Positions 1 to 64,000 of a DNA stretch of 64,000 nt are shown here, piece by piece. Position numbers and translations under genes: made by a program. Where the stretch lies: NCBI RefSeq assembly GCF_963667985.1, contig NZ_OY764081.1:1585599-1649598 (forward strand), in the 5' to 3' direction. The DNA comes from an uncultured Methanocorpusculum sp. (GTDB taxonomy: Archaea > Halobacteriota > Methanomicrobia > Methanomicrobiales > Methanocorpusculaceae). Numbering within the stretch: position 1 is the first letter of the stretch; each line of letters opens with the position of its first letter. Under the pieces are notes generated by a model. It made no database searches and was not told the origin of the DNA. It saw only the letters and a program-made list of their open reading frames with translations.

Positions 1-551
1 AGATCACCAAAGAGGACATCTTCTATTACGTATATGGCATTCTTCACAGCAAAGAGTACCGGTCAACATTCTCCAATGATCTGAAAAAGATGCTTGCACG
101 AATTCCCTTGGTCGAAAAGAAAGAGGAGTTCTTCGCATTCAGCGAGGCAGGACGCAAACTTGCTGACCTGCATCTTCATTACGAGGAGATCCCGCCGTAT
201 CCTGATGTGGAGATCAGCGGTGCCGAGTTCGAGAATTTCCGCGTTACCCAGATGAAGTTTGTTAAAAAGGGTGACAAGAGCCGGATCATCTATAATAGTT
301 CCATCACGCTTTCCAATATCCCCGAGAAAGCATACGCGTATATCGTCAATGGAAAGAGTGCGATCGAGTGGATCATGGAACGATACTGCGTAAGTGTTGA
401 CAAAGCAAGCGGTATCAAAAACGATGCAAATGACTGGGCAGATGAAGTCGGCAACCCGCGTTATATACTGGATCTCCTGCTGAGTGTCATCAATGTCAGT
501 GTTCAGACGGTCGATATCGTTGATTCGTTGCCGAAATTACAATTTGCGTGA
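1..551 (+). CDS. Type ISP restriction-modification enzyme, C-terminal part
   Basis: The reading frame is open from base 3 with no start in the window, so the gene enters from the left and only about 183 C-terminal residues are visible. The segment reads DIFYYVYGILHSKEYR, then FFAFSEAGRKLADLHLHYE. This matches the C-terminal specificity region of single-chain type ISP restriction-modification enzymes (nuclease, helicase, methyltransferase and target recognition in one polypeptide). Family members exceed 900 residues. The catalytic domains lie outside the window, so activity cannot be judged. It marks the left end of an accessory region rich in nucleases and repeats. Confidence 0.75.
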   Translation, partial: ITKEDIFYYVYGILHSKEYRSTFSNDLKKMLARIPLVEKKEEFFAFSEAGRKLADLHLHYEEIPPYPDVEISGAEFENFRVTQMKFVKKGDKSRIIYNSSITLSNIPEKAYAYIVNGKSAIEWIMERYCVSVDKASGIKNDANDWADEVGNPRYILDLLLSVINVSVQTVDIVDSLPKLQFA

Positions 552-618
552 AAAAAACGTTGTTGAGCGGCGGGGTGATGTACATAAAGAGAATCCCGTC
601 TCCTACATGCAAAAATAC

Positions 619-846
619 GATATCACCACCGCGGGCCGCTCCGCGCCGAAGTCGCGGCCCCGCACCCCGATAAAAACAAAAATGAATGATAACCAAAAAG
701 AAAAACCCGCACGCGGGTTTTTCCCCAGCATTTTTCCAGACGGCGTGCGATTTCTGCGCAGGCGATAAGCCGGAGCAGAGCACGACGACGCAAGAAAAAT
801 GCGATTCGCGAGAATTCGCGGAGATTCGCGGTGGGATTTCTCTTGT
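619..846 (+). repeat. Structured repeat R2, copy 1
   Basis: This fills the 325-bp gap between the restriction gene and the rhomboid gene. In order it has: a hairpin module with the loop CTCCGCGCCGAAGTCG; a perfect hairpin AAAAACCCGC-AC-GCGGGTTTTT (701-722); an outer arm GCATTTTTC that pairs with GAAAAATGC; a nested 39-nt stem-loop (745-783) with GTGC/GCAC, CTGC/GCAG and GGC/GCC stems around a GATAA loop; then ATTCGCG repeats ending in CGCGGTGGGAT. The left border GATATCACCACCGCG is roughly the inverse of the right border. Other copies are at 8629, 19189 and 19394. Confidence 0.8.
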
Positions 847-876
847 GTCCCCTCCCAGCCTTACCCTTCCCGAATC

Positions 877-1674
877 TCACCCTTCCGCCTTTTCACTTTC
901 TGCCTCCGGCAGCTTCTCCAGCACCAAAGCCAGGATCACACCCAGAATAAATCCGAACACATGACCAAAGAAATTGATCAGATCTCCATCCATCAGACCC
1001 ACTACATCCATAGTCAGAACAAACAACCCCGCGGTCCACACCACAAACACCGTCGTTAAGCAGAAGAGAAACGCAAACAGCCCGGACAGGGATCTGAATA
1101 GTCCGGGATCTGACTTCCTCATAGATTTATAGGAATAAGATCCCGCTAACAAAATTAGCTGGATCAGGAAGATCCCTACAATGGCAGTAACGACTCCGGA
1201 AAACCCAATCACATCCACCGACTCCGCGGATATCAGCCTCCATCCAATAACCGAACTCAGGGAAACAAACACCGGGAGAACGAAAACAGTCAGCACGTTC
1301 AGACAGAAAAGATAATACGGCGGCATCGGTTTTTTCCGCAGCCCTTCGCGCGCCCAGATCGTCAGCAGAACTAAACCTGAAAATAAAGCATATCCTAACA
1401 CATTGTTCAGCAAATGAGACATGTCCATATGGAAATAGGAAGAAACAAACGTGGACAAAGGTGTCGGAGACATAGTATCCATCTTAATGATCGACCTGAA
1501 CTCTTCAGCGGTCAGAGAAGAGATGCTGCCGATGTTATCATAGACCAGCTGACAAACAAACAGCGCAATGCAGACAAATAGAATAAACAGAGCTGAAGTG
1601 ATATATTTGTGATCCATCAGCCAGCGAAGGCCGAATTTTACGGCAAAACTTTTTGCAGGGGTTTTTGTCGTCAT
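877..1674 (-). CDS. Rhomboid-family intramembrane serine protease
   Basis: This 265-residue polytopic membrane protein has about six hydrophobic segments. It carries the rhomboid signature: SHLLNN near residues 86-91 (the HxxN oxyanion motif), GFSG at 157-160 with the likely catalytic Ser159, and FFGHVFGFILG with the likely catalytic His238. Rhomboids cleave transmembrane substrates within the bilayer. The frame also allows a TTG start ten codons upstream (1704); the ATG at 1674 is preferred. Between TM1 and the HxxN helix lies a loop of about 45 residues. No partner gene is adjacent. The 3' end faces an R2 repeat. Confidence 0.8.
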   Translation of the reverse strand: MTTKTPAKSFAVKFGLRWLMDHKYITSALFILFVCIALFVCQLVYDNIGSISSLTAEEFRSIIKMDTMSPTPLSTFVSSYFHMDMSHLLNNVLGYALFSGLVLLTIWAREGLRKKPMPPYYLFCLNVLTVFVLPVFVSLSSVIGWRLISAESVDVIGFSGVVTAIVGIFLIQLILLAGSYSYKSMRKSDPGLFRSLSGLFAFLFCLTTVFVVWTAGLFVLTMDVVGLMDGDLINFFGHVFGFILGVILALVLEKLPEAESEKAEG

Positions 1675-1786
1675 CTTATCAGAATGATACTCTGTTGTTT
1701 TCAAAACTCATAATAGAAACCCGGGAAAAAAAAGATCTTTTGATCACCCGTTCGCGCCTCAGCAAACGGACGGCTCACGTCCAGAA

Positions 1787-2119
1787 TCACACCACCCTGC
1801 CCAAAGGCCCCCTCCCAACAAACTCCCTTACCTCATCTTCCCCGAACTCCTCCCGGATCATCTTCCTCACCCACTCCCGATAGATCGCCCGCTTACTCTC
1901 AACAAGCGACGTGCCGCACTCACTGCAGAACTTCGCCCTCCCCGCATTCACAAAAGAACACTCCGGACATACATTCACAAGACCAAGCCTGCTCTGCATA
2001 GCTCCCCTAATCCACTCCTGCGTCGTCATCCCTTCAACCTTTGCCGCCGTTTCCATAAGGGATTTCATGCTCGCGGGGAGGCGCACAAGGATCTGATAGT
2101 TGTTTCGTTCTTCTTTCAT
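1787..2119 (-). CDS. Ribbon-helix-helix protein with C-terminal zinc ribbon
   Basis: The 110-residue protein begins with a short basic stretch and YQILVRLPASMKSLMETAAK, followed by GMTTQEWIRGAMQSRL. This is the beta-strand plus two-helix pattern of MetJ/Arc-type DNA-binding domains. Residues 51-69 carry CPECSFVNAGRAKFCSECG, a CxxC-x12-CxxC zinc ribbon. The charged tail could be another helix. RHH dimers bind DNA through the strand; the ribbon probably adds a DNA or protein contact (inference). It lies downstream of a second RHH gene on the same strand, with an R3 repeat between them. Confidence 0.65.
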   Translation of the reverse strand: MKEERNNYQILVRLPASMKSLMETAAKVEGMTTQEWIRGAMQSRLGLVNVCPECSFVNAGRAKFCSECGTSLVESKRAIYREWVRKMIREEFGEDEVREFVGRGPLGRVV

Positions 2120-2154
2120 CGTTCAAAAAGATCTGTTCTCGGTAAATTTCAGAA

Positions 2155-2212
2155 GTCGCAAATCAGAGATTTGCTCCGCTGAGGTCGTCCGCTTTCAGCG
2201 TCCAACCCGCTC
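2155..2212 (-). repeat. Short hairpin repeat R3, copy 1
   Basis: On the minus strand it reads GAGCGGGTTGGACGCTGAAAGCGG, then GACGACCTCAGC, then the hairpin GCAAATC-TCT-GATTTGC. It starts directly at the stop codon of the upstream RHH gene (2211-2213). Related copies are at 5682 and 7536 in sense orientation after genes, and at 6835. Confidence 0.75.
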
Positions 2213-2456
2213 AGAGCAGCCTTCTGCACAGCTCCTTTTGGATCTCCGGATCCTGCAGCATCGCAAGCATCTTCGCCTTCTCCGCATCGATCCCCATATC
2301 TCTCCTCGCCAGATCCGTTAAAATCGTCGCCGTCAGATAATCACTGATCGACTCGAACTGCGGCTTATCTCCCTTCGTCAAAGCAACCACGCGGTCATAG
2401 ACCTCCCAGCTCACCCGTGTACTGAGCAAAGGCTTCTTACTTTTCACTGCGACCAT
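2211..2456 (-). CDS. Small ribbon-helix-helix regulator
   Basis: The 81-residue protein begins MVAVKSKKPLLSTRVSWEVYD. The pattern LLSTRVSWEVYDRVVAL followed by SISDYLTATILTDLAR fits a ribbon-helix-helix DNA-binding domain of the plasmid copy-control or antitoxin type. The frame stays open upstream for 55 codons, but that part is cysteine-rich and overlaps promoter-like DNA, so the ATG at 2456 is chosen. A perfect dyad TTATATAC-N6-GTATATAA lies 15 bp upstream and covers a TATA-like box, which suggests autoregulation. No toxin partner is evident. Confidence 0.65.
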   Translation of the reverse strand: MVAVKSKKPLLSTRVSWEVYDRVVALTKGDKPQFESISDYLTATILTDLARRDMGIDAEKAKMLAMLQDPEIQKELCRRLL

Positions 2457-2552
2457 ATCTGTATGTAAACTTATATACGCATGAGTATATAATACCAATA
2501 CAAAACAACAGCAATTAAATATCTCCGTGACATAATTACTCTTGTAACCCCG
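2457..2552. promoter_or_regulatory. Divergent promoter region with perfect 8-bp dyad
   Basis: TTATATAC (2471-2478) and GTATATAA (2485-2492) are perfect inverted repeats with a 6-bp spacer; each half also resembles an archaeal TATA box. The dyad sits just upstream of the RHH gene. GTATGTAA at 2461-2468 is the inverse of the TTACATAC motif repeated at 2883 and 3096. It is a candidate operator for the RHH protein. Confidence 0.5.
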
Positions 2553-2774
2553 ATGGATCCAAAACTCAGCGGGGCAAATTCCTATCTGAAACAGAATAAC
2601 TACACAACTTACCGGCAGCATCTGGCAGAGGGGAGCCCTAGGCAGTGGCCCGACGCACAGCGAGGCATTTTGACCCAGATAGACTACAGAGACCCAGGCA
2701 TCCGGACTCTGTTTTCACCACTTATTCTTGGATGCATCAAAGAGATCCTGGAAAAAGGACAGGACAAAACCTGA
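2553..2774 (+). CDS. Hypothetical small protein
   Basis: This 73-codon frame starts MDPKLSGANSYLKQNNYT and ends KEILEKGQDKT. Its amino-acid composition is ordinary rather than biased, and it lies divergent from the RHH gene across a shared promoter-like region. I recognise no family. No clear ribosome-binding site precedes the ATG, and a second frame overlaps its end, so it may not be translated. Confidence 0.35.
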   Translation: MDPKLSGANSYLKQNNYTTYRQHLAEGSPRQWPDAQRGILTQIDYRDPGIRTLFSPLILGCIKEILEKGQDKT

Positions 2775-2807
2775 CCAACATTCAACCTCTTTTATCTATG
2801 TATCTAT

Positions 2808-3050
2808 GCATGTACCTAGATACACAAATCAAAAAAACGATATCCCCCGCCAGACTACGTCCGGACGGAAGGAAAGACGTACTTACATACACACATAAAT
2901 GTAATTTCTCTCTCTCTTCTGTACAAAACAAAGTACATACTATACTTATAAAAAAAAAGTGATTGATGAGCAATTTTCTTCCCGTATTTACTTACTTACG
3001 GACGTAGTCCTTACCCCCCCATCGTTTTTTTAACACATATATCTACATGC
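2808..3050. repeat. Large imperfect inverted repeat with TTACATAC motifs
   Basis: Left arm 2808-2863 and right arm 2999-3050 share, in inverted order, GCATGTA, AAAAAAACGAT and GACTACGTCCG. The two long blocks are separated by 11 bp in both arms. The 135-bp interior is AT-rich and holds TTACATAC (2883-2890) and GTACATAC (2933-2940); a further TTACATAC lies at 3096-3103 and its inverse at 2461-2468. No gene is supported between 2775 and 3221. The layout (RHH regulator, iteron-like motifs, dyad) fits a plasmid origin or partition site, but no replication protein is present. Confidence 0.55.
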
Positions 3051-3221
3051 ACACATACCTGTCCGCATATCTGCGCAAATACAAAGTATGCAAATTTACA
3101 TACAATTTGATGCAAATAATTAAAATTAAATATCTGCAGAACCCATCTTTTCTTGTAAGTCATACGGCTTGCCAAACATCGAACAAACAAGGAAGTGAAA
3201 AACATAGGACTAACATTCACC

Positions 3222-3353
3222 ATGTACATCGGAGAACCGGATCGAACAACCTTCGAAGCCTTCTCAAGAAAGTACCCGAGACCGCACACATCGAAAATGA
3301 TCCTCGGTCTCATGCGAAAAAACCTCAACGACCACGGAGAAATCGATGCCTGA
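3222..3353 (+). CDS. Small RHH-like protein, first gene of overlapping array
   Basis: This 43-residue frame (MYIGEPDRTTFEAFSRKYPR...) ends in TGA at 3351-3353 and overlaps the next gene's ATG at 3346. Its segment SKMILGLMRKNL parallels SSMIVGFMENAL in the next protein, so both may be small helix-rich DNA-binding proteins of RHH type (inference). It opens a run of eight same-strand genes joined by start/stop overlaps. Confidence 0.45.
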   Translation: MYIGEPDRTTFEAFSRKYPRPHTSKMILGLMRKNLNDHGEIDA

Positions 3354-3717
3354 CTACAAAGTCTACATCCCCGAAGCAAAAGCCCCTCTTCTTTACCAAT
3401 ATAAAGAACAGTTCGGCAAAGACGCCTCGTCCATGATCGTCGGATTCATGGAAAACGCCCTCGCCAACACCGACAAAACCGGACGGCAAAACCCGGTAGC
3501 TTCCACGGCACATGACATCTATCAGATCTACTTCGGCGACATTGAAAGCGAAAAAGCCTTTCTCTACCTCTTCGATACCCGGGAAAGTGCCGGACTCGCC
3601 CTCTAAAACCGGACGGACATTCTCATCAGAAAACATCCCGACATCTGTACCGACGTCATCGCACAGTTCAAAAAAACCTATCCCAAACTCGCAAAGATCA
3701 CAGGAATTACAACATGA
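3346..3717 (+). pseudogene. RHH-like protein interrupted by an in-frame TAA
   Basis: The frame from ATG 3346 gives 86 residues (MPDYKVYIPEAKAPLLYQYK..., RHH-like N-terminus) and stops at TAA 3604-3606. The same frame then continues with normal coding character (NRTDILIRKHPDICTDVIAQ...) for 36 codons to a TGA at 3715-3717. That TGA forms an ATGA overlap with the next gene, as at other junctions of this array. This suggests the ancestral gene ran to 3717 and has a nonsense mutation. Alternatively, the 86-residue product is the functional form. Confidence 0.55.
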
Positions 3718-4097
3718 AACAAAAACACAGCAAAAGAACCACGGAAAAAACCAGGAACACGCCAAAAAAACATGCCTGCCCGATGACAGTCACGAAACAG
3801 AATCAGGGAACAGGCAAAAAATTATTTGACGCAACGAAAGAAAAATCCACCGGACCGGACATCGAAATCATCACCGGATTCACGGTTGCCGCCACCCCGG
3901 GCCTTCATGCTCATCTCGAAAATCTCGACCCCGTTGAGTGGCAGATCCTCAACACGGCCCTGTACGACGCACACCACGACATCGTCCAGACGGTCCTCTC
4001 GATCCTCGCTGCAAAGGGCGTCGCCGTTTCTTCGCTCGGCGGCGAAGTACTCAGGTTCACGCTCCAGTTCCTCAAAAACATCCCGGAGGAGCCGTAA
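3714..4097 (+). CDS. Hypothetical protein of overlapping array
   Basis: The 127-residue protein has a lysine-rich, probably disordered N-terminus (first 45 residues) and a compact helical C-terminal part (LENLDPVEWQILNTALYDAH, then VLSILAAKGVAVSSLGGEV). I recognise no family. It overlaps the preceding frame by ATGA and the HNH gene by TAATG, so it is probably translated by coupling within one transcript. Confidence 0.55.
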   Translation: MKQKHSKRTTEKTRNTPKKHACPMTVTKQNQGTGKKLFDATKEKSTGPDIEIITGFTVAATPGLHAHLENLDPVEWQILNTALYDAHHDIVQTVLSILAAKGVAVSSLGGEVLRFTLQFLKNIPEEP

Positions 4098-4621
4098 TGC
4101 AGGAGCATAAACCCTGTCTCGGCCTGCGGCTCGCTGACCGGGTGATCCTCTCGAGGATCCTTGCCGGAACCTGGAAAGTCGATGCGGAAAACGGCGAGAT
4201 CATCTCGCGAAACACCGGTAAGCCTATGAGCTTTTCCCGTAAGAACAACGGATATCGTTCGATCCGTGCCCGATATAAGGGATTCATGGTGGACATCACC
4301 AAGCACCGGGCCGTCTATATCGGCGGGACCTGCAAAACGATGGACGACCTTCCGGTCGATCTGAACCTCCATATCGACCACATCAACGGAAACATCGATG
4401 ACTGCCGGCTCGCAAACCTCCGGTTGATCCCGTGCTGGGACAACAACCACCCGCAGTCGGGACGGAAACTGCGAATCTTTACGGATGAACAGGTCAGGGA
4501 GATCCGACGACGGTATGCGGAAGGCGAACCTCCCCGGGTCCTTGCACCGGAGTTCGGCGTGGCCAAAAGCACAATCCACCGACTCGTTTCCCGGCGGACC
4601 TATGCGGAGGTGGGCCTGTGA
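4097..4621 (+). CDS. HNH endonuclease with C-terminal HTH
   Basis: The start is the ATG at 4097, which overlaps the previous stop and follows GGAGGAG; the longer open frame upstream is a shadow. The 174-residue product carries HIDHINGNIDD followed by NLRLIP and NNHPQSGRK, the HNH nuclease core of phage and homing-type endonucleases. At the C-terminus FTDEQVREIRRRYAEGE and FGVAKSTIHRLV form a helix-turn-helix that probably sets DNA specificity. Such free-standing enzymes nick or cut DNA and are common in viruses and plasmids. Its place in a dense overlapping array supports a mobile-element origin. Confidence 0.85.
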   Translation: MQEHKPCLGLRLADRVILSRILAGTWKVDAENGEIISRNTGKPMSFSRKNNGYRSIRARYKGFMVDITKHRAVYIGGTCKTMDDLPVDLNLHIDHINGNIDDCRLANLRLIPCWDNNHPQSGRKLRIFTDEQVREIRRRYAEGEPPRVLAPEFGVAKSTIHRLVSRRTYAEVGL

Positions 4622-4878
4622 GCGAACCTGGGACTGAATACCTGCGGAGGATCAAGTTCTCCTGTCCGGTCTGCCTAAACTCGGTCACGGAAAAGGTCTG
4701 GGTCGAGGACAAACGCGATCTGAAACAGGCGGTTCAAAACTGCCCGGTCTGCGGGTCGCCGACGCTTCGGATCGATTCGCCGGATGACGACATCCAGTTC
4801 TTCGCCTACCTCGATATGCGAAGGACGATTCAAGAGAGAATCGACGAGCAGATGGAGTATACGTATGACTACACATGA
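4618..4878 (+). CDS. Small zinc-ribbon protein
   Basis: The GTG start at 4618 overlaps the HNH gene stop (GTGA). The 86-residue product has two CxxC pairs (CPVCLNSV and CPVCGSPT) about 28 residues apart, consistent with a zinc ribbon. An acidic, helical tail follows (MRRTIQERIDEQMEY). I do not recognise the family; binding to nucleic acid or a partner protein is possible. Its stop overlaps the next gene by 14 bases. Confidence 0.6.
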   Translation: MSEPGTEYLRRIKFSCPVCLNSVTEKVWVEDKRDLKQAVQNCPVCGSPTLRIDSPDDDIQFFAYLDMRRTIQERIDEQMEYTYDYT

Positions 4879-5350
4879 TTCCGCAGAGGTCCTTTCCGTT
4901 CTGGAGGCGGCGTTTCCCTGCCCGGAGGAGGAGTATGCGGATGCATTTTACTGCCAGGAGATGACGAAGGTTCTGGAGGAACTCGCGGGTTTCTTTGCGG
5001 CCCGGTTTTCGGAGACGGTTGACGAGATCAGGGCAGGCGGTCTTGAGTCTGCGGAGTTTGTTCTCCGGCTGGAGGAGCGGCGGAGTAAGATGGTGAATGT
5101 GCCGCTGCTTCGCGAGGAGATGCCGGATCTGTTTGCGGAGCTGGCGTTCGTTTCAACGGCGGATGCGGGGAAGCTTCTGTCGAAGAAGTTCCTGTATGAT
5201 GCGACGAAGAGTCTGATCAAGGACCGGATCGTGAATTATGAGCAGGTGAATCTTAAGGATCTGGAGACGTGGCTTCCGGCACCGGAGTTTTCCCGGTATG
5301 TGTCGGAGCGGGTGGTCCCGAAGGGGTATGTTGTGGAGGTGAAGTCGTGA
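4865..5350 (+). CDS. Hypothetical helical protein of overlapping array
   Basis: The ATG at 4865 lies inside the end of the zinc-ribbon gene and follows a GGAG. The 161-residue product is acidic and mostly helical (EEYADAFYCQEMTKVLEELA...), with a C-terminal motif LKDLETWLPAPEFSRYVSERV. I recognise no domain. Conserved overlap with both neighbours supports translation. Confidence 0.6.
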   Translation: MTTHDSAEVLSVLEAAFPCPEEEYADAFYCQEMTKVLEELAGFFAARFSETVDEIRAGGLESAEFVLRLEERRSKMVNVPLLREEMPDLFAELAFVSTADAGKLLSKKFLYDATKSLIKDRIVNYEQVNLKDLETWLPAPEFSRYVSERVVPKGYVVEVKS

Positions 5351-5451
5351 AGCATTGGTATGAATGGGGTGAACCGAATGGTTCGCCCTCAGTGGAGCAA
5401 GGTTTTTCCTTGCGACTCAAGACCAGTGTCGAAGAAGGGGGTCACCCCTGA
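5347..5451 (+). CDS. Tiny ORF with palindromic interior
   Basis: A 34-residue frame from GTG 5347 overlaps the upstream stop (GTGA) and the downstream ATG (TGATG). Its first residues, VKHWYEW, resemble the next protein's MRHWYDF. The DNA between holds dyads, for example GGTGAACC-GAAT-GGTTCGCC and GCAAGG-TTTTT-CCTTGC. It may be an inserted structured element that duplicated the downstream start rather than a gene. Confidence 0.35.
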   Translation: MKHWYEWGEPNGSPSVEQGFSLRLKTSVEEGGHP

Positions 5452-5660
5452 TGAGACACTGGTATGATTTCCCGGAGCTTCTGGATAGAACGAAGCTAAA
5501 AGAGCTGGTGGATGCCGGGCTGAGTGTCCGGGAGCTGTCGATTAGGGCGGGCTGTTCGCGGCAGTGTGTGGAGACGGCTTTGAAGCGGCACGGACTTATG
5601 GCGAAGGGTCAACGGGGGGTGATGCCGCGGTTTATTAGGAGAAGGAGAGGGGAGGGGTAG
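5451..5660 (+). CDS. Small helix-turn-helix protein
   Basis: The 69-residue protein starts at ATG 5451, which overlaps the previous stop. Residues 16-48 (LKELVDAGLSVRELSIRAG then CSRQCVETALKRHG) form a clear helix-turn-helix like those of resolvases and phage regulators. A very basic tail (RFIRRRRGEG) follows. It is the last gene of the overlapping array. An R3 repeat starts about 20 bp after its stop. Confidence 0.6.
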   Translation: MRHWYDFPELLDRTKLKELVDAGLSVRELSIRAGCSRQCVETALKRHGLMAKGQRGVMPRFIRRRRGEG

Positions 5661-5681
5661 AGACCTCCATTATTTTTTTGG

Positions 5682-5738
5682 GAGCGGGTCGGACACTGAA
5701 AGCGGACGACCTCAGCTGAGAAAATCTTTGATTTGCGA
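5682..5738 (+). repeat. Short hairpin repeat R3, copy 2
   Basis: It reads GAGCGGGTCGGACACTGAAAG, then CGGACGACCTCAGC, and ends GATTTGCGA. It is about 85% identical to the inverse of copy 1. The terminal hairpin is damaged here (AAAATC-TTT-GATTTGC). It lies just 3' of the HTH gene, in sense orientation. Confidence 0.7.
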
Positions 5739-5740
5739 TT

Positions 5741-5933
5741 GTACTTCGATTTCGTGTACGGGATGAGCGCGGAAGCATGAGAAAATACCAACCGCGAATC
5801 GGCGCGAATCCGCCCTACGGGCGAGAAAATCGGATTTGCTTATCCTCACTCTCGCAATCCAGCTTCGCTGTCTTGCTCGTCCCTTCATCGGGACCGTTCG
5901 GGCAAATCCTGTCGGCGCCCCAGCGCCTCCTTT
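5741..5933 (+). repeat. R1 inverted repeat, left arm
   Basis: This 193-bp arm is about 97% identical (roughly six mismatches) to the inverse of 6424-6616. It starts with the border GTACTTCGATTTCGTGTAC, then ACCAACCGCGAATCGGCGCG, GCCCTACGGGC, GGATTTGC and the palindrome GGCGCC. With its partner it brackets the GxxExxY gene. The 39 bp between this arm and the gene must hold the promoter unless the arm supplies it. Confidence 0.85.
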
Positions 5934-5972
5934 GGAGAAATTATATCATCTCTCGAAAAAGAATGAAAAAAC

Positions 5973-6425
5973 ATGATGTCTGGTGATATAATCCTGCCCG
6001 AAGAAACGGATCATCTCTTTTTTGCCGAGGTTAGAAAAATTGTCGGGTGTGCTTTTCATGTGTATAACTCGCTTGGTAGCGGATTTCTGGAAGCAATATA
6101 TCGCGATGCTTTGATGATAGAATTCAGGGATAATGATATTCCTGCCGAGATGGAAAAACATCTGGATGTCTATTATAAGGGAGAAAAGCTGCCAAGCGCT
6201 TACAAAACGGATATCATCTGCTATGGGCAGATAATCCTTGAACTCAAAGCAGTCACCAAACTCACCGATGCGGATTCAGCTCAGATCCTTCATTATCTGA
6301 AAGCTACCGGTATCAAAACTGGGATATTATTCAATTTCGGCAAGAAGGGAAAACTTGAGTGGAAGAGATTTGTCTATTCCGATGAAAAATATCTGAATAA
6401 TGAGAATATCCGGAATACCCCATAA
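5973..6425 (+). CDS. GxxExxY-family PD-(D/E)XK nuclease-like protein
   Basis: The 150-residue protein has the family signature GSGFLEAIY (residues 29-37). Its C-terminal core has TDIICYGQIILELKAV, which fits the D...(E)xK active site of the PD-(D/E)XK fold to which this family is assigned. Cellular function of the family is unknown. An alternative start is three bases downstream. The coding sequence fills the space between two 193-bp inverted repeats, and its stop lies on the first bases of the right arm. It is AT-richer than core genes of the window. The gene and repeats together look like a mobile cassette, though no transposase is present. Confidence 0.85.
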   Translation: MMSGDIILPEETDHLFFAEVRKIVGCAFHVYNSLGSGFLEAIYRDALMIEFRDNDIPAEMEKHLDVYYKGEKLPSAYKTDIICYGQIILELKAVTKLTDADSAQILHYLKATGIKTGILFNFGKKGKLEWKRFVYSDEKYLNNENIRNTP

Positions 6426-6616
6426 AAGAGGCGCCGGGGCGCCGACAGGATTTGCCCGAACGGTCCCGATGAAGGGACGAGCAAGACAGCGAAGCTGGGT
6501 TGCGAGAGTGAGGATAAGCAAATCCGATTATCTCGCCCGTAGGGCGGATTCGCGCCGATTCGCGGTTGGTATTTTCTCATGCTTCCGCGCTCATCTAGTA
6601 CACGAAATCGAAGTAC
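6424..6616 (-). repeat. R1 inverted repeat, right arm
   Basis: It is the inverse of 5741-5933. It can fold: GGATTTGC pairs with GCAAATCC, enclosing GTCCC-GATGAA-GGGAC and GCAAGACAGC-GAA-GCTGGGTTGC, with GCCC-GTA-GGGC outside. It ends with CGCGGTTGGTATTTTCTCAT and the border TACACGAAATCGAAGTAC. Confidence 0.85.
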
Positions 6617-6834
6617 ATTCCGAAAAAATACAGAGAAATCAAGACAATTTCTCCCCATTATATCTACTTTTACGTCCAATATTATAGTAGAGGTTGGCAC
6701 ACCGCCAAAGATCCCTCCCCAAATATCGGAATAGAATACCATAACGATACTATATACAGAGTGGGTGCTTTCGAACAGTGTGCCGGCTTCGATAAAAATA
6801 GGATAGCTTTGGTCTCCTTTGACTTCCGCAGCAG
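6617..6834. other. Intergenic DNA, possible gene remnant
   Basis: No complete gene is supported here. A minus-strand frame reads through part of it (QSYPIFIEAGTLFES...), without a start or family match. It may be a decayed fragment between repeats R1 and R3. Confidence 0.25.
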
Positions 6835-6912
6835 ATCGCAAATCAGAGATTTGCTTGGCTAAGACCACCCCTCAAGGGGTTGCCCGCTCGCAAATCAAAG
6901 ATTTGCTCATCG
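6835..6912 (-). repeat. R3-like hairpin repeat, copy 3
   Basis: It contains two hairpins, GCAAATC-AGA-GATTTGC and GCAAATC-AAA-GATTTGC, separated by CCCC-TCAA-GGGG. The flank is related to R3 but the CTTTCAGCGTCC part is missing. It ends about 35 bp before the ATG of the next gene. Confidence 0.6.
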
Positions 6913-6948
6913 CTTCGGCCCTCTTCGATGACCTCAGCGCAATACAAT

Positions 6949-7440
6949 ATGACAGCAGATTTCATTCAGACAGCAATCTCGAAGTCCGCAAAGCGGATCT
7001 TCACCGCAGAGTTTACGAACGCCGCCGCGTATGATGCGATCATCGCAGAAATTACCGGCGTGGATAATCCCCTCGGCCTCGCCGAAGTCGAACTCGGGAA
7101 GCAGACCTACAAGACCTATGTCGGCTACTTCGACCCGAACACTTCCGAGATGAACGGCAAGGTCCAGGTCACAGCATATACCCGTGCTGAGTATGCCGCG
7201 GCAATCACCGCCCTTACCGGCAGTGCGGATCTCAAGACCGCATTCGGCAACGGCGGTACGGCAGAGACCTCCGAGATCGGTAACGAAGCAACGTGGAACG
7301 TCCGCATTTCCGCGAAGCTTGGGACCGATACTTTCCAGATCAGTCTCAACCGCGATTCGATGACCGTCTCCGGCTATGCCGACGACGCCACCCTTGCAGC
7401 GGTCGATGCCTGGGCAGATACGAAGCCGGCCCTGAACTAA
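6949..7440 (+). CDS. Hypothetical protein, possibly a virus-like structural protein
   Basis: The 163-residue product starts MTADFIQTAISKSAKRIFTA and is rich in Ala, Thr and Gly. Its alternating hydrophobic pattern (TYVGYFDPNTSEMNGKVQV, NVRISAKLGTDTFQISL) suggests a beta-rich domain. There is no signal peptide and no family I recognise. The composition is like small virion or tail-tube proteins, but that is only an impression. An ATG seven codons upstream (6928) is an alternative start. A 32-residue membrane peptide follows after 12 bp, so the two probably form an operon. Confidence 0.5.
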   Translation: MTADFIQTAISKSAKRIFTAEFTNAAAYDAIIAEITGVDNPLGLAEVELGKQTYKTYVGYFDPNTSEMNGKVQVTAYTRAEYAAAITALTGSADLKTAFGNGGTAETSEIGNEATWNVRISAKLGTDTFQISLNRDSMTVSGYADDATLAAVDAWADTKPALN

Positions 7441-7452
7441 CGGGAGGCGGAG

Positions 7453-7551
7453 ATGCAGATCCCCCGCCGGCTTAGGAAGCTCATCCTGCTCTTCCTCGGG
7501 TTTCTCATTATGCTTTTTGGGAAACTTGTAGATGGTTGGGTTGGACGCTGA
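7453..7551 (+). CDS. 32-residue single-pass membrane peptide
   Basis: The frame starts at ATG 7453 after a good ribosome-binding site (GGGAGGCGG, 12 bp after the upstream stop). It reads MQIPRRLRKLILLFLGFL then IMLFGKLVDGWVGR. A basic N-terminus followed by about 15 hydrophobic residues gives one membrane helix with the N-terminus probably inside. Its last codons are formed by an R3 repeat, so the natural C-terminus may have been altered by repeat insertion. Function is unknown. Confidence 0.5.
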   Translation: MQIPRRLRKLILLFLGFLIMLFGKLVDGWVGR

Positions 7552-7586
7552 AAGCGGAAGACCTCACCTGATCAAGTTTTCGAAGA
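7536..7586 (+). repeat. Short hairpin repeat R3, copy 4
   Basis: It reads GTTGGGTTGGACGCTGAAAG, then CGGAAGACCTCACCTG. Here the terminal hairpin is CAAGTT-N9-AACTTG instead of GCAAATC-GATTTGC. The stop codon of the membrane peptide (7549-7551) lies inside the repeat. Confidence 0.6.
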
Positions 7587-7609
7587 GAACTTGCGAGCGG
7601 TTCCTTGTG

Positions 7610-7646
7610 GGGCAGAGATGAATTCATCTCTGCCCGCGGGGTGTTT
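7610..7646 (+). terminator. Perfect 26-bp palindrome followed by T run
   Basis: GGGCAGAGATGAA (7610-7622) and TTCATCTCTGCCC (7623-7635) are perfectly complementary. GCGGGGTGTTTTTA follows. This looks like an intrinsic-type terminator for the two-gene unit upstream, although a cruciform or protein site is also possible. Confidence 0.6.
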
Positions 7647-7762
7647 TTATGGTGAGTGATCAGCACGTTAGCACATATTTGTACACATTTCCGCCCAGAT
7701 ATTCGACACACCGCAAATAAATTTTCCCCTCTTTTAAGAACATTTCCATAAATTAAAGATTG

Positions 7763-8326
7763 ATGGAATCTTATATGGTCACCATGGACTTCCTAGATCG
7801 ATTATCTGCTGTAAAATCCATTCTTTTGCCATCGGAGGAAGAAAAAAATAAAGAGAAAGGAGATATGTTTGAAATATATGTTGAGAGCCTTTTTGATAAA
7901 AGATATTTCATAACCGAAGAATGGACGTCAGACATCTACAATAAACGCAATGGCTCATATGTTGAGTCAAACAAAAATCCGGATATGGTTATCCGATATA
8001 AACCAACAGGAGAGCAGTTTGCTGTGGAATGTAAATATCGTTCTGATTTTACCTATTCTGAAAGAATTAATGATGTTTGTGTAAAATGGTCGTATCCAGA
8101 GCAAATTTACAGGTATAACGAGTTTCAGCAGATAAGACAGATGCCAGTATTTATTGTCATAGGTATTGGAGGTGAAAGTAACATTCGGAAAAAAGAGATC
8201 CCGGAACTAATGTTCTGTATACCATTAAGTAAGGCAAAATATCCAGAGACCTTCCCCTCCATTTTGCAACAGTATGAGAGAAATCCCTGCAATAACTTTT
8301 TCTGGAAATCCGGAGTACTTTCGTAA
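7763..8326 (+). CDS. PD-(D/E)XK nuclease, restriction-endonuclease-like
   Basis: The 187-residue protein contains NPDMVIRYKPTGEQFAVECKYR, a literal PD-x14-ECK active-site motif of the PD-(D/E)XK superfamily. An upstream acidic helix (KGDMFEIYVESLF) would supply the first acidic residue. Such proteins act as restriction or repair-type DNases. No methyltransferase is adjacent, so it is an orphan. A TTG one codon upstream is an alternative start. Codons are clearly AT-richer than in the core genes, suggesting recent acquisition. A single R1 repeat starts 65 bp after its stop, in the same orientation as the R1 arm behind the GxxExxY gene. Confidence 0.7.
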   Translation: MESYMVTMDFLDRLSAVKSILLPSEEEKNKEKGDMFEIYVESLFDKRYFITEEWTSDIYNKRNGSYVESNKNPDMVIRYKPTGEQFAVECKYRSDFTYSERINDVCVKWSYPEQIYRYNEFQQIRQMPVFIVIGIGGESNIRKKEIPELMFCIPLSKAKYPETFPSILQQYERNPCNNFFWKSGVLS

Positions 8327-8390
8327 TGCTCCCTATAGTATAGACATCACATATTTTTTTTATAAGAGATAATACTTGGAAGACTACTCA

Positions 8391-8580
8391 TAAGAGCCGT
8401 TGGGGCGGCGACAGGATTTGCCCGAACGTTCCCGATGAGGGATGAGCACGACAGCGAAGCTGGCTTGCGAAAGTGAGGATGAGCAAATCCGATTTTCTCG
8501 CCCGTAGGGCGGATTCGCGCCGATTCGCGGTTGGTTTTTTTTCATGTGTCCTCAATAATCCCTGATACGAATTCAGAATA
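8391..8580 (-). repeat. R1 repeat, solo copy
   Basis: This copy has the orientation of the right arm at 6424 and keeps the same fold: GGATTTGC/GCAAATCC enclosing TCCC-GATGA-GGGA and CAGC-GAA-GCTG, then GCCC-GTA-GGGC, CGCGGTTGGTTTT, and a degenerate border TACGAATTCAGAATAC. Substitutions relative to the paired arms are more frequent. No left partner lies upstream of the nuclease gene. Confidence 0.8.
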
Positions 8581-8628
8581 CACCCACATAAAAAAAAGAA
8601 TCTCTTAGCTTGGATCCAAAACCTTAAG

Positions 8629-8922
8629 GATATTTCCACCGCGTCGGGCTCCGCGCCGGAGTCGCCCTCCCGCACCCCGAATCAAAAAAAGGAGAGATAT
8701 GATATAAGAAAACCCGCGACGCGGGTTTTCCAGCATTTTTCGTTTCGCCGTCCCGACCACGCGGAGCCGATAAGGCGGAGCGTAGGGACGCGACCGAAGG
8801 TCAAGAGGGCGGAACTGGAAAAATGCGATTCGCGTTTATTCGCGATTGCGTGCAAGCCAAAGGCTTGCGTGCCGCCTCAAATGGGCTAAGCCCATTTGGG
8901 CTTATTCGCGGTGGGATATCTT
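8629..8922 (+). repeat. Structured repeat R2, copy 2
   Basis: Borders GATATTTCCACCGCG and CGCGGTGGGATATC are near-perfect inverted repeats. Inside are the loop module CTCCGCGCCGGAGTCG, the hairpin AAAACCCGC-GA-CGCGGGTTTT (8709-8729), a variant nested stem-loop (8750-8789, GTCCC/GGGAC with GCC-GATAA-GGC), and two extra perfect hairpins: GCAAGCC-AAA-GGCTTGC (8852-8868) and CAAATGGGCT-A-AGCCCATTTG (8878-8898). The border-like motif TACACGAAGTCAGAGTAC follows at 8943. With the solo R1 copy it fills the 670-bp gap before the ABC exporter. Confidence 0.8.
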
Positions 8923-8996
8923 ATGGTTCCAAAGAATACCTTACACGAAGTCAGAGTACGCCCCGCACCCCACATTTTCCAAAATAAAAAAAAGAA

Positions 8997-10916
8997 TTAT
9001 TCCAGCTCGAATGCGCCCGTATACAGCTGATGATACTTGCCTTTCTCGGAGATAAGCTTCGTATGCGTCCCGCGTTCGATGATCCGTCCCGACTCGAGAA
9101 CCATGATAACGTCCGCATTATGCACCGTCGAAAGACGGTGGGCGATCACAAAGACCGTACGTCCCTTCATCAGGGAATCCATACCCGCCTGAACGATCGC
9201 CTCCGTTCGCGTATCGATACTCGACGTCGCCTCATCCAGGATCATCACCGGAGGATTTGCCACCGCGGCCCGGGCGATCGATAAAAGCTGCCGCTGACCC
9301 TGGGAAAGGCTTCCCCCGTCCCCTTCCAGAACCGTATCGTATCCGTCGGGAAGTCTCGTGATGAAATCATGGGCATTTGCGAGACGTGCCGCCGCATACA
9401 CCTCTTCATCCGTCGCATCCAGCTTCCCGTACCGGATATTTTCTTGGACCGTTCCGGTAAACAGATTCGTATCCTGCAAAATGATCCCAAGCGAATGCCG
9501 CAGATCGGCTTTTCTGATCCGCTTCACATCGATGCCGTCATAGAAGATCTCGCCTTCCTGCACATCGTAGAACCGGTTGATCAGATTGGTGATTGTCGTC
9601 TTCCCGGCACCCGTCGCCCCGACGAATGCCACCTTCTGACCCGGGTTTGCATACACGGAAACATCATGCAGCACCTCCTTGTCCGGCGTATAGCCGAAGC
9701 TCACATCCCGGAGCTGCACATCCCCTTCCAGTTTTGTATAGACCGGAGAGCCGTCAACGATCTCCTTCCATGCCCAGATGCCGGTAAATGCCGGTGCCTC
9801 GGTGAGGACCGATCCTTCATACTGCGCATTAACGAGCGTGACATCTCCCGTATCCTCCTCTTCCGGTTCGTCCAGCAGTTTGAAGATCCGTTCTGCGCCG
9901 GCATGGGCCATGACAACCGAACTCATCTGCTGGGAAACCTGACCGACCGGCATCATGAAACTTCTGCTCAGCTGGAGGAAGGCCGCGATCCCTCCAAGGG
10001 TCAGACCGCCGACCCCGCCGATCGCGAGTGCTCCGCCGACGACGGCCACCAGAACATACTGGATATTTCCAAGATTCATGACGATCGGCATGAAAATATT
10101 GGCAAAGGTGTTGGCCGACTTCGCATGTCCGCGCAGTTCATCGTTCATCACATCGAACTCGGCTTTGACCTGATCCTCGTGACAGAAAACCTTGACGACC
10201 TTCTGCCCGTTGATCATCTCCTCGATATACCCGTTCACGGTTCCAAGCGACTTCTGCTGACGGACAAAATACACCGCACTCTTTCCCCCGACATTCTTCA
10301 TCACGAAGAACAGCACAAACACCATGACCACAACGAGGAGCGTCAAAGGACCGCTCGTATAGATCATGGCGCAGAAGACGAAGATGATGGTGATTATCGA
10401 TGAAAACACCTGGGGAACGCTCTGCGAAAGCATCTGATGAAGGGTTTCCGTATCATTCGTGTAATGACTCATCGTGTCGCCGAACTTATGCGTGTCGAAG
10501 TACCGGTTGGGTAACTTCTGCATATGGACAAACATGTCGTCACGGATCCGTTTCATGACCCCCTGCGAAATGATGACCATCAGTCTGCTGTAGATAAGGG
10601 TCGAAACAACACCGCAGAGGAAGATGACCGCCATGAAGAGGATGGCCTGGAGAAGCCCGGTGAACACCGGATTTTCCACACCGATAAGCGGCGTGATGTA
10701 GTCATCGATCAGCACTTCCAGGAAGAGCGAACCAATCACGCCGGCAAGAGTGCTGAGGATAATACATACGACGACGGCACCAAGCGTTACCTTTTTCATG
10801 CCCGGCAGATAGGAAAGAAGACGTTTCAGCGTCTTTTTCACATCATTGGGTTTGTTTCCGACAACGGGAATCCCGGGACGCTTGCCGCCGCTTGGTCCAT
10901 GATTCATGGGAGGCAT
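8997..10916 (-). CDS. ABC exporter half-transporter (second subunit)
   Basis: The 639-residue protein has a six-helix exporter membrane domain (about residues 45-360) followed by an ATPase domain. It has Walker A GATGAGKTT, signature LSQGQRQ, and Walker B VMILDEATSSID with the catalytic glutamate present. The signature deviates (LSQGQ for LSGGQ). It follows the partner subunit with a TAATG overlap, so the two are co-translated and should form a heterodimeric multidrug-type exporter. A MarR-type gene opens the operon. The extended N-terminus (PPMNHGPSGGKRPG...) is low-complexity and probably cytoplasmic. Confidence 0.9.
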   Translation of the reverse strand: MPPMNHGPSGGKRPGIPVVGNKPNDVKKTLKRLLSYLPGMKKVTLGAVVVCIILSTLAGVIGSLFLEVLIDDYITPLIGVENPVFTGLLQAILFMAVIFLCGVVSTLIYSRLMVIISQGVMKRIRDDMFVHMQKLPNRYFDTHKFGDTMSHYTNDTETLHQMLSQSVPQVFSSIITIIFVFCAMIYTSGPLTLLVVVMVFVLFFVMKNVGGKSAVYFVRQQKSLGTVNGYIEEMINGQKVVKVFCHEDQVKAEFDVMNDELRGHAKSANTFANIFMPIVMNLGNIQYVLVAVVGGALAIGGVGGLTLGGIAAFLQLSRSFMMPVGQVSQQMSSVVMAHAGAERIFKLLDEPEEEDTGDVTLVNAQYEGSVLTEAPAFTGIWAWKEIVDGSPVYTKLEGDVQLRDVSFGYTPDKEVLHDVSVYANPGQKVAFVGATGAGKTTITNLINRFYDVQEGEIFYDGIDVKRIRKADLRHSLGIILQDTNLFTGTVQENIRYGKLDATDEEVYAAARLANAHDFITRLPDGYDTVLEGDGGSLSQGQRQLLSIARAAVANPPVMILDEATSSIDTRTEAIVQAGMDSLMKGRTVFVIAHRLSTVHNADVIMVLESGRIIERGTHTKLISEKGKYHQLYTGAFELE

Positions 10917-12652
10917 TACTCCTCACCTCCCTTCTGCTGGGTCGAATAGACCTCCTGATAGATCGGATTGTTCTGCAGAAGTTCGGCGTGCGTGCCGACC
11001 GCATTGATGTGGCCGCCGTCCATCACGATGATCTTGTCCGCATGCTCGACCGAGGAGATCCGCTGCGTGATGATGATCTTTGTTGTATCCGGGATCTCGG
11101 TCATCAGCGCCTGTCTGATCTGCGCATCCGTCTTCGTATCGACGGCGCTCGTCGAATCATCCAGAATGAGGATCTTCGGCTTTTTCAAGAGAGCCCGGGC
11201 GATACATAACCTTTGTTTCTGACCGCCGGAGACGTTTGACCCGCCCTGTTCGATTCTTGTGTCATACTTCTCGGGATAATGCTGGATGAATTCATCGGCG
11301 CACGCCAGTTTGCTGACGCGGATCAGCTCCTCATCAGAGGCGTCGGGATTTCCCAACTTGAGATTGTCCTTTATGGTGCCGGAGAACAGCACGTTTTTCT
11401 GCAGAACAACGGCGACCTGATCGCGAAGCGTCGTCAGATCGTACTTTCGAACATCCACGCCACCGACCATGACCGATCCGCCGGTCACATCATAGAGACG
11501 GGGGATCAGCTGGACGAGCGTCGTTTTGGAACTGCCGGTCCCGCCGAGTATTCCGATCGTCTCGCCGGATTTAATCTCCAGATTGATCTTCTGAAGACAG
11601 ATCCTTTCAGCATCGGTGGAGTAGCTGAAGTCGACATCGCGGAAGCTTATATCGCCGTTTTCGACAGCGAACACCGGATCCTCTGGGTTCGTGAGATTAC
11701 TCTCTTCATCGAGGATCTCGACGATACGTTTCGCAGATGCACGGGACATGGTGATCATCACAAAAATCATGGCAAGCATCATCAGACTCATTAAAATCTG
11801 CATCGTATAGGCAAACAGACTGACCAGTTCACCCGTGGACAAGGTCCCGGCAACGATGAACTGGGCCCCGAACCAGGAAACGAGAAGGATCGCCACATAG
11901 ACAACGAACTGCATCAAGGGGCTGACGAATGCAAGCAGTTTTTCAGCATGGGAAAAGTATCCGTAGATGTCCTTTGAGACGTCTTTGAACTTTTCCACTT
12001 CATACTCATCACGGACATAGGATTTTACGACCCGGATGCCCCGGAGATTTTCCTGAACCACTTTGTTGAGCCGGTCGAATGTCTTGAATACCTTCTCGAA
12101 TATGGGCTGGACCCTGGTGATAATAAGGTACATCCCAACACCCAGAATGGGAATAAGCACAAGATAGATGATGGAAAGCTCGGGGTTGATGATGATGACC
12201 ATGACGTAGGACAAAATCAGCATCAAAGGACAGCGGACCGCTACCCTCATCAGCATCTGATAGGCATTCTGCACATTTGTAACGTCGGTGGTGAGCCTCG
12301 TAACAATACTCGGGGTAGAGAATTTGTCGATGTTTGCAAACGAGAAACTCTGCACATTATAGAATATATCGTGCCGGAGGTTGCGTGCAAATCCGGATGA
12401 CGCGGATGCAGCGAATTTTCCGGCGAGAATGCCGAATACAAGCGAGAATATTGCCGAGAGGAACAAGACGAGACCAAGCCGGAGAATGACTCCCATGTTT
12501 CCTGCGGTGATCCCGTCGTCGATGAGGCTTGCAAGGATCAACGGGATGATTACATCCATCACCACCTCTAACGAAACGAACAGCGGGGTTATGAGACTGT
12601 CTTTTTTAAACTCGCGGATAGAGCCTGCCAGGCGCTCGATGATATGATTCAT
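10916..12652 (-). CDS. ABC exporter half-transporter (first subunit)
   Basis: The 578-residue subunit has an N-terminal six-helix membrane domain and a C-terminal ATPase domain with Walker A GGTGSSKTT, signature VSGGQKQRL, and Walker B ILILDDSTSAVD. The Walker B glutamate is replaced by Asp, as in degenerate sites of heterodimeric exporters such as TM287/288. Its degenerate Walker site would face the deviant LSQGQ signature of the partner, leaving one canonical and one degenerate ATP site. It overlaps the MarR gene by ATGA. Export of drugs or lipophilic compounds is inferred from the family and the regulator. Confidence 0.9.
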   Translation of the reverse strand: MNHIIERLAGSIREFKKDSLITPLFVSLEVVMDVIIPLILASLIDDGITAGNMGVILRLGLVLFLSAIFSLVFGILAGKFAASASSGFARNLRHDIFYNVQSFSFANIDKFSTPSIVTRLTTDVTNVQNAYQMLMRVAVRCPLMLILSYVMVIIINPELSIIYLVLIPILGVGMYLIITRVQPIFEKVFKTFDRLNKVVQENLRGIRVVKSYVRDEYEVEKFKDVSKDIYGYFSHAEKLLAFVSPLMQFVVYVAILLVSWFGAQFIVAGTLSTGELVSLFAYTMQILMSLMMLAMIFVMITMSRASAKRIVEILDEESNLTNPEDPVFAVENGDISFRDVDFSYSTDAERICLQKINLEIKSGETIGILGGTGSSKTTLVQLIPRLYDVTGGSVMVGGVDVRKYDLTTLRDQVAVVLQKNVLFSGTIKDNLKLGNPDASDEELIRVSKLACADEFIQHYPEKYDTRIEQGGSNVSGGQKQRLCIARALLKKPKILILDDSTSAVDTKTDAQIRQALMTEIPDTTKIIITQRISSVEHADKIIVMDGGHINAVGTHAELLQNNPIYQEVYSTQQKGGEE

Positions 12653-13092
12653 ACAAGCTCCTCCAGATTGGTTTTCATTTTCCAGATGAGGGATCGGAAA
12701 ACTGCCAGTTCCTCTGGCGAGATTCCTTTGGTCATCTGCTCTTCAAGATCAGTGAGATTGTGATGCGCCTGCCGGCTGACGGCAAGTGCCTTTTCCGTGA
12801 GTATGATCTTTTTGAGTCTGGCATCGTACTCGACGGGCTCTCTTTTGATGAGTTCGTTCTTTTCCATGAGCTGGAGGATACCGGTGGCCGTTGAGCGCCG
12901 GATGGAAAATTTCGTCTCGATATCCTTTTGAAAAATATCATCCTTCGGTGAATGATAGATATATCCGATGATCTGGATCTGCGTGCCGGTGATATTGTAC
13001 AGAGGCCCAAATGACGCAGCAGTGTCCAGATTTCGTTTTATATGATTTGAAAGGATCTTGATTAATATCGCTATCGGCAGTCTGTCATCCAT
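12649..13092 (-). CDS. MarR-family transcriptional regulator
   Basis: The 147-residue protein has a winged helix-turn-helix core: IIGYIYHSPKDDIFQKDIET then SIRRSTATGILQLMEKNELI, with the wing EPVEYDARLKKIILTEKA. Flanking helices form the dimer interface typical of MarR proteins. It is the first gene of the exporter operon and very likely represses it until a ligand binds. A TTAG-N4-CTAA dyad and a TATA-like box lie just upstream. Confidence 0.9.
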   Translation of the reverse strand: MDDRLPIAILIKILSNHIKRNLDTAASFGPLYNITGTQIQIIGYIYHSPKDDIFQKDIETKFSIRRSTATGILQLMEKNELIKREPVEYDARLKKIILTEKALAVSRQAHHNLTDLEEQMTKGISPEELAVFRSLIWKMKTNLEELV

Positions 13093-13130
13093 ATATGAAA
13101 AATGGTTAGGGGACTAATAATATATACATT
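13093..13130 (-). promoter_or_regulatory. Promoter and candidate MarR operator
   Basis: Upstream of the MarR gene is a TATA-like stretch (GTATATATTATTAG on the minus strand). TTAG (13106-13109) and CTAA (13114-13117) form a short dyad between the TATA box and the start codon, where repressor binding would block transcription. The dyad is short and could be chance. Confidence 0.35.
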
Positions 13131-13222
13131 TGCTGTCCGTGCGTCAACGACGGGTAAAAAGCGCCACGATACATCGGCGAATTCGAAAAAACGACGGATC
13201 GAAAAAAAAGAGTTGGTATGAT

Positions 13223-14614
13223 TTAGTATGTTGCAAGGTAGCGGTTAAGCTCCCAGTCGGTGATATGCTTGGAGAAGTCTCCCCACTCGAGTTCACCGAG
13301 ACGGTTGATCTGGGAAACCACGTGCTCGCCAAGGACACTGCAGAGCAGCGGATCGTTCATCAGAGCGGTGTTTGCCTCATGGAGACTCCAGGGGAGGCAG
13401 CGTATTCCTTCAGCTGCACGCTCTTCCGCGCTCATTCTGAAAATATTTTTGTCCACGCTCTCCGGTGGCTCGATCTTCTGGGTAACGCCTTCCATACCGG
13501 CTGCAAGCATCACGGCAAACGTGAGATACGGGTTGCAGGTCGGGTCAGGGCTGCGCAGTTCGGCGCGGGTACTTTTGCCGCGGGACGAGGGAACTCTGAT
13601 AAGGGCGGAACGGTTCATCGCAGACCAGCCGACATAGACCGGAGCCTCGTATCCCGGGATAAGCCGCTTGTACGAGTTCACCGTCGGGTTTGCGATACGG
13701 GTGATTCCATCGATATGTTTGAGGATTCCGGCAATAAAATGACGGGCGGTGTCGGAGAGCTGGTGTTCTCCTTCGGGATCAAAGAATGCATTCTGTCCGT
13801 CCTTCATCAGCGAACAGTTGACATGCATCCCGGAACCGTTGATGCCGTAGATCGGTTTTGCCATAAAAGTGGCGTGCAGACCGCGGTGGAGAGCAAGCGT
13901 CTTTGCAACAAACTTGAAGGTGACAACCTTATCTGCCATGGCAAGGGCGTTGCCGTAGGTGAAATCGATCTCGTGCTGGGAGGGTGCGACCTCGTGATGG
14001 GATGCTTCGATATCGAATCCCATCTCGGAAAGGGAGGTCACCAGATCGCGGCGGACATCCTCTCCGGGGTCGGTCGGGGTCTGATCGAAGTATCCTCCGT
14101 GATCCTGAAGTTCCACCGAGGGGTGGCCGTTGATCAGTCTAAAGAGGAAAAACTCCATCTCGGGGCCGACATTGAAGGTGTATCCGAGTTTTGCCGCTTT
14201 TTCCAGCTGCTGACGGAGAATATACCGCGGATCCCCGATGAACGGTTCGCCACGGGTCGTATACACATCGCAGATGAAGCGGGCAACCCGGTATTTTTCA
14301 TCGGACCAGGGAATGATCTGATATGTTGCCGGCTCGGGCCGGAGCACCATATCCGACTCTTCCAGTCTCGCAAACCCCTGAATTGAAGAACCGTCGAAAC
14401 TGATACCTTCAGTTAAGGCTTTCTTCATCTGTTTCGTCGGAATCGCGACATTTTTCGGTTTGCCCACCATGTCCGAGAACTGGAGGAGAACCGACCGTAC
14501 ATTGTCATTCTCAAGCTGTTTGAAAACTGCGTCAATCAACTCCGCACGGTCGCCGCCGTGTGAAGCGGCAAGAGAGCCAAAAGGACTTTTACGCTCGTCA
14601 GAAACCATGCTCAT
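13223..14614 (-). CDS. glnA: Glutamine synthetase, type I
   Basis: The enzyme makes glutamine from glutamate, ammonia and ATP and is the main route of ammonia assimilation. The product is 463 residues from ATG 14614. It contains the N-terminal latch domain (VLLQFSDMVGKPKNVAIP), FDGSSIQGFARLEESDM, the ATP-binding and active-site segments EVAPSQHEIDF, NGSGMHVNCSL and NPTVNSYKRLIPGYEAP, and the C-terminal helices. The adenylylation tyrosine segment of bacterial GSI-beta is not evident, as expected for GSI-alpha. A second ATG is two codons downstream. The upstream TATA box suggests a leaderless transcript. Confidence 0.95.
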   Translation of the reverse strand: MSMVSDERKSPFGSLAASHGGDRAELIDAVFKQLENDNVRSVLLQFSDMVGKPKNVAIPTKQMKKALTEGISFDGSSIQGFARLEESDMVLRPEPATYQIIPWSDEKYRVARFICDVYTTRGEPFIGDPRYILRQQLEKAAKLGYTFNVGPEMEFFLFRLINGHPSVELQDHGGYFDQTPTDPGEDVRRDLVTSLSEMGFDIEASHHEVAPSQHEIDFTYGNALAMADKVVTFKFVAKTLALHRGLHATFMAKPIYGINGSGMHVNCSLMKDGQNAFFDPEGEHQLSDTARHFIAGILKHIDGITRIANPTVNSYKRLIPGYEAPVYVGWSAMNRSALIRVPSSRGKSTRAELRSPDPTCNPYLTFAVMLAAGMEGVTQKIEPPESVDKNIFRMSAEERAAEGIRCLPWSLHEANTALMNDPLLCSVLGEHVVSQINRLGELEWGDFSKHITDWELNRYLATY

Positions 14615-14631
14615 ATATGAGTGGTGAAGGC

Positions 14632-14639
14632 TAATAAAT
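14632..14639 (-). promoter_or_regulatory. glnA TATA box
   Basis: On the minus strand, ATTTATTAG lies about 23 bp upstream of ATG 14614, the normal archaeal TATA-to-start distance. The transcript would begin at or within a few bases of the start codon. Confidence 0.5.
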
Positions 14640-14726
14640 GTCAAGTTCGAATCCGGGCGCATGACCATTTTTCAGCAGGGGATTTTCTGGAAAACTTGAC
14701 ATACCAGAACAGTACAATTTATCACC

Positions 14727-15128
14727 ATGGCATTACTTACTGCTGAACTCAAAGAGCAGATTGCCAAAGTCGGCGTATGTCATCTGGTCACCGCATCCAA
14801 AGCCGGTGTCCCGAACGCAGCCCCGATGGGCGCAATCTGGGTCATGGACAATGACACGATCTGGATTTCAAATAATTTCATGAACAAAACTATCGCAAAC
14901 ATCAAAGAGAATCCACAGGTCTCTCTTCTGGTGTGGAGCCGTGATATCGGCAACTGTTTCCAGCTGAAAGGAACTGCCGCAGTGGAAGCGGGAACCGCCG
15001 ACCACAAAAAAATGAAGGAGCTTCTTGACGCGAAAAAACCCGGACTGCCGGGAAAAGAACTCGTTAAGATCACCGTCAAAGAGATTTTCACCTGCACGCC
15101 CGGACCGGACGCAGGGAAAAAACTCTAA
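14727..15128 (+). CDS. Pyridoxamine 5'-phosphate oxidase-family flavin-fold protein
   Basis: The 133-residue protein has the split-barrel FMN-binding pattern: VCHLVTASKAGVPNAAPMG, then WISNNFMNKTIANIKENPQV, SLLVWSRDIGNCFQLKGTA. These small proteins bind FMN or F420 and act on varied substrates; the true substrate is not readable. It is divergent from glnA, and a TATA-like segment lies upstream (ACAATTTATC). It appears complete and monocistronic. Confidence 0.8.
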   Translation: MALLTAELKEQIAKVGVCHLVTASKAGVPNAAPMGAIWVMDNDTIWISNNFMNKTIANIKENPQVSLLVWSRDIGNCFQLKGTAAVEAGTADHKKMKELLDAKKPGLPGKELVKITVKEIFTCTPGPDAGKKL

Positions 15129-15254
15129 CTTTTTTCAGCCGCTCTCTTTTTCAAAAACGTGAATACGCATTTTCTTAGGCTGGGCGCCGTTCCTAAGACC
15201 ACAATCAAACACAAGTTCTATTACCACACTAAACCGAACTATTTGTAAGAAAGC

Positions 15255-15896
15255 ATGGCTACCAAAAAAAGTAAGAAAACAGCTGAGCCGGAAGCTGCTC
15301 CCAAGCTCTTTTATATCTTCTACAATCAGGAGAGATGGGACAACTGGCTCAAGACGCTCGAAACCGCCGACTGGGAAGGGGACGAGGACTCGGATGAAAT
15401 GCCTGAAGGATTCAGAATTCTGGACGGATTTTCGGATGACATTACGCTTGCCGTAATCAAAATCATCCGTCTCTTCCAGAACGGCAGAATACCGCTTGAA
15501 GAGGCAAGAACAAAGCTCCGCAGTGTCGAAGAGATCGTCATGGGCGAAGTCATGGGCGAGGAACTTGCCGAGATCGTCGGATCGATGCAGGTCTCCCTTG
15601 TCGTCCTGTTTGCCGCCGGACAGAAATACCTTGAAGAGACGTATCCCCCGGTTGAAGAGATCAAAAATCTCGTCAAAGAAGGACGCAAAGTCGTCGCAAA
15701 AGATCCCGAAAAGGCTCTTGAGATCGCCTCGTCGATCGGGTCCGCCGTCATCAACGGAGCTTCCTGCTGCGGCAAATACGTAAAAGACACCGATGAGCCG
15801 ACCCTCTTTGATGAGTGGCTCGTCGAGGTCGAACGTATCGCCGACGCCATGAAATCTCTCAAAGACTTTGACGAGGAAGCCGGAGAAAGCTCGTGA
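15255..15896 (+). CDS. DUF2150-like archaeal conserved protein
   Basis: The 213-residue, acidic, mostly helical protein begins after a lysine-rich leader with LFYIFYNQERWDNWLKTLE. This and FSDDITLAVIKIIRLFQNG resemble the DUF2150 family of methanogens (recognition is moderate). No catalytic motif is apparent. Its stop overlaps the next gene's GTG start, so the two are probably co-translated. Confidence 0.6.
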   Translation: MATKKSKKTAEPEAAPKLFYIFYNQERWDNWLKTLETADWEGDEDSDEMPEGFRILDGFSDDITLAVIKIIRLFQNGRIPLEEARTKLRSVEEIVMGEVMGEELAEIVGSMQVSLVVLFAAGQKYLEETYPPVEEIKNLVKEGRKVVAKDPEKALEIASSIGSAVINGASCCGKYVKDTDEPTLFDEWLVEVERIADAMKSLKDFDEEAGESS

Positions 15897-16345
15897 TCGC
15901 GAGTAGGGCCCGGTTTCGCTACATCAAAAAACTTCAGCGTGCGGCAGGCCACCGTCTGCCCGAAGGCGCCTTTCATCCGGCAAATCTGGAAGCGATTACC
16001 GGATCAATGAATATCGATAGCCTGGACCCGGGAACGCGGGACCAGGTCCTCCGTTTTTTTAAGGATTTTCTGGAATGCAAATGCCGCGACTCACCCCTTT
16101 GCGGCTGCCCGGAACGAAAATTCGTCATCACGATCCTGGAACTTCGGGAGATGGGGCTGAACCACAAGGAGATCCACCGTCACCTGATAGACGAGTACGG
16201 GATCGATCTTTTCCCGGCCGATATCCTGAGTTTCCTCGAAGAGTCCGTCCACCTTCTTGAAGCCATCAGAAGTGTCGCGGACCTCGCCGGAGAAAACGAA
16301 CTCATGAACCTCTCCGACGAGCATATCCGAAATATTTCACGCTGA
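15893..16345 (+). CDS. Cysteine-motif protein, DUF5814-like
   Basis: The start is GTG 15893, overlapping the upstream stop. The 150-residue product contains CKCRDSPLCGCPERKF, a cluster of four cysteines that could bind a metal, followed by a helical region (MGLNHKEIHRHLIDEYGIDL). This resembles a module (DUF5814) that I recall at the C-terminus of some archaeal superfamily-2 helicases; here it stands alone. Recognition is tentative. Confidence 0.5.
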   Translation: MIASRARFRYIKKLQRAAGHRLPEGAFHPANLEAITGSMNIDSLDPGTRDQVLRFFKDFLECKCRDSPLCGCPERKFVITILELREMGLNHKEIHRHLIDEYGIDLFPADILSFLEESVHLLEAIRSVADLAGENELMNLSDEHIRNISR

Positions 16346-16429
16346 TCTCACGTTTTGAATACGTATCTTTATGAAGGGCCTGTTCCCAAAACCCAACTCT
16401 TTTTGTCTCACACACCAAACTAGAATATC

Positions 16430-16933
16430 ATGTTACTGGAGAAGAACGACTACTCCCAACAGATCGAGTATCTGTATCATAAATCCCTGGTCCTGGAAAC
16501 TCCGTCCGATATGGATCCGGTCCTGTACTTTTATTTTATCGACACGATCGCCCACCTGGATTATACCCTCTCACTGCTTTGCTTCAGCTCCGACTCTATA
16601 AAATGCACCATGACCGCGGAGTATCTGCGTACCCGCGTGGATACCGCAAAACAGGGAGATTATGCCCTTTTCCCCACATTCATGGTCTGGCTGAGAGACA
16701 ACCACAAAGAACAGTTCGAAGAGACACCCATTCTCTGGCAGCTCATCTATGACCCGGACGAGGTCTCCGCATACCTTGGATTCAGGATCGTTCTTGATCC
16801 AAACTCGAAAATACCCCTTCCGCCCCAGTTCTTCCATGACATGGCCGATGATCTTTTCGGCATGAAATTCCTCAGAAGCATCTACCCGGAGGGACCAATT
16901 GGAAAACTCTTCGCAGAATTCAAAAGGAAATAA
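16430..16933 (+). CDS. Conserved hypothetical protein
   Basis: The 167-residue protein starts MLLEKNDYSQQIEYLYHKSL and looks like a compact helical cytosolic protein with many aromatic residues. I recognise no domain or motif. It is followed four bases later by the M20 deacylase gene, so it probably shares its transcript. Confidence 0.6.
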   Translation: MLLEKNDYSQQIEYLYHKSLVLETPSDMDPVLYFYFIDTIAHLDYTLSLLCFSSDSIKCTMTAEYLRTRVDTAKQGDYALFPTFMVWLRDNHKEQFEETPILWQLIYDPDEVSAYLGFRIVLDPNSKIPLPPQFFHDMADDLFGMKFLRSIYPEGPIGKLFAEFKRK

Positions 16934-16936
16934 CCT

Positions 16937-18124
16937 ATGAATGCAGCAAAGCTCTGCTCAGATCTGATACAGATACGTAGCGACAATCCGCCCGGCGACA
17001 CGAGCGAGGTTGCCGAATATATTTTATCCGTAATGGAAGGGATCGGCATCCCCGGAACGATCACATCCGGCCCGGATGGTCATGACAATGTCATCTCAAA
17101 GGACCAGACCGGCCGCCTCCTTCTCACCGGACACATCGATGTGGTCCCGGCACTGAACGAGGGCTGGAAGTATGCACCGTATTCCGGGAAGATCGACGAT
17201 ACCTATGTGCACGGACGCGGGGCGACCGACATGAAAGGCGGATGTGCCGCGGTTTTGTCGGCGGTTGCCAGAGCAAAGGATGCGGGCGATGAACTGCCGG
17301 TCTCTCTTGCCTTCGTCTGTGACGAGGAAGGGGGAGGCAGATACGGCACCCGGTATCTGCTGGAGAAAAATCTCATCCACCCGTGTGATGTTTTGATCGC
17401 CGAACCGACGCCTGCCTATGCCCCGGCGGTCGGACAAAAAGGCGTCTGCAGATTCGATGTGGATTTTATCGGAACCCCCGGCCATTCGTCGCTGTATCCG
17501 ATCCTCGGCGAGAGTGCCGTGATCCAGGCGATGGATTTCCTCTACTGGATGGGAGAACTGCACAAACGCGTGTATCCGCAGACAGAGGAGATGGAAAAAC
17601 TCATCGAGCATTCGACCAAGATCGCCGGAGAGGGAACGACGACGGACTTCGGCCCGGTGTTTCGGCAGATCATGTATAATCCGGGCATCATTTCCGGCGG
17701 GGAACGGGTCAATATCGTCGCCCAGAAATGTTCTCTCATGATGGACATGCGGCTCCCGTGGGGATGCGACTGTGATGAGATCTTAGATGAGATCTGCAGT
17801 CATATCCCGAAATCGGCCGTCCTCACCCCCCGAACCAAAGCGAACGCTTCGCTGACGGCGAGCGACTCGTTCCTTGTGCAGAAAACCTGCGAAGCCATCA
17901 GCGAGGTGTACGGGATCACCTCGCGGCCCATGGTCCAGTGGGCCGCATCCGACGCCCGGGCGCTTCGTCTGGCGGGTTTCCGTGCTCTCGAATACGGACC
18001 CGGCGACCTTAGCACCATGCACGGCCTGAATGAAAAGGTCTCTATCGACCAGCTGAACAAATGCGAAGAGATCTACTATAGACTCATCCAGAACTACACA
18101 AATACACAACAGGAGATATCATAA
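16937..18124 (+). CDS. M20-family deacylase (ArgE/DapE type)
   Basis: The 395-residue protein is a zinc-dependent amidohydrolase of the ArgE/DapE/ACY1 group. Metal and catalytic motifs are present: TGHIDVVPA (His, and Asp two residues later), GRGATDMKGG (bridging Asp), and CDEEGGG (catalytic Glu and metal-binding Glu). The dimerisation domain is in the middle (FDVDFIGTPGHSS), and the C-terminal motif TMHGLNEKVS supplies the last His ligand. The substrate could be succinyl-diaminopimelate or N-acetylornithine. Neither pathway is encoded nearby, so the choice is open. The stop overlaps the RaSEA start (TAATG). Confidence 0.85.
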   Translation: MNAAKLCSDLIQIRSDNPPGDTSEVAEYILSVMEGIGIPGTITSGPDGHDNVISKDQTGRLLLTGHIDVVPALNEGWKYAPYSGKIDDTYVHGRGATDMKGGCAAVLSAVARAKDAGDELPVSLAFVCDEEGGGRYGTRYLLEKNLIHPCDVLIAEPTPAYAPAVGQKGVCRFDVDFIGTPGHSSLYPILGESAVIQAMDFLYWMGELHKRVYPQTEEMEKLIEHSTKIAGEGTTTDFGPVFRQIMYNPGIISGGERVNIVAQKCSLMMDMRLPWGCDCDEILDEICSHIPKSAVLTPRTKANASLTASDSFLVQKTCEAISEVYGITSRPMVQWAASDARALRLAGFRALEYGPGDLSTMHGLNEKVSIDQLNKCEEIYYRLIQNYTNTQQEIS

Positions 18125-19098
18125 TGACAGACCCACGAAAACCGCTCGCTTCCTGGAAAGGGCAGGACAGATACTTCGGCGAAGTCCTTTCGTCTCTGAC
18201 CGGGATCTTTCTTTCCGGCGGCTGTTCCTGGAACAGATGCAGGATGTGCGGATATAAAAACGACCGCGACACCTGCTCGAAGGATGAACTGATCGATCAC
18301 ATGAAAGGGCAGATCCTCTGGATGCAGGAAAATTACTCGCCCGATGAATACCAGCTTGGAAAGATCTTCACCTCGGGAAGCGTCTTCGACCCGAACGAAG
18401 TTCCTCTCGAGGTACTTGATGCGTTCGGGGAGTTCTTTGCAGGAAAACCGCTGATCGCCGAGTCGAGATCCGAGTATGTAACGGAAGATGCCCTCTCCCG
18501 CCTGCTGAAAAGCCTCGACAAAGGTCAGGCCCATCCGCTGACGGTCGCGATAGGTCTTGAAACGACGAACGACGCCATTCGGGAAAAGTCGATCGATAAA
18601 GGAAACACCTTTGAAGATTTCATCAAAACTGCCGAGACGGCGCATAATGCAGGTGTCGGTGTCAAGGCATATCTGATGATGAAGCCGCTCTTTTTAACGG
18701 AAAAAGAGGCGATGGAGGATATGGAAAAATCCATCCGCGAGGTCGCACCCTACGCAGACATGATCTCGATGAACCTCTGCACGATCCAGGGCAGAACGGA
18801 GCAGGAACATTACTGGCAGAAGGGAGGTTTCCGGCCGCCGTATCTCTGGTCTGCGGTGAAAGTTCTCCGGGAAGCTGACGTCCCGGTCGCATGCGATCCG
18901 GTCGGCGGCGGATTCAAACGGGGCCCTCACAACTGCGGGACCTGCGATAAAGAGATCGTTGCCGCGATCAACGAGTATTCGCTTACGGCTGACAAGAGTG
19001 TTCTGGACGACGTCTGGGAGATTCCCTGCGCATGCAAAAAAGAGTGGGAGTATGTTCTTGCGAACGAACGTTCGTGGAACATGCCCCTCACGCAGTAA
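18124..19098 (+). CDS. Archaeosine biosynthesis radical SAM protein RaSEA
   Basis: The 324-residue protein carries GCSWNRCRMCGY near residues 34-45, a radical-SAM cysteine motif of C-x4-C-x2-C form. GLETTNDAIREKSIDKG and a C-terminal cysteine-rich part (NCGTCDKE, PCACKKEW) follow. These match RaSEA, which acts with the lysine transferase ArcS to convert preQ0-Lys into archaeosine at tRNA position 15. ArcS is not in the window. The gene overlaps the M20 deacylase stop and has a good ribosome-binding site (AGGAGAT). A T-rich run follows the stop. Confidence 0.8.
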   Translation: MTDPRKPLASWKGQDRYFGEVLSSLTGIFLSGGCSWNRCRMCGYKNDRDTCSKDELIDHMKGQILWMQENYSPDEYQLGKIFTSGSVFDPNEVPLEVLDAFGEFFAGKPLIAESRSEYVTEDALSRLLKSLDKGQAHPLTVAIGLETTNDAIREKSIDKGNTFEDFIKTAETAHNAGVGVKAYLMMKPLFLTEKEAMEDMEKSIREVAPYADMISMNLCTIQGRTEQEHYWQKGGFRPPYLWSAVKVLREADVPVACDPVGGGFKRGPHNCGTCDKEIVAAINEYSLTADKSVLDDVWEIPCACKKEWEYVLANERSWNMPLTQ

Positions 19099-19116
19099 TT
19101 TTTTTTCTTTTTTTAT
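19099..19116 (+). terminator. Poly-T terminator after RaSEA gene
   Basis: Directly after the stop come two T runs (TTTTTTTTCTTTTTTTA), the usual archaeal termination signal. A short tandem repeat, TTTATAGGAC twice, overlaps its end. Confidence 0.55.
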
Positions 19117-19188
19117 AGGACTTTATAGGACTTACGCGGTGTTATCCTCAATCCAATTCGGAAAGAGAATGACCGGGTATGGATACTA

Positions 19189-19344
19189 GAGATAAAAACA
19201 ACCGCGAATCTCCGCGAATCCTCGCGAATCCTCGCGAATCGCATTTTTCTTGCACCGCCGTGCTCTGCTCCGGCTAATCGCCTACGCAGGAATCGCACGC
19301 CGGCTGGAAAAATGCTATTGGAAAAACCGGCGTGCCGGTTTTTC
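19189..19344 (-). repeat. Structured repeat R2, copy 3 (inverted)
   Basis: On the minus strand it has the hairpin AAAAACCGGC-AC-GCCGGTTTTT, the GCATTTTTC arm, the 39-nt nested stem-loop with a GATTA loop (19260-19298), and CGCGAAT repeats ending in CGCGGTTG. The terminal hairpin differs from copies 1 and 4 (CCGGC/GCCGG instead of CCCGC/GCGGG) by paired changes, so base pairing is kept. It faces copy 4 across a 49-bp spacer. Confidence 0.8.
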
Positions 19345-19393
19345 TCTCCGTAAACTTCTCATTTGATGTAAGCGAAAAAGAATGAATCAACAG

Positions 19394-19574
19394 AAAAACC
19401 CGCACGCGGGTTTTTCCTCAGCATTTTTCAAGAGAGGGTGCGATTCCTGCGTAGGCGATCAGCCGGAGCAGAGCACCCGAACGTAAGGAAAATGCGATTC
19501 GCGTTAATTCACGGAAATTCGCGGTTGGTTTTTCTCTTGTTCCCACATGAATAACATACACGAAATCGAAGTAC
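19394..19574 (+). repeat. Structured repeat R2, copy 4
   Basis: It has the hairpin AAAAACCCGC-AC-GCGGGTTTTT (19394-19415), the nested 39-nt stem-loop with GATCA loop (19438-19476), ATTCGCGG repeats, CGCGGTTGGTTTTTCTCTTG, and the border motif TACACGAAATCGAAGTAC (19557-19574). That border motif is identical to the one ending the R1 arms. Copies 3 and 4 fill the convergent gap between RaSEA and the methionine aminopeptidase gene. Confidence 0.8.
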
Positions 19575-19661
19575 ATCTCAAAGGACTTCTGTTGTTTTTT
19601 CGGTTGAGATCATACCGCGTAACTCCCACATATAAAAAAAAGGTGGAGATATTCTTCTTTT

Positions 19662-20537
19662 TTATCTCGTTGTTACCAGAGCGCCGTCTGCGGTCACGAT
19701 GACCGTGTGTTCAAACTGAGAAACAAAACAGTCGGGAACATCCGATAAGCTGTGATACACGAAGAGATTTCCCTGACGAAGAAGGGTCGGCAAAGCGAGT
19801 TCCGCCTTTGGAACATTCAGCCAGCGGCGGGAGAATGGGAGACCGTGCATCTCTTCCGCCTTTTTCATAATTTTTCTGCCGGCGGGTGATCTGACCGGCG
19901 CATCGCCGACGACCTGATAGATCTCGGCTCTTCCGGCTTCATGAACCAGGCCTGAACCTGTCGATGCGAACGGTTCGATCGCAATGACCATGTCTTCTCT
20001 GAGAACAGCACTGCCGAATCTTCCCGTGTTCGGGATCGAGAGGCCGTGGTGAAGACTATAGCGCGCAAGTGCGTGGCCCGTTAAGTTGATGATCGGTTTG
20101 TAGCCAAATGACGTGATGGTTTCTTCGACGACCGCGCCGATCTCGCTGACGACGACCTCCGGCGCAACGACATTGATCGCGGCGTCGAGAGCAGCGCGTG
20201 ATGCCTCGCATAAGGAGGCGTGATCGCCGAGATCCACGGTGACGGCGGTGTCTGCGATGTATCCGTCGATGTGCGTTCCAATATCCAGTTTTATCAGATC
20301 CCCTTCGGCAAATACCCGCTCCTCGTCCGGGGATGCCGTATCGTGAGCCGCACAGTTGTTCAAAGAGATATTGGGAGGGAAGGAGGGTGATACGCCTGCC
20401 GCGGATATTTCATCCAGAACCATGTCGAAGATATCGGCCATGCTGACACCCGGTTTTATTTCGGCGGCGCATTTATGCAGGACGTTTTTTGCGATTCGTC
20501 CCGCTTCTATGTAGGTATCCAGTTCGTTATCGTTCAT
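19662..20537 (-). CDS. map: Type II methionine aminopeptidase
   Basis: The enzyme removes the N-terminal methionine from new proteins. The 291-residue protein has the M24 fold, with metal ligands in KLDIGTHIDGYIADTAVTV (two Asp), LTGHALARYSLHHG (His), and the Glu in VIAIEPFASTGSG and FEHTVIV. The insertion between the last two motifs, including GLPFSRRW, is typical of type II enzymes of archaea and eukaryotes. It lies 4 bp downstream of a second M24 peptidase gene on the same strand. Confidence 0.95.
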   Translation of the reverse strand: MNDNELDTYIEAGRIAKNVLHKCAAEIKPGVSMADIFDMVLDEISAAGVSPSFPPNISLNNCAAHDTASPDEERVFAEGDLIKLDIGTHIDGYIADTAVTVDLGDHASLCEASRAALDAAINVVAPEVVVSEIGAVVEETITSFGYKPIINLTGHALARYSLHHGLSIPNTGRFGSAVLREDMVIAIEPFASTGSGLVHEAGRAEIYQVVGDAPVRSPAGRKIMKKAEEMHGLPFSRRWLNVPKAELALPTLLRQGNLFVYHSLSDVPDCFVSQFEHTVIVTADGALVTTR

Positions 20538-20541
20538 AATT

Positions 20542-21675
20542 CTATACTACTAATTTTTCTTCAAAGCACGTAAAGCTGTCAAATCCATCACTTGTTACAA
20601 CACCCATATCCTCGAGCCGGACCCCGCCGATTCCCTGGTAATAAAGGCCCGGTTCCAGCGTGATGACCTGCCCAACTTTCAGTTCGTCGCCGGACGGGGA
20701 AAGGGACGGCGCTTCGTGGATCTCGAGTCCGACGCCATGCCCAAGACTGTGCGTAAATCCCGAGGATCCGGCCGTTTCGTAACCCTGTGCCTTGAAATAC
20801 CCCACGACCGCAGTGTAAACCGCGGCCCCGGTGATTCCGGGACGGATCATGGATACGGCCAGTTCTTTGGCTTTCTGGACGGCATCATACATCCGGATTA
20901 TCTCGTCAGAGGGGGCTCCTTTGGATATGGTCCGTGTCATATCGGCAAAGTATCCGGTTATCTCGCTTCGGGGAAAGACGTCCATGACGATCGGTTGGTT
21001 TGCATACAGCGGACCTGTTCCCCGCGCATGGGGCATGGAGGATGCTTCCCCGCAGGAGATGATCGTGTCGATATCTTCGCAGCTGAAGGGCCGAAGCGCG
21101 AAGTGGATGATGTCGCGAATCCTTTCCGACGTAAGGGGAGCGTCTTCGAGCATCAGAATGCCTCTGTTGTCCGGCTCGGATTTTCTGATAGCATCGACGG
21201 TGGCGCGGACGGCGATCTCGTTCATCTTCTGGACATAGCGGATATTCGTGATCTCGTCAGCGGATTTTATGCTCCGGATTTTTGCGATCGTGCCGGAATC
21301 TATGATGACTTCGGCGACTTCTGAGAGCGTATGGGCGAAACCGACCGGCATCGAGGGGGGGATCAACAGGCGCGAACCTGCAAAATTTTTGATCATATGG
21401 GCCGTCGCCAGATCGGGATCATGGTATTCCTTCAGGAGTTCCGGAAGACCTGCCGAGATGCGTGTCACTATGCTACATGTTGACTCGTAGCGCGCACGCG
21501 TTTCTTCCATCGAAGAGACGATCAGGGTCGCAACTCCCTCTTTGGAAAATACGTAAATATATGGATCAGATGCGAGAAAACCCGAAGCATAGCGCATATC
21601 CGCATTTTCGGAACTGTCGTAGGCAACATATGCATCGCATGAATGTTTTTCCAATTCATCCAAAAGCTGCTTCAT
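20542..21675 (-). CDS. Xaa-Pro dipeptidase/aminopeptidase (M24B)
   Basis: The 377-residue protein has an N-terminal creatinase-like domain (about residues 1-125) and an M24 catalytic domain. Metal-binding motifs are PIVMDVFPRSEITGYFADMT (two Asp), HSLGHGVGLEIHE (His), ITLEPGLYYQG (Glu) and GGVRLEDMGVV (Glu). It would cleave Xaa-Pro bonds in peptide turnover. It is the first gene of a two-gene unit with the methionine aminopeptidase. Confidence 0.9.
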   Translation of the reverse strand: MKQLLDELEKHSCDAYVAYDSSENADMRYASGFLASDPYIYVFSKEGVATLIVSSMEETRARYESTCSIVTRISAGLPELLKEYHDPDLATAHMIKNFAGSRLLIPPSMPVGFAHTLSEVAEVIIDSGTIAKIRSIKSADEITNIRYVQKMNEIAVRATVDAIRKSEPDNRGILMLEDAPLTSERIRDIIHFALRPFSCEDIDTIISCGEASSMPHARGTGPLYANQPIVMDVFPRSEITGYFADMTRTISKGAPSDEIIRMYDAVQKAKELAVSMIRPGITGAAVYTAVVGYFKAQGYETAGSSGFTHSLGHGVGLEIHEAPSLSPSGDELKVGQVITLEPGLYYQGIGGVRLEDMGVVTSDGFDSFTCFEEKLVV

Positions 21676-21738
21676 CTTCTCAATATTAGCGCTACAAAGA
21701 GATGTAGTTTTTATCTTTAGGCAACCGATGTACTTACG

Positions 21739-22095
21739 ATGGATGACACTGAGCGGACTCAGTTTAAGGGAAAGTTTACGGTTCTCGTAATCATCTTAAA
21801 CATTCTGATATTCGCAATTGCCGCGGCAATTATAGTATTCTTTATCGTTCCAGACACGATCTGGCTTAGAATACCGATTGTACTCATCTGCATCGTAATT
21901 TCCATTATCAGTCTTGCAGTATTTATTCCCAAATACCGCGCCACCAAAGCCTGGCTCGACATTCACGGTACAACCAAAGAAGAACGTCTTGCCCAGATGC
22001 AGAAAGAACAGGACGAATATCGTGCTAAAATCCGCGCAGAACTTGAAGAGGAGATGCGCGAAGAGGAAGAATCCAAGAAAAAAGTGGAGGAATAA
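21739..22095 (+). CDS. Small membrane protein with coiled-coil tail
   Basis: The 118-residue protein has two transmembrane helices (VLVIILNILIFAIAAAIIVF and IPIVLICIVISIISLAVFI). A charged helical tail of about 50 residues rich in Glu, Lys and Gln follows (EERLAQMQKEQDEYRAKI). The tail is probably cytoplasmic. I recognise no family. It overlaps the next gene, a winged-helix protein, by TAATG, which hints at a membrane-linked regulator pair. Confidence 0.65.
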   Translation: MDDTERTQFKGKFTVLVIILNILIFAIAAAIIVFFIVPDTIWLRIPIVLICIVISIISLAVFIPKYRATKAWLDIHGTTKEERLAQMQKEQDEYRAKIRAELEEEMREEEESKKKVEE

Positions 22096-22382
22096 TGCTC
22101 AGCAAAATTACTGGAGAAGTAGAATTACTCGAACGCCACCTGTCCGTCATGTGTGTTGTTGCACGTCAGGGTCCGATCGGCATTATGAAACTGACTGAAG
22201 AACTCGGCCAGCCGCAGCACAGAATTCGCTATTCTTTGCGGATTTTAGAGCAAATGCAGTATATCAAAGCAACACCGTCGGGCGCCGTTGCCACGCCGAA
22301 GGCCTTTGAGATGTTGGCAAACTTTGATCAGGATTTGGAAAAACTCATCACGCGTCTGGCTTCTTTACACCAGGAAAAGTGA
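22095..22382 (+). CDS. Winged-helix transcriptional regulator
   Basis: The 95-residue protein has an HTH core: SVMCVVARQGPIGIMKLTEE then QPQHRIRYSLRILEQMQYIK, with the wing SGAVATPKAFEML. It resembles small archaeal ArsR/MarR-like regulators. There are no metal-binding cysteines. It is translationally coupled to the upstream membrane protein. The target is unknown. Confidence 0.75.
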   Translation: MLSKITGEVELLERHLSVMCVVARQGPIGIMKLTEELGQPQHRIRYSLRILEQMQYIKATPSGAVATPKAFEMLANFDQDLEKLITRLASLHQEK

Positions 22383-22441
22383 CACCAAAATCATAATCTT
22401 TAATACAATGACCCGCCCATGTAATTAGGTAACACAACTGT

Positions 22442-22514
22442 GCCGCCATAACTCAGTTGGTAGAGTGGCTGGCTGTTAACCAGCATGTCACAGGTTCGAG
22501 TCCTGTTGGCGGCG
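22442..22514 (+). tRNA. tRNA-Asn (GTT)
   Basis: The acceptor stem GCCGCCA pairs with TGGCGGC, with discriminator G. The anticodon arm is GCTGG-CTGTTAA-CCAGC, giving anticodon GTT. The T arm is ACAGG-TTCGAGT-CCTGT. No CCA is encoded and no intron is seen. TTTAATAC about 40 bp upstream is a plausible TATA box. Confidence 0.95.
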
Positions 22515-22688
22515 TTTCTTTTTGTTTTTTTGTGTATTTTTTTCAAAACATATACGCTGCACTTTCAGCGGATAAACAAACACCTTTATCTATCAGCATA
22601 CCAAATATCATATGTTCTTCTGCAAGGGAACAAATTTTGAGGGCGCGTGGTTTCATACCACAAACCCGTTTTACGTACTTCTCTCTGC

Positions 22689-22760
22689 GGGCCTGTAGCT
22701 TAGTGGTGGAGCGCCCGGCTCATAACCGGGTGGTCGTGGGTTCGAACCCCTCCGGGCCCA
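22689..22760 (+). tRNA. tRNA with CAT anticodon (elongator Met or Ile2)
   Basis: The acceptor stem GGGCCTG pairs with CGGGCCC, with discriminator A. The anticodon arm is CCCGG-CTCATAA-CCGGG, anticodon CAT. The T arm contains GGTTCGAACCCC. The first pair is G-C, unlike the A-U of archaeal initiator tRNAs. Whether it is elongator Met or the Ile2 isoacceptor (C34 modified to agmatidine) cannot be settled by eye. The gaps around the two tRNAs (22383-22951) hold no other supported gene. Confidence 0.9.
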
Positions 22761-22951
22761 TTAACTTTACAAACTATAATCAGAATCAATTAATCATTTT
22801 CAGATACCAGGGGCATTTTTCTGACCCCCATTTCTTAATATTACGAATTTTTAGACATCCATGTCAGATATTTTCCTTCGGTAAAATGGCAAACATTTCG
22901 CTAAAATCGAAAGTGAAATTTATATCGTGACAGAGCAATGTTCAGATAGCT

Positions 22952-24160
22952 ATGTCAAAATATCACCTGATTTTGATCGCTGTCATTCTCACGGCAGTTC
23001 TCCTTTCTGCGGGATGCGTACATTTACCGCAGGAATCGGGACAATTCGAGGTAAATCTCTCCGTGCCAGTTGCGCCCATCCCCGTAAGCAGTGTGGATGG
23101 AAAAAACCTCGCCTATGAATTTGAGTTGTCCCCGGCAGGGAATCTGACGTTCACGCCGGAAAAACTGGAAGTCCTCGATGCTGAAACCGGAAAGGTCCTC
23201 TGGTCGGCTGAAGGAGATGTACTTGCAGCGCTGTATCATCCGGCCTCAAACCCGCTGCCTACAGCCCTGGAACTGCAAAACGGCACATCAAAATTATCAC
23301 TCCCGCGGATATCGATCTGGTTCACCGTTGATGAAAATGAGATCCCAAATCAACTCACGCACAAACTTACGCTCAATTATACAGGATACGATCCGGTCAT
23401 TATTACCGGCGGGAAGGTCACTGTCCAAAAAGATCTCGAGCCGGTGATTATCGGATCTCCGCTCCGCGGTTCCGGGTGGACTGCGATAGAGACCACGAAT
23501 GCATTTACGCATCACTTCCTTGCAGAGATTACGCTTGATTCCGTTACGAGAGTTCCGCAAAAATACGCTCAGGACTGGATATTCATAGACCCTGACACAG
23601 GAGATGCAGTAATAGGGAATGGAAAACTCGCGAAAGATTATCTGGGCTATGGAAAAGAGATATATTCCGTATCAAACGGGACCGTGGTTGACCTCAAGGA
23701 CGGCCTGCCGGACGAAGAATACGCCTATGCCGCACGCAGCACCACGGTCGAAACGGCAGCGGGCAATTATGTGATCATCGACATGGGAAATGAAAAGTAT
23801 GCCTGCTATGCCCACATGATCCCGGGATCGATCACCGTTTCACTTGGCGATGTCGTATCAGAGGGGCAGGTCATCGGTCTGGTCGGGAACAGCGGAAACT
23901 CGGATATACCCCATCTGCATTTCCAGGTTGTAACGGGTAAGGCATCGTTCCTTGGAGCCGAAGGATACCCGTATGAATATCGTTCGTTTGAGGTGATCGG
24001 AAAAATTAACGCAACCGCAGTGGAAGTGATGATGGCCGAGTCCGGGTATACCGTAACGCAGATGTGGGAAAATATCGGCACCTGTTTCGTCAAATATCAG
24101 ACGCCGGTTGCCAGACAAAACGAACTCCCAGGCAATTGGGATGTGCTCATGCTTCCCTGA
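22952..24160 (+). CDS. M23-like peptidase lipoprotein
   Basis: The 402-residue protein begins with a lipoprotein signal (LIAVILTAVLLSAGC; Cys at about residue 22), so it is anchored outside the cell. The C-terminal LytM/M23 domain shows KYAQDWIFID, GNYVIIDMG, YAHMIPGS, and GNSGNSDIPHLHFQV with the HxH metal motif. The usual first zinc-ligand His appears to be Gln (PQKYAQD). M23 enzymes cut glycine-containing peptides, often in bacterial walls, but this host should lack murein. An N-terminal region of about 200 residues has no recognised fold. Confidence 0.75.
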   Translation: MSKYHLILIAVILTAVLLSAGCVHLPQESGQFEVNLSVPVAPIPVSSVDGKNLAYEFELSPAGNLTFTPEKLEVLDAETGKVLWSAEGDVLAALYHPASNPLPTALELQNGTSKLSLPRISIWFTVDENEIPNQLTHKLTLNYTGYDPVIITGGKVTVQKDLEPVIIGSPLRGSGWTAIETTNAFTHHFLAEITLDSVTRVPQKYAQDWIFIDPDTGDAVIGNGKLAKDYLGYGKEIYSVSNGTVVDLKDGLPDEEYAYAARSTTVETAAGNYVIIDMGNEKYACYAHMIPGSITVSLGDVVSEGQVIGLVGNSGNSDIPHLHFQVVTGKASFLGAEGYPYEYRSFEVIGKINATAVEVMMAESGYTVTQMWENIGTCFVKYQTPVARQNELPGNWDVLMLP

Positions 24161-24225
24161 CCGCACAAAACCTCAAAAACGGGTTCATACCCTACATCAT
24201 TTTATTCTCCGGGCATCCCATATAT

Positions 24226-24538
24226 ATTGGGACTAGTCCGGGTGGCTTGGCGTCACCTGTAACCTGAAACTGCCAATACGCAGGGGACGAAGTTTGAGGA
24301 CGGCTGTGTCAGTCCTTCCTATGTTGCATGTTCCAACGTTGATACCTTGTCCTGCGAGGTCAGCGGATGTGATGGATACATCCGGAGGGATGTATTATCT
24401 CATTGTTGTGGGCACCGGTTCAGGCCCGGAAGGGAGCAGACCTCACCGTAAACGCATGGCGCCCGCAGGGTTGCGGGGCGGAGAAGGGATATGTAACAGA
24501 AGTTGGATATGCGCTTCCAACCGAAAACGTGTCCCAAT
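24226..24538 (+). ncRNA. Signal recognition particle 7S RNA
   Basis: Domain IV is clear: GGCCCGGAAGGGAGCAG near 24427, with the GGAA tetraloop and the conserved asymmetric bulge that binds SRP54. The 5' end ATTGGGAC (24226-24233) pairs with the 3' end GTCCCAAT (24531-24538), forming helix 1 as in archaeal SRP RNAs. The length of about 313 nt fits the group. The exact ends are inferred from that pairing. The RNA ends 18 bp before malate dehydrogenase. Confidence 0.93.
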
Positions 24539-24556
24539 TATCTTTTAAGGGTTCTT

Positions 24557-25534
24557 ATGGCAAAAGTGACGATTATTGGTGCAACGGGTCAGGTAGGCTC
24601 ATATGTAGCACATGCCGTATCCCAATTTCCGCATGTGCAGGAAATGTGCCTGTACGGCAGACCTGGAAATGAACAGTATCTGGACGGTCTCGCCCATGAT
24701 ATGATGGACTCTTTTGCGGCACGGGGAACGAATACCCGCGTGACGTTTGGTACGACGCCAAAAGAGCTCCGTGGATCAGATATTATCGTCCTTACGTCCG
24801 GCGTTCCAAGAAAAGCTACACAGACCCGTCTGGATCTGGCTCTTGAGAATGCGCGGATTGTGAAAGTGTATGCCGAACAGGTAGGCCGTATGGCACCGGA
24901 GGCTATCCTGCTCGTCGTAACAAATCCCGTGGATATTATGACAACGGTCGCGTTGAAGTATTCGGGGATGATGCCGCACAGAGTGTTCGGTCTTGGAACG
25001 CATCTTGATTCGATGCGGCTCAAGGCATGCCTTGCAGAATTCTTCAACGTACACGTAAGCGAGGTACATACCCGCATCATCGGCGAACACGGCGACACCA
25101 TGGTTCCCATTTGGTCCGCGACAACAGTCGGCGGTATCCAGATCGATAATCTTCTGGGCGTTGCAAAACTCCCGCGGGAAGAGATGATCCAGCGGGTGAA
25201 ATCGAGCGGCTCCTACATAATCGAGGCTAAGGGAGCAACGGTTTACGGCCCCGGCGATGCGATCGCAACTCTGATTCGAACCATCGTTGAGGATGAAAAC
25301 CGCATGCTCACCGTCGCAACGCAGATCCGCCGCGAGGTGTTCGGACATGAAGGCGTATGCGTGAGCGTTCCTGCCCGGATAACACGCGGGGGAGTGTTCC
25401 CGATCGGCGTTAAGTTCTCCGAAGAAGAAAAGCATCTGTTTGGAAAATCGGTAAAACTGATCAAAGATACGACTGATAACGTCTGTGCAATACTCGATGC
25501 AGAATCCCAGGAAAACAGCAATACTATTTTATAA
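24557..25534 (+). CDS. mdh: Malate dehydrogenase (LDH-like)
   Basis: The 325-residue protein has the Rossmann motif VTIIGATGQVGSYVAHAVS and LTSGVPRKATQTRLDL for the substrate loop. The catalytic His is in RIIGEHGDTMVPIWS, and TNPVDIMTTVALK gives the nicotinamide site. It belongs to the LDH-like malate dehydrogenase group of methanogens and interconverts malate and oxaloacetate, here probably in the incomplete reductive TCA branch. The open frame extends into the SRP RNA; the ATG at 24557 after a GGG avoids that overlap. Confidence 0.9.
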   Translation: MAKVTIIGATGQVGSYVAHAVSQFPHVQEMCLYGRPGNEQYLDGLAHDMMDSFAARGTNTRVTFGTTPKELRGSDIIVLTSGVPRKATQTRLDLALENARIVKVYAEQVGRMAPEAILLVVTNPVDIMTTVALKYSGMMPHRVFGLGTHLDSMRLKACLAEFFNVHVSEVHTRIIGEHGDTMVPIWSATTVGGIQIDNLLGVAKLPREEMIQRVKSSGSYIIEAKGATVYGPGDAIATLIRTIVEDENRMLTVATQIRREVFGHEGVCVSVPARITRGGVFPIGVKFSEEEKHLFGKSVKLIKDTTDNVCAILDAESQENSNTIL

Positions 25535-25551
25535 TCGAAAACCGGCGGAGG

Positions 25552-26226
25552 TCAGCGGTCCCTGACCCCGGTGCCGGTGAGAACAAATTCCCAGGACATA
25601 CCTTCAGCGCGTGACCGGTGTTTGGAAACGACGGCCCGTCTGAACCCTTCGTGTTTTTCGACCCGGATGATCGCTTTGGAGATGTGCGACAACGCCGTTC
25701 CTCCAAGACCGCTCAGCCGGTGATGATCGATGTCCATGAACACCTGGTTGGTTATGAGGACCGGAATATCATATCTCTTGGCGATTCCAAGAAGCACCAT
25801 CATCTGGCGTGAAAGCATCGAAAGAGCTTCTTTCGTATCCATCTGTTCTACACGGTAAAGAGCCGTTGCCGAGTCAAGCACGATCAGTCCGGCGGAACCG
25901 GATTTGATCAGCTGTTCCGATTCGGAGATCATCAGACCCTGTTCCGCAAAGGTCGCCGGCTCGAACACATACAGATGCTTGGCGCACTCCTCGGTAGAGG
26001 AACCGGCTATCTGCGAAAACCGCTCGATGGAGAATCCTTCCGAATCGATATAGACGACGCCGGTGCCTTTTCGAAGCACCGAAACGGCGGCCATCATACA
26101 AAGAGTACTCTTTCCCGAACCAGCCTCACCAAAAAACTGGGTGATCATCCGCGGCTCAATGCCGCCTCCGAGAAGGGTGTCAAGTCCGGAGGCTCCGGTT
26201 GAGATCTTTTTTACGGCGTCTTCCAT
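25552..26226 (-). CDS. radB: DNA repair and recombination protein RadB
   Basis: The 224-residue RecA-fold protein has Walker A GEAGSGKSTLC and Walker B LIVLDSATAL. It lacks the N-terminal HhH domain of RadA, which defines the RadB paralog of euryarchaea. RadB assists RadA in homologous recombination. ISTGASGLDTLLGGGIEP starts the core, and LTGTGVRDR ends it. It overlaps the end of the larC gene by 16 bases on the same strand. Confidence 0.93.
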   Translation of the reverse strand: MEDAVKKISTGASGLDTLLGGGIEPRMITQFFGEAGSGKSTLCMMAAVSVLRKGTGVVYIDSEGFSIERFSQIAGSSTEECAKHLYVFEPATFAEQGLMISESEQLIKSGSAGLIVLDSATALYRVEQMDTKEALSMLSRQMMVLLGIAKRYDIPVLITNQVFMDIDHHRLSGLGGTALSHISKAIIRVEKHEGFRRAVVSKHRSRAEGMSWEFVLTGTGVRDR

Positions 26227-27374
26227 ACATCTTCCTCGACGATGTGTTTTACCGTTCGAACTGGAAGACCGGACGCATCCGAGATCCGCTGAAGGTCATC
26301 GAATTCGGCTTTGCGGGAATAAACCACGCCGTCCATGGATGCGATTTTGACGTCGACGGAGTAGACCCGATCGTTTATGACGACGGTTTTATTCGCGATC
26401 GTTCTGTCCGCAATGAACCGGTGGATCATAGGGGTGCACCGAACGCCAAGACTGCCGGTCTCGTGTGTAAGGATTTTTGCAAGACGCGGAGCATCCCGCG
26501 GGAGAGAGATGACTCTGATCAGATAACCTGGTCTGCCTTTTTTCATGACGATGGGGATAACGGATGCGTCACGGGCCCCTTCATTCATCATCGTCGAAAG
26601 AACCGAGGAGAGAACCTCTCCCGAAATGTCGTCAACATTCGTTTCGAGCACGTCAACCGATCCTGCTTCATCCCCGGTTTCCATAATGTACGCAAAAAGA
26701 ACATTTGGATGATCAGATGGATCCCGCGTACCGGCTCCGGCTCCCGACGAGAGAAGTTTACCCGAATGAACGGTCGTTCCAAAAACTTCTTGGAAGGTGG
26801 CGAGTAATGCCGCGCCGGTCGGCGTACAGAGTTCTCCTTCGGACGAGCCGAGCGATACGGCGAGATTGGATGCCTTGAGAATCTCCGCCGTTGCAGGGGC
26901 CGGGACCGGCATTATTCCATGCGAACAGGTGACCGTGCCCATGCCTGTTGACAACGGGAGGATATGGACTGCGTCAATGTTCAGCGATAAAAGAGCAGAG
27001 ACGGAACCAAGGATATCCGAAATCGCATCATCGGCCCCGACCTCGTGAAAATGAACATGCTCGGTCTGGTGGACGCAGGCTTCCGCATCCCGGATTCTGG
27101 TAAATACCTTCTTTGCAATATCCTTCGCCTGCACTGACGCATCCGCCGCAGAGATGATTTCGAGAATTTCCGAAAGAGTGCGGGTCGTTTTTTTCGTATT
27201 GGTCCTGATATAGGTTGCCGGGATTCCGGCACGGAGAACGTTTGTGATCTCCGGTTTCGAGACGGAAGCTACCGACCGGAGAACGAACTCTCTGTCTGCT
27301 CCAAGGCTGAGCAGGGCGCCAAGAATCATGTCGCCTGCAGCGCCAAAACGGGGGTCGATTACCAGAATACGCAT
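26211..27374 (-). CDS. larC: LarC-type nickel-pincer cofactor protein (DUF111)
   Basis: The 387-residue protein matches the LarC family: FGAAGDMILGALLSLGAD at the N-terminus, VHFHEVGADDAISDILGS, GTVTCSHGIMPVPAPAT, and ETNVDDISGEVLSSVL with KKGRPGYLIRV at the C-terminus. In bacteria LarC inserts nickel into the pyridine pincer cofactor of lactate racemase. In Lactobacillus the protein arises by a programmed frameshift between larC1 and larC2; here both parts are in one open frame. LarB and LarE are not in the window, so the role in this methanogen is inferred. Confidence 0.88.
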   Translation of the reverse strand: MRILVIDPRFGAAGDMILGALLSLGADREFVLRSVASVSKPEITNVLRAGIPATYIRTNTKKTTRTLSEILEIISAADASVQAKDIAKKVFTRIRDAEACVHQTEHVHFHEVGADDAISDILGSVSALLSLNIDAVHILPLSTGMGTVTCSHGIMPVPAPATAEILKASNLAVSLGSSEGELCTPTGAALLATFQEVFGTTVHSGKLLSSGAGAGTRDPSDHPNVLFAYIMETGDEAGSVDVLETNVDDISGEVLSSVLSTMMNEGARDASVIPIVMKKGRPGYLIRVISLPRDAPRLAKILTHETGSLGVRCTPMIHRFIADRTIANKTVVINDRVYSVDVKIASMDGVVYSRKAEFDDLQRISDASGLPVRTVKHIVEEDVWKTP

Positions 27375-27570
27375 ATAATGTATATGTATTGGACCCGCAT
27401 GTCTGAATAAATATCGCCTTAGAGGAACCTAATGTATTTTGGGGGATTTATGCCGGATGAAATCACAGGGAAGTTCCAACGTGCTCATTACCTCGGGGCG
27501 TTGCCCCTCGATCAACTACAAAACATATATCAGATTCGGTTCAACAAGTAGTCATCATTCAGGGGTAACG

Positions 27571-28614
27571 ATGGATAAATCACAAAAGCACTGGCTCTTT
27601 ATTTCTCTTGGCATCAGCTTAGCCGTACTTTTTGTGATGCTGATCTTGACCTTTGACACCTCGACGCTTGAAGAACTGCAAGAATGCAATCTCTGGTTCA
27701 TTCTCCTGGCATTTGTCATGCACATCTTCTCGCTTGGCTTTTGGGCACTGCGTATCAAACTTATGTGCAGATCGCTTGGATACAAAGTGCCGTTTTTCCA
27801 CTCATTCAACCTCGTCTGCTCAAACATGTTCCTCGCAGCGGTTACTCCCTCGCAGATCGGCGGTGAACCTGTCAGAGTGTACGAATTGACCAAGGCCAAT
27901 GTCCCGGGAGGAGAAGCGACTGCGGTAGTGATTATGGAGAGAGTGTTCGATGCGATCGTTCTTATCGCGGGAACCATTATCAGCGTATTCCTTCTGGGTA
28001 TGTTTTTTGCAGACCTCAACTTCCCCGAAGCATACATGATGATTGCGTACATTGCGGCCTTTGTCTTTGCGGGTCTTCTGCTGGTATTCCTGATCGTTGC
28101 CAAAAATCCGGTATGGTCGAATAAGGTTTTACATAAACTGTTGCACATATTCGGCAAAAACAAATCCCCGGATATCATCCAGGAATATCAGAGAAAAATC
28201 GACCTGCATCTGGGAAAATTCTATGTGACCCTTAAGCACTTCACGGGAAAATCAAAGACCGGCATGTTCTACGGACTCCTCTTCAGCGCACTCTACTGGG
28301 TAAACGAGTTTATCATCGCGTCAGTTCTCATGATGGGACTCGGCCTGCCGCCGAACTTCCTTCTCTCGTTCATCTTCATGATCCTTATCACTGTGATCAT
28401 GATGATCCCCCTTACTCCGGGCGGAGTGGGAATAGCCGAGGTTTCCATGGCTGGTTTCTATGCACTGATAATTCCAACTTCCCTTATCGGAGTGTTCGTG
28501 CTTTTATGGCGGCTTATCATGTATTACTTCAATCTCGCCATCGGATTTGCAGCCAGCATGATTATTGTCCGCAGAGAAGCAAAAATCCAGAAGGATGAAC
28601 CCATTAACCTGTAA
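27571..28614 (+). CDS. UPF0104 flippase-like membrane protein, paralog 1
   Basis: This 347-residue polytopic protein belongs to the lysylphosphatidylglycerol-synthase TM-domain family (UPF0104). It has motifs TPSQIGGEPVRVYELTK and PLTPGGVGIAEVSMAGFYAL and about eight membrane helices. Members are thought to move or modify lipid-linked compounds; activity in archaea is unproven. The ATG at 27571 follows AGGGGT; the longer frame upstream is not hydrophobic and is rejected. The adjacent gene is a close paralog of the same length. Confidence 0.85.
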   Translation: MDKSQKHWLFISLGISLAVLFVMLILTFDTSTLEELQECNLWFILLAFVMHIFSLGFWALRIKLMCRSLGYKVPFFHSFNLVCSNMFLAAVTPSQIGGEPVRVYELTKANVPGGEATAVVIMERVFDAIVLIAGTIISVFLLGMFFADLNFPEAYMMIAYIAAFVFAGLLLVFLIVAKNPVWSNKVLHKLLHIFGKNKSPDIIQEYQRKIDLHLGKFYVTLKHFTGKSKTGMFYGLLFSALYWVNEFIIASVLMMGLGLPPNFLLSFIFMILITVIMMIPLTPGGVGIAEVSMAGFYALIIPTSLIGVFVLLWRLIMYYFNLAIGFAASMIIVRREAKIQKDEPINL

Positions 28615-28650
28615 TTATAAATTCTCAGCAATCAAGTTTTATTGAACAGC

Positions 28651-29694
28651 ATGGACTCAAAGCAGAAAAAATTTCTCTGGATTTCAATCGGGCTTTCTCT
28701 GGCAGTACTTCTGGTAGTCATAGTTTGTACATTCAATGAAAACACGATAACTGCCATTCAGCAGCTGAATCCCTATTATCTGCTTCTTGCGTTCATGATA
28801 CACATGCTTGCGATGACTTTCTGGGCTGTAAGGATCGTGGTTATGTGCCGGTCTTTGGGATACAAAGTGCCGTTTTTCCATTCCCTCAATATGGTCTGCG
28901 CCGGACAGCTGGTTGCGGCGATCACGCCCTCACAGATAGGTGGTGAACCGGTCAGGATACACGAACTGTATAAAACCAATATGCCGGTAGCAGACGCGAT
29001 GGCGGTAGTCGTGATAGAACGACTCATGGAAGCGGTACTTATGGTTCTTGGCGTGATCTTTTCCTTGGGAATGTTTCCCGTGGTATATAATAACGGTGAG
29101 ATCACGGATAGTCTGATCATCGCAGCATGGTGCGGGACGGCATTTTTCACCGGACTATTGATCGTTCTTATCGCAGTAATGCGAAAACCGCCCCTCATCA
29201 AAAAGCTCTCGCTGAAGATCGGCGGACTTTTCATGAAGAAAATGAACCCCGTTAAAGTCGAGAAAATAACCGAACAGATCAATGACGGGGTCGATCAGTT
29301 CTACAACACGTTTAAGCTCTTTGCCGGAAAAGCCAAATGGGGACTCCTTATTGGATTCATTCTGACGTTTTGTCTGTGGGCATGCGAGTATTCGGTCGCA
29401 TCGATCATTCTGGTGGGGCTTGGATATCCGCCGGATATACTGCTCTCAATCGTGTTCCAGCTGATCATTGCGGTCATCATGATGCTGCCGCTGACCCCCG
29501 GAGCTGCCGGAATCGCAGAGCTTGCCTATGTAGGATTTTACTCGCTGATCATCCCAAGCTCGGTCGTGGGATTGTTCGTCATTCTCCTGAGGATTATTCT
29601 GTATTACTCAAACATCCTGATCGGCTTTATCGCCAGTTTCCTGATCGTCAAACGCGAAGCGGCAAACAAGAAAGTGATATCCGACGATGCCTGA
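28651..29694 (+). CDS. UPF0104 flippase-like membrane protein, paralog 2
   Basis: This protein is 347 residues, like the upstream paralog, and shares long motifs with it (CRSLGYKVPFFHS, ITPSQIGGEPVRIHEL, PLTPGAAGIAELAYVGF). The pair arose by tandem duplication. A TTG three codons upstream is a less likely start. The stop overlaps the FkbM methyltransferase start by 8 bases, which links these membrane proteins to a methyl transfer on a lipid or glycan (inference). Confidence 0.85.
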   Translation: MDSKQKKFLWISIGLSLAVLLVVIVCTFNENTITAIQQLNPYYLLLAFMIHMLAMTFWAVRIVVMCRSLGYKVPFFHSLNMVCAGQLVAAITPSQIGGEPVRIHELYKTNMPVADAMAVVVIERLMEAVLMVLGVIFSLGMFPVVYNNGEITDSLIIAAWCGTAFFTGLLIVLIAVMRKPPLIKKLSLKIGGLFMKKMNPVKVEKITEQINDGVDQFYNTFKLFAGKAKWGLLIGFILTFCLWACEYSVASIILVGLGYPPDILLSIVFQLIIAVIMMLPLTPGAAGIAELAYVGFYSLIIPSSVVGLFVILLRIILYYSNILIGFIASFLIVKREAANKKVISDDA

Positions 29695-30508
29695 GATCCC
29701 GTTTTTCGACTGTGTACGGTATCATCTGACGAAAAACCAGAGGACAGAGGATTTTTACCGGAATCAGTATCAAAAAATCTACGACAGATTCTACGTAAAA
29801 TCCGATGACTGCCTGGAAATAGCAGGACTTCGGTTACCCGTCCTTTCTCACGAGAGACATCCGACCCGCGAAGAGGCGTATTATGCAATGGAGATCGGCG
29901 ATATTCTCTACCCGGCGCTTCTTGGAAGATATCAGTACACTGATGAAGGACCCTATGAATGGGGGGAGGTCAGGATAAAGGAAGGGGACGTGGTCTTTGA
30001 CTGCGGAGCAAATCTCGGCGTGTTTTCCATTCTTGCCGCATCGAAAGGTGCCGAGGTCTATGCATTCGAACCGATCAGGGAGGCACGGCAGATCCTTTTG
30101 AAAACGCTTGCACTGAACCCTGAGTTCGCCAAACACGTGCATATAATTCCCTACGGGGTCAGCGACACTTCCGGGAATGCCGCATTTACGATCCTTGCTG
30201 ACACGCTTGTCGGCTCATCCATGGTCCTGAATCAGCAGGGCAGAATCGAAACGGCCCCCGTTACCACCATCGACGCATTTTGTGCTGAAAACGCTCTTAC
30301 CGTGGATTTCATCAAAGCAGACATTGAAGGAGCGGAACGCAGAATGCTTGCCGGGGCAAAAGAGATCCTGAAAACCCAGGGACCTAAAATTTCCGTATGC
30401 ACCTATCATCTGCCGGATGATCCAAAGATACTGCGGGACCTTCTTTTAAATGCGAATCCGAATTATCGGATCGCAGAAAAATGGAAAAAAATCTACGCTA
30501 AAATTTAG
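29687..30508 (+). CDS. FkbM-family SAM-dependent methyltransferase
   Basis: The 273-residue protein has the SAM-binding motif VVFDCGANLGVFSILAA, the acidic residue in VYAFEPIRE, and the family motif VDFIKADIEGAERRML. FkbM enzymes methylate sugar hydroxyls or carboxyls, often on surface glycans. The N-terminal 95 residues are variable and may bind the acceptor. It overlaps the second UPF0104 gene and probably ends that operon. Confidence 0.9.
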   Translation: MPEIPFFDCVRYHLTKNQRTEDFYRNQYQKIYDRFYVKSDDCLEIAGLRLPVLSHERHPTREEAYYAMEIGDILYPALLGRYQYTDEGPYEWGEVRIKEGDVVFDCGANLGVFSILAASKGAEVYAFEPIREARQILLKTLALNPEFAKHVHIIPYGVSDTSGNAAFTILADTLVGSSMVLNQQGRIETAPVTTIDAFCAENALTVDFIKADIEGAERRMLAGAKEILKTQGPKISVCTYHLPDDPKILRDLLLNANPNYRIAEKWKKIYAKI

Positions 30509-30518
30509 GATAGGGGGA

Positions 30519-31781
30519 TTACTCCCCGCTTATATCCTGATCGTCATATTGAGGGGCTGCAAGAATCATCTTGACTTTGAGGATCTGTCTTCCCCGCATC
30601 TTGGTAACAACGAGCGTTATATGCTCCCCTGAAAGCGGGATCGACTCTCCGAGACGGGGAATGTGACCCAGCTGCGAGAAGACAAGCCCGCCGATCGTTT
30701 CATAATTACCCGGATCTTCGGGCAGTGAAATATCAAACCGTTCATTCAGCAGGGCCACACGGACCTGGGCATCGACCATATACAGACCATCGCCAATCGG
30801 GATGATATCCGAGACTTCATCGCCGTCGGATTCATCCATGATATCGCCGACGAGTTCTTCGAGAATATCCTCAAAGGTCACGACACCGGAAAATCCGCCG
30901 AACTCGTCCAGAACGATCGCCATATGCACACGCCTGACCTGAAGTTCGCGAAGAAGGACATCGATCTTTTTCGATTCAGGCACGTAGTAAACGTCAAGCA
31001 TCAGGCTCTTGACCGAGGCCTTGCGGTTGTCCGTCGAGTAGGCATTGAACAGATCCTTGAAGTTCAGGGTTCCGACAATGTTATCGGTTTTGTCATGATA
31101 GACCGGCACACGCGAAAAGCCGGTTTCCCTGAAATGGGAAACAGCCTCTTCAAGCGTTACCGTATCCTCAATGACCGCGACGTCGGGTCTCGGCGTCATG
31201 ATCTCCTTTGCCGTCGTGTCGTTGAATTTGAGGACCGAGTAGATCATCTCCTTCTCTTCCTCTTCGATCGCCCCTTCCATCTCACCGACATCGATCCATT
31301 CACGGATCTCTTCTTCGGTCACGGACGGGGAATGATCCTTCCTCCGGAACCGGTCATAGACATAGAAGAACGGGGAGAGGAGCATCGTAAGGAAATAGAT
31401 CGGCGTCGCAACGAACAGTGCTACCCGCTCCATCTGACGGTTGGCGTAGGTCTTTGGACCGATCTCGCCAAAAACCAGCAGCAGAAGGGTGACAACTCCC
31501 GTCGCGATCGCGACGCCGTTATTCTGGAATAATTCCAAGGCAACGGCGGTCGCAAGAGCTGCGGCTCCGACGTTGGCGATGTTGTTTCCGATCAGGATCG
31601 TGATCAGAAAATGATCCGGATTATTTTTTAATTTGTCCAGACGCCTGCCGCGGCTTCCTGTTTCTGAAAGTGTATGTACTTTTGCACGGCTGATACCTAC
31701 AAGAGCGACTTCGGAAGCCGAAAAAAATGCCGAACAAATCAGCAATATAAGAAAAATGATGATATTCGTATAAACTACCAT
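30519..31781 (-). CDS. CNNM/CorC-family (hemolysin C type) membrane transporter
   Basis: The 420-residue protein has an N-terminal DUF21 membrane domain of about three to four helices (IIIFLILLICSAFFSASEVAL). Two CBS domains follow (IMTPRPDVAVIEDTVTLEEA and LMLDVYYVPESKKIDVLLREL), then a C-terminal CorC/HlyC domain (GDGLYMVDAQVRVALLNERF). Related proteins affect magnesium or cobalt transport, with the CBS pair sensing nucleotides. A GTG three codons upstream is an alternative start. It is convergent with the FkbM gene. Confidence 0.9.
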   Translation of the reverse strand: MVVYTNIIIFLILLICSAFFSASEVALVGISRAKVHTLSETGSRGRRLDKLKNNPDHFLITILIGNNIANVGAAALATAVALELFQNNGVAIATGVVTLLLLVFGEIGPKTYANRQMERVALFVATPIYFLTMLLSPFFYVYDRFRRKDHSPSVTEEEIREWIDVGEMEGAIEEEEKEMIYSVLKFNDTTAKEIMTPRPDVAVIEDTVTLEEAVSHFRETGFSRVPVYHDKTDNIVGTLNFKDLFNAYSTDNRKASVKSLMLDVYYVPESKKIDVLLRELQVRRVHMAIVLDEFGGFSGVVTFEDILEELVGDIMDESDGDEVSDIIPIGDGLYMVDAQVRVALLNERFDISLPEDPGNYETIGGLVFSQLGHIPRLGESIPLSGEHITLVVTKMRGRQILKVKMILAAPQYDDQDISGE

Positions 31782-31872
31782 AACGTCCACGCCGCAGATG
31801 CGGCAGATCTATTTTTATGTCTGGAAACAGCCATTGGTTAAAATCTCTATATTAATTTACACGTACCTTTTC

Positions 31873-32715
31873 TTAAATACATCGGCAATCTGAAAACTCT
31901 TCCACTTCACGGGTAAGGATCGTAATTTTTTCATCGTAGGTGAACGGATACGGGCAGACCGCATGTGAATGCGGTCCAAAACTCAGATCTTCCAGTTCGA
32001 AGGTTATCAGTCCGTTATACTTCATCTTTGAAAGAACGGATTTCAGTTCGGCTGCCTCGGGAGTTCCTGCAAGAGGGGAGTGCATCAATGTTTTACTCCC
32101 GCGGCTGGTGTGGATATTCACGATTTTCTCACCGCATTCCCGGGGGAAAGAGAACGGATCACCAGCCAGACATGCATGGGCATAATCCCACGTAAATGAG
32201 AGCCAGGAATACTCGTCCAGAGTTCTGCATATCTCCTCTGCCGTCACCATATGCGCATTCACCGCAGGAGGCATATTTTCAAGAGCCACGGTCACGGAAC
32301 TTCCAACTGCAGCATTTCCCACTTTCGTGAGATACCGGGCAAACCGTTCCTTATCCAGTGCACTAATGGGACGTTTGGCCGTTCTTTTTCCGGGATGAAT
32401 GGTTAGAATACCGCCGCCGAGTTCTTCCAGAATATGCATGCAGGATATGGTATACTCTGCGGTGAGCTCCGCAACTTTCGGATTGAACGAACAGGGATTC
32501 AGTTCGAAAACAGGGGAATGCATCGCGATCTTCCCAAAATTCGGGTAGAGCCGCATCATATCGATCACTTCCGATACATGCGCCCCCCTCAACCAGAATG
32601 TGGGGGTTTCCATCCAAAATTCAATGGTATCAGCTCCGGCTTTGTTTACTGCAGCAAAAATTTCCGGTGGTTCATATTCATGGAAGAACATCGAAGAAGC
32701 AGCGAGTCGAATCAT
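31873..32715 (-). CDS. Sugar phosphate isomerase/epimerase-like TIM-barrel protein
   Basis: The 280-residue protein belongs to the xylose-isomerase/AP-endonuclease-2 superfamily. Features are ADTIEFWMETPTFW, KIAMHSPVFELNPCSFNP, LTIHPGKRTAKR, VALENMPPAV (metal-binding Glu), FTWDYAHACLAGDP (Asp, His) and ITFELEDLSFGP (Glu). Metal-site residues for a sugar isomerase or AP endonuclease are present. The exact substrate cannot be read. It is divergent from xseA. Confidence 0.75.
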   Translation of the reverse strand: MIRLAASSMFFHEYEPPEIFAAVNKAGADTIEFWMETPTFWLRGAHVSEVIDMMRLYPNFGKIAMHSPVFELNPCSFNPKVAELTAEYTISCMHILEELGGGILTIHPGKRTAKRPISALDKERFARYLTKVGNAAVGSSVTVALENMPPAVNAHMVTAEEICRTLDEYSWLSFTWDYAHACLAGDPFSFPRECGEKIVNIHTSRGSKTLMHSPLAGTPEAAELKSVLSKMKYNGLITFELEDLSFGPHSHAVCPYPFTYDEKITILTREVEEFSDCRCI

Positions 32716-32757
32716 TGACCGTTATATTTCTCATGTCAGCAACTAAATGTATGGTAT

Positions 32758-34134
32758 ATGGCAGGAAAGAAGCGAACAGCGCAGCAGAAGACTCTGGCGT
32801 TTGATAATGACGAGTTGGAATCCTCGCTTCTTACCCCGATCACGGAAAACTCAACACTCGGTGTTTCAGACACCACGCTCAGCGTATCCGAACTTGCAAA
32901 ACGGATTCGCGAAGTTGTCGACTGCCCGCTCTTAACCGATATTGTCGTCAGGGGAGAGATCACCGGATATCGACCGAATGCGTCAGGACATCTGTATTTT
33001 TCACTCACGGAACAGGGGGATAATCCGGCATCCATTTCCTGCGTGATGTGGAAATACTCTGTAAAGAATCTCCCGTTTTCCGTAAAAGACGGACTGCTTG
33101 TTCAGGCAACCGGTCTTGTCGATTTTTACCCGGCAGGGGGAAGACTGCAGTTCATCATAAAAAAGATGGAGCCGGCAGTATCCGGAAAAGCCGGTCTGTA
33201 TCTTCTGAAAGAACAGTGGCGAAAAGAGCTCGAGGCAAAAGGGATCATTCCAAGGCCGCAGTCAGAAATGCGTGACCCGCCGCTTTTCCCGCGAAACATC
33301 GGCGTCGTTACCTCGAAGACGGGATCCGTCCTGCAGGATATCAAGAATGTGATCAGCCGAAGATATCCTCTTCCGATTCTGCTCGCAGGTACCTCCGTCC
33401 AGGGAGACGGGGCTCAGGCGGGAATCGTATCTGCGATTCAATCTCTGCAGGACAAAGCCGATGTTATTATTATTGCCCGCGGAGGGGGGAGTTTTGAAGA
33501 CCTCTTCGTCTTCAACCATCCCGATGTCGTGACCGCGATCCGGAACTCCGCCGTTCCGATCATCAGCGCGGTCGGTCATGAAACCGACACGACGCTTTCG
33601 GATTTTGCCGCAGACCGGAGAGTTCCAACCCCATCTGCGGCCGCCGAGACGGTTGTTCCGGACCGATACGTTCTGCTTGAAAAACTTGAAAAGGATCGAC
33701 GGTCCATTCACGACAGAATTAGCTGGCTTCTTTCGGTTGAACAGAAACACGTTGCCGACCTGAAAATCAGAGTCGAACCGAACCGTCTGACCAGAAAGCT
33801 GGAACTCATGCATCAGCAGACGGCTGAACTCGAAGAGCGGATCAGAAGAGCATGCCTTCGCCGGATATCGGTCGAACACGAGACCTGCAGTTCATTGTCG
33901 GCGATGATCCATAAAGGCGTGAAAAACAACATCAACACCGCACGACTTGTCCTGCTTGCTCAAAAAGAGATTATTCTCGGACGCGACCCCTACAAACCGC
34001 TTGAACGCGGCTACGCTCTTGTGTGGAAAGAGGGAACACTTGTCCGTTCCGTGAAAAATATTGCCAAAGACGATCGGCTGAGTCTGAAACTTGCCGACGG
34101 AGAGATCACCTCGATTGTGGAGAGTATCAAATGA
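32758..34134 (+). CDS. xseA: Exodeoxyribonuclease VII large subunit
   Basis: The 458-residue protein has an N-terminal OB domain (VRGEITGYRPNASGHLYFSL) and a catalytic core with IGVVTSKTGSVLQDI, IIIARGGGSFEDLFVFN, ISAVGHETDTTLSDFAADRR and TPSAAAE. A helical region and a C-terminal segment DPYKPLERGYALVWKEG complete it. ExoVII degrades single-stranded DNA from both ends and is bacterial in origin; several methanogens carry it. The N-terminal 45 residues precede the usual start of the family. The stop overlaps xseB by ATGA. Confidence 0.93.
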   Translation: MAGKKRTAQQKTLAFDNDELESSLLTPITENSTLGVSDTTLSVSELAKRIREVVDCPLLTDIVVRGEITGYRPNASGHLYFSLTEQGDNPASISCVMWKYSVKNLPFSVKDGLLVQATGLVDFYPAGGRLQFIIKKMEPAVSGKAGLYLLKEQWRKELEAKGIIPRPQSEMRDPPLFPRNIGVVTSKTGSVLQDIKNVISRRYPLPILLAGTSVQGDGAQAGIVSAIQSLQDKADVIIIARGGGSFEDLFVFNHPDVVTAIRNSAVPIISAVGHETDTTLSDFAADRRVPTPSAAAETVVPDRYVLLEKLEKDRRSIHDRISWLLSVEQKHVADLKIRVEPNRLTRKLELMHQQTAELEERIRRACLRRISVEHETCSSLSAMIHKGVKNNINTARLVLLAQKEIILGRDPYKPLERGYALVWKEGTLVRSVKNIAKDDRLSLKLADGEITSIVESIK

Positions 34135-34334
34135 CCAAAAAAGAATCCGAACCAACCTACGAAGAAATGATTGCAGAACTGCGCGAGATCGCAAAAAAGC
34201 TTGATGATCCAAACACCCCTATCGAAGAGGCAGTGAACCTCCACCAGCGGGGAATGGCGCTCATCCAGAAATGCGAGACCTTTCTCCAGAAAGCCGAGCT
34301 GACTATTACTGAGGTCCCTCAACCGTCAGAGTAA
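34131..34334 (+). CDS. xseB: Exodeoxyribonuclease VII small subunit
   Basis: The 67-residue protein has the family pattern YEEMIAELREIAKKLDDPN then EEAVNLHQRGMALIQKCETF. It forms the helical cap that assembles on XseA. The ATG at 34131 overlaps the xseA stop; the longer open frame upstream is a shadow. The last 29 bases overlap the convergent DUF371 gene. Confidence 0.9.
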   Translation: MTKKESEPTYEEMIAELREIAKKLDDPNTPIEEAVNLHQRGMALIQKCETFLQKAELTITEVPQPSE

Positions 34335-34734
34335 CCACCATTTCAGCGCCGCTTTGTAAGGCCGCCATCATTTCGCGGGGAAGAAGGGCGGCGGTGTGAT
34401 CACTGTACACGGCGATCGTTCTGGAACAGACAAAACTGCTTCTTCTCCAGACAAGATCCGTTGGATGAGTCAGTGTTATGCCGGGCGATCCTTGCGAGAG
34501 GATCGTCACCGAATGTTCCCCGCAGGTAAGAGTTGTTCGAAGAACAGCAGTTTCCTGAGAGATGGCCTCCCGAAACTCAGGAGATAAATCGATTGCTCCT
34601 TTGTCAGCCCCGACGGCAATTATACAGTCGCCGTTAGGCGAAAGCTCAGTTTCTTTGGTGATCTCGAACGTGCTTTTGTGACGCCCTAAAACATTTTTAT
34701 GTCCGTGACAATGGATGATTTCAGTAACTGACAT
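34306..34734 (-). CDS. DUF371-family archaeal protein
   Basis: The 142-residue protein has the family features: IIHCHGHKNVLGRHKSTFEI near the N-terminus, CIIAVGADKGAIDLSPEF, and ITLTHPTDLVWRRSSF. It is an archaeal conserved family of unknown function, probably a beta-rich cytosolic fold. The 3' end overlaps xseB by 29 bases on the opposite strand. Confidence 0.8.
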   Translation of the reverse strand: MSVTEIIHCHGHKNVLGRHKSTFEITKETELSPNGDCIIAVGADKGAIDLSPEFREAISQETAVLRTTLTCGEHSVTILSQGSPGITLTHPTDLVWRRSSFVCSRTIAVYSDHTAALLPREMMAALQSGAEMVVTLTVEGPQ

Positions 34735-34839
34735 GCCCTTGGTTACGTGTTGTTCGTTTCATCAGATATAACATGTGCACAAAAATACCAGGGTCGCCGT
34801 TTGGTTTGGAGGGTGTGCTTATCTCTTTGAAAATGCAAT

Positions 34840-35430
34840 ATGTACAATATGGATAACGATATGATATTACTCGACTGTCCGGTCTGTCTAGAGGAGACGG
34901 ATTTTGAGATCCTCAAAGAGCCGCCGGAAGCAGTGGTAAAATGTACCGCCTGCGGACATGTGATGCGGGTCACTTTGAAAGAGCCGAAGGTTTTGACCGT
35001 GAAAGCGATCGTCAGCTATGGAAATGATTCGCACACCGGTTCAATCGAACTTCTGGAAGGAGATACCATCACCGTAGGCGATTATCTGGTCGCTGAAGTC
35101 GGAGACGATTCGTTCAGCGTAGAGGTTACCTCGATCGAAGAAAATAATGCACGCAGACAGAAACTTCCTGCAGAAAAGATTGAAGTGCTCTGGACCAGAC
35201 TTGTTGATCAGGTCATTATCCGTGCATCGCTGAACAAGGGAGCGGTAACAATTCCTCTTTACGAAAATGTCGACGGAAACAAAGCATATACGATCGGCCA
35301 GATCACATCGGTCGGCGGGAAACAGTTCCGCGTAACGAGAATCAAACTTCGGAAAGGAAACGTCATTACCAGAAAAGACAAATCGGCCGAGGCGCACGAG
35401 ATCAAAAGGGTCTACGGCGAACGGTCATAA
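34840..35430 (+). CDS. HVO_0476-family zinc-finger protein
   Basis: The 196-residue protein starts with a zinc finger LDCPVCLEET then VKCTACGHVM. A beta-rich region (SIELLEGDTITVGDYLVAEV) and a second barrel-like part (GKQFRVTRIKLRKGNVITR) follow. This matches an archaeal family named after HVO_0476, of unknown role. Three in-frame ATGs lie close together; the second (34849) is also plausible if the transcript is leaderless. Confidence 0.8.
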   Translation: MYNMDNDMILLDCPVCLEETDFEILKEPPEAVVKCTACGHVMRVTLKEPKVLTVKAIVSYGNDSHTGSIELLEGDTITVGDYLVAEVGDDSFSVEVTSIEENNARRQKLPAEKIEVLWTRLVDQVIIRASLNKGAVTIPLYENVDGNKAYTIGQITSVGGKQFRVTRIKLRKGNVITRKDKSAEAHEIKRVYGERS

Positions 35431-35478
35431 CCTTTTTTTTCACATCAGAAAATAACTTAAAAAAAATAAGTGGTCGGA

Positions 35479-36225
35479 TCACTCCCGTTTTCCCGCTACG
35501 AAAACATAGAAGAACGCAGCGAGTACGGCACCGACGATCGGCCCGACCACATAGATCGGGTATGTTGTCCAAAGGGCATCAGAACCTGAAAGTATCAGCC
35601 TCATAATATCCGGACCGAATGATCGTGCCGGATTGATCGAGCCGCCGGAGATATTTCCTGTGGCAATGATGACGGCAGTAACGGCGGCGCCGATCGCAAG
35701 TCCCGCAAATCCTGCGGGAGCTTTCTTGTCGACGGCAACACCCATAATGACGAGCATTAAGATGAAGGTGCCGACGATTTCAGCCAGGAGTGCCTGCCAG
35801 ATAGAGATCCCCGGGAACGGAGCGGTCGCACCGAGCCCGCCGACGCTCAGGGATTCGGGGCCGATGATGAAAAACAGCAGAGCTGCTCCAATTCCTGCTC
35901 CGATACACTGGGCAATCACGTATGCGATCGTATCTTTGACCGGGAACTTCCGGATCGAGCAAAGCGCGATGCTGACTGCCGGATTGATGTGGGCCCCGGA
36001 CACCGTGCCAAGCGCATAGATGACTGTTGCTACGGCGAGACCGAAGGCCGCACTGATGCCGAACCAGTCTCCCATTCCGCCAAGGGCGCCTATCCCTATG
36101 TCGAATGAGGTCGACGTGGTCGTGCCTGCAGCAAGCATCAGCATGATTATGACAGAGCCGCATCCGATGAACACAAGGATCATCGTCCCGATTAATTCTG
36201 CAAAACACCGTCTTGCGAGATCCAT
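35479..36225 (-). CDS. aqpM: Aquaporin (MIP family, AqpM-like)
   Basis: The 248-residue protein has six membrane helices and two NPA motifs: SGAHINPAVSIAL and GGSINPARSFGPDI. It resembles AqpM of Methanothermobacter, which conducts water and weakly glycerol. Passage of CO2 or H2S has been proposed for the group. It is last in an operon with DUF2193 and DUF2180 genes, and its ATG overlaps the DUF2180 stop (TAATG). Confidence 0.93.
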   Translation of the reverse strand: MDLARRCFAELIGTMILVFIGCGSVIIMLMLAAGTTTSTSFDIGIGALGGMGDWFGISAAFGLAVATVIYALGTVSGAHINPAVSIALCSIRKFPVKDTIAYVIAQCIGAGIGAALLFFIIGPESLSVGGLGATAPFPGISIWQALLAEIVGTFILMLVIMGVAVDKKAPAGFAGLAIGAAVTAVIIATGNISGGSINPARSFGPDIMRLILSGSDALWTTYPIYVVGPIVGAVLAAFFYVFVAGKRE

Positions 36226-36436
36226 TACTTCTCTCCGTTCCAGGCTTTACTGCATTCAGGACAAAGTATCCGGGGGATCGGATGCTTCAGTTTCTTTGCA
36301 GGGAAGGGGTATCCCCCTCCCAAATCTCTACATCCGAACGAACCATATGTTTCGTGCAGAGACCCATGCCGCATACGATGCAGACACCGGTTGCGTCCCG
36401 GTCAATCCCCTGCCGCTCACATACGTAACATTTCAT
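36225..36436 (-). pseudogene. DUF2180 protein with one-base frameshift
   Basis: From ATG 36436 the frame reads MKCYVCERQGIDRDATGVC, then IVCGMGLCTKHMV and VEIWEG, typical of the DUF2180 zinc-binding family. It then goes out of frame at a G run and stops. Adding one G restores GYPFPAKKLKHP, ILCPECSKAWNGEK and a TAA at 36225-36227 that overlaps the aquaporin ATG. The cysteine pairs C3/C6 and those of the second half would complete two zinc knuckles. The run has five Gs where six are needed. A real mutation, slippage during expression, or a sequencing error are all possible. Confidence 0.8.
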
Positions 36437-37936
36437 TTAGACAGCCTCTCGGTACTGGCAGTACTGGTGGCGTGAACCGACAAGACACGCGGTTGCACAA
36501 CTCTTACAGGCACGAACAGGGGCCGCGACGGTCTTTTTGTCGAGCGCAATGATGTTTGTCATCATGGTTGCGGTGATCGGTTCGCTTGTCAGGAGACACG
36601 GATAGTCGGCAAGCCGCATAAGGGCGGAGGCACGAACGGTGATAGCACATGCGGGGTATGCATAGCGCTGGGGATTCATCAGTACCTCGTTCTCGTGAAT
36701 CGGTGAAAGATCGATTGGAATGCCGTCGACCCTCGGAACAAGCGGCTGACCCGATCCGTTCTTGACTCTCTCGGCTTTATCAAGGATCTTCCAGCCGCGA
36801 TAGATCATATCCATGAAATCGCAGTTGTGCAGTTCTGTAGCTGCGCCTCTGGTCGGTTTGATCATCACAAGGTTGTGGTATCTCTTCGTCAGAAGATCAA
36901 CGATCATCGGAGCGTTGAATGCATCGAGTTCCAGAAGATACTCGGTCGCCACAGCCGAGGCGCCGGTCGCGACATTCAACAGCTGGTATGGGGTCTTAAT
37001 GCTTGGAATAGCGGCAAGAAGCGTCTTTTCCATAACATTAGTTACGGCCTCGATCGTTGCCATGATCACATCGTCCTTGCACATGTTGTAGGTGGACTGG
37101 GAAATGTGGTGGGACACATCACCTACACAGTATGCAGGGATCGTAGCGATATTTCCGTAATGAACACCGTCATCAATGGCCGCTTTCACCGTTTTTTCCA
37201 TGCCTTTACGGTAATTCTCCATATACCTGCGTGCAGAGAAGGATTTCATACCCGCTTTCTGCATGAGTTTTGCCTGTGCTTCTACCGGATTACGGTAGAG
37301 GTCCTGAAGCTGACGAACCTCTTTTCTTGAGGCTTCGGCAAGGGAATCGCCTGCTTCCATACGTTTTGCAAACAGATCGCCAATACCGTAGGAGGTGTTC
37401 ATACCCCAGGATTTGGCTGCAAGAATCGCCTGCTTGTGAGCGACCGGGATGTCGGTTTTCGTGAGAACCTGGTTGACCACATTGCTGGTTGAACCCGGCA
37501 TCAAAGCAAAGTCAACGACACAGGTCGGACCGTAGAAACCGGCATAACAGCGTGCAGCTTCTTTGCCGATGATTGCCTCGTGGGTTTTGATCGAGTCGGC
37601 AAAGATCTCCAGACTCTTTGCAAACTTTGCATCCTGATCACGCAAGATTTCTAAAATAACGGGTGTCTGGTAATGTTCGACGAAGGGGTCGTCTTCCGGC
37701 TTGACGTGGCGTGTCAGACCCGAGAGAACGTTGAAGTGCGTTTTCACGGATTCTTTGTGCAGATTAATGACCGCGGCGCTCTGTTTTGGACCAACGGTCA
37801 TCTTTTCCACCGCTTCAACGTAGGGGCGGGCATCCTTGAGCGTGAAATGCTTTCCACGTCTCGCTTTGAGAACGTTGAAGTCGGCATGCTGTGCAGCCAT
37901 GGCCTCGTCAATCATTTTTTTGTAGAGTTCGGACAT
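36437..37936 (-). CDS. DUF2193-family archaeal protein
   Basis: The 499-residue protein (MSELYKKMIDEAMAAQHADF...) matches my recollection of DUF2193, a methanogen-enriched family of unknown function. Conspicuous features are a helical N-terminal half (VGPKQSAAVINLHKESVKTH), histidine-rich VHYGNIATIPAYCVGDVSHH, and a cysteine-rich end CKSCATACLVGSRHQYCQY that could bind a metal or cluster. No signal peptide is seen. A GGAGAAA ribosome site precedes the ATG. Its stop directly abuts the DUF2180 start. Confidence 0.75.
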   Translation of the reverse strand: MSELYKKMIDEAMAAQHADFNVLKARRGKHFTLKDARPYVEAVEKMTVGPKQSAAVINLHKESVKTHFNVLSGLTRHVKPEDDPFVEHYQTPVILEILRDQDAKFAKSLEIFADSIKTHEAIIGKEAARCYAGFYGPTCVVDFALMPGSTSNVVNQVLTKTDIPVAHKQAILAAKSWGMNTSYGIGDLFAKRMEAGDSLAEASRKEVRQLQDLYRNPVEAQAKLMQKAGMKSFSARRYMENYRKGMEKTVKAAIDDGVHYGNIATIPAYCVGDVSHHISQSTYNMCKDDVIMATIEAVTNVMEKTLLAAIPSIKTPYQLLNVATGASAVATEYLLELDAFNAPMIVDLLTKRYHNLVMIKPTRGAATELHNCDFMDMIYRGWKILDKAERVKNGSGQPLVPRVDGIPIDLSPIHENEVLMNPQRYAYPACAITVRASALMRLADYPCLLTSEPITATMMTNIIALDKKTVAAPVRACKSCATACLVGSRHQYCQYREAV

Positions 37937-38051
37937 TTTTTTTCTCCAAAAGGTATAATTTATTGATTTCTCCCAGACATGATAAAGGTATGTATAATGG
38001 GAGTTTATGCCAAGAAATATCGCAGTTCAGCGAATATTTTACAAAAAAAGA

Positions 38052-39431
38052 TTAACAACGGATTTGATCGCGTGCAAGACGCGAAGAGAGATAGGCACAG
38101 ACAGCAGCAATTATTCCAGCAATACAGGCGACAATTACTCCCTGATCAGTATATATATCGCCGCCACCCGATCCAAGCGAGGCAGCAGCCGAAAACACAG
38201 CCACTCCAAGAATACATCCGATATTCATTACCGTAAATATCAGACCTCCCGAAGACCCCTGTAGTTCGCGGGGACAGTGAAGAGTGATTCGCTGGATGCT
38301 CGGCCCTTCGTTCAGCCCCATGCCAAGACCGAGAAGCAGCAGACCGGCAAAGAGCAAAGGAAGGTAGGATAGAGCGATACCAAAAACGAGGACGAGAAGA
38401 CCTCCGGCCATAAGAACCGCTGCGAGATTACATAGACGCATGCAACCGATCTTCTGCGAAAGTGCGCCTGCCGGGATCCCGATGAGAGCCATCGAAACAG
38501 GGGCAAGAAGCATTACAAGTCCTGCCGCGGCGACAGACATCTGACCTGAACCCGTCAGATAAAAGGGTATCAGATAAACGATTCCCAGATAAACAAGAGT
38601 GACCAGTAAGGTCGAAAGAGATGCCCACATCACTGTCCGATTTAAAAAAAGTTTGGCTGAAAGAATCGGATCCGGATGCCGCATTTCCCTCCGGAAAAAA
38701 ATAAACCCGAGAATTGGGACAATGAGAAAGAGCAAAATGACCCAAGGAGTCCATCCATCCGACAACACAAGCTCAAGACCCAGGAGTAAGGATACAAGCG
38801 TCAAAGCCAAAAGAACAGCTCCTAAAATATCGAAAGGCTGTTTTACCTCCGGGTGGATCTCTGATCCCGGGATCAGAAAAACAGCAAGAAGAACTGCGGC
38901 AACTCCAATCGGCACATTAATGAAAAAGATCCAGTGCCAGCTGATAAATTCGGTCACCAATCCGCCAAGTCCTGGGCCAAGTGCCAGCGCAATACCGCCG
39001 GCTGTCGCAATAACCCCCATTCCAAGCCCGCGTATCCCGGACGGCAGGCGGGTTGTAATCAGCATGGTCGCCGTAGACACCATCATTCCGGCGGCAATTC
39101 CCTGAATGACCCGAAATCCGATCAGGACTTCGATATTGGCAGACACGCCGCAGAGAAATGAAGAGATCGTAAACAAAACGAAGCCCGCAATGAAGATCTC
39201 CCGGTCCCGCCCGGTTCTGTCGGCAAGTTTTCCAAAGAGAAGAAGTGTACTCCCGAGAGCGAGAAGATACGATGTCATCACCCATGAAGCAGTCAGAGAT
39301 CCAATCCCAAGATCGGTAGAGATTGTCGGCAAAGCTATCGAAACGATGCTCGTATCCAGATAATCCAGAAACACGGCTGTGCTCGCAAGGATCATCAGAA
39401 GGTACTGCCGGAGACTGCTGGTTTGGATCAT
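38052..39431 (-). CDS. MFS drug exporter (DHA2, EmrB/QacA type)
   Basis: The 459-residue protein has about 14 membrane helices. It has the DHA2 start motif FLDYLDTSIVSIALPTI, motif A GKLADRTGRDREIF, and motif C GIALALGPGLGGLVTEFISW. Such proton-coupled exporters remove drugs, dyes or metabolites. It is not linked to a regulator gene. The upstream 395 bp hold no gene. Confidence 0.9.
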   Translation of the reverse strand: MIQTSSLRQYLLMILASTAVFLDYLDTSIVSIALPTISTDLGIGSLTASWVMTSYLLALGSTLLLFGKLADRTGRDREIFIAGFVLFTISSFLCGVSANIEVLIGFRVIQGIAAGMMVSTATMLITTRLPSGIRGLGMGVIATAGGIALALGPGLGGLVTEFISWHWIFFINVPIGVAAVLLAVFLIPGSEIHPEVKQPFDILGAVLLALTLVSLLLGLELVLSDGWTPWVILLFLIVPILGFIFFRREMRHPDPILSAKLFLNRTVMWASLSTLLVTLVYLGIVYLIPFYLTGSGQMSVAAAGLVMLLAPVSMALIGIPAGALSQKIGCMRLCNLAAVLMAGGLLVLVFGIALSYLPLLFAGLLLLGLGMGLNEGPSIQRITLHCPRELQGSSGGLIFTVMNIGCILGVAVFSAAASLGSGGGDIYTDQGVIVACIAGIIAAVCAYLSSRLARDQIRC

Positions 39432-39826
39432 GGATTTGAAAACGGCGAAGACGCTGCATCACGATGAATGCAGGGGATATCGATACTATTGTGCGTGTAT
39501 GTTCATGAGTTCTGTTATGCACATCGGGAGGCAGTACCCAGATCTCACACCTTTGTCGAGCCTCAACCCTTAATGTCTCATATTTTATCAGCTTTGTGAT
39601 AATATTAAGGTGAAGTGTATATCTCTTCAACATAGAGAGAAATGCGACTACTACCCTGTAGTGAACCAACCTCATTTTATGTATTCTGCAAAGCGCAGAT
39701 AGAAGGGGAGAAGTCTACATCATCATTTCTGCAGGAATTATCGATCGTGAGATAAGATGATGCCCGCATCACAATTATAACCAGAACACGGATTGAAAAA
39801 AAGAGGATAAGGATAGAACCCGCATC
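39432..39826. promoter_or_regulatory. Intergenic region with TTATCA dyad
   Basis: No gene or RNA is supported in these 395 bp. TTATCA (39585-39590) and TGATAA (39597-39602) form a perfect dyad with a 6-bp spacer, extended by imperfect flanks. It lies about 155 bp upstream of the MFS gene. A short T run near 39800 may end the transport operon on the other side. Confidence 0.3.
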
Positions 39827-40780
39827 TTAGAATAATTCCGGGAACATTCCTTTTGCAATTACTTCAATAGAATATGCAGTTCGCGAACCAGGCAGAGCAG
39901 ATTCAAGAGAAAGACGAACAAGGCGTTTATTTTTCACTGCATCAAGTTGAGACAAAATAGGATCATGCATTAGAGCCTCAACATTTTCTTCATAGGTTGC
40001 CTCTTCATAATCGTGAATGATGATAACATCAGGGTTCCTTGCAAGTATTTCTTCATACGAAACACCGACCCATGCTTTGTCCAAATCATCAAAGATGTTA
40101 ACGCCACCTGCGGTTTCAATAAACTTTGTTTCAATATTTGGCGCACCGGCAGTGTAAACACCGCTTCCAGTATCAGAATCATAAATAAATACTTTCAGCG
40201 TGTCCTGACCGGAAACAGTTTTTTCAACTGCAGCAATTCTTGCTTTTTCTGAAGCAATATAGGCTTCTGCAGCATCTTGAACTTCGAAAATTTCACCAAG
40301 TTCCCTTATTTCCTTCCAAACACCCTCGTAATCTGTTGCTTCACAGACATATACAGTGATTCCATACTGCTCAAGAGCTTCTACCGTGAAGTCGCCTTCA
40401 AACACCCAATCGATTGCAAACAGGAAATCACACCCGCTCGTTACAACAGCTTCGAGGGTTGGGTAGCCATGGGTCAATTCGGGCATACTGTTGTATCCGG
40501 CTGCATATTCCGGCAGAGGACCAAGGCAATGATTATCACATGACTTGCCGACAACGATATCGCTCAAACCCAACGCTACAAACACCTCGGCGCAGTTTGG
40601 TCCCGCGACCGCAACGGAGGTCGGTTTTTCGGTAATCGTAATGGTTCTGCCAAAATTTTCCACAGTAACCGGGGTATAATCACTTTTACCGGCATCCTGA
40701 TTATTACTTCCAACACAACCTGCGCTAAATATAACCGCCAATAATAGAAAGGCGACTGTAAAGAGAAATAATTTTTTCAT
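39827..40780 (-). CDS. Iron-siderophore/cobalamin-type ABC binding lipoprotein
   Basis: The 317-residue protein begins with a lipoprotein signal (LFTVAFLLLAVIFSAGC). The mature part has the BtuF/FecB fold: VTVENFGRTITITEKPTSV, VVGKSCDNHC, GVSYEEILARNPDVIIIHDY and a C-terminal helix. It would capture a metal chelate, heme or corrinoid outside the cell. An unusual SCDNHCLGP segment in the ligand region may bind a metal directly. It lies 123 bp after the ATPase gene with its own promoter-like sequence. Confidence 0.88.
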   Translation of the reverse strand: MKKLFLFTVAFLLLAVIFSAGCVGSNNQDAGKSDYTPVTVENFGRTITITEKPTSVAVAGPNCAEVFVALGLSDIVVGKSCDNHCLGPLPEYAAGYNSMPELTHGYPTLEAVVTSGCDFLFAIDWVFEGDFTVEALEQYGITVYVCEATDYEGVWKEIRELGEIFEVQDAAEAYIASEKARIAAVEKTVSGQDTLKVFIYDSDTGSGVYTAGAPNIETKFIETAGGVNIFDDLDKAWVGVSYEEILARNPDVIIIHDYEEATYEENVEALMHDPILSQLDAVKNKRLVRLSLESALPGSRTAYSIEVIAKGMFPELF

Positions 40781-40903
40781 AGTTTTTCACACCAATTAAT
40801 ACTTTACAACAGAATATATGACTACTAATTGGATTTATATTTTTTCTAGATATTATTAATTATAATTTTAATGATATTGTTGGACAAAACACATACCGGC
40901 CAT
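40781..40903 (-). promoter_or_regulatory. Promoter with CCAATTA inverted repeat
   Basis: CCAATTAATACT (40792-40803) and ACTACTAATTGG (40821-40832) form an imperfect dyad (9 of 12 pairs) around a TATA-like CATATATTC on the minus strand. The position, 12-52 bp upstream of the binding-protein gene, suits a metal-responsive repressor, but no regulator is encoded nearby. Confidence 0.4.
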
Positions 40904-41683
40904 TCAGGATAGATCCGGAATAAAAATGATATTTGGTTTTTTTGTAACGGGATGAATTTTGACATCGGCAGTTACCCCAAACACCTCTTTGATAAGTTGA
41001 GGAGTAAGGATCTCTTCAGCAGTACCAAAACGATACACTGCATGTTCTTTGATAACATAAATCCGGTCACAAAAGAGAGCGGCCAGATTCAGATCGTGCA
41101 TTGCTGTTAGAACCGTAACACCAAGACCACGAACAATTTCACATACCTGAAGCTGAAAACTAATATCCAGATGATTGGTTGGTTCATCCAATATGAAAAA
41201 ATCCGTCTTCTGGGCAATGGCCCGGGCAATGAGAACACGCTGTTTCTCCCCTCCAGAAAGGGTAGAATATTTCCTATCAATCATAGACAACATGCCTACC
41301 CGCTGAAGCGCCTCCATAATGATATCTTCATCTTCTTTGGTATCAGGATCAAACAGTTTTTTGTGCGGAGATCTGCCCATTGCCACCATTTCATTCACAC
41401 TGAAATCAAAGTCAAACTCATTTTCCTGACCAACAACTGCCATTTTCCGTGCGATCTGTTTGGCATTCATGTGGCAGATTGGTTCATCGTCCAATAAAAT
41501 CCTCCCGCGATTTGTATGCAGGCTGCCATAAATGTTTTTTAGAATGGTCGATTTTCCGCATCCATTCGGACCAACAAGCCCGACAAACTCGTTTTCTGCA
41601 ACATACAGATCAATGTCAGATATAACATCCTCATCATAATAGGCATATGACAAATGTTGTACCTCTAATTTATTGATCATCAT
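40904..41683 (-). CDS. ABC transporter ATPase (FecE/BtuD type)
   Basis: The 259-residue protein has Walker A GPNGCGKST, Q-loop VVGQENEF, signature STLSGGEKQRV, Walker B DFFILDEPTNHLD and the switch histidine in AMHDLNLAALF. It powers the adjacent FecCD-type permease. Its start overlaps the permease stop by ATGA. Like its neighbours, it has AT-rich codons compared with the rest of the window. Confidence 0.92.
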   Translation of the reverse strand: MMINKLEVQHLSYAYYDEDVISDIDLYVAENEFVGLVGPNGCGKSTILKNIYGSLHTNRGRILLDDEPICHMNAKQIARKMAVVGQENEFDFDFSVNEMVAMGRSPHKKLFDPDTKEDEDIIMEALQRVGMLSMIDRKYSTLSGGEKQRVLIARAIAQKTDFFILDEPTNHLDISFQLQVCEIVRGLGVTVLTAMHDLNLAALFCDRIYVIKEHAVYRFGTAEEILTPQLIKEVFGVTADVKIHPVTKKPNIIFIPDLS

Positions 41684-42732
41684 ATTGCCCTTCCTGCTTT
41701 ACTTTTAAGCAGTGCTATAAAACAGGGACCACCGATAATTGCCGTGAGTATTCCTACCGGCAGTTCTTCGGGAGCGAGAATGAGGCGGGCGGCTACATCC
41801 GTCCAGACAACAAGGAACCCGCCAAGGAGTACACATAACGGCAGGACTTTTTTGTGATCGCTTCCCACAAGCATCCGGCTAATATGGGGAATCATTAATC
41901 CGACAAAGCCAATTGACCCACTGACGGCAATCGTGACACCGGCAAGAAGGGAGGAGATAAGAACCAGCATTTTTTGTGTTCTTCCCACATTAACACCGAG
42001 AGTTCCTGCAGTATTGTCACCGAGAAGGAGAAGGTTCAGAGTCCTATAATGGATCATGAGATAGAACAGACAAAGAAGCATGACTACAAGAGGTAGGGTA
42101 AGATATCCCCATTTTGCACCAGCTAATGACCCAGTCATCCAAAAATCGAGATTGTGTACGGCAAGTGCATTTGGAGCACTTAGGGCAATGGTTTTTGTTA
42201 CGGCATCCAAAATCATGGCAATAGCAACACCCGAAAGAAGGAGTGTGGGAATGTTGATGCGCCCTCTCACGCGCGAAAGCCAATAAACAAGGATAATTGA
42301 TACGGTAGCGCCTAAAAATGCATTGAACGAAAGTGCGTATGTACCAAGAAAGGCAAATGTCCCGGTTACCATAAAAAATGTGGCTGAAGCGGAAGCGCCG
42401 GAAGAGACACCGAGAACGAAGGGATCAGCTAATTTATTGCGGACAAGTGCCTGCATGGCAACTCCGCAAACAGCAAGCGAAGCCCCAACGATAAAACCAA
42501 GAAGAACACGCGGAAGACGAAGCCCCCAGACAATGTTGTAATCGAGTTGGGTGTAGTTGTCGCTGACAAGATTTTGGAGAATCGGAAACTGACTCAATAT
42601 GACATTGATCGTTGTGGCAGGACTAACGCTTACCGGTCCAAGACCGACTGCGAGCAACATGCTGACCAGAACAATCGGGGTAAGTATGATCAGGAGCGTT
42701 TTTAATTTGAATTCTTTTTTTTGCAGATTCAC
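41680..42732 (-). CDS. FecCD-family ABC permease
   Basis: The 350-residue protein has about ten membrane helices and the FecCD/BtuC motifs: LRLPRVLLGFIVGASLAVCG near the N-terminus, LADPFVLGVSSGASASAT, and GFVGLMIPHISRMLVGSDH. It forms the channel for an iron-siderophore, heme or cobalamin complex. It is the first gene of the operon permease-ATPase-binding protein. Confidence 0.92.
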   Translation of the reverse strand: MNLQKKEFKLKTLLIILTPIVLVSMLLAVGLGPVSVSPATTINVILSQFPILQNLVSDNYTQLDYNIVWGLRLPRVLLGFIVGASLAVCGVAMQALVRNKLADPFVLGVSSGASASATFFMVTGTFAFLGTYALSFNAFLGATVSIILVYWLSRVRGRINIPTLLLSGVAIAMILDAVTKTIALSAPNALAVHNLDFWMTGSLAGAKWGYLTLPLVVMLLCLFYLMIHYRTLNLLLLGDNTAGTLGVNVGRTQKMLVLISSLLAGVTIAVSGSIGFVGLMIPHISRMLVGSDHKKVLPLCVLLGGFLVVWTDVAARLILAPEELPVGILTAIIGGPCFIALLKSKAGRAI

Positions 42733-43086
42733 AGAGCCCCTCCAGAATGGGACATCAACAAGCTACAAAACGGCTCTCCAGTTGTTGTGTGGAGAGGGAG
42801 GGAAGACCATATTTTCATATATAAATTTAAATTAGTAATACTATAAATGACTATTCAATTTATTAATAATACAAATGTTTACATTAGAAAACATATGTAC
42901 CTAATAATTGAAGAAAAATCTAGTCTCCATGCTTGAGTCACCAAGAGAGGGGGGTAACTCTAATTTTCAATCAAACCAAGTTAACAGGGGATTCATTTTA
43001 CAAACCACAAATGAAAGAACACCTGAAGCCACAGTATTGAATATCTCCCGCACACAAATACTATTCAGTATTTATCGGAGATTCAC
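42733..43086. other. AT-rich intergenic region between divergent operons
   Basis: No gene is supported. TATA-like stretches (TATATAAATTTAAATTAG near 42820 and AATACTATTCAGTATTTATC before argG) fit promoters for the permease operon and argG. A GC-rich segment near 42733-42800 (CCCTCC, CTCTCC, GGAGAGGGAGGG) can fold on either strand. Confidence 0.4.
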
Positions 43087-44295
43087 ATGACAGATACAAA
43101 TGAGAAAACAGGGAAAGGCACTGTTGTCCTCGCCTTTTCCGGAGGTCTCGACACCTCGATCTGTGTTCCAATCTTAAAGAACATGTACGGATACGATCGT
43201 GTGATCACGGTCGCGGCGGATGTTGGTCAGCCTGAAAGCGAAGTCAAGATGGCCACCGACAAAGGAAACCTCATTGCCGACAAGCACTACCCCCTTGATC
43301 TTAAGGATGCATTTGTCAAAAATCACGTATTCCCGGCAATCAGGGCAAATGCGCTTTACGAAGGATATCCGATGGGCACATCCCTCGCCCGCCCGATCAT
43401 CGCCGAAGAGATCGTAAAAATCGCAAAACAGGAAAATGCGGCGGCAATCGGACACGGATGTACTGGAAAAGGAAACGATCAGCTTCGATTTGATTACATC
43501 TTCCGCATGCACGGATTCGACATTGTCGCCCCCATGCGTGAACACAATATGACCCGTGAATGGGAGATCGATTACGCAGAGAAGAACAATGTCCCAATCC
43601 CGGTAAAAAAATCCACTCCATGGAGTGTTGACGAGAACATCTGGTCCCGCAGCATAGAAGGCGGCCGCCTTGAAGAGCCGAACTATCACCCTCCGGAAGA
43701 GATCTATCACTGGACAGTAGCGTTGAAAGACACGCCAAACGAACCGGAAATCGTCACGATTGGATTTGAAAACGGTGTCCCGGTATCACTTAACGGCAAA
43801 ACGATGAGCGGTGTCCAGCTGATCGTCACGCTCAACAAACTTGCCGGAAAACACAGCGTCGGCAGAAACGATATGGTCGAAGACCGCGTCCTTGGTCTGA
43901 AAGCCAGAGAAAATTACGAACATCCGGCAGCCACCGTTCTGATTGCAGCCCACAAAGATCTTGAGAAACTGGTCCTTTCCCGGGCAGAGCTGAAGTTCAA
44001 GAACATGGTCGATGATCAGTGGGCTGAACTCGCCTATATGGGACTTATCCACGAACCGCTCTACCATGACCTGAATGCGTTCATCAACAAGACGCAGGAA
44101 CGCGTCACCGGAACGGTAGATGTTCAGCTGTATAAAGGCGGCCTCCACATCATGGGCAGAACCTCGCCGAATGCGATCTATTCTATGGATATGGTTTCCT
44201 TCGATTCAACAACGATCGATCAGCGTGATGCTATCGGCTACTCCAAATACTTCGGCATCCAGGGCAGAATGCTCTGGCAGCTTCAGAACCGATAA
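43087..44295 (+). CDS. argG: Argininosuccinate synthase
   Basis: The enzyme joins citrulline and aspartate with ATP in arginine synthesis. The 402-residue protein has the PP-loop [42 protein letters not shown] and [18 protein letters not shown]. Full length for the family. A glycosyltransferase gene follows after 6 bp; other arg genes are not in the window. Confidence 0.96.
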
Positions 44296-44301
44296 ATAAC
44301 G

Positions 44302-45231
44302 ATGAACAAAGACGACGTCTGTGTACTGATTCCGACACTCAATGAGAAATCAACGATTGGACCGGTCATCGAGGAACTGCAAAGTCTCGGCTACAGAAAT
44401 ATCTTGGTAGTCGACGGGCATTCCACGGACGGGACGCCGGAAATTGCATCCGGCCTCGGTGCAAAGGTCCTCACTCAGAACGACAAAGGAAAAGGAGCGG
44501 CGATGATCGAAGCATTCAAACAGATCACCGAACCCTACATCCTTATGCTGGACGGAGACGGGACCAACCCCCCGGAATATGCCGATGCAATGCTCGAACC
44601 GCTGGTCTCGGGAAGAGCGGACCATGTGATCGGTGATCGGCTCGACAGCTATGAGCACGGAGCTCTCACCCGTTTGAACCGTTTGGGGAATTCAGTCATG
44701 AACAAATATTTCAAATGGGCTCACGGGGTCTATATGACGGATATCCTTTCAGGCTATCGGGCGTTCACCAGAGAGTCTATCGATAAGATGAATCTCACCG
44801 AGGCCGGATTCGAAATCGAGACGGAGATAAGTTCGGCGGTTGTTCATCACAATCTCAGATTTGAGGTGGTCCCAACTTATTACAAGAAGCGGCCGGGATC
44901 CCCCACGAAACTGAATCCATTCCGTGATGGTTACAGAATCATCAGGGCCATTAACAGATACGGAAAGATGAACAACCCATTGTTCCATTTCAGCGTTCTT
45001 GGAATACTCCTGAGCCTTGCGGGTTTTATCACCGGCATTTATGTTTTAGTTGATTGGTTTAAGGGAATCGAACATCTGCCGATGACGATTCTCACAATGC
45101 TCCTGATTGTGACCGGCATTCTGACATTTATGATCGGACTCATCAGCGATATGATCCTCGCATATCACAGAGAGCAGATCCTGGAGTTGGAAAAGATTCG
45201 TGCAGAAATTGAAGAGCTGAAAAAAACGTAA
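44302..45231 (+). CDS. GT2 glycosyltransferase, AglJ-like
   Basis: The 309-residue protein has the GT2 fold: VLIPTLNEKSTIGPVIEEL, VVDGHSTDGTPEIA, and the DxD-like LMLDGDGTNPPEYAD. Two membrane helices (LGILLSLAGFITGIYVLVDW and MLLIVTGILTFMIGLISDM) end the protein. This arrangement matches the archaeal dolichol-phosphate sugar transferases such as AglJ, which starts N-glycan assembly. The sugar is unknown. Confidence 0.85.
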   Translation: MNKDDVCVLIPTLNEKSTIGPVIEELQSLGYRNILVVDGHSTDGTPEIASGLGAKVLTQNDKGKGAAMIEAFKQITEPYILMLDGDGTNPPEYADAMLEPLVSGRADHVIGDRLDSYEHGALTRLNRLGNSVMNKYFKWAHGVYMTDILSGYRAFTRESIDKMNLTEAGFEIETEISSAVVHHNLRFEVVPTYYKKRPGSPTKLNPFRDGYRIIRAINRYGKMNNPLFHFSVLGILLSLAGFITGIYVLVDWFKGIEHLPMTILTMLLIVTGILTFMIGLISDMILAYHREQILELEKIRAEIEELKKT

Positions 45232-45250
45232 AATCAAAAAAATATTATTT

Positions 45251-45901
45251 TTAGCTGGTTGTTAGATAACCAACCATCTTAATATCAATCGTGTCGGTAC
45301 CGTATTGGATTACCAGACCTTCAGAGGTTTTCTCTGTAATCATCGCAGGGCGAATTGCGATAGCCTCTTCTCCAAGTTCATCCGTGTAATACTCATTCAG
45401 ATACAAAAGATCCTTAACTTCAAGCGTATCGAAATCAAGGCCCATTGCAGTAATATTGCCTTTTGTTAATGCATAGGCGAGATTCGAGCCTGAACCGGCA
45501 ACCGATCGTGACTCTCCTACAGATAATCCAACTACGCCAGCTGCGATCTGATTGTATTCATCTGCATAGATCGCGAATGGATATGCATATCCCTCAAAAG
45601 TTATGTATTGAGTTTGATTCGTTTGAGATCCGGCATACAAGCCCATACCGCTCATCAATACTGGAGAATCTCCAATATTCATCGTATAATTCACATATAC
45701 GGGATTTCCTGCAACAACTTTGCCGGTTTCGGAAATTCCGTCGCCGTTGATGAGATTACCGAGAGCATTCGGGAGACCGCTGAATGATACTATGCACATG
45801 AATACTAGTAAGACACAAAAGCCGATAACGCCGACCTGCATCCAATTTATCTTCTTCTTCGGACCTTTATCCTCAGATTTTGACTTCGTCTGTACTGCCA
45901 T
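45251..45901 (-). CDS. Membrane-anchored FKBP-like protein
   Basis: The 216-residue protein has a charged cytoplasmic N-terminus, one transmembrane helix (VGVIGFCVLLVFMCIVSF) and an extracellular domain. GNPVYVNYTMNIGDSPVLMS and IAAGVVGLSVGESRSVAG resemble the first strand and helix-loop of FKBP-type prolyl isomerases. The usual aromatic active-site residues are not obvious, so it may be a binding or chaperone domain. Asn-x-Ser/Thr sites suggest N-glycosylation. Family assignment is an inference. Confidence 0.5.
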   Translation of the reverse strand: MAVQTKSKSEDKGPKKKINWMQVGVIGFCVLLVFMCIVSFSGLPNALGNLINGDGISETGKVVAGNPVYVNYTMNIGDSPVLMSGMGLYAGSQTNQTQYITFEGYAYPFAIYADEYNQIAAGVVGLSVGESRSVAGSGSNLAYALTKGNITAMGLDFDTLEVKDLLYLNEYYTDELGEEAIAIRPAMITEKTSEGLVIQYGTDTIDIKMVGYLTTS

Positions 45902-45970
45902 TTAGCTATAATATGGAGATGTATTATCATAAACGTCTTCTCTTCCGACACGTATTTTAAGTTGAGGAAA

Positions 45971-46007
45971 ATATATATGCAATTGTGACTTACTATTAGT
46001 AAATCAC
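45971..46007 (+). promoter_or_regulatory. hsp20 promoter with 23-bp dyad
   Basis: A TATA box (ATATATAT, 45971-45978) is followed by GTGACTTACT-ATT-AGTAAATCAC (45985-46007), an inverted repeat in which nine of ten pairs match. The predicted transcription start lies inside or at the edge of the dyad, the arrangement used by archaeal heat-shock repressors such as Phr. The regulator gene is not in the window. Confidence 0.6.
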
Positions 46008-46039
46008 ATTAGATGATGATATTACAGAAGGTACATACA

Positions 46040-46519
46040 ATGTCAGTTCGATTCTGCCCATTCAGCTTTGGAACACTTGGTTCCGAACTTGACACGCTTT
46101 TTTCCGAGATGGAGGAACGTGCCGAGAATTTTGCATCGCGCTCTGAAAGCCTGAAAACAATTGCCAAAAATGCTGTCCCGAGGATCACCGGAGATTTCCA
46201 CATTGATCTGTGTGAGACACCAACCGAGATCATCATTACCTGCGACCTCCCGGGAATCGAAAAGCAGGATGTATCAGTCAAACTTCTGAACGAAACATCC
46301 CTGCAGATCAAAACAACGTATGATCGTGCGGTTTCGGAAACGGACGCCTCAGGGGTCTATCATTTACGTGAACGCAGAACGGGATCGGGAGAGAGAATCA
46401 TCCACCTGCCTGCAGAGGTCATTTCCGACGGAGCAAAAGCCTCGTTCAAAAACGGCATCGTAGAGATTAAACTCCCAAAGATTGTAAAAGATCCCGGGAC
46501 CCCGATCGAGATCGAGTAA
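46040..46519 (+). CDS. Small heat-shock protein (Hsp20)
   Basis: The 159-residue protein has a short N-terminal arm and an alpha-crystallin domain from about residue 55: DLCETPTEIIITCDLPGIEK, YHLRERRTGSGERIIHLPAE and ASFKNGIVEIKLPK. It ends in a short tail with an IEIE motif that can link dimers. Hsp20 proteins hold unfolded proteins during heat or oxidative stress. An ATG nine codons upstream (46013) is an alternative, leaderless start. Confidence 0.9.
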   Translation: MSVRFCPFSFGTLGSELDTLFSEMEERAENFASRSESLKTIAKNAVPRITGDFHIDLCETPTEIIITCDLPGIEKQDVSVKLLNETSLQIKTTYDRAVSETDASGVYHLRERRTGSGERIIHLPAEVISDGAKASFKNGIVEIKLPKIVKDPGTPIEIE

Positions 46520-46607
46520 CGCAAAATTCTGCAGGGCAATTACCCCGGCCCACACACCTTTTTTAACAAAATTGATGTCCTCTGATTACGAATACTAGGC
46601 TTAAGCG

Positions 46608-48146
46608 ATGGAAAAAAAACAGGTCCGCGACTACATGACACATGATGTCATAAGTATCGATGCATCAGGAACGGTTGGGGATGTAATCCGCCTGATCCGC
46701 ACAACGGATCATGACGGATTTCCGGTTCTCAGACTGGGAAAAGTTGTCGGATACATCTCTGCACGAGACATCATCGGCGAATATCCCTCGACAAAAGTTG
46801 AACTGAGGATGACGCGCCACCCCATCACTGCAAGGCCCGAGGTGACGATCACCGAAGTGGCACGGCGGATATTCAGAACCGGTATTCAGAAACTCCCCGT
46901 GATCGGGCCTGATAATGAACTATTAGGTATCATTTCCAACATGGATGTGATCCGATCGCAGATCGAGAGGGTTACGCCGGAAAAAGTATTCAATTTTATG
47001 CGGGCGCTTCACGCCCTCTATGGGGTAGAAACCCATCTTAAGCGTGAACATATTCCCGTCAAAGATATCCAGCCGACCCAAAGTTCCGTTCATCAGGACG
47101 AACTGGAAGGGAGAACATATGAACTCCAGAAAAACCTCGCCGAGCCGGTGATCGTGGTGAAATCCGGAGAGCGGACCATCCTGGTCGATGGTCACCATCG
47201 GGCGGTAGCAGCTGAAAAACTCGGATTACGTGAGCTTGACGCGTATGTCGTGTATCTGGATGCCGACATTGAACTTGGACTGGAAAAAACAGCTCATGCG
47301 ATGAATATCTTCAGCATCAAAGATATAAAAATCGACGACAGTCCGGAAAGATCCCTGGTGCTGCCCACCCAACCGAAACTGATCCCAACCGAGAAGAAAC
47401 TCGTTAGTGAATATATGACGACCAATGTGATCAGCCTTGACGCAGGAAAGACGGTAAAGGATGTTATCGGACTTATCCGAACAACAACCCATGACGGATT
47501 TCCCGTATTATGCAAGGGGAGAGTCGTCGGTCTGATTGGAGCGAAGGATATTATCGGCGCTAAAGCAACGGACGGGATCGCCCCTTTGATGGAGCCGGTG
47601 ATACTCAAAACCCAGCCCAACGAAGGTATGACCGATGTCGCACGAAAAATGTTCAGGTTCTGCGTCCAGAAACTTCCGGTTATTGATACTGACGGGCAAT
47701 TTATCGGGATCATCACGAATGCGGATGTGATCCGCTCCCAGATCGAACGCGTAACGCCGGAGAAGGTGTTCGATTATATGACCACTCTTAAAAAGCTGTA
47801 CGGACTGGATCCACTGCTTTCACGCGGGATGGTCCCAGTTAGAAGTCTGATTCCGACCCAGTCCAAAGTGTATATGGATGAACTGGACGGCCGGGCGTAT
47901 GAGATAAAAAAAGGTCTTGCCGAACCGTTGATCGTGGTCCGCAGGAAAGGAAAATACATCCTGATCGACGGACATCACCGGGCAGTTGCAGCAAACAGAA
48001 TGCGGGTCCCGGAACTCGAAGCCTATCTTATCGACATCGACTCGGATACAGAACTCGGTATTGAAAAAACATCACGAAACATGCGTCTGTGGTCGCTTGA
48101 CGATGTGCAAATCATGGATGAATCCCGGTGCACATTTCTCGCGTGA
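46608..48146 (+). CDS. Internally duplicated CBS-CBS-ParB-like protein
   Basis: The 512-residue protein is two copies of a module of about 250 residues: a CBS pair followed by a ParB/Srx-like domain. Repeat 1 has VRDYMTHDVISIDASGTVGD, IRSQIERVTPEKVFNFM and LVDGHHRAVAAEKLG. Repeat 2 has VSEYMTTNVISLDAGKTVKD, IRSQIERVTPEKVFDYM and LIDGHHRAVAANRM. CBS pairs bind adenine nucleotides, and the DGHHR motif is the nucleotide-binding site of ParB-like proteins. The role is unknown; a nucleotide-controlled CTP- or ATP-dependent enzyme is plausible. Confidence 0.85.
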   Translation: MEKKQVRDYMTHDVISIDASGTVGDVIRLIRTTDHDGFPVLRLGKVVGYISARDIIGEYPSTKVELRMTRHPITARPEVTITEVARRIFRTGIQKLPVIGPDNELLGIISNMDVIRSQIERVTPEKVFNFMRALHALYGVETHLKREHIPVKDIQPTQSSVHQDELEGRTYELQKNLAEPVIVVKSGERTILVDGHHRAVAAEKLGLRELDAYVVYLDADIELGLEKTAHAMNIFSIKDIKIDDSPERSLVLPTQPKLIPTEKKLVSEYMTTNVISLDAGKTVKDVIGLIRTTTHDGFPVLCKGRVVGLIGAKDIIGAKATDGIAPLMEPVILKTQPNEGMTDVARKMFRFCVQKLPVIDTDGQFIGIITNADVIRSQIERVTPEKVFDYMTTLKKLYGLDPLLSRGMVPVRSLIPTQSKVYMDELDGRAYEIKKGLAEPLIVVRRKGKYILIDGHHRAVAANRMRVPELEAYLIDIDSDTELGIEKTSRNMRLWSLDDVQIMDESRCTFLA

Positions 48147-48150
48147 AAAA

Positions 48151-49266
48151 TCAAAGGGTAAACGACCCATAGCGGCCGCCGCCTCCGGGAATCAGCGTGA
48201 CGCGGGCTTCCCGCATCGATAAAACCGCTCCGGCAACCTCGGGCGAGATGCGGGCCAAATCATCTTGCGGCACTTCGAGTAATACTGCGATCTCGTTATC
48301 GAATGCCTCGATAAATTTAGAATACAGCGCCCGTACTTTTTTGGTGTTTGGCGAGGAAACGCCCAGAACGCGGGCAATAACTTCGCCAAGCGGAACCATC
48401 TTCAGATAGGGGGGACGGCTCGTTGGAGGAATAGTGGAGAGCTGTTCTGCCCGCTCCTTTACGCCGATTTTTATCCGGCCTTTGTCGGCGGGACATCGCC
48501 AGTGAAGACGTTCCGCCTCAGCAAGAGAAAACTGCGCATAACACCGCGTGCAGGCGGTTCGATTGTATTTTCCTTCTTCCGGGAAAAACCCGGCATTCAG
48601 CACGACCGAACCCTTTTTTATCGCTTCGAGAACCCCGCGGACAGTGGGGGCCGAAAGGTCAAGGCGCGTGAACTCGCGGCCAAGTTTCTCGGGCGCGGCA
48701 CTGTGGGCATCCGAATTCGAGAGAAAGGGAACTTCGGCAAACTCTTCGATGCCGGCACCGTAGGATGAATCGGCGGAAAGACCTAGCTCGCAGAACTCGA
48801 TGCTCTCTTCGCCGTAACATTCTGAAGGCAAATCGAACGCGGCAAAAAGAGAAGTCCACGGCGTGAAGGCATGCGCCGGGCCAATCATGCCGCCCAGATC
48901 ATGAACCTCCCGGGCGATCTCTTCTCCGGAAAGATGCAGATGGGGGCGGCCCGCGGTCGTAAGATGCCCGCATGCCGGTGTAAACCTCTGCTGGAGTTCA
49001 GCAAACTGGTCGAACGTTTCCATTAAAATCAGATGATGAACGCGGGAAGAGTCCTCAACCTCGGTCTGAGGAACAACCGTGATACCGCACTCGTTTTCGA
49101 GCAACGGTTGCCACATTTCGCGCCAGACGGGATGAAGGGCATCCCCGCTTCCAACCACATGGATTCCCTTGGTCCGGCATCCGGCAAGTATCTGCTTTGG
49201 GACCATCTCGGGGGAGGTCGCCATGGAAAAACAGGAGTGTAAATGGAGATCGGCGTTGTATTGCAT
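48151..49266 (-). CDS. Endonuclease Q-like PHP protein
   Basis: The 371-residue protein has the PHP metal motifs (YNADLHLHSCFS, GSGDALHPVWREMW, TEVEDSSRVHHL, GPAHAFTPW, LSNSDAHS). The zinc finger CTRCYAQ...WRCPADKG follows, and the C-terminal region EVIARVLGVSS then VALL-type helices. This is the arrangement of EndoQ, which cuts DNA 5' of deaminated bases and AP sites. It ends a ten-gene minus-strand operon and lies five bases after the PAC2 gene. Confidence 0.85.
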   Translation of the reverse strand: MQYNADLHLHSCFSMATSPEMVPKQILAGCRTKGIHVVGSGDALHPVWREMWQPLLENECGITVVPQTEVEDSSRVHHLILMETFDQFAELQQRFTPACGHLTTAGRPHLHLSGEEIAREVHDLGGMIGPAHAFTPWTSLFAAFDLPSECYGEESIEFCELGLSADSSYGAGIEEFAEVPFLSNSDAHSAAPEKLGREFTRLDLSAPTVRGVLEAIKKGSVVLNAGFFPEEGKYNRTACTRCYAQFSLAEAERLHWRCPADKGRIKIGVKERAEQLSTIPPTSRPPYLKMVPLGEVIARVLGVSSPNTKKVRALYSKFIEAFDNEIAVLLEVPQDDLARISPEVAGAVLSMREARVTLIPGGGGRYGSFTL

Positions 49267-49271
49267 GGAAA

Positions 49272-50030
49272 TTATCCGATATAGCGCAGATCGTCGGCGT
49301 TGTTTTTCTGCATGGTTGAGGCAATAGCCGAAACTTCCGTCATCATCTGCGAAGCAAGCTCGGAAAGTTCGGTCCGGTCGGCTTTGATGCCGGTAAATTT
49401 CTCCAGAACATCGAGAACGGCAGTCGAACTGACGGGATCCACCAGGTAGCCGGAGGTCTCACCAAGCAGGGCGATGCCATCCATTCCTGCAAGACGGCCG
49501 AGCGTGATCAAAAGACCGGCGGCACCGATGATCCCGCCGACCGGTTCGTCTTTGTTCAAAACTGCTCCGGCCGAAAGTACTTCTTCTTTGAGAGACGAGG
49601 AGGAAAGCGCGGCCAGAATTCGCGGCTTCTCCACCATCCGGCCGACACCATACCCGCCGAGCGTATAGATCCGTTTCACGCCCAGAAGTTCAAAGATGCG
49701 TATATACGCATTCCCGAGAATGTAATGACCCTCGTGCGTCGTACTTTGACAATCGCCTGCTAAAAGAAGGACCGCGGGAGAATTATCAGAACACGGGGCA
49801 AAAAACACCTCATTTCTCGGCATGCGGAGAACCGCGTCCTCGGAAAGATACATCTGCGGAGGAAAGAGCGTGGAAGTGATTTCGGCAACCTTTACGGCTG
49901 AGAGAACACGAACAAGATGGTCGACCACGAGTTTGCCGACATGTCCGACGCAGGGAAGTCCGGCAATTAGAATCGGAGAGGAGTGAGCGGCGACATCCTC
50001 AACATACCATCTGACGTTTACCTGTTCCAT
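49272..50030 (-). CDS. Proteasome assembly chaperone family protein (PAC2)
   Basis: The 252-residue protein has the PAC2 pattern: SPILIAGLPCVGHVGKLVVD, EVFFAPCSDNSPAVLLLAGD, YTLGGYGVGRMVEKPRILAA and VGGIIGAAGLLITLGRLAGM. Members help assemble 20S proteasomes, but the role of each archaeal paralog is unclear. Its start overlaps the nop10 gene by 13 bases. Confidence 0.88.
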   Translation of the reverse strand: MEQVNVRWYVEDVAAHSSPILIAGLPCVGHVGKLVVDHLVRVLSAVKVAEITSTLFPPQMYLSEDAVLRMPRNEVFFAPCSDNSPAVLLLAGDCQSTTHEGHYILGNAYIRIFELLGVKRIYTLGGYGVGRMVEKPRILAALSSSSLKEEVLSAGAVLNKDEPVGGIIGAAGLLITLGRLAGMDGIALLGETSGYLVDPVSSTAVLDVLEKFTGIKADRTELSELASQMMTEVSAIASTMQKNNADDLRYIG

Positions 50031-50179
50031 GTTTTTGCCATCCTTCGATATTTACCATAGGTATCCTCGGGAGAATATCTTGCTGGATGGGCAGATACCG
50101 TCGGACATCCGCATTTCTGACACGTGTTAAAAAGAGTGTAGGTGTTGCATTCAGGACATCTACGAATATGACCTGTCAT
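50018..50179 (-). CDS. nop10: Box H/ACA ribonucleoprotein Nop10
   Basis: The 53-residue protein begins MTGHIRRCPECNTYTLFNTC, then CGCPTVSAHPARYSPED and ends RRMAKTWNR. The CPEC-QKCG zinc ribbon and HPARYSPED are diagnostic for Nop10, a core protein of the pseudouridylation complex with Cbf5 and Gar1. The gene is short and lies between aIF2-alpha and PAC2 genes in the conserved archaeal order. Confidence 0.93.
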   Translation of the reverse strand: MTGHIRRCPECNTYTLFNTCQKCGCPTVSAHPARYSPEDTYGKYRRMAKTWNR

Positions 50180-50194
50180 GAAAAACACCGGATA

Positions 50195-50968
50195 TTACTT
50201 CTGTTTCCGGATGAGTTTGCCGGAACCTTCAGCGCGTTCCATCACACCGATCGCTGCTTCGGATGCTTTGACCAGAGCTTTTTCTGCAGTCTTATAATCC
50301 GGGGCAACAACTTTTACCCGGTAGTGCGGCGCGCCAAGATAGAGCAGTTCGATCTCGGCACCGTCTACTTTCGGCTCGGCGCTTCTAAGAGCCCGGCGGA
50401 TAATGTTGACGCCGTCCGGCTTGTTGGAGGTCAGTTCCAGAATCGCACTGACGGTGACTTTGGGGACCTTGACATTTTCAGAAGCAACCTTTGCCAAGGC
50501 TGCTGCGGCTTCGGCAGGAAGCGCAAATTTGGCGAGGGTTGTGTCGCCGTATAAAGCGATACCCTCGAACGCTGCATAGAGCGAACCAAATTCGGCATAC
50601 ATTGCCTCTTCAAACGTCTTGACGTCGACCTTCGACTCGGCTGAGGCAAACCCTATCCATTTGTGTGCCTTCTGCTCGTTTTTCCAGTCCTGGATTTTTT
50701 CCCGGCGCTGGTGTTCATTGACATCTTTGAGAGAAAGATCGATATGGCCGCGGTGTTCATCGACGTGAAGGACTTTACAGACAACTTTCTGTCCTTCACG
50801 GATGTAGTCCCGGATATATTTAATCCAGCCACGGGCAATTTCCGCGATCGGAATTAACCCCTGACGTCCTTCATATTCATCCAGGTTTACAAATGCCGCG
50901 AAGTCCTTGACTTCTGTAACGCTGCAGACGACAAGTTCTCCTTCTATTGGCCAATCTCTTTCACTCAT
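50195..50968 (-). CDS. Translation initiation factor aIF2 alpha subunit
   Basis: The 257-residue protein has an N-terminal S1 domain (GELVVCSVTEVKDFAAFVNL to HIDLSLKDVNEHQ). A helical domain and a C-terminal domain that binds aIF2-gamma (IELLYLGAPHYRVKVVAPDY) follow. It is part of the factor that brings initiator tRNA to the ribosome. The gene lies between S27e and Nop10, as in many archaea. Confidence 0.95.
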   Translation of the reverse strand: MSERDWPIEGELVVCSVTEVKDFAAFVNLDEYEGRQGLIPIAEIARGWIKYIRDYIREGQKVVCKVLHVDEHRGHIDLSLKDVNEHQRREKIQDWKNEQKAHKWIGFASAESKVDVKTFEEAMYAEFGSLYAAFEGIALYGDTTLAKFALPAEAAAALAKVASENVKVPKVTVSAILELTSNKPDGVNIIRRALRSAEPKVDGAEIELLYLGAPHYRVKVVAPDYKTAEKALVKASEAAIGVMERAEGSGKLIRKQK

Positions 50969-50985
50969 CAGATAATTTTCCAGAT

Positions 50986-51174
50986 TTATTCAAATGTTGC
51001 TACGATATCTGCTTTAAGAGCAGCTTTGCCGCCGGTCGGCTCAGCAAGGATGCGGCCGCAGACAGTGCATTCAACAACGGAGGTTGCTTTCTCGAATACG
51101 AGCTGTTCGTTTTCACAGTCCGGACATTTTACCTTCAGGAATTTGCTCCGGGTTTCTCGGGATGCTTTTACCAT
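50986..51174 (-). CDS. rps27e: Ribosomal protein S27e
   Basis: The 62-residue protein starts [20 protein letters not shown], then a second pair [19 protein letters not shown]. The zinc-ribbon C4 motif and the length are typical for S27e. The ATG at 51174 is preferred because GGAG lies about 6 bases upstream; a GTG three codons earlier overlaps the L44e stop. Confidence 0.95.
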
Positions 51175-51179
51175 ATTAC

Positions 51180-51458
51180 TCACTCCGTAAGTTCGAATTT
51201 ACCTGCACGGTAACCTTCTCTTAAGTGGGCTTTACCGCATTCTTTGCACCGGTAGCGCATATTGATCTTCTTGGTCGGCTTGTCTCCTCCCGGAACTTTG
51301 CCGAATTTACCACGGTTACCAACATTGCTGCGGCGTGCTTTCTGACGGTCAATCCAGTGGAGACCGGTTGTCTTGCCTTTCTTTACCCTCTCAACCTCGT
51401 GCTCGGTGTGTTTCCGGCAGTATGGGCAGTAGGTGTTAAATTTTACTGGTTTCTTCAT
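51180..51458 (-). CDS. rpl44e: Ribosomal protein L44e
   Basis: The 92-residue protein starts [20 protein letters not shown], and has the second zinc pair in [20 protein letters not shown]. Lysine-rich central region [20 protein letters not shown] is typical for L44e of the large subunit E site. It forms an operon with S27e and aIF2-alpha. Confidence 0.96.
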
Positions 51459-51499
51459 GAATATTTACCCCTTTTAAACGGGAATACCAAATACCATAC

Positions 51500-52192
51500 T
51501 TATTTGCGAAGCCTGATACTTAAGGCTTTGTTGTCTTTACACAGAACATCTGCCATCTGGGGTGGCAGCGATACGACATCTCCTGGCGAAAGAGCGTAAA
51601 TTCGTCCGCTATAATCCTGAAATTCTGGAAGATTTTCATATACCGCTATCACGCGGTATGACTCGGGAGCATGGGCATCGGCGGACGTTACGTTCACTTC
51701 ATCTGCGCACACCTCATCCGGGATCTCGTTCACAGGCTGCAGCAAAACCGGAGCTTGTTCGGCTGAAACCTCTGCGGGAACGAAATGGTATGCAGTGGTC
51801 TCTAATGTTGGTTTCCCATCTAAAAGAGTCTTTCTGCATGAGAGGGCCGATTCATACACGACATCGAACAAAACGCGCTCGCCCGGAACCATCATCCGGA
51901 TCTCGTCACGGTTTATTTCTTCGCCGTTTGCCCGAGCAAGGGCAAGCGCGAGGATTTTCCGCGTCCGAACCCCGTAGAGATCGCGAACATATTCGCGCAG
52001 ACTTTCGCGCTCTTTTAGAATACTTTGTGCGCCTTCGCCGAACGGATCCTCGTGCGCCGCGGCCTGCTTGTAGAGAGATAGAATATCGGCATGGATCTCT
52101 TCATACAAGGTCGCCGGAATTTCGGCAAGGGAGCCCATATTTCTTTCATCAATCAGGTATCCATGCAGATCGGAGGTACTGATGCGGCTCAT
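51500..52192 (-). CDS. GINS complex protein (Gins15/Gins51 type)
   Basis: The 230-residue protein has the helical A domain (LAEIPATLYEEIHADILSLY, REYVRDLYGVRTRKILALAL) followed by a small beta domain at the C-terminus (YRVIAVYENLPEFQDYSG, ALSPGDVVSLPPQMADVL). This order, A then B, fits Gins51/Gins15. GINS joins MCM and RecJ-like GAN in the replisome. The start is directly after the PriS stop. Confidence 0.85.
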   Translation of the reverse strand: MSRISTSDLHGYLIDERNMGSLAEIPATLYEEIHADILSLYKQAAAHEDPFGEGAQSILKERESLREYVRDLYGVRTRKILALALARANGEEINRDEIRMMVPGERVLFDVVYESALSCRKTLLDGKPTLETTAYHFVPAEVSAEQAPVLLQPVNEIPDEVCADEVNVTSADAHAPESYRVIAVYENLPEFQDYSGRIYALSPGDVVSLPPQMADVLCKDNKALSIRLRK

Positions 52193-53335
52193 TCAGATGC
52201 CTCCGGACAACTCGGCAATCCCTCTGCAACAGAGAAAAACCCCCAATGCCTCGGGAACGAGATTTCGGCCAGTGGTCAGTGTATATGTGTTCCCAAGGAT
52301 GGGCATGGAGAGATTGAAGGCGCAGTCAACAGAGACGTTTCGCTCGCCAAATACCACCGCATCGATTAACGGATCGAATGCGTCCAGCTGATCGACGGGA
52401 ATCGGAACGACGCGCATACCGGACCCTCCATGCAGAGATCCCGGGTGACGGATCAGACGCTTCACATCGGTCGTCACCGGCTCGTCCGCCTGGGCCGCAC
52501 GGGAAAGAATCCCTGCCTGGAACGCTTCGTTCTCCGAATTGGCGATCACCCGAACCACTTTGTTTGCAAGAAGTTTTTCCGGATTCGATTTGAGCAGTTT
52601 TTGGGTCTGACCGATATTTTTCAAAAACCCTGCCGCAAACGTCTCCGAGATCCCGGACAGACCCGACAAATAGGAGAGGGCATCTTCACGCGGCAGTCCC
52701 GCGATACGGGAGAGTTCATCGTCAAGAGCATCGTGATAGCGAAGTTTCCAGCCCGATTTTGGGGATGATTCCATCATGCTGTCAAATGAAAGACCAGTGC
52801 CCGAGACATAATTCACCAGTTCGCGCCGCTCTGCGCTGTCCCAGCCTCGAACGGAAAGAAGCGGGAGGTGAATATGATATCCGCGCCCGCCGGAGAAGTT
52901 GATTCGAAGATCCCGTTTTGCAAACCCGAGTTCGCCTGTAAGCATATCGATGAGTTTGAAAAGCTCCTCTTTGACCCGGGCAAGCATGACATCATACGCA
53001 CCCCGAACGATATGATCCGCATCTAAATCGAAGATGACATCGGCCCCGCGCCACTCTTTATCCGCCATCTGGGCTGCTCCCGGATGGGTATAGTATGCGG
53101 TCGAGTAATACACATGGGCCGGAACCATGTTTTTCAGGTACGAAGTCAGCTCGTCCTGAGAGGTAAACGAGATATGACGCCGCATCCCGGACCGATGGTT
53201 TTCCGTAAAGAAAAGAAACCCCCACTCCCGTTCGGTAAGGGACTCCGGGATATATCCCGCACCCGCTCCGGGGATGGCCCCATTGTAGTAGGCAAAAAAG
53301 CGCTGCCTGAGAAATTCGAGAGTGGCAGGTTTCAT
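52193..53335 (-). CDS. priS: DNA primase small (catalytic) subunit
   Basis: The 380-residue protein has the catalytic motifs: two acidic residues in ADVIFDLDADHIV, INFSGGRGYHIHLP for nucleotide binding, and RLIRHPGSLHGGSGMRVVPI. It makes RNA or DNA primers together with PriL, which is not in the window. The gene overlaps Elp3 by ATGA and abuts the GINS gene, a conserved replication pairing. Confidence 0.95.
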   Translation of the reverse strand: MKPATLEFLRQRFFAYYNGAIPGAGAGYIPESLTEREWGFLFFTENHRSGMRRHISFTSQDELTSYLKNMVPAHVYYSTAYYTHPGAAQMADKEWRGADVIFDLDADHIVRGAYDVMLARVKEELFKLIDMLTGELGFAKRDLRINFSGGRGYHIHLPLLSVRGWDSAERRELVNYVSGTGLSFDSMMESSPKSGWKLRYHDALDDELSRIAGLPREDALSYLSGLSGISETFAAGFLKNIGQTQKLLKSNPEKLLANKVVRVIANSENEAFQAGILSRAAQADEPVTTDVKRLIRHPGSLHGGSGMRVVPIPVDQLDAFDPLIDAVVFGERNVSVDCAFNLSMPILGNTYTLTTGRNLVPEALGVFLCCRGIAELSGGI

Positions 53336-54894
53336 AGATTCTTAATCATATATGGACCTATACGCTGATATCCCTGTCTATGATAATAGGGTATGACCCC
53401 AATGCCGCTCATCACCGCAACGCTGGAATATCCGGCATCCCGCGCAGTTTCTTCGGCACGCAATAATAACTGCTGACCATACGATCTGTGCTGACGCTTT
53501 TCTCCCGATCCATGCTCGCCGAGAGGGACTATTTCACCATACACGTGAAGTTCCCGAACCAGAGCAGCGCCGTCAAGCTCCGGTCTGAATACGGTTCCGG
53601 GAAACCGCAGACGAACAAAACCGATCAGTGATTCTCCGGCAGTGGTCGAAAGGAAATGTTCCAGCCCCCCGCAGCAGGGATAAACAAGAGTCTTCTCCTC
53701 ATCACATGCAGAGCTTGGCCGGCGGCCGATCTCCCGACACCTGATACACTTGCAGCTTCCCCCCTGCTCTTTGAGTCTTTCGGCAGCCATCTGACGAATG
53801 TGACCGTGAATCGAGCCGGAAACGATGAGTTTTACCGGAATATCCCGCTGGATGCGCTGGAGTCTGACATACGGCGGTAGCCTGCTCTTTGCGTAGGCGA
53901 GCAGATCGACAAGGTCATCCTCGTCATATGTTGTGTATTCGCCTTTTTGCCAGAGTTCTTCAAGTTCTGCGCCGGGTGTGACTAATGTAGGATAGATCTT
54001 CAGGAAGTCCGGACAGAATCTTGGATCGGTGAAGAGCGTGTCGAACATCTGCCGGTCACGCGGAATCGTGCTCCCATACAGATTCGGCATAACATGAAAG
54101 CCCACTTTGATGCCGGCGTCCCGAAGGAGCGTGTTTGCCAAAACACTGTCAGCAACCGTATGACCGCGTTTGTTTAACAGCAGGAGTTCATCGTCGGTGT
54201 GCTGGAAACCAAGTTCGACCTTGGTCACGCCGAGTTCCAGCATCTTATTGATATGCTCCTCTCGGCACCAGTCGGGACGGGTCTCAAACGTTGTCGCGAT
54301 ACAGCGAACGTCGGACTTTTCGTTCTCGAGCATCAGCTCTTCCACCGATCCCGCAGTGGATTTTTTCCCGGAGAACTCGTTCATCGCCCGCAGACATTCG
54401 GAGACGAACCATTCCTGATATTCGGCGTCACGGGCCGTCATTGTCCCCCCCATCACGATCAGCTCTGCTTTGTCAACATGATGCCCGAGAAGTTTGAACT
54501 GCCCAAGCCTGGCGGTCACCTGTCGGTAGGGATCATACTCATTCTGACGTGCACGCAGAGCCGCCGGCTCTTCTCCGGTGTAACTCTGCGGGGATTTGAA
54601 GATGTGATCCGGCCCTCCGGGACACGGCAGACATTTTCCATGCGGACACGCACATGGGGACGTCATCACCGCGACCGGAGCGACGCCTGAAAGCGTTCTT
54701 GTCGGTTTTACCATCAGAACACTGCGAAGGGCCTCGTACTCCTCGGGTTTTGCGGCCGCGAGAATTGCGGAGTTTTTCGGCATAACATCGAGAGAATACT
54801 TCCGGCACACGGAAAGTTTGATGTGCTGAATATCCGGGTTCGGATCGGAAAAAATGAGTGAGATAAGCTCACGATAAATGGTGTGCTCTTCCAT
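53332..54894 (-). CDS. elp3: Elp3-type tRNA U34 acetyltransferase
   Basis: The 520-residue protein has a radical-SAM domain with the cysteine cluster SPCACPHGKCLPCPGGPDH, and MGGTMTARDAEYQEWFVSEC. The C-terminal GNAT domain has GEHGSGEKRQHRSYGQQLL and the final GIGVIPYYHRQGY. Elp3 makes the carboxymethyl-type modification at U34 of tRNA. It is full length for archaeal members. Confidence 0.95.
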   Translation of the reverse strand: MEEHTIYRELISLIFSDPNPDIQHIKLSVCRKYSLDVMPKNSAILAAAKPEEYEALRSVLMVKPTRTLSGVAPVAVMTSPCACPHGKCLPCPGGPDHIFKSPQSYTGEEPAALRARQNEYDPYRQVTARLGQFKLLGHHVDKAELIVMGGTMTARDAEYQEWFVSECLRAMNEFSGKKSTAGSVEELMLENEKSDVRCIATTFETRPDWCREEHINKMLELGVTKVELGFQHTDDELLLLNKRGHTVADSVLANTLLRDAGIKVGFHVMPNLYGSTIPRDRQMFDTLFTDPRFCPDFLKIYPTLVTPGAELEELWQKGEYTTYDEDDLVDLLAYAKSRLPPYVRLQRIQRDIPVKLIVSGSIHGHIRQMAAERLKEQGGSCKCIRCREIGRRPSSACDEEKTLVYPCCGGLEHFLSTTAGESLIGFVRLRFPGTVFRPELDGAALVRELHVYGEIVPLGEHGSGEKRQHRSYGQQLLLRAEETARDAGYSSVAVMSGIGVIPYYHRQGYQRIGPYMIKNL

Positions 54895-54905
54895 TTGTGA
54901 TAAGA

Positions 54906-55169
54906 TCAGTGTTCGACAACAATGCTCTGGTTGGATTCCTGGGCAAACGGAGTCTGGGCCGTCTGAGTGGCGTGCATCTCCGACACGATCTCATTTCCGA
55001 GAGTAAGAAGAGCGACGCGATGCAGATTCTTATTTTTATGAATGTGGATCGGCGAAATCTGCAATGCGTCGTATTCGGCAGTTTGAACGGTATTTCCAGA
55101 GACGGATTCATAGTATTTCTTAATCTGGACCATCAACATGTGTAAATGTAGTAACTCTTCTTTCTGCAT
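54906..55169 (-). CDS. UPF0058-family protein
   Basis: The 87-residue protein starts MQKEELLHLHMLMVQIKKYY. ALQISPIHIHKNKNLHRVAL and LGNEIVSEM follow. This is the conserved UPF0058 family of euryarchaea, of unknown function. The frame extends 20 codons upstream, but the ATG at 55169 matches the family start. It opens the ten-gene information-processing operon. Confidence 0.85.
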   Translation of the reverse strand: MQKEELLHLHMLMVQIKKYYESVSGNTVQTAEYDALQISPIHIHKNKNLHRVALLTLGNEIVSEMHATQTAQTPFAQESNQSIVVEH

Positions 55170-55417
55170 TATTTGGTAACACCTCTTATCAAAAAATCTT
55201 CCTTTATTTTGTCTATCATCTCGACACATATAGGTTACTCGTCACGTTTATATCAGAGTTCATAGATCGAACCGTTTTTGTATGACGACATTCCAAGATG
55301 CGCAAGGATATAACCCTGATTAATATTTTAACCATTTAAAATACCCGGATTTTCGGCGCGGCCCTTTATCTGAAATCCGGGAATCAGACAAATTTATATG
55401 TAAGAACAGTGTAGGTG

Positions 55418-56266
55418 ATGACAAGAATGAACGATCTGCAGGCAAGGATTACAGGGGGGTTGTTTGGGTGTGCTGTCGGCGATGCACTTGGTTCATCGTT
55501 CGAGGGATTCGGCAGGGATGAGAAAAGAGAGGTTCGCATGGCCGGGGGAGGGCAGTTTAATCTGCGAATCGGAGACGTCACCGACGACACGCTGATGATG
55601 CTCGCTTTAGCCGAAACTTACTGCGAAACAGGAGATTTCACCCGGGATCTTTTTCTGCAGAAGGTCATCCTTACGCTTCGTGAAGATGACACCACATTCG
55701 GCAGAACAACCAAAACGATGACCTCGCTTCTTGAACAGGGATGTTCACCGGAGGCGGCCGTATATGCACTCCATACCGCATGCGGGAGCAGAACGAACGG
55801 CTGCGTCATGCGGACGCTACCCGTCGGCCTGACAATGACAAAAGACGTGGAAAAAACGGCCCGCATCGTATCGGCATATACCCATTATGATTCTACTGCC
55901 GGAGACTGCTGTGCGGTCATATCCAAAGCGGCAGCAGGATTGACTGCGGGAAAATCGAAAGACGAGATTCTGGAAGAGATCCCGGAATGCTATTTCAAGG
56001 GAGAACTCATCCCATCCATCGACCCGATAGAAACCACCAGATGCGCCCTCGCCTGTTTTCGCGACGGATCCAACTACACGGACGTGATTCGCCGTGCCTG
56101 CATTTTAGGAGGGGACACGGATACGATTGCCTGCATCGCGGGTGGACTCGCCGGAATCTTGTGGGGGGTTCCGGAAAACCTGATTGATTCGTTACTCCTG
56201 AAAAAAAGAATCGATAACGTCGCTCTCGAACTGACCAAACGAGTCGAAGAGCAACGCCGGCTTTGA
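55418..56266 (+). CDS. ADP-ribosylglycohydrolase family protein
   Basis: The 282-residue protein has the ADP-ribosyl hydrolase signature: GGLFGCAVGDALGSSFEGF, VTDDTLMMLALAETY (metal-binding Asp residues), RTNGCVMRTLPVGL, and LGGDTDTIACIAGGLAGIL (Asp-x-Asp metal site). It would remove ADP-ribose from a modified protein or metabolite; no partner transferase is adjacent. A TATA-like TTTATATG lies about 25 bp upstream. ATG 55427 is an alternative start. Confidence 0.9.
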   Translation: MTRMNDLQARITGGLFGCAVGDALGSSFEGFGRDEKREVRMAGGGQFNLRIGDVTDDTLMMLALAETYCETGDFTRDLFLQKVILTLREDDTTFGRTTKTMTSLLEQGCSPEAAVYALHTACGSRTNGCVMRTLPVGLTMTKDVEKTARIVSAYTHYDSTAGDCCAVISKAAAGLTAGKSKDEILEEIPECYFKGELIPSIDPIETTRCALACFRDGSNYTDVIRRACILGGDTDTIACIAGGLAGILWGVPENLIDSLLLKKRIDNVALELTKRVEEQRRL

Positions 56267-56279
56267 AATCAGCCGGAAC

Positions 56280-56738
56280 TTACGTCGGGACCGGGCGCAT
56301 CTCGACGAGTTTCAGGTTCTTTGTACCTTTCGGACACTCGGAGTAGGGACCAAGGACCTCAAGAACCACATATCTGCCCTTTTCAGTCAGTCCGTCGGGA
56401 TGACAAAACGCATATCCTTTGCAAAACACGTCATCGCAGACGGGTGTATAGGTTATTCGGGTCCTGCGGGTTGCCTGACTCGTCGGGATAACTGCCGTGA
56501 TGATAGTTTCCGCCACTTCCACGGCCTTTGCCCCGCCTTCATGTACAGCGCAGTCATGCTTCGTTTTTCTGACCGACACGACACGGTATCTTTTTCCCTC
56601 GCGAAGCTTTGCGTTATGACAGACCTTGGCCACTTTGCATGATTCGCACTCGGGTGCTTTTCCGGCATACACGAACTCGGCACCCTCATGGGCTAAAACC
56701 GAGCCGACGATTGTTACGATTGTTTCTTCCTTATCCAT
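56280..56738 (-). CDS. UPF0179-family protein
   Basis: The 152-residue protein contains APECESCKVAKVCHNAKLRE, HDCAVHEGGAKAVEV and VFCKGYAFCHPDGL, with conserved cysteines that could bind a metal or cluster. It matches archaeal UPF0179, of unknown role. It follows egsA after three bases, so they probably share a transcript. Confidence 0.85.
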   Translation of the reverse strand: MDKEETIVTIVGSVLAHEGAEFVYAGKAPECESCKVAKVCHNAKLREGKRYRVVSVRKTKHDCAVHEGGAKAVEVAETIITAVIPTSQATRRTRITYTPVCDDVFCKGYAFCHPDGLTEKGRYVVLEVLGPYSECPKGTKNLKLVEMRPVPT

Positions 56739-56741
56739 GCT

Positions 56742-57824
56742 TTACTCCTCATAAAAGCGGGCGACCAGACATTCTGCCTGCTCTCTGGTAATATCCTCAT
56801 CAAAGATTGTGTAGCGTTCAGGGCGGATCTCCTTTGCCCGAAGGATTGCCTCAATGGCGATCTCGTCGGAGATGCCGAGCTCTTTCGGCGTTGTCGGGGC
56901 GCCGATCAGCCGAAGAGAGTTCCGGATCTTTCTCCAGTCTCCTTCGTGCATGATCATACTGATGATGGTCCCAACCCCGCAGGCCTCTCCGTGAAGGACC
57001 TGACCTGGAACCAAACGCTCAAGCATGTGGGCAAACTTGTGCTCTCCCCCCGATGCCGGGCGGGAACTTCCTGCAATACTCATGGCAACGCCGGAGGCAA
57101 ACAACGCTTTTACCACGATCCAGGCCGCATTTTCATCGAAGGCCTTGATCTTCTCTGCATTCTCCACCATCAGTTCGGCGGTTATCATGGAAAGCGTCAT
57201 CGCATACTCGCTGACCTGTTCGCCGGTCTTTGTTTTTGAAAGATCCCAGTCGAGAACAGCCGTATAGTTGGCAACCATATCCGCATACCCGGCAGCCATC
57301 AGCCGGTGCGGGGCCCCGGCAATAATTCCCGTATCGGCAACGATAGCAAGCGGCGGGTGGGCCGCCACGCTCACGTTCCCATCTGCCGTCATGATCGAGG
57401 CCCGTGATGAGGCGATCCCGTCGTGGGAGGCAGCGGTTGGAACACTGATGAACTGGATATCGAGATTGTAGGAGACAACCTTTGCGGTATCGATAACCCG
57501 GCCGCCGCCTACTGCGATGATCAAGACCGCACCGATATCCTGAGCAAGATCCTCGATCCTCGCGATCTCATCATAGGTGATCTCCCCGACAACTGCCGTT
57601 GTGACCTGCCGGTCTCCCAAGAGACGGAGAACGTCGAAACCCACAGTTTTCATGGTCGTGTTTCCCGAAAGAAGAAGTAAAGGATCGGTGATTCCCAAGT
57701 CAGTGATGACGTTTGGAAGCTGAAGCAAAGCATCGTGACCGGCGATAACATCCCTTGGCATCTGAATCCAGCGGGATTTGTCAAAGGTTTTATCCTTGAG
57801 TATCCTATTATTCTTAGCTTCCAT
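56742..57824 (-). CDS. egsA: Glycerol-1-phosphate dehydrogenase [NAD(P)+]
   Basis: The enzyme makes sn-glycerol-1-phosphate, the backbone of archaeal lipids. The 360-residue protein has NAD-binding VLIIAVGGGRVIDTAKVVSY and SVPTAASHDGIASSRAS. Zinc ligands include AGYADMVANYTAVLDW (Asp), GGEHKFAHMLERL (His) and LHGEACGVGTI (His). The frame runs 20 codons further, but the ATG at 57824 fits family length. It is divergent from a DUF63 gene only 14 bp away. Confidence 0.95.
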   Translation of the reverse strand: MEAKNNRILKDKTFDKSRWIQMPRDVIAGHDALLQLPNVITDLGITDPLLLLSGNTTMKTVGFDVLRLLGDRQVTTAVVGEITYDEIARIEDLAQDIGAVLIIAVGGGRVIDTAKVVSYNLDIQFISVPTAASHDGIASSRASIMTADGNVSVAAHPPLAIVADTGIIAGAPHRLMAAGYADMVANYTAVLDWDLSKTKTGEQVSEYAMTLSMITAELMVENAEKIKAFDENAAWIVVKALFASGVAMSIAGSSRPASGGEHKFAHMLERLVPGQVLHGEACGVGTIISMIMHEGDWRKIRNSLRLIGAPTTPKELGISDEIAIEAILRAKEIRPERYTIFDEDITREQAECLVARFYEE

Positions 57825-57838
57825 GGTCGTGATCCTAT

Positions 57839-58675
57839 ATGTTAGATGAATTATATGCGTGGATAGTCGAACTGGAGGGCTCAACCTATACGGTCATCCA
57901 GACGATTTTGTATGCTTTATTAGTCCTCTTGGGACTGTATATACTTTACCGATGTCTGAAAAAGGCAAATATTGCAATAGATACGCCTTTGATCCTCACC
58001 GGTCTTACCTACATCATTCTCGGAGGACTGCTTCGCGTGGTGGAGGATACGGGGATGGTCCCCGAACCGTGGTGGATCCTGTTTGTGACCCCGCAGGTCT
58101 ATTTCCTCACGATGTTCTTTGCGATGGCGATGCTGTTTATCTCCTACCAACTGCAGAAAAAGAAAAAGGTCGTATCATATACGACGCCTTTCATGCTCGG
58201 CGGTATCATCTCGTCCCTCATCGTGGCAGGATTTTTGGTCTGGTTCGGATTTACCCAGGCAACCGATGTGGATGTTGGTGCGGGAATTATTGTCCTTCTG
58301 ATTGCGGCGGCGGCGGCAGTGGCTCTTTGGGCGGTCCTTCGGTATATTTTCCGCTGGGAGTACGTGAATCAGCCATTGTATCTGGTTTTGATTGGCGGAC
58401 ACATGCTGGATGCCTCGGCAACGAGTTACGCCCTCGCATTCAAAGGATATATCGAACAGCATGTTCTTGGAAGCACGCTGATCGACCTTACGGGAACTCC
58501 TTACGTGATGTTTGCGCTGAAGATCGTCGTTTTGATCCCCGCCATCTGGATTCTCGAAAAGTTCCGGAAAGAGGAAGGGATGGAAAGCATCTGGCATCTG
58601 GTTCTGCTTGCAATGATCGTCGTGGGTCTTGCTCCGGGTCTTCGGGATGTCCTGCGCATGGTCCTTGGAATCTAA
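57839..58675 (+). CDS. DUF63-family membrane protein
   Basis: The 278-residue polytopic protein has about seven to eight membrane helices. It shows YIILGGLLRVVEDTGMVP, WWILFVTPQVYFLTMFF and the histidine in LIGGHMLDASATSYALAF. These match the archaeal DUF63 family, whose function is unknown. The start is 14 bp from the egsA start, so its promoter must lie in the egsA coding region if both starts are right. Confidence 0.88.
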   Translation: MLDELYAWIVELEGSTYTVIQTILYALLVLLGLYILYRCLKKANIAIDTPLILTGLTYIILGGLLRVVEDTGMVPEPWWILFVTPQVYFLTMFFAMAMLFISYQLQKKKKVVSYTTPFMLGGIISSLIVAGFLVWFGFTQATDVDVGAGIIVLLIAAAAAVALWAVLRYIFRWEYVNQPLYLVLIGGHMLDASATSYALAFKGYIEQHVLGSTLIDLTGTPYVMFALKIVVLIPAIWILEKFRKEEGMESIWHLVLLAMIVVGLAPGLRDVLRMVLGI

Positions 58676-58788
58676 TATTCCAATCAGGACTCGCCAACCA
58701 TTTTTTGATATATTCTTTCTCTCTCGTAAGACTCCGTCCCCGCACCACCCCACAATACTCATAATACCCTGCAACAAATATAGACGGA

Positions 58789-59967
58789 ATGAAAGCATGC
58801 ATTATGTGCGGGGGAGAAGGAACTCGTCTTCGTCCGCTAACATTTGAGCGGCCGAAACCCTGTATCCCGATAGCCAACAAACCTTCGATCGTACATCTGG
58901 TTACGCACCTTGCCAACCTCGGTTTTACCGACATCGTTTTGACGATCGGATATCTGGGCAACGATATTCAGGATGCGCTTGGAGACGGATCACTGTACGG
59001 CGCAAATATCACCTATGTCCCTGAAGAGATAAAACTCGGGACCGCCGGCAGTGTGAAAAACGCCCAGAAGTATCTTGAAGATGCCCCCTTCCTCGTGGTC
59101 GGCGGCGACCACATGACCGATCTCAACCTCCTGGAGTTTTACCGGGACCATATGAATTCCCCGGCGATCACCTCGATCGGTCTGATCAGTATCGAGGACC
59201 CCCGCGAGTTCGGTATCGCCGAGATCGATGCATCACTCAGAATCCAGAGATTCAGAGAAAAGCCGGCACCCGGAGAGATCTTCTCCAACCTCGCAAGCAC
59301 GGGAATCTATGTCTGCGACCCGAAGATCTTCGAGTTCATTCCGGAAAACACCAAGTTCGACTTCGCAAAAGACCTCTTCCCGCTCTTAATGGAAAAAGGA
59401 TATCAGCTCAACGGCTGGCTGGCACGCGGGAACTGGACGGATGTCGGCAACCCGGCGATGCTGCGTGCCGCCGAGAAGTGGATCCTGCAGGAAAAAACCG
59501 TGACGAGTGTGTCCGGGACCCTCAATATTAAAGATGCGCATATCACCGGCCCCGTCACCTTAGGAGACGGCGTAACGCTTGGCTCGGGATCAAGGATCGT
59601 CGGCCCGGTGATCGTCGGGAGCGGAGTCATGATCGGAGAAAACGTCATCATCGGCCCGTACACCAGTATCGGGGACAACTGCGTGATCAAAAATAATGCA
59701 AAAATATTCTCGTCCTCGATCTATAACGGGGTCGTCGTCGGATCCAACACCACGATCTCAGGGAGCATTATCGACGTCAATACCAATATGGGAGACAACT
59801 GTTCCATTGAACACAATACCGTGGTAGGCCCGCGTTCGATCCTCCAGAACAATGTCACCATCCACTCGGGGACCAGACTCTGGCCGGAGGTCATTGTTAA
59901 GGAAGGAGCGATCGTAAAGGTCCATCTCCTGAACCCCAAGTTCGACTCGCGGTTTGAAGGATCTTAA
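58789..59967 (+). CDS. Sugar-1-phosphate nucleotidyltransferase with hexapeptide repeats
   Basis: The 392-residue protein has the nucleotidyltransferase motif CGGEGTRLRPLTFERPKP and GGDHMTDLNL. A left-handed beta-helix of hexapeptide repeats follows from about residue 240 (ITGPVTLGDGVTLGSGSRIV, IGENVIIGPYTSIGDNCVI). It resembles GDP-mannose pyrophosphorylase and bifunctional GlmU-type enzymes of archaea. The sugar and nucleotide cannot be decided from sequence alone. It likely feeds glycan synthesis. Confidence 0.88.
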   Translation: MKACIMCGGEGTRLRPLTFERPKPCIPIANKPSIVHLVTHLANLGFTDIVLTIGYLGNDIQDALGDGSLYGANITYVPEEIKLGTAGSVKNAQKYLEDAPFLVVGGDHMTDLNLLEFYRDHMNSPAITSIGLISIEDPREFGIAEIDASLRIQRFREKPAPGEIFSNLASTGIYVCDPKIFEFIPENTKFDFAKDLFPLLMEKGYQLNGWLARGNWTDVGNPAMLRAAEKWILQEKTVTSVSGTLNIKDAHITGPVTLGDGVTLGSGSRIVGPVIVGSGVMIGENVIIGPYTSIGDNCVIKNNAKIFSSSIYNGVVVGSNTTISGSIIDVNTNMGDNCSIEHNTVVGPRSILQNNVTIHSGTRLWPEVIVKEGAIVKVHLLNPKFDSRFEGS

Positions 59968-59985
59968 AAAAGATTTTATTTATAT

Positions 59986-60918
59986 TTACATTGCCCGGGA
60001 TGCCTTCTCTTTGGCTTCCCGGCATTTATTGATCAGCTCGCGGTTATTTCCATTTGCAAACGAGAGGGCCTTGTCGAAAGACTCGATCGAATCCGCATAT
60101 TTTCCAAGAAGCATCTGTTCGTATCCCTTGTTGTACCAGGCATCGGCGTCGTTTGGAAGAGCGATCAACACCCGGCGGAAACAGTCGTACGCCTCATCGT
60201 GTCTTCCAAGAATGCTGAGCGACAGCCCCTTGTTGTTCATGGCGCCGGTCATTGAGCGTTCGTATTTCAGAGCTTTGTCGTAGTAAAAGAGCGACTCCTC
60301 GTGTCTTCCAAGGGAAGACAAAGCATTGCCGCAGTTGAAGTAACTGACCGAATGACCCGGAGCAATCGTAAAGGCCGCTTTATAGCAGGTGACCGCATCC
60401 TCCAGCTTGCCGCAGTCGTACAGCATCGTGGCACGGTTGAACCAGTGTTCCGGGCCGCGGGGTTCCAGATCGCAGACATGTGCCATGACTTTGTCCGCCT
60501 CGCTGAACTTTTTTGCGATCGACAGCATCCGTGCATGGCTGGTAAGAAACACCACGTCGTCGGGAGCGAGAGAAAGCGCCTTTAGAAAGCAGGCATCCGC
60601 CTCGTCATACCGGTGAAACGTCGCAAGGGCATCCCCTTTATTGTGATAATACACCGCCGAGTCAGGGCGGAGTTCAATCGCCCGGTCGTAACAGGGTATC
60701 GAAGCCTTCTCTTCATTGACCATAGCAAGGATGCGGCCCTTTTCGTGCCATGCGAGCGGGTTCTCCGTATCGCAGGCGATCGCCTTATCAAGACAGTGAA
60801 GAGCATCGGTATATCGTTCGAGTCTGATATATGACTCGGCCTGAGAGAACCACATCGCAGAATCAGCTTCTTTCGAAGCGGCATTCTCCTGTTTTTTGAA
60901 CCTATCGAACAATCCCAT
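59986..60918 (-). CDS. Tetratricopeptide-repeat protein
   Basis: The 310-residue protein begins MGLFDRFKKQENAASKEA. About eight TPR units of 34 residues follow (e.g. AWHEKGRILAMVNEEKASIP, AWYNKGYEQMLLGKYADSIE). TPR proteins provide protein-protein contacts. There is no signal peptide or membrane segment. The ATG at 60918 is preferred over one 17 codons upstream. It is divergent from the coiled-coil gene. Confidence 0.85.
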   Translation of the reverse strand: MGLFDRFKKQENAASKEADSAMWFSQAESYIRLERYTDALHCLDKAIACDTENPLAWHEKGRILAMVNEEKASIPCYDRAIELRPDSAVYYHNKGDALATFHRYDEADACFLKALSLAPDDVVFLTSHARMLSIAKKFSEADKVMAHVCDLEPRGPEHWFNRATMLYDCGKLEDAVTCYKAAFTIAPGHSVSYFNCGNALSSLGRHEESLFYYDKALKYERSMTGAMNNKGLSLSILGRHDEAYDCFRRVLIALPNDADAWYNKGYEQMLLGKYADSIESFDKALSFANGNNRELINKCREAKEKASRAM

Positions 60919-61032
60919 GTACTGATAAACCAGTTTGCGTTGAAAGGTGATGAACGATTCGGAAAACATAAGGAGGAAAAAATCCGCAGGTACCGTAAAA
61001 TGCTTATAACAAACCCTCTAAAGTGTTAGTCA

Positions 61033-62622
61033 ATGATACCCTCCTCTCTATCCGAGTTCATCACATATCTTCGCGGCCTTGGACTTTTTAAACGTCTGTT
61101 TTCCTGGAAACAGGTGATTAGCCGGGCAGAAAATGCATATGCACAATATCTCGCAGAGACGGAGGAGGCGAAACGGAGATATCAGGAGCTCGAACAGAGG
61201 TTCGGCCAGATTTCCGGAGAACTGCAAAGAGAGCTGCAAAGAACCTCGTCGCTCGAAGGGCTGAGGGATGCCGAACGGAAATCCTCGGAGAATCTCAGGG
61301 ACCGATTTGAGATCACGGCACGGGAGCTGGAAACCGCTCGGGGAAAACTGTTTGGTATCGAGAGGATGCGTGAAGAGCAGAACATCGCCGAGGTTGAGCG
61401 CAGAAAGGAGGAGACGGAACGATACCAGCGGCTTGAAACAAAGAGCCTGCTGCTTGCAGATGAACTCACCGCCGCGAAAGGAAAGATAGCCGCTCTCGAG
61501 GGAGCCCGCGAGGAACTCAATTACACCGAAGCCGAGCGCAGAAAAGAGGAAAGGGAAAGATATGAGGATCTGGAAACGGAATTTACTGAACTCACGGAAA
61601 ACCTGACCAAAGCGAAAGGCCAGATCGCGGCTCTTGAAAGTCTGCGGGACGAGCAGATCTCAAGCGAAGCTGCACGAAGAAAAGAGGAAGCCGAGAAGTA
61701 TCTGAAGCAGAAAGAAAAACTGGATACGGTAACCCAGGATATCATCGCGGCAAAAGAACAGATCTCCGCATACGACAGTGTCAGGGAAGAACAGACGGCA
61801 GAGTACAACCGCAAGATCGAACGGATCAACACGCTGTACGACCAGCTGAAAAGCGACCGCGAAACCCTGGCGAACGAACAGATGGACAGCCTGGTTCGAA
61901 AACAGGAGGAGCTTGCCGTTTCATGGCAGAAGCATGAGAGCGAGGTCGCAGAAAGCATCCGGACGATCTGCAGAAAGCATGACTTCGTGTGGTGCGAAAA
62001 ATGCGAATACCCCCACCAGGGCACGCCCGACAATGTTGTTTTGATCGGCAAGATGTACACGATCTTCGATGCGAAGAGTCCGAAAAATCCCGAAGAGCTC
62101 GAAAACTTCCCGACGTATCTGAAAAGCCAGGCAGAGGCGATGAAAAAATACTGCAAACACGACGACGTCAGAAAGGAAGTGTTCCTCGTGGTCCCGTCAA
62201 GCACGCTTGAGGTTCTCACGACTTATCACTACGATCTCGCAGAGTATGTGGTCTACATAATCACGCCCGAGGCACTGACGCCGATCCTCCAGATTTTGCG
62301 GCAGATCGAAAACTACGAGTTCACCGACACGATGAGTCCCGAAGATCAGGACAAACTCTGCAGATTCATCGGCAAACTCTCGCATGCGACCAAGAGAAAG
62401 ATCCAGATCGACACCTACTTCTCCCGCGAACTCATCGATGCGCTGCGGGGCATCGACGCCATCCCCGAGGATTTCGCCGCAGAGATCGGAAAATACGAGC
62501 AGAAGGCAAAACTCAATCCGCCGATGGAGAAGCGTGTCAAAATGATCGAGATCGAAGACGTGGAGAACGAAGTCAGAAAAATGGAAACCGAGATCGCCGT
62601 GAGATCGGCGGTCGGCGAATAA
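61033..62622 (+). CDS. Coiled-coil protein with RmuC-like C-terminal domain
   Basis: The 529-residue protein has a long coiled coil (about residues 35-310) with four repeated units of about 53 residues containing AERRKEE(R/T)ERY and AKGKIAALE. The C-terminal domain has CRKHDFVWCEKCEYPHQGTP, a possible zinc site, and MYTIFDAKSPKN and KEVFLVVPSSTLEVLTTYHY. These resemble the DAK and FIP motifs of RmuC, which has a PD-(D/E)XK core. RmuC-type proteins limit DNA rearrangements. The match is suggestive, not certain. Confidence 0.55.
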   Translation: MIPSSLSEFITYLRGLGLFKRLFSWKQVISRAENAYAQYLAETEEAKRRYQELEQRFGQISGELQRELQRTSSLEGLRDAERKSSENLRDRFEITARELETARGKLFGIERMREEQNIAEVERRKEETERYQRLETKSLLLADELTAAKGKIAALEGAREELNYTEAERRKEERERYEDLETEFTELTENLTKAKGQIAALESLRDEQISSEAARRKEEAEKYLKQKEKLDTVTQDIIAAKEQISAYDSVREEQTAEYNRKIERINTLYDQLKSDRETLANEQMDSLVRKQEELAVSWQKHESEVAESIRTICRKHDFVWCEKCEYPHQGTPDNVVLIGKMYTIFDAKSPKNPEELENFPTYLKSQAEAMKKYCKHDDVRKEVFLVVPSSTLEVLTTYHYDLAEYVVYIITPEALTPILQILRQIENYEFTDTMSPEDQDKLCRFIGKLSHATKRKIQIDTYFSRELIDALRGIDAIPEDFAAEIGKYEQKAKLNPPMEKRVKMIEIEDVENEVRKMETEIAVRSAVGE

Positions 62623-63708
62623 TTATTTTTTAGCTTCCGCGGTCGTCAAAGCGTTTTTAATGATCCCTGCAAGGATCGGATTATTGGTATTTGCCGCCTC
62701 TTTCAGTGCCTGAATGACCGCCTCGCCACCGATATTGCCAAGCGAAGCTGCAGCGGCGGCACGGATCCCGGGTTTTGGATCGGCAAGGCAGGCGATCAAC
62801 GCCGGGACCACATCAGGCCTTTTGGAGTTGCCGAGAGCCGACGCGGCGGCACGGCGGACACCCGGAACCGAATCCGAAAGAAGCGGGAGAAGCGTATCTT
62901 CCAGATTGAGTTTCTGCTTTCGGACCGACTCGGCCGCCACCGATCTTACCGAGTGATCAGGGTCGCCACATAATTCGGTAAGAACAGGGACCTCGGCAGT
63001 CACCGAAGCAAGGGCACGCCGGACATACGGCGAAGAGTCGGCCGTGAGCCGGCCAGGCGTCAGGGCATCCAAAACATACACAGCGGCGGCGCGGATATCT
63101 TCGCGTTCGTCGGTCAACACATTTGCAACAGCCGAAAGCTCATTCTGGGTCAGCTGCCGGCCGCGAAGACCGGACAAGGCCGCAAGCCTTACCGCGGGGA
63201 GATCCGATAACGCGGAGATGAGCGTTGGAACAACCACCTGATCGTGATAGATCCCAAGAGACATCACGGCGATCTCCCGGATATCCGGTTCGGACGACGA
63301 TGCGGCGGAGATCAGCGTGGGGATCGCGGCAGGAGCCCTGAATTGGCCAAGCGCCTGGACCGAAGCATACTGGGTCGCCATATCCGGAGAAGAGACGCCG
63401 GTAACCAGCGTATCGACCGCCACCTGACCACCGTCGATAAAGAGCATAAGCGCGGCTTCGCGGACCCCGAGGTCCTCTGAGGAAAGATAAGAAAGATACA
63501 GCGCGTAATCCAGATCCGCCGAATAATTCCGCAGAGCCCAGAGCATAACGCGCTGGGTCAGAGGATCATCCTCTTTAAGGGTGGATAAAATATGAGAGAG
63601 TGAAACCGGATCTTTCAGGGAACAGATCTTGTTCGCCGCATACTCCTGCCTTGCGCTGTCATCACTCCTGACAGCAGCGACCAAATCATCGAAGGCAGAT
63701 TTTTTCAT
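62623..63708 (-). CDS. HEAT-repeat protein
   Basis: The 361-residue protein consists of about eleven HEAT/PBS-lyase-type repeats of about 31 residues (e.g. IPTLISAASSSEPDIREIAV, VPALIACLADPKPGIRAAAA). It would be a scaffold for protein contacts. No catalytic domain is present. The stop adjoins the stop of the convergent coiled-coil gene. It follows the parvulin gene by 6 bp. Confidence 0.88.
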   Translation of the reverse strand: MKKSAFDDLVAAVRSDDSARQEYAANKICSLKDPVSLSHILSTLKEDDPLTQRVMLWALRNYSADLDYALYLSYLSSEDLGVREAALMLFIDGGQVAVDTLVTGVSSPDMATQYASVQALGQFRAPAAIPTLISAASSSEPDIREIAVMSLGIYHDQVVVPTLISALSDLPAVRLAALSGLRGRQLTQNELSAVANVLTDEREDIRAAAVYVLDALTPGRLTADSSPYVRRALASVTAEVPVLTELCGDPDHSVRSVAAESVRKQKLNLEDTLLPLLSDSVPGVRRAAASALGNSKRPDVVPALIACLADPKPGIRAAAAASLGNIGGEAVIQALKEAANTNNPILAGIIKNALTTAEAKK

Positions 63709-63714
63709 AGAGAA

Positions 63715-63996
63715 TCAGTTCTTAATATCGGTTACTTTGATAATATGCCAGCCGAACTGGGTTTTGACCGGACCCACAAAATCGCCGGCTTTTGCCTTGA
63801 AACAGGCGTCTTCGAAGGGTTTTACCATCTGGCCTTTGCCGAAATAGCCGAGATCTCCGCCGGCATTGCCTGACGGACACTGTGAATACATTTTGGCGAG
63901 TTTGGCAAAATCATCGCCGGCAGAGATCTTCTGCATGATCTCTTTCGCTTGAGATTCGGTCTTTACTAAAATGTGGGATGCTTTTACCCGTACCAT
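63715..63996 (-). CDS. Parvulin-type peptidyl-prolyl isomerase
   Basis: The 93-residue protein starts [20 protein letters not shown] and has the parvulin features [26 protein letters not shown] and [12 protein letters not shown]. It is a single-domain cytosolic enzyme that speeds cis-trans isomerisation of Xaa-Pro bonds. The gene is complete, with the start four bases from the window end; its promoter lies outside. Confidence 0.93.
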
Positions 63997-64000
63997 ACTT

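Follow-up and report, generated by a model that had tools for sequence, protein, structure and literature searches.

R2, a repeat with four copies in the window (the whole 64,000-nucleotide stretch of Methanocorpusculum DNA analysed here), is most plausibly the inner module of a mobile, MITE-like element with TAGGANTTACGCGG ends. R2 copies are mobile, as shown by empty sites and target duplications, and related elements carry a single recognised gene, GxxExxY, bounded by inverted R2-type ends. This small nuclease gene is almost unstudied, and its partnership with repeats is general, extending to many bacteria and archaea. Our overall reading, to which we give a probability of roughly two in three, is that MITE-like R2 elements have GxxExxY-bearing relatives and spread in trans, in a manner resembling REPINs and RAYT with an unrelated nuclease as the partner.

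The initial annotation ascribed a shared architecture to four R2 copies. Every copy was located, and inspection of the sequence gave one foldable layout common to all four:

619 to 680, plus strand: upstream module X of copy 1 (CCACCGCGGGCCGCTCCGCGCC..CCCGCACCCCGA)
700 to 723, unstranded: terminator-like palindrome GAAAAACCCGC-AC-GCGGGTTTTTC of copy 1
728 to 802, plus strand: armed stem-loop of copy 1, with arms GCATTTTTC (728-736) and GAAAAATGC (794-802) and loop GATAA
803 to 832, plus strand: outward iteron array of copy 1, ATTCGCG x3, with starts at 804, 814 and 824
8629 to 8690, plus strand: module X of copy 2
8708 to 8826, plus strand: copy 2 (class C), palindrome and armed stem-loop with GCC-GATAA-GGC, the hairpin at 8708-8730 and arms at 8733-8741 and 8818-8826
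8827 to 8911, plus strand: iterons of copy 2 at 8828, 8838 and 8904, with a double-hairpin insert of about 58 bp between 8838 and 8904
19200 to 19344, minus strand: R2 copy 3, with iterons at 19200-19239, armed stem-loop at 19241-19315 (stem CCGGC/GCCGG, loop GATTA) and palindrome at 19320-19344
19393 to 19524, plus strand: R2 copy 4, with palindrome at 19393-19416, armed stem-loop at 19421-19495 (stem CCCGC/GCGGG, loop GATCA, G-T replacing one arm pair) and iterons at 19497-19524

GCC-GATAA-GGC in copy 2 and CCGGC/GCCGG in copy 3 were found as originally described. CCCGC had been claimed for two copies and occurs in three, and the A5/T5-flanked hairpin attributed to all copies is flanked by A4/T4 in copy 2. 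Copies 3 and 4 together make up a single inverted pair, one half each, and 619-680 and 8629-8690, formerly counted as parts of R2, represent a separate upstream module that is absent in copies 3 and 4. A plasmid BLAST search with copy 1 gave no match.

In single-stranded DNA folding, copies 1 and 2 were more stable than 200/200 shuffles (z -7.7 and -6.2, respectively). The tested stretches of copies 3 and 4 missed part of the hairpin, and gave z -3.6 (0/200 shuffles as low) and z -1.9 (8/200 as low). The paired changes in R2 stems are real. From six genomes, 94 copies were collected and 92 (91 distinct) were aligned; two long class-C copies were left out, and copy 2 of the window is also absent from this alignment. 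Stem cells are paired at 99.2%, which falls to 40-51% once partner columns are slid. Double changes are present at 8 of the 32 stem pairs (81 cells), and 0/500 shuffles reached the observed covariation on each of five measures, so that the compensatory changes first described from four copies are borne out in the larger set. Two pairs, columns 13/20 and 51/91, hold 73 of the 81 double-change cells, and the changes there in part follow copy lineages. Template-switch correction of DNA palindromes during replication can produce such double changes even if the fold is not under selection. Such quasi-palindrome correction is a real possibility for R2, which we place clearly below even odds, and it is compatible with the mobile-element reading. 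The 13/20 change is a C-G to G-C flip, a two-base change attainable in one correction step, and the region contains further perfect small palindromes with varied stems. However, template switching fails to explain the invariance, or near-invariance, of GAT in the GATNA loop, which is unpaired, and of most of the GATT in an internal loop, although recent common descent could.

The element carrying copies 3 and 4 has its own outer ends:

19126 to 19139, plus strand: outer terminal inverted repeat TAGGACTTACGCGG
19615 to 19626, minus strand: right-hand outer repeat CCGCGTAACTCC, lacking the terminal TA

Terminal inverted repeats TAGGANTTACGCGG/CCGCGTAANYCCTA (at most two mismatches per end, elements up to 1600 bp) were found on 31 elements, which include some orthologues and are not all independent. 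Longer pairs of these repeats also occur. The 6-bp target duplication is exact in 7/31 elements and matches at 5 of 6 positions in five more, compared with 1.7% and 10%, respectively, for mismatched end pairs used as a control. Empty sites in relatives, suggested initially as a check, are present in sister species at two R2-bearing insertions, with the duplications CTTAAA and TTAAAA. Site A is a third insertion polymorphism, with identical outer wings and different cores between species.

Conventional (DDE) transposition typically leaves terminal repeats with 6-bp duplications. R2 elements could thus be ordinary MITEs, in which a conventional transposase acts on the outer repeats, and GxxExxY and the iterons are a nested passenger. 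This explanation is doubtful but a serious competitor. It agrees with the constant wings and differing cores of site A, with the occurrence of both class-A and class-B cores inside common outer ends, and with the 4/31 elements that have one or no ATTCGCG iteron. The GxxExxY ORF is absent from 30/31 elements; the lone bearer, L159, has an inexact duplication, and a different enzyme could therefore drive the outer repeats. On the other hand, at least two ATTCGCG iterons are present in 27/31 elements, no transposase was noticed (elements of up to 1600 bp were inspected, and the search of the genomes covered the Y1 family), and an ordinary MITE leaves the match of array type to GxxExxY type, described below, unexplained. 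R2 elements resemble MITEs in their terminal inverted repeats, 6-bp duplications and usual lack of a recognised ORF, but they have no recognised parental transposase, they contain internal outward iterons, and their gene-bearing relatives encode a nuclease. A recognisable outer repeat is located within 400 bp outward of only 22/94 R2 copies and inward of 17. It is found at 4 of the 80 GxxExxY loci surveyed below (up to 2 mismatches) and at 0/20 bacterial doublet loci, suggesting that bacterial elements have different ends.

The source genome has 41 R2 matches, 19 of which span 120 or more of the 151 positions in the query. Matches are distributed among 10/25 genomes of the genus, six of them with 20-56 matches, while 6/12 good-quality genus genomes have none. 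All four window copies are flanked by convergent ORFs. Across the 94 copies in six genomes (one skipped because of Ns), the ORF context is convergent for 47, tandem for 33, divergent for 7 and undecided for 6; the rule that copies lie at gene 3' ends therefore holds for the four, and not universally. An alternative is a family of regulatory RNAs or bidirectional terminators, maintained at convergent gene ends by virtue of the RNA fold and spread passively. It would fit the GC palindrome flanked by A5/T5, the convergent genes around 47/87 classified copies, and the strong pairing with double changes. We consider it unlikely in view of the target duplications and empty sites, the inverted pairs that surround GxxExxY, and the good-quality genus genomes without a match. 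An Rfam search of the window at gathering scores returned only SRP RNA and two tRNAs, with no R2 match. Where the initial annotation proposed either an RNA or a hairpin mobilised in trans, a discrete ncRNA is not supported as stated; the mobile hairpin fits best, because of the empty sites, target duplications, gene-less doublets and linked nuclease gene.

That gene is located in the window between inverted ends that are 96% complementary:

5732 to 5933, minus strand: left inverted end of the GxxExxY element (class B), with iterons at 5793 and 5803 and GGATTTGC/GCAAATCC arms at 5832 and 5902
5973 to 6425, plus strand: GxxExxY gene (TIGR04256 / PDDEXK_3), 150 aa
6424 to 6625, plus strand: right inverted end (class B), with arms at 6448 and 6518 and iterons at 6548 and 6558
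8389 to 8604, plus strand: class-B half element without GxxExxY, with arms at 8414 and 8483 and iterons at 8513 and 8523

A 188-aa ORF without a Pfam or NCBIfam match lies just upstream of the half element. The window GxxExxY scores 134.6 bits against NCBIfam TIGR04256 (cut-off 35) and is assigned to PDDEXK_3 in Pfam. Residues E40, D80, E90-x-K92 and Q104-xxx-Y108 are invariant in 19 archaeal sequences; in a wider set of 44 sequences, K92 is nearly invariant and the other motif residues are invariant. The nearest fold is Cas4 SSO0001 (Z 9.7, rmsd 6.0 over 105 residues), whereas restriction enzymes and Hjc score about Z 6-8. Foldseek matched 4ic1 (E 5.5e-5, TM 0.47 by query), and a PDB sequence search gave no match. 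Judged from its sequence and fold, GxxExxY is a putative PD-(D/E)XK nuclease with Cas4/lambda-exonuclease-like active-site residues. It resembles Cas4, lambda exonuclease and RecB in its fold and its E, D, ExK and QxxxY residues, but is a lone gene inside a repeat-bounded unit. The iron-sulphur cluster of Cas4 requires several cysteines, whereas no cysteine is conserved in the 19 archaeal GxxExxY sequences and only C46 is nearly invariant in the 44. Rpn / Transposase_31 proteins are also small PD-(D/E)XK recombination-promoting nucleases linked to DNA mobility; they belong to another Pfam family, and we know of no iteron arrays associated with them.

Bacterial and archaeal GxxExxY genes tend to sit between inverted outward iteron arrays. 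In genome G005, the GxxExxY genes at 1221056-1221403 and 1637895-1638242 are both placed between outward-facing R2 copies. The six R2-bearing genomes contain 19 TIGR04256 matches, 16 of which were checked, with three G011 fragments left out. The array is present on both flanks in 11/11 of the first loci and in three of the other five; the remaining two have it on one flank, opposite Ns in G010:C13 and opposite a flank represented by only 56 bp at G000 94944. A general survey covered 80 GxxExxY loci in GTDB (78 bacterial), with sides under 200 bp dropped. Outward TYYGYG arrays adjoin the gene on 116/152 flanks, and the inward pattern is also present on 33/152. Shuffled flanks gave a mean of 2.1/152 with an outward array, and positions farther from the gene gave 1-9 of 123-141 flanks. 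The archaeal loci examined have an outward array on 29/59 flanks and an inward one on 11, with both sides occupied in 10/29 loci; in the genus list, 7/29 GxxExxY loci have no such array, the paired 'MYRIVGCA' type included. The control family TIGR02436 comprises four-helix proteins that we take to be associated with 23S rRNA intervening sequences. Its genes are present in 31/40 genomes carrying the surveyed GxxExxY loci but have iterons on 0/58 flanks, which ruled it out as a second partner.

The array type tracks the GxxExxY protein type. Left and right array periods are correlated (rho 0.77, n=50 loci). Protein and iteron distances were compared by Mantel test at 66 loci, namely those of the 80 with an array and without a stop, giving rho 0.31 for period and 0.30 for 5-mers (0.26 and 0.27 after GC correction). 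The corresponding values were 0.53 and 0.80 for 21 of the 29 genus loci (seven array-less loci and L400 excluded), and GC correction changes nothing there. None of 1000 permutations reached the observed value. Recognition of the arrays by GxxExxY is thus supported indirectly. Iteron spacings are mostly 8-9, which does not fit helical phasing.

Inverted array doublets without a gene are frequent in the genomes examined. The pattern occurs in 13/16 bacterial genomes; among the 150 rows listed for six genomes, neighbours within 200 bp comprise 38 outward, 4 inward and 0 same-strand pairs, and many R2 pairs are about 50 bp apart. REPIN/RAYT systems are described as having many-copy inverted doublets, a single-gene partner flanked by repeats, and a repeat type that matches the protein type. 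R2 and array doublets are likewise inverted and many-copy, with a partner gene flanked by like repeats and a repeat type that follows the protein type. They differ in having 2-4 short iterons per array in place of a palindromic REP, and a PD-(D/E)XK nuclease in place of an HUH Y1 transposase. That R2 is itself a REP/REPIN moved by RAYT is highly improbable. The short inverted doublets do look moved in trans, like REPINs, and Y1 genes are present in 5/6 bacterial genomes searched. However, the Y1 transposase (PF01797) was found in 0/6 R2-bearing genomes, and none was found in bacterial genome G351, where array matches number 29 forward and 19 reverse; a Y1/RAYT mobiliser was therefore rejected. 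Insertion of doublets into hairpin tips is only a lead. Sequences just outside the doublets match one another as inverted repeats at eight doublets in G351 (21/10000 permutations) and do not at 12 doublets in G361 (8211/10000). At 49 GxxExxY loci, the resemblance (0/10000 for the full sequence, 19/10000 with 5 letters skipped) comes mostly from a common GTGAA/GTTAA-type tail.

We propose that R2 elements are non-autonomous relatives of the GxxExxY-bearing elements. GxxExxY may bind its cognate iterons and cut folded or cruciform DNA, and would thereby catalyse movement, with gene-less copies spread in trans, as is thought for RAYT and REPINs. Pairing in the stem-loops would persist because these are the substrate and because perfect arms are favoured by palindrome correction, and a preference for convergent gene 3' ends would limit host damage. 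The more specific proposal, that GxxExxY is the mobilising enzyme of an element class found across bacterial and archaeal phyla, a lone Cas4/RecB-like nuclease recognising outward iterons of regular spacing and spreading iteron doublets, and sometimes cargo such as a KAP ATPase, in trans, is tentative and falls a little short of even odds.

The initial statement that no described family has this layout stands for the literature searched, subscription journals being mostly outside it: no description of a GxxExxY-repeat system was found, and six iteron strings were absent. Nothing fitting appeared among the matches listed for PDDEXK and iterons, and a published passage mentioning GxxExxY is unrelated to repeats. 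If the proposed partnership is correct, a widespread nuclease family named only by its motif would acquire a role and a DNA target, the CTCTGTG/CGCGAAT-type repeats of environmental genomes would be explained, and REPIN-like palindromes moved in trans would gain a second, unrelated enzyme type. Single genomes hold several GxxExxY types, each with its own array type, and these matched protein and iteron types make recognition directly testable within one genome.

Re-inspection of the sequence showed that the four R2 copies claimed in the initial annotation are real, with small corrections needed, and that copies 3 and 4 together form one inverted pair. Copy 1, used as the query, gave 41 matches in G000, the genome holding the window (1.76 Mb, single contig), 19 of which span at least 120 of 151 positions. 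The same search found R2 in 10 of 25 genomes of the genus: six, including G000, have 20 to 56 matches each, one further genome has 12 weaker matches, and three more have one weak match each. No match was found in 6 of the 12 genus genomes with completeness of at least 90%. Inverted pairing is common among the copies, with approximately 50 bp separating the halves. The window is archaeal, as its SRP RNA of archaeal type shows.

The key claim of that annotation, that R2 pairing is kept through paired changes, was borne out when 92 copies, 91 of them distinct, were aligned with two class-C copies excluded. Standard pairs occupy 99.2% of 2912 stem cells, double changes occur at 8 of 32 stem pairs, and none of 500 shuffles matched the real alignment on any of five measures; sliding the partner columns by 1–3 left only 40–51% pairing. 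Column pairs 13/20 (52 C-G, 38 G-C) and 51/91 (54 C-G, 35 G-C) hold 73 of the 81 double-change cells, and such cell counts overstate double-change events because the changes partly track lineages of R2 copies. GAT in the GATNA loop is likewise invariant. The paired changes do not distinguish between an RNA and a DNA structure, and they can also arise by palindrome correction.

The iterons, the short outward repeats of these elements, are partnered with a GxxExxY nuclease gene, and the types of the two match. In the window, the class-B inverted pair (I1: 202 nt, 96% complementary) flanks a 150-aa ORF at 5973–6425, which scores 134.6 bits with TIGR04256 (GxxExxY) and 133.5 bits with PDDEXK_3, and two GxxExxY genes in the related genome G005 sit between outward R2 halves. 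The six R2-bearing genomes contain 19 TIGR04256 matches, and the array check covered 16 of them, leaving out three G011 fragments. Outward arrays are present on both flanks in all 11 loci of these genomes in the genus list and in three of five further loci. The gene on G010:C13 has one array by pattern and Ns on the opposite flank, and that at G000 94944 has one array and an opposite side only 56 bp long. Among all 29 loci in the genus list, arrays were found on both sides in 20, on one side in two, and on neither side in seven. Each of three protein types has its own array type, and a single genome can hold two or three of them.

GxxExxY protein types and their arrays
Protein type A: array ATTCGCG x3 (R2)
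Protein type B: array GATTCGCGCCGATTCGCGG
Protein type C: array TTTTCGTG..TTTCGTG

The association extends to bacteria. A scan of GTDB genomes was evaluated for the best 80 of 579 GxxExxY loci (two archaeal by title), using the pattern TYYGYG-N(1–7)-TYYGYG within 350 bp of the gene. In these 80, the outward pattern occurred on 116 of 152 flanks and the inward pattern on 33, compared with 1–9 of 123–141 windows farther out and 2.1 of 152 shuffled flanks on average (maximum 6). Outward arrays stood on both sides at 49 of 72 loci, versus 0 of 43–61 farther out. The TIGR02436 control showed the pattern on none of 58 flanks (30 loci, taken from genomes that carry 40 of the GxxExxY loci). In 50 loci from the same best 80, left and right array periods were correlated (rho 0.77), and spacings were mostly 8–9. 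Protein distance correlated with array period and array sequence in 66 of these loci (rho 0.31 and 0.30) and in 21 genus loci (0.53 and 0.80); none of 1000 permutations reached the correlation in either set, GC correction included. A separate archaeal set showed a weaker pattern (outward on 29 of 59 flanks, inward on 11; both sides in 10 of 29 loci; 2 of 55 flanks farther out).

Doublets without a gene also exist. Of 16 genomes bearing GxxExxY loci, mostly chosen because their arrays are of the CTCTGTG type, 13 contain a three-unit pattern of 24 bp, with at most 29 per strand, and the reversed-pattern control had no matches apart from three in one genome. Among the 150 matches listed, neighbors within 200 bp comprised 38 outward pairs, four inward pairs that share a single array contig, and no same-strand pairs, and those at 201–700 bp comprised five outward and one inward; the outward gaps cluster at approximately 46 bp, with a few at approximately 400 bp, about the size of the GxxExxY gene. 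Some doublets in the bacterial genome G351 (L448–L455) are flanked by mutually inverted sequence, which extends farthest in L455 (score 20); it looks as though the doublet had entered a pre-existing hairpin at its tip.

A set of 19 archaeal GxxExxY sequences conserves G-x-x-E-x-x-Y, D80, E90-x-K92, Q104, and Y108, as do 44 mostly bacterial sequences, K92 nearly so. The best structural match of the predicted model (mean pLDDT 84) is Cas4 SSO0001 (Foldseek E 5.5e-5, TM 0.47 by query; Z 9.7, rmsd 6.0, 105 residues), followed by restriction enzymes and Hjc resolvase (Z approximately 6–8). Since all of these were matched, the modeled fold is clearly PD-(D/E)XK, and the subfamily it suggests is less clear. 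The Cas4 iron-sulphur cluster requires several cysteines; GxxExxY has no conserved cysteine in the archaeal sequences and a single nearly conserved one, C46, in the mostly bacterial set.

We propose that GxxExxY may recognize the iterons and cut the folded DNA, and that elements would thereby move in trans. REPIN/RAYT follows the same logic, with an unrelated enzyme. A literature search whose scope excluded most subscription journals found no description under the GxxExxY family name, accessions, or iteron strings.

R2 elements are mobile. A 454-bp R2-bearing insertion in G005 has TAGGACTTACGCGG repeats and duplicated CTTAAA at its boundaries; the same position in its sister G000 reads GAAGGATCTTAAAAAAGATTTT, and the G010 alignment block is continuous across it. 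A 492-bp insertion in G010 carries an R2 pair, with TTAAAA duplicated, and the blocks of G005 and G021 are continuous across its site. The locus of copies 3 and 4 has different cores in G000, G005, and G010; in G021 the same genes are separated by a short spacer only, and G011 has other, CACGGAA-like repeats adjoining a run of Ns. The elements holding R2 end in terminal inverted repeats, here called outer repeats. Both outer ends were found for 31 elements no longer than 1600 bp. Exact 6-bp duplications occur in seven of these (versus 1.7% for mismatched flanks), at least two ATTCGCG iterons in 27, and one or none in four; one element (L159), whose duplication is not exact, contains a GxxExxY ORF. 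A recognizable outer repeat lies within 400 bp of R2 on the outward side in 22 of 94 copies and on the inward side in 17. The main rival to movement by GxxExxY is a conventional transposase that would work on the outer repeats. The transposase search covered Y1 only, which was found in none of the six R2-bearing genomes and in five of six bacterial genomes searched.

Unrelated cargo lies between inverted R2 copies at four loci (L039, L165, L170, L180): a YdjM-like protein, an ORF of 1278 aa lacking a Pfam match, and, in two species, a KAP NTPase. In other genus genomes, cargo lies between two facing GxxExxY genes that are of another type (such as MYRIVGCA): DpnI in L424 (G012), an ORF with an identical start in L426 (G013), and a C5 DNA methylase with an ORF lacking a Pfam match in L428 (G014). 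A 14-kb stretch (G000 1580550–1594584; window 1–8986) with a type ISP specificity domain and the GxxExxY element interrupts the alignment with G005, whose counterpart is approximately 200 bp with class-C-like repeats; it adjoins an apparent tRNA gene (by eye), and it stops next to R2 copy 2. A 188-aa ORF (window 7760–8326) adjoining a class-B half element has no Pfam or NCBIfam match, and PD..ECK-like residues seen by eye suggest a putative restriction-type nuclease. Some R2 copies (L028, L029, L093) have a double-hairpin unit of approximately 58 bp inserted in their GATNA loop, and copy 2 has one separating its iterons (window 8846–8903); the stems of this unit vary. Small scattered hairpins of the CGCAAATC-GATTTGC type occur at window 2156–2183, 6836–6863, and 6888–6915, and in related loci their stem sequence changes with pairing retained.
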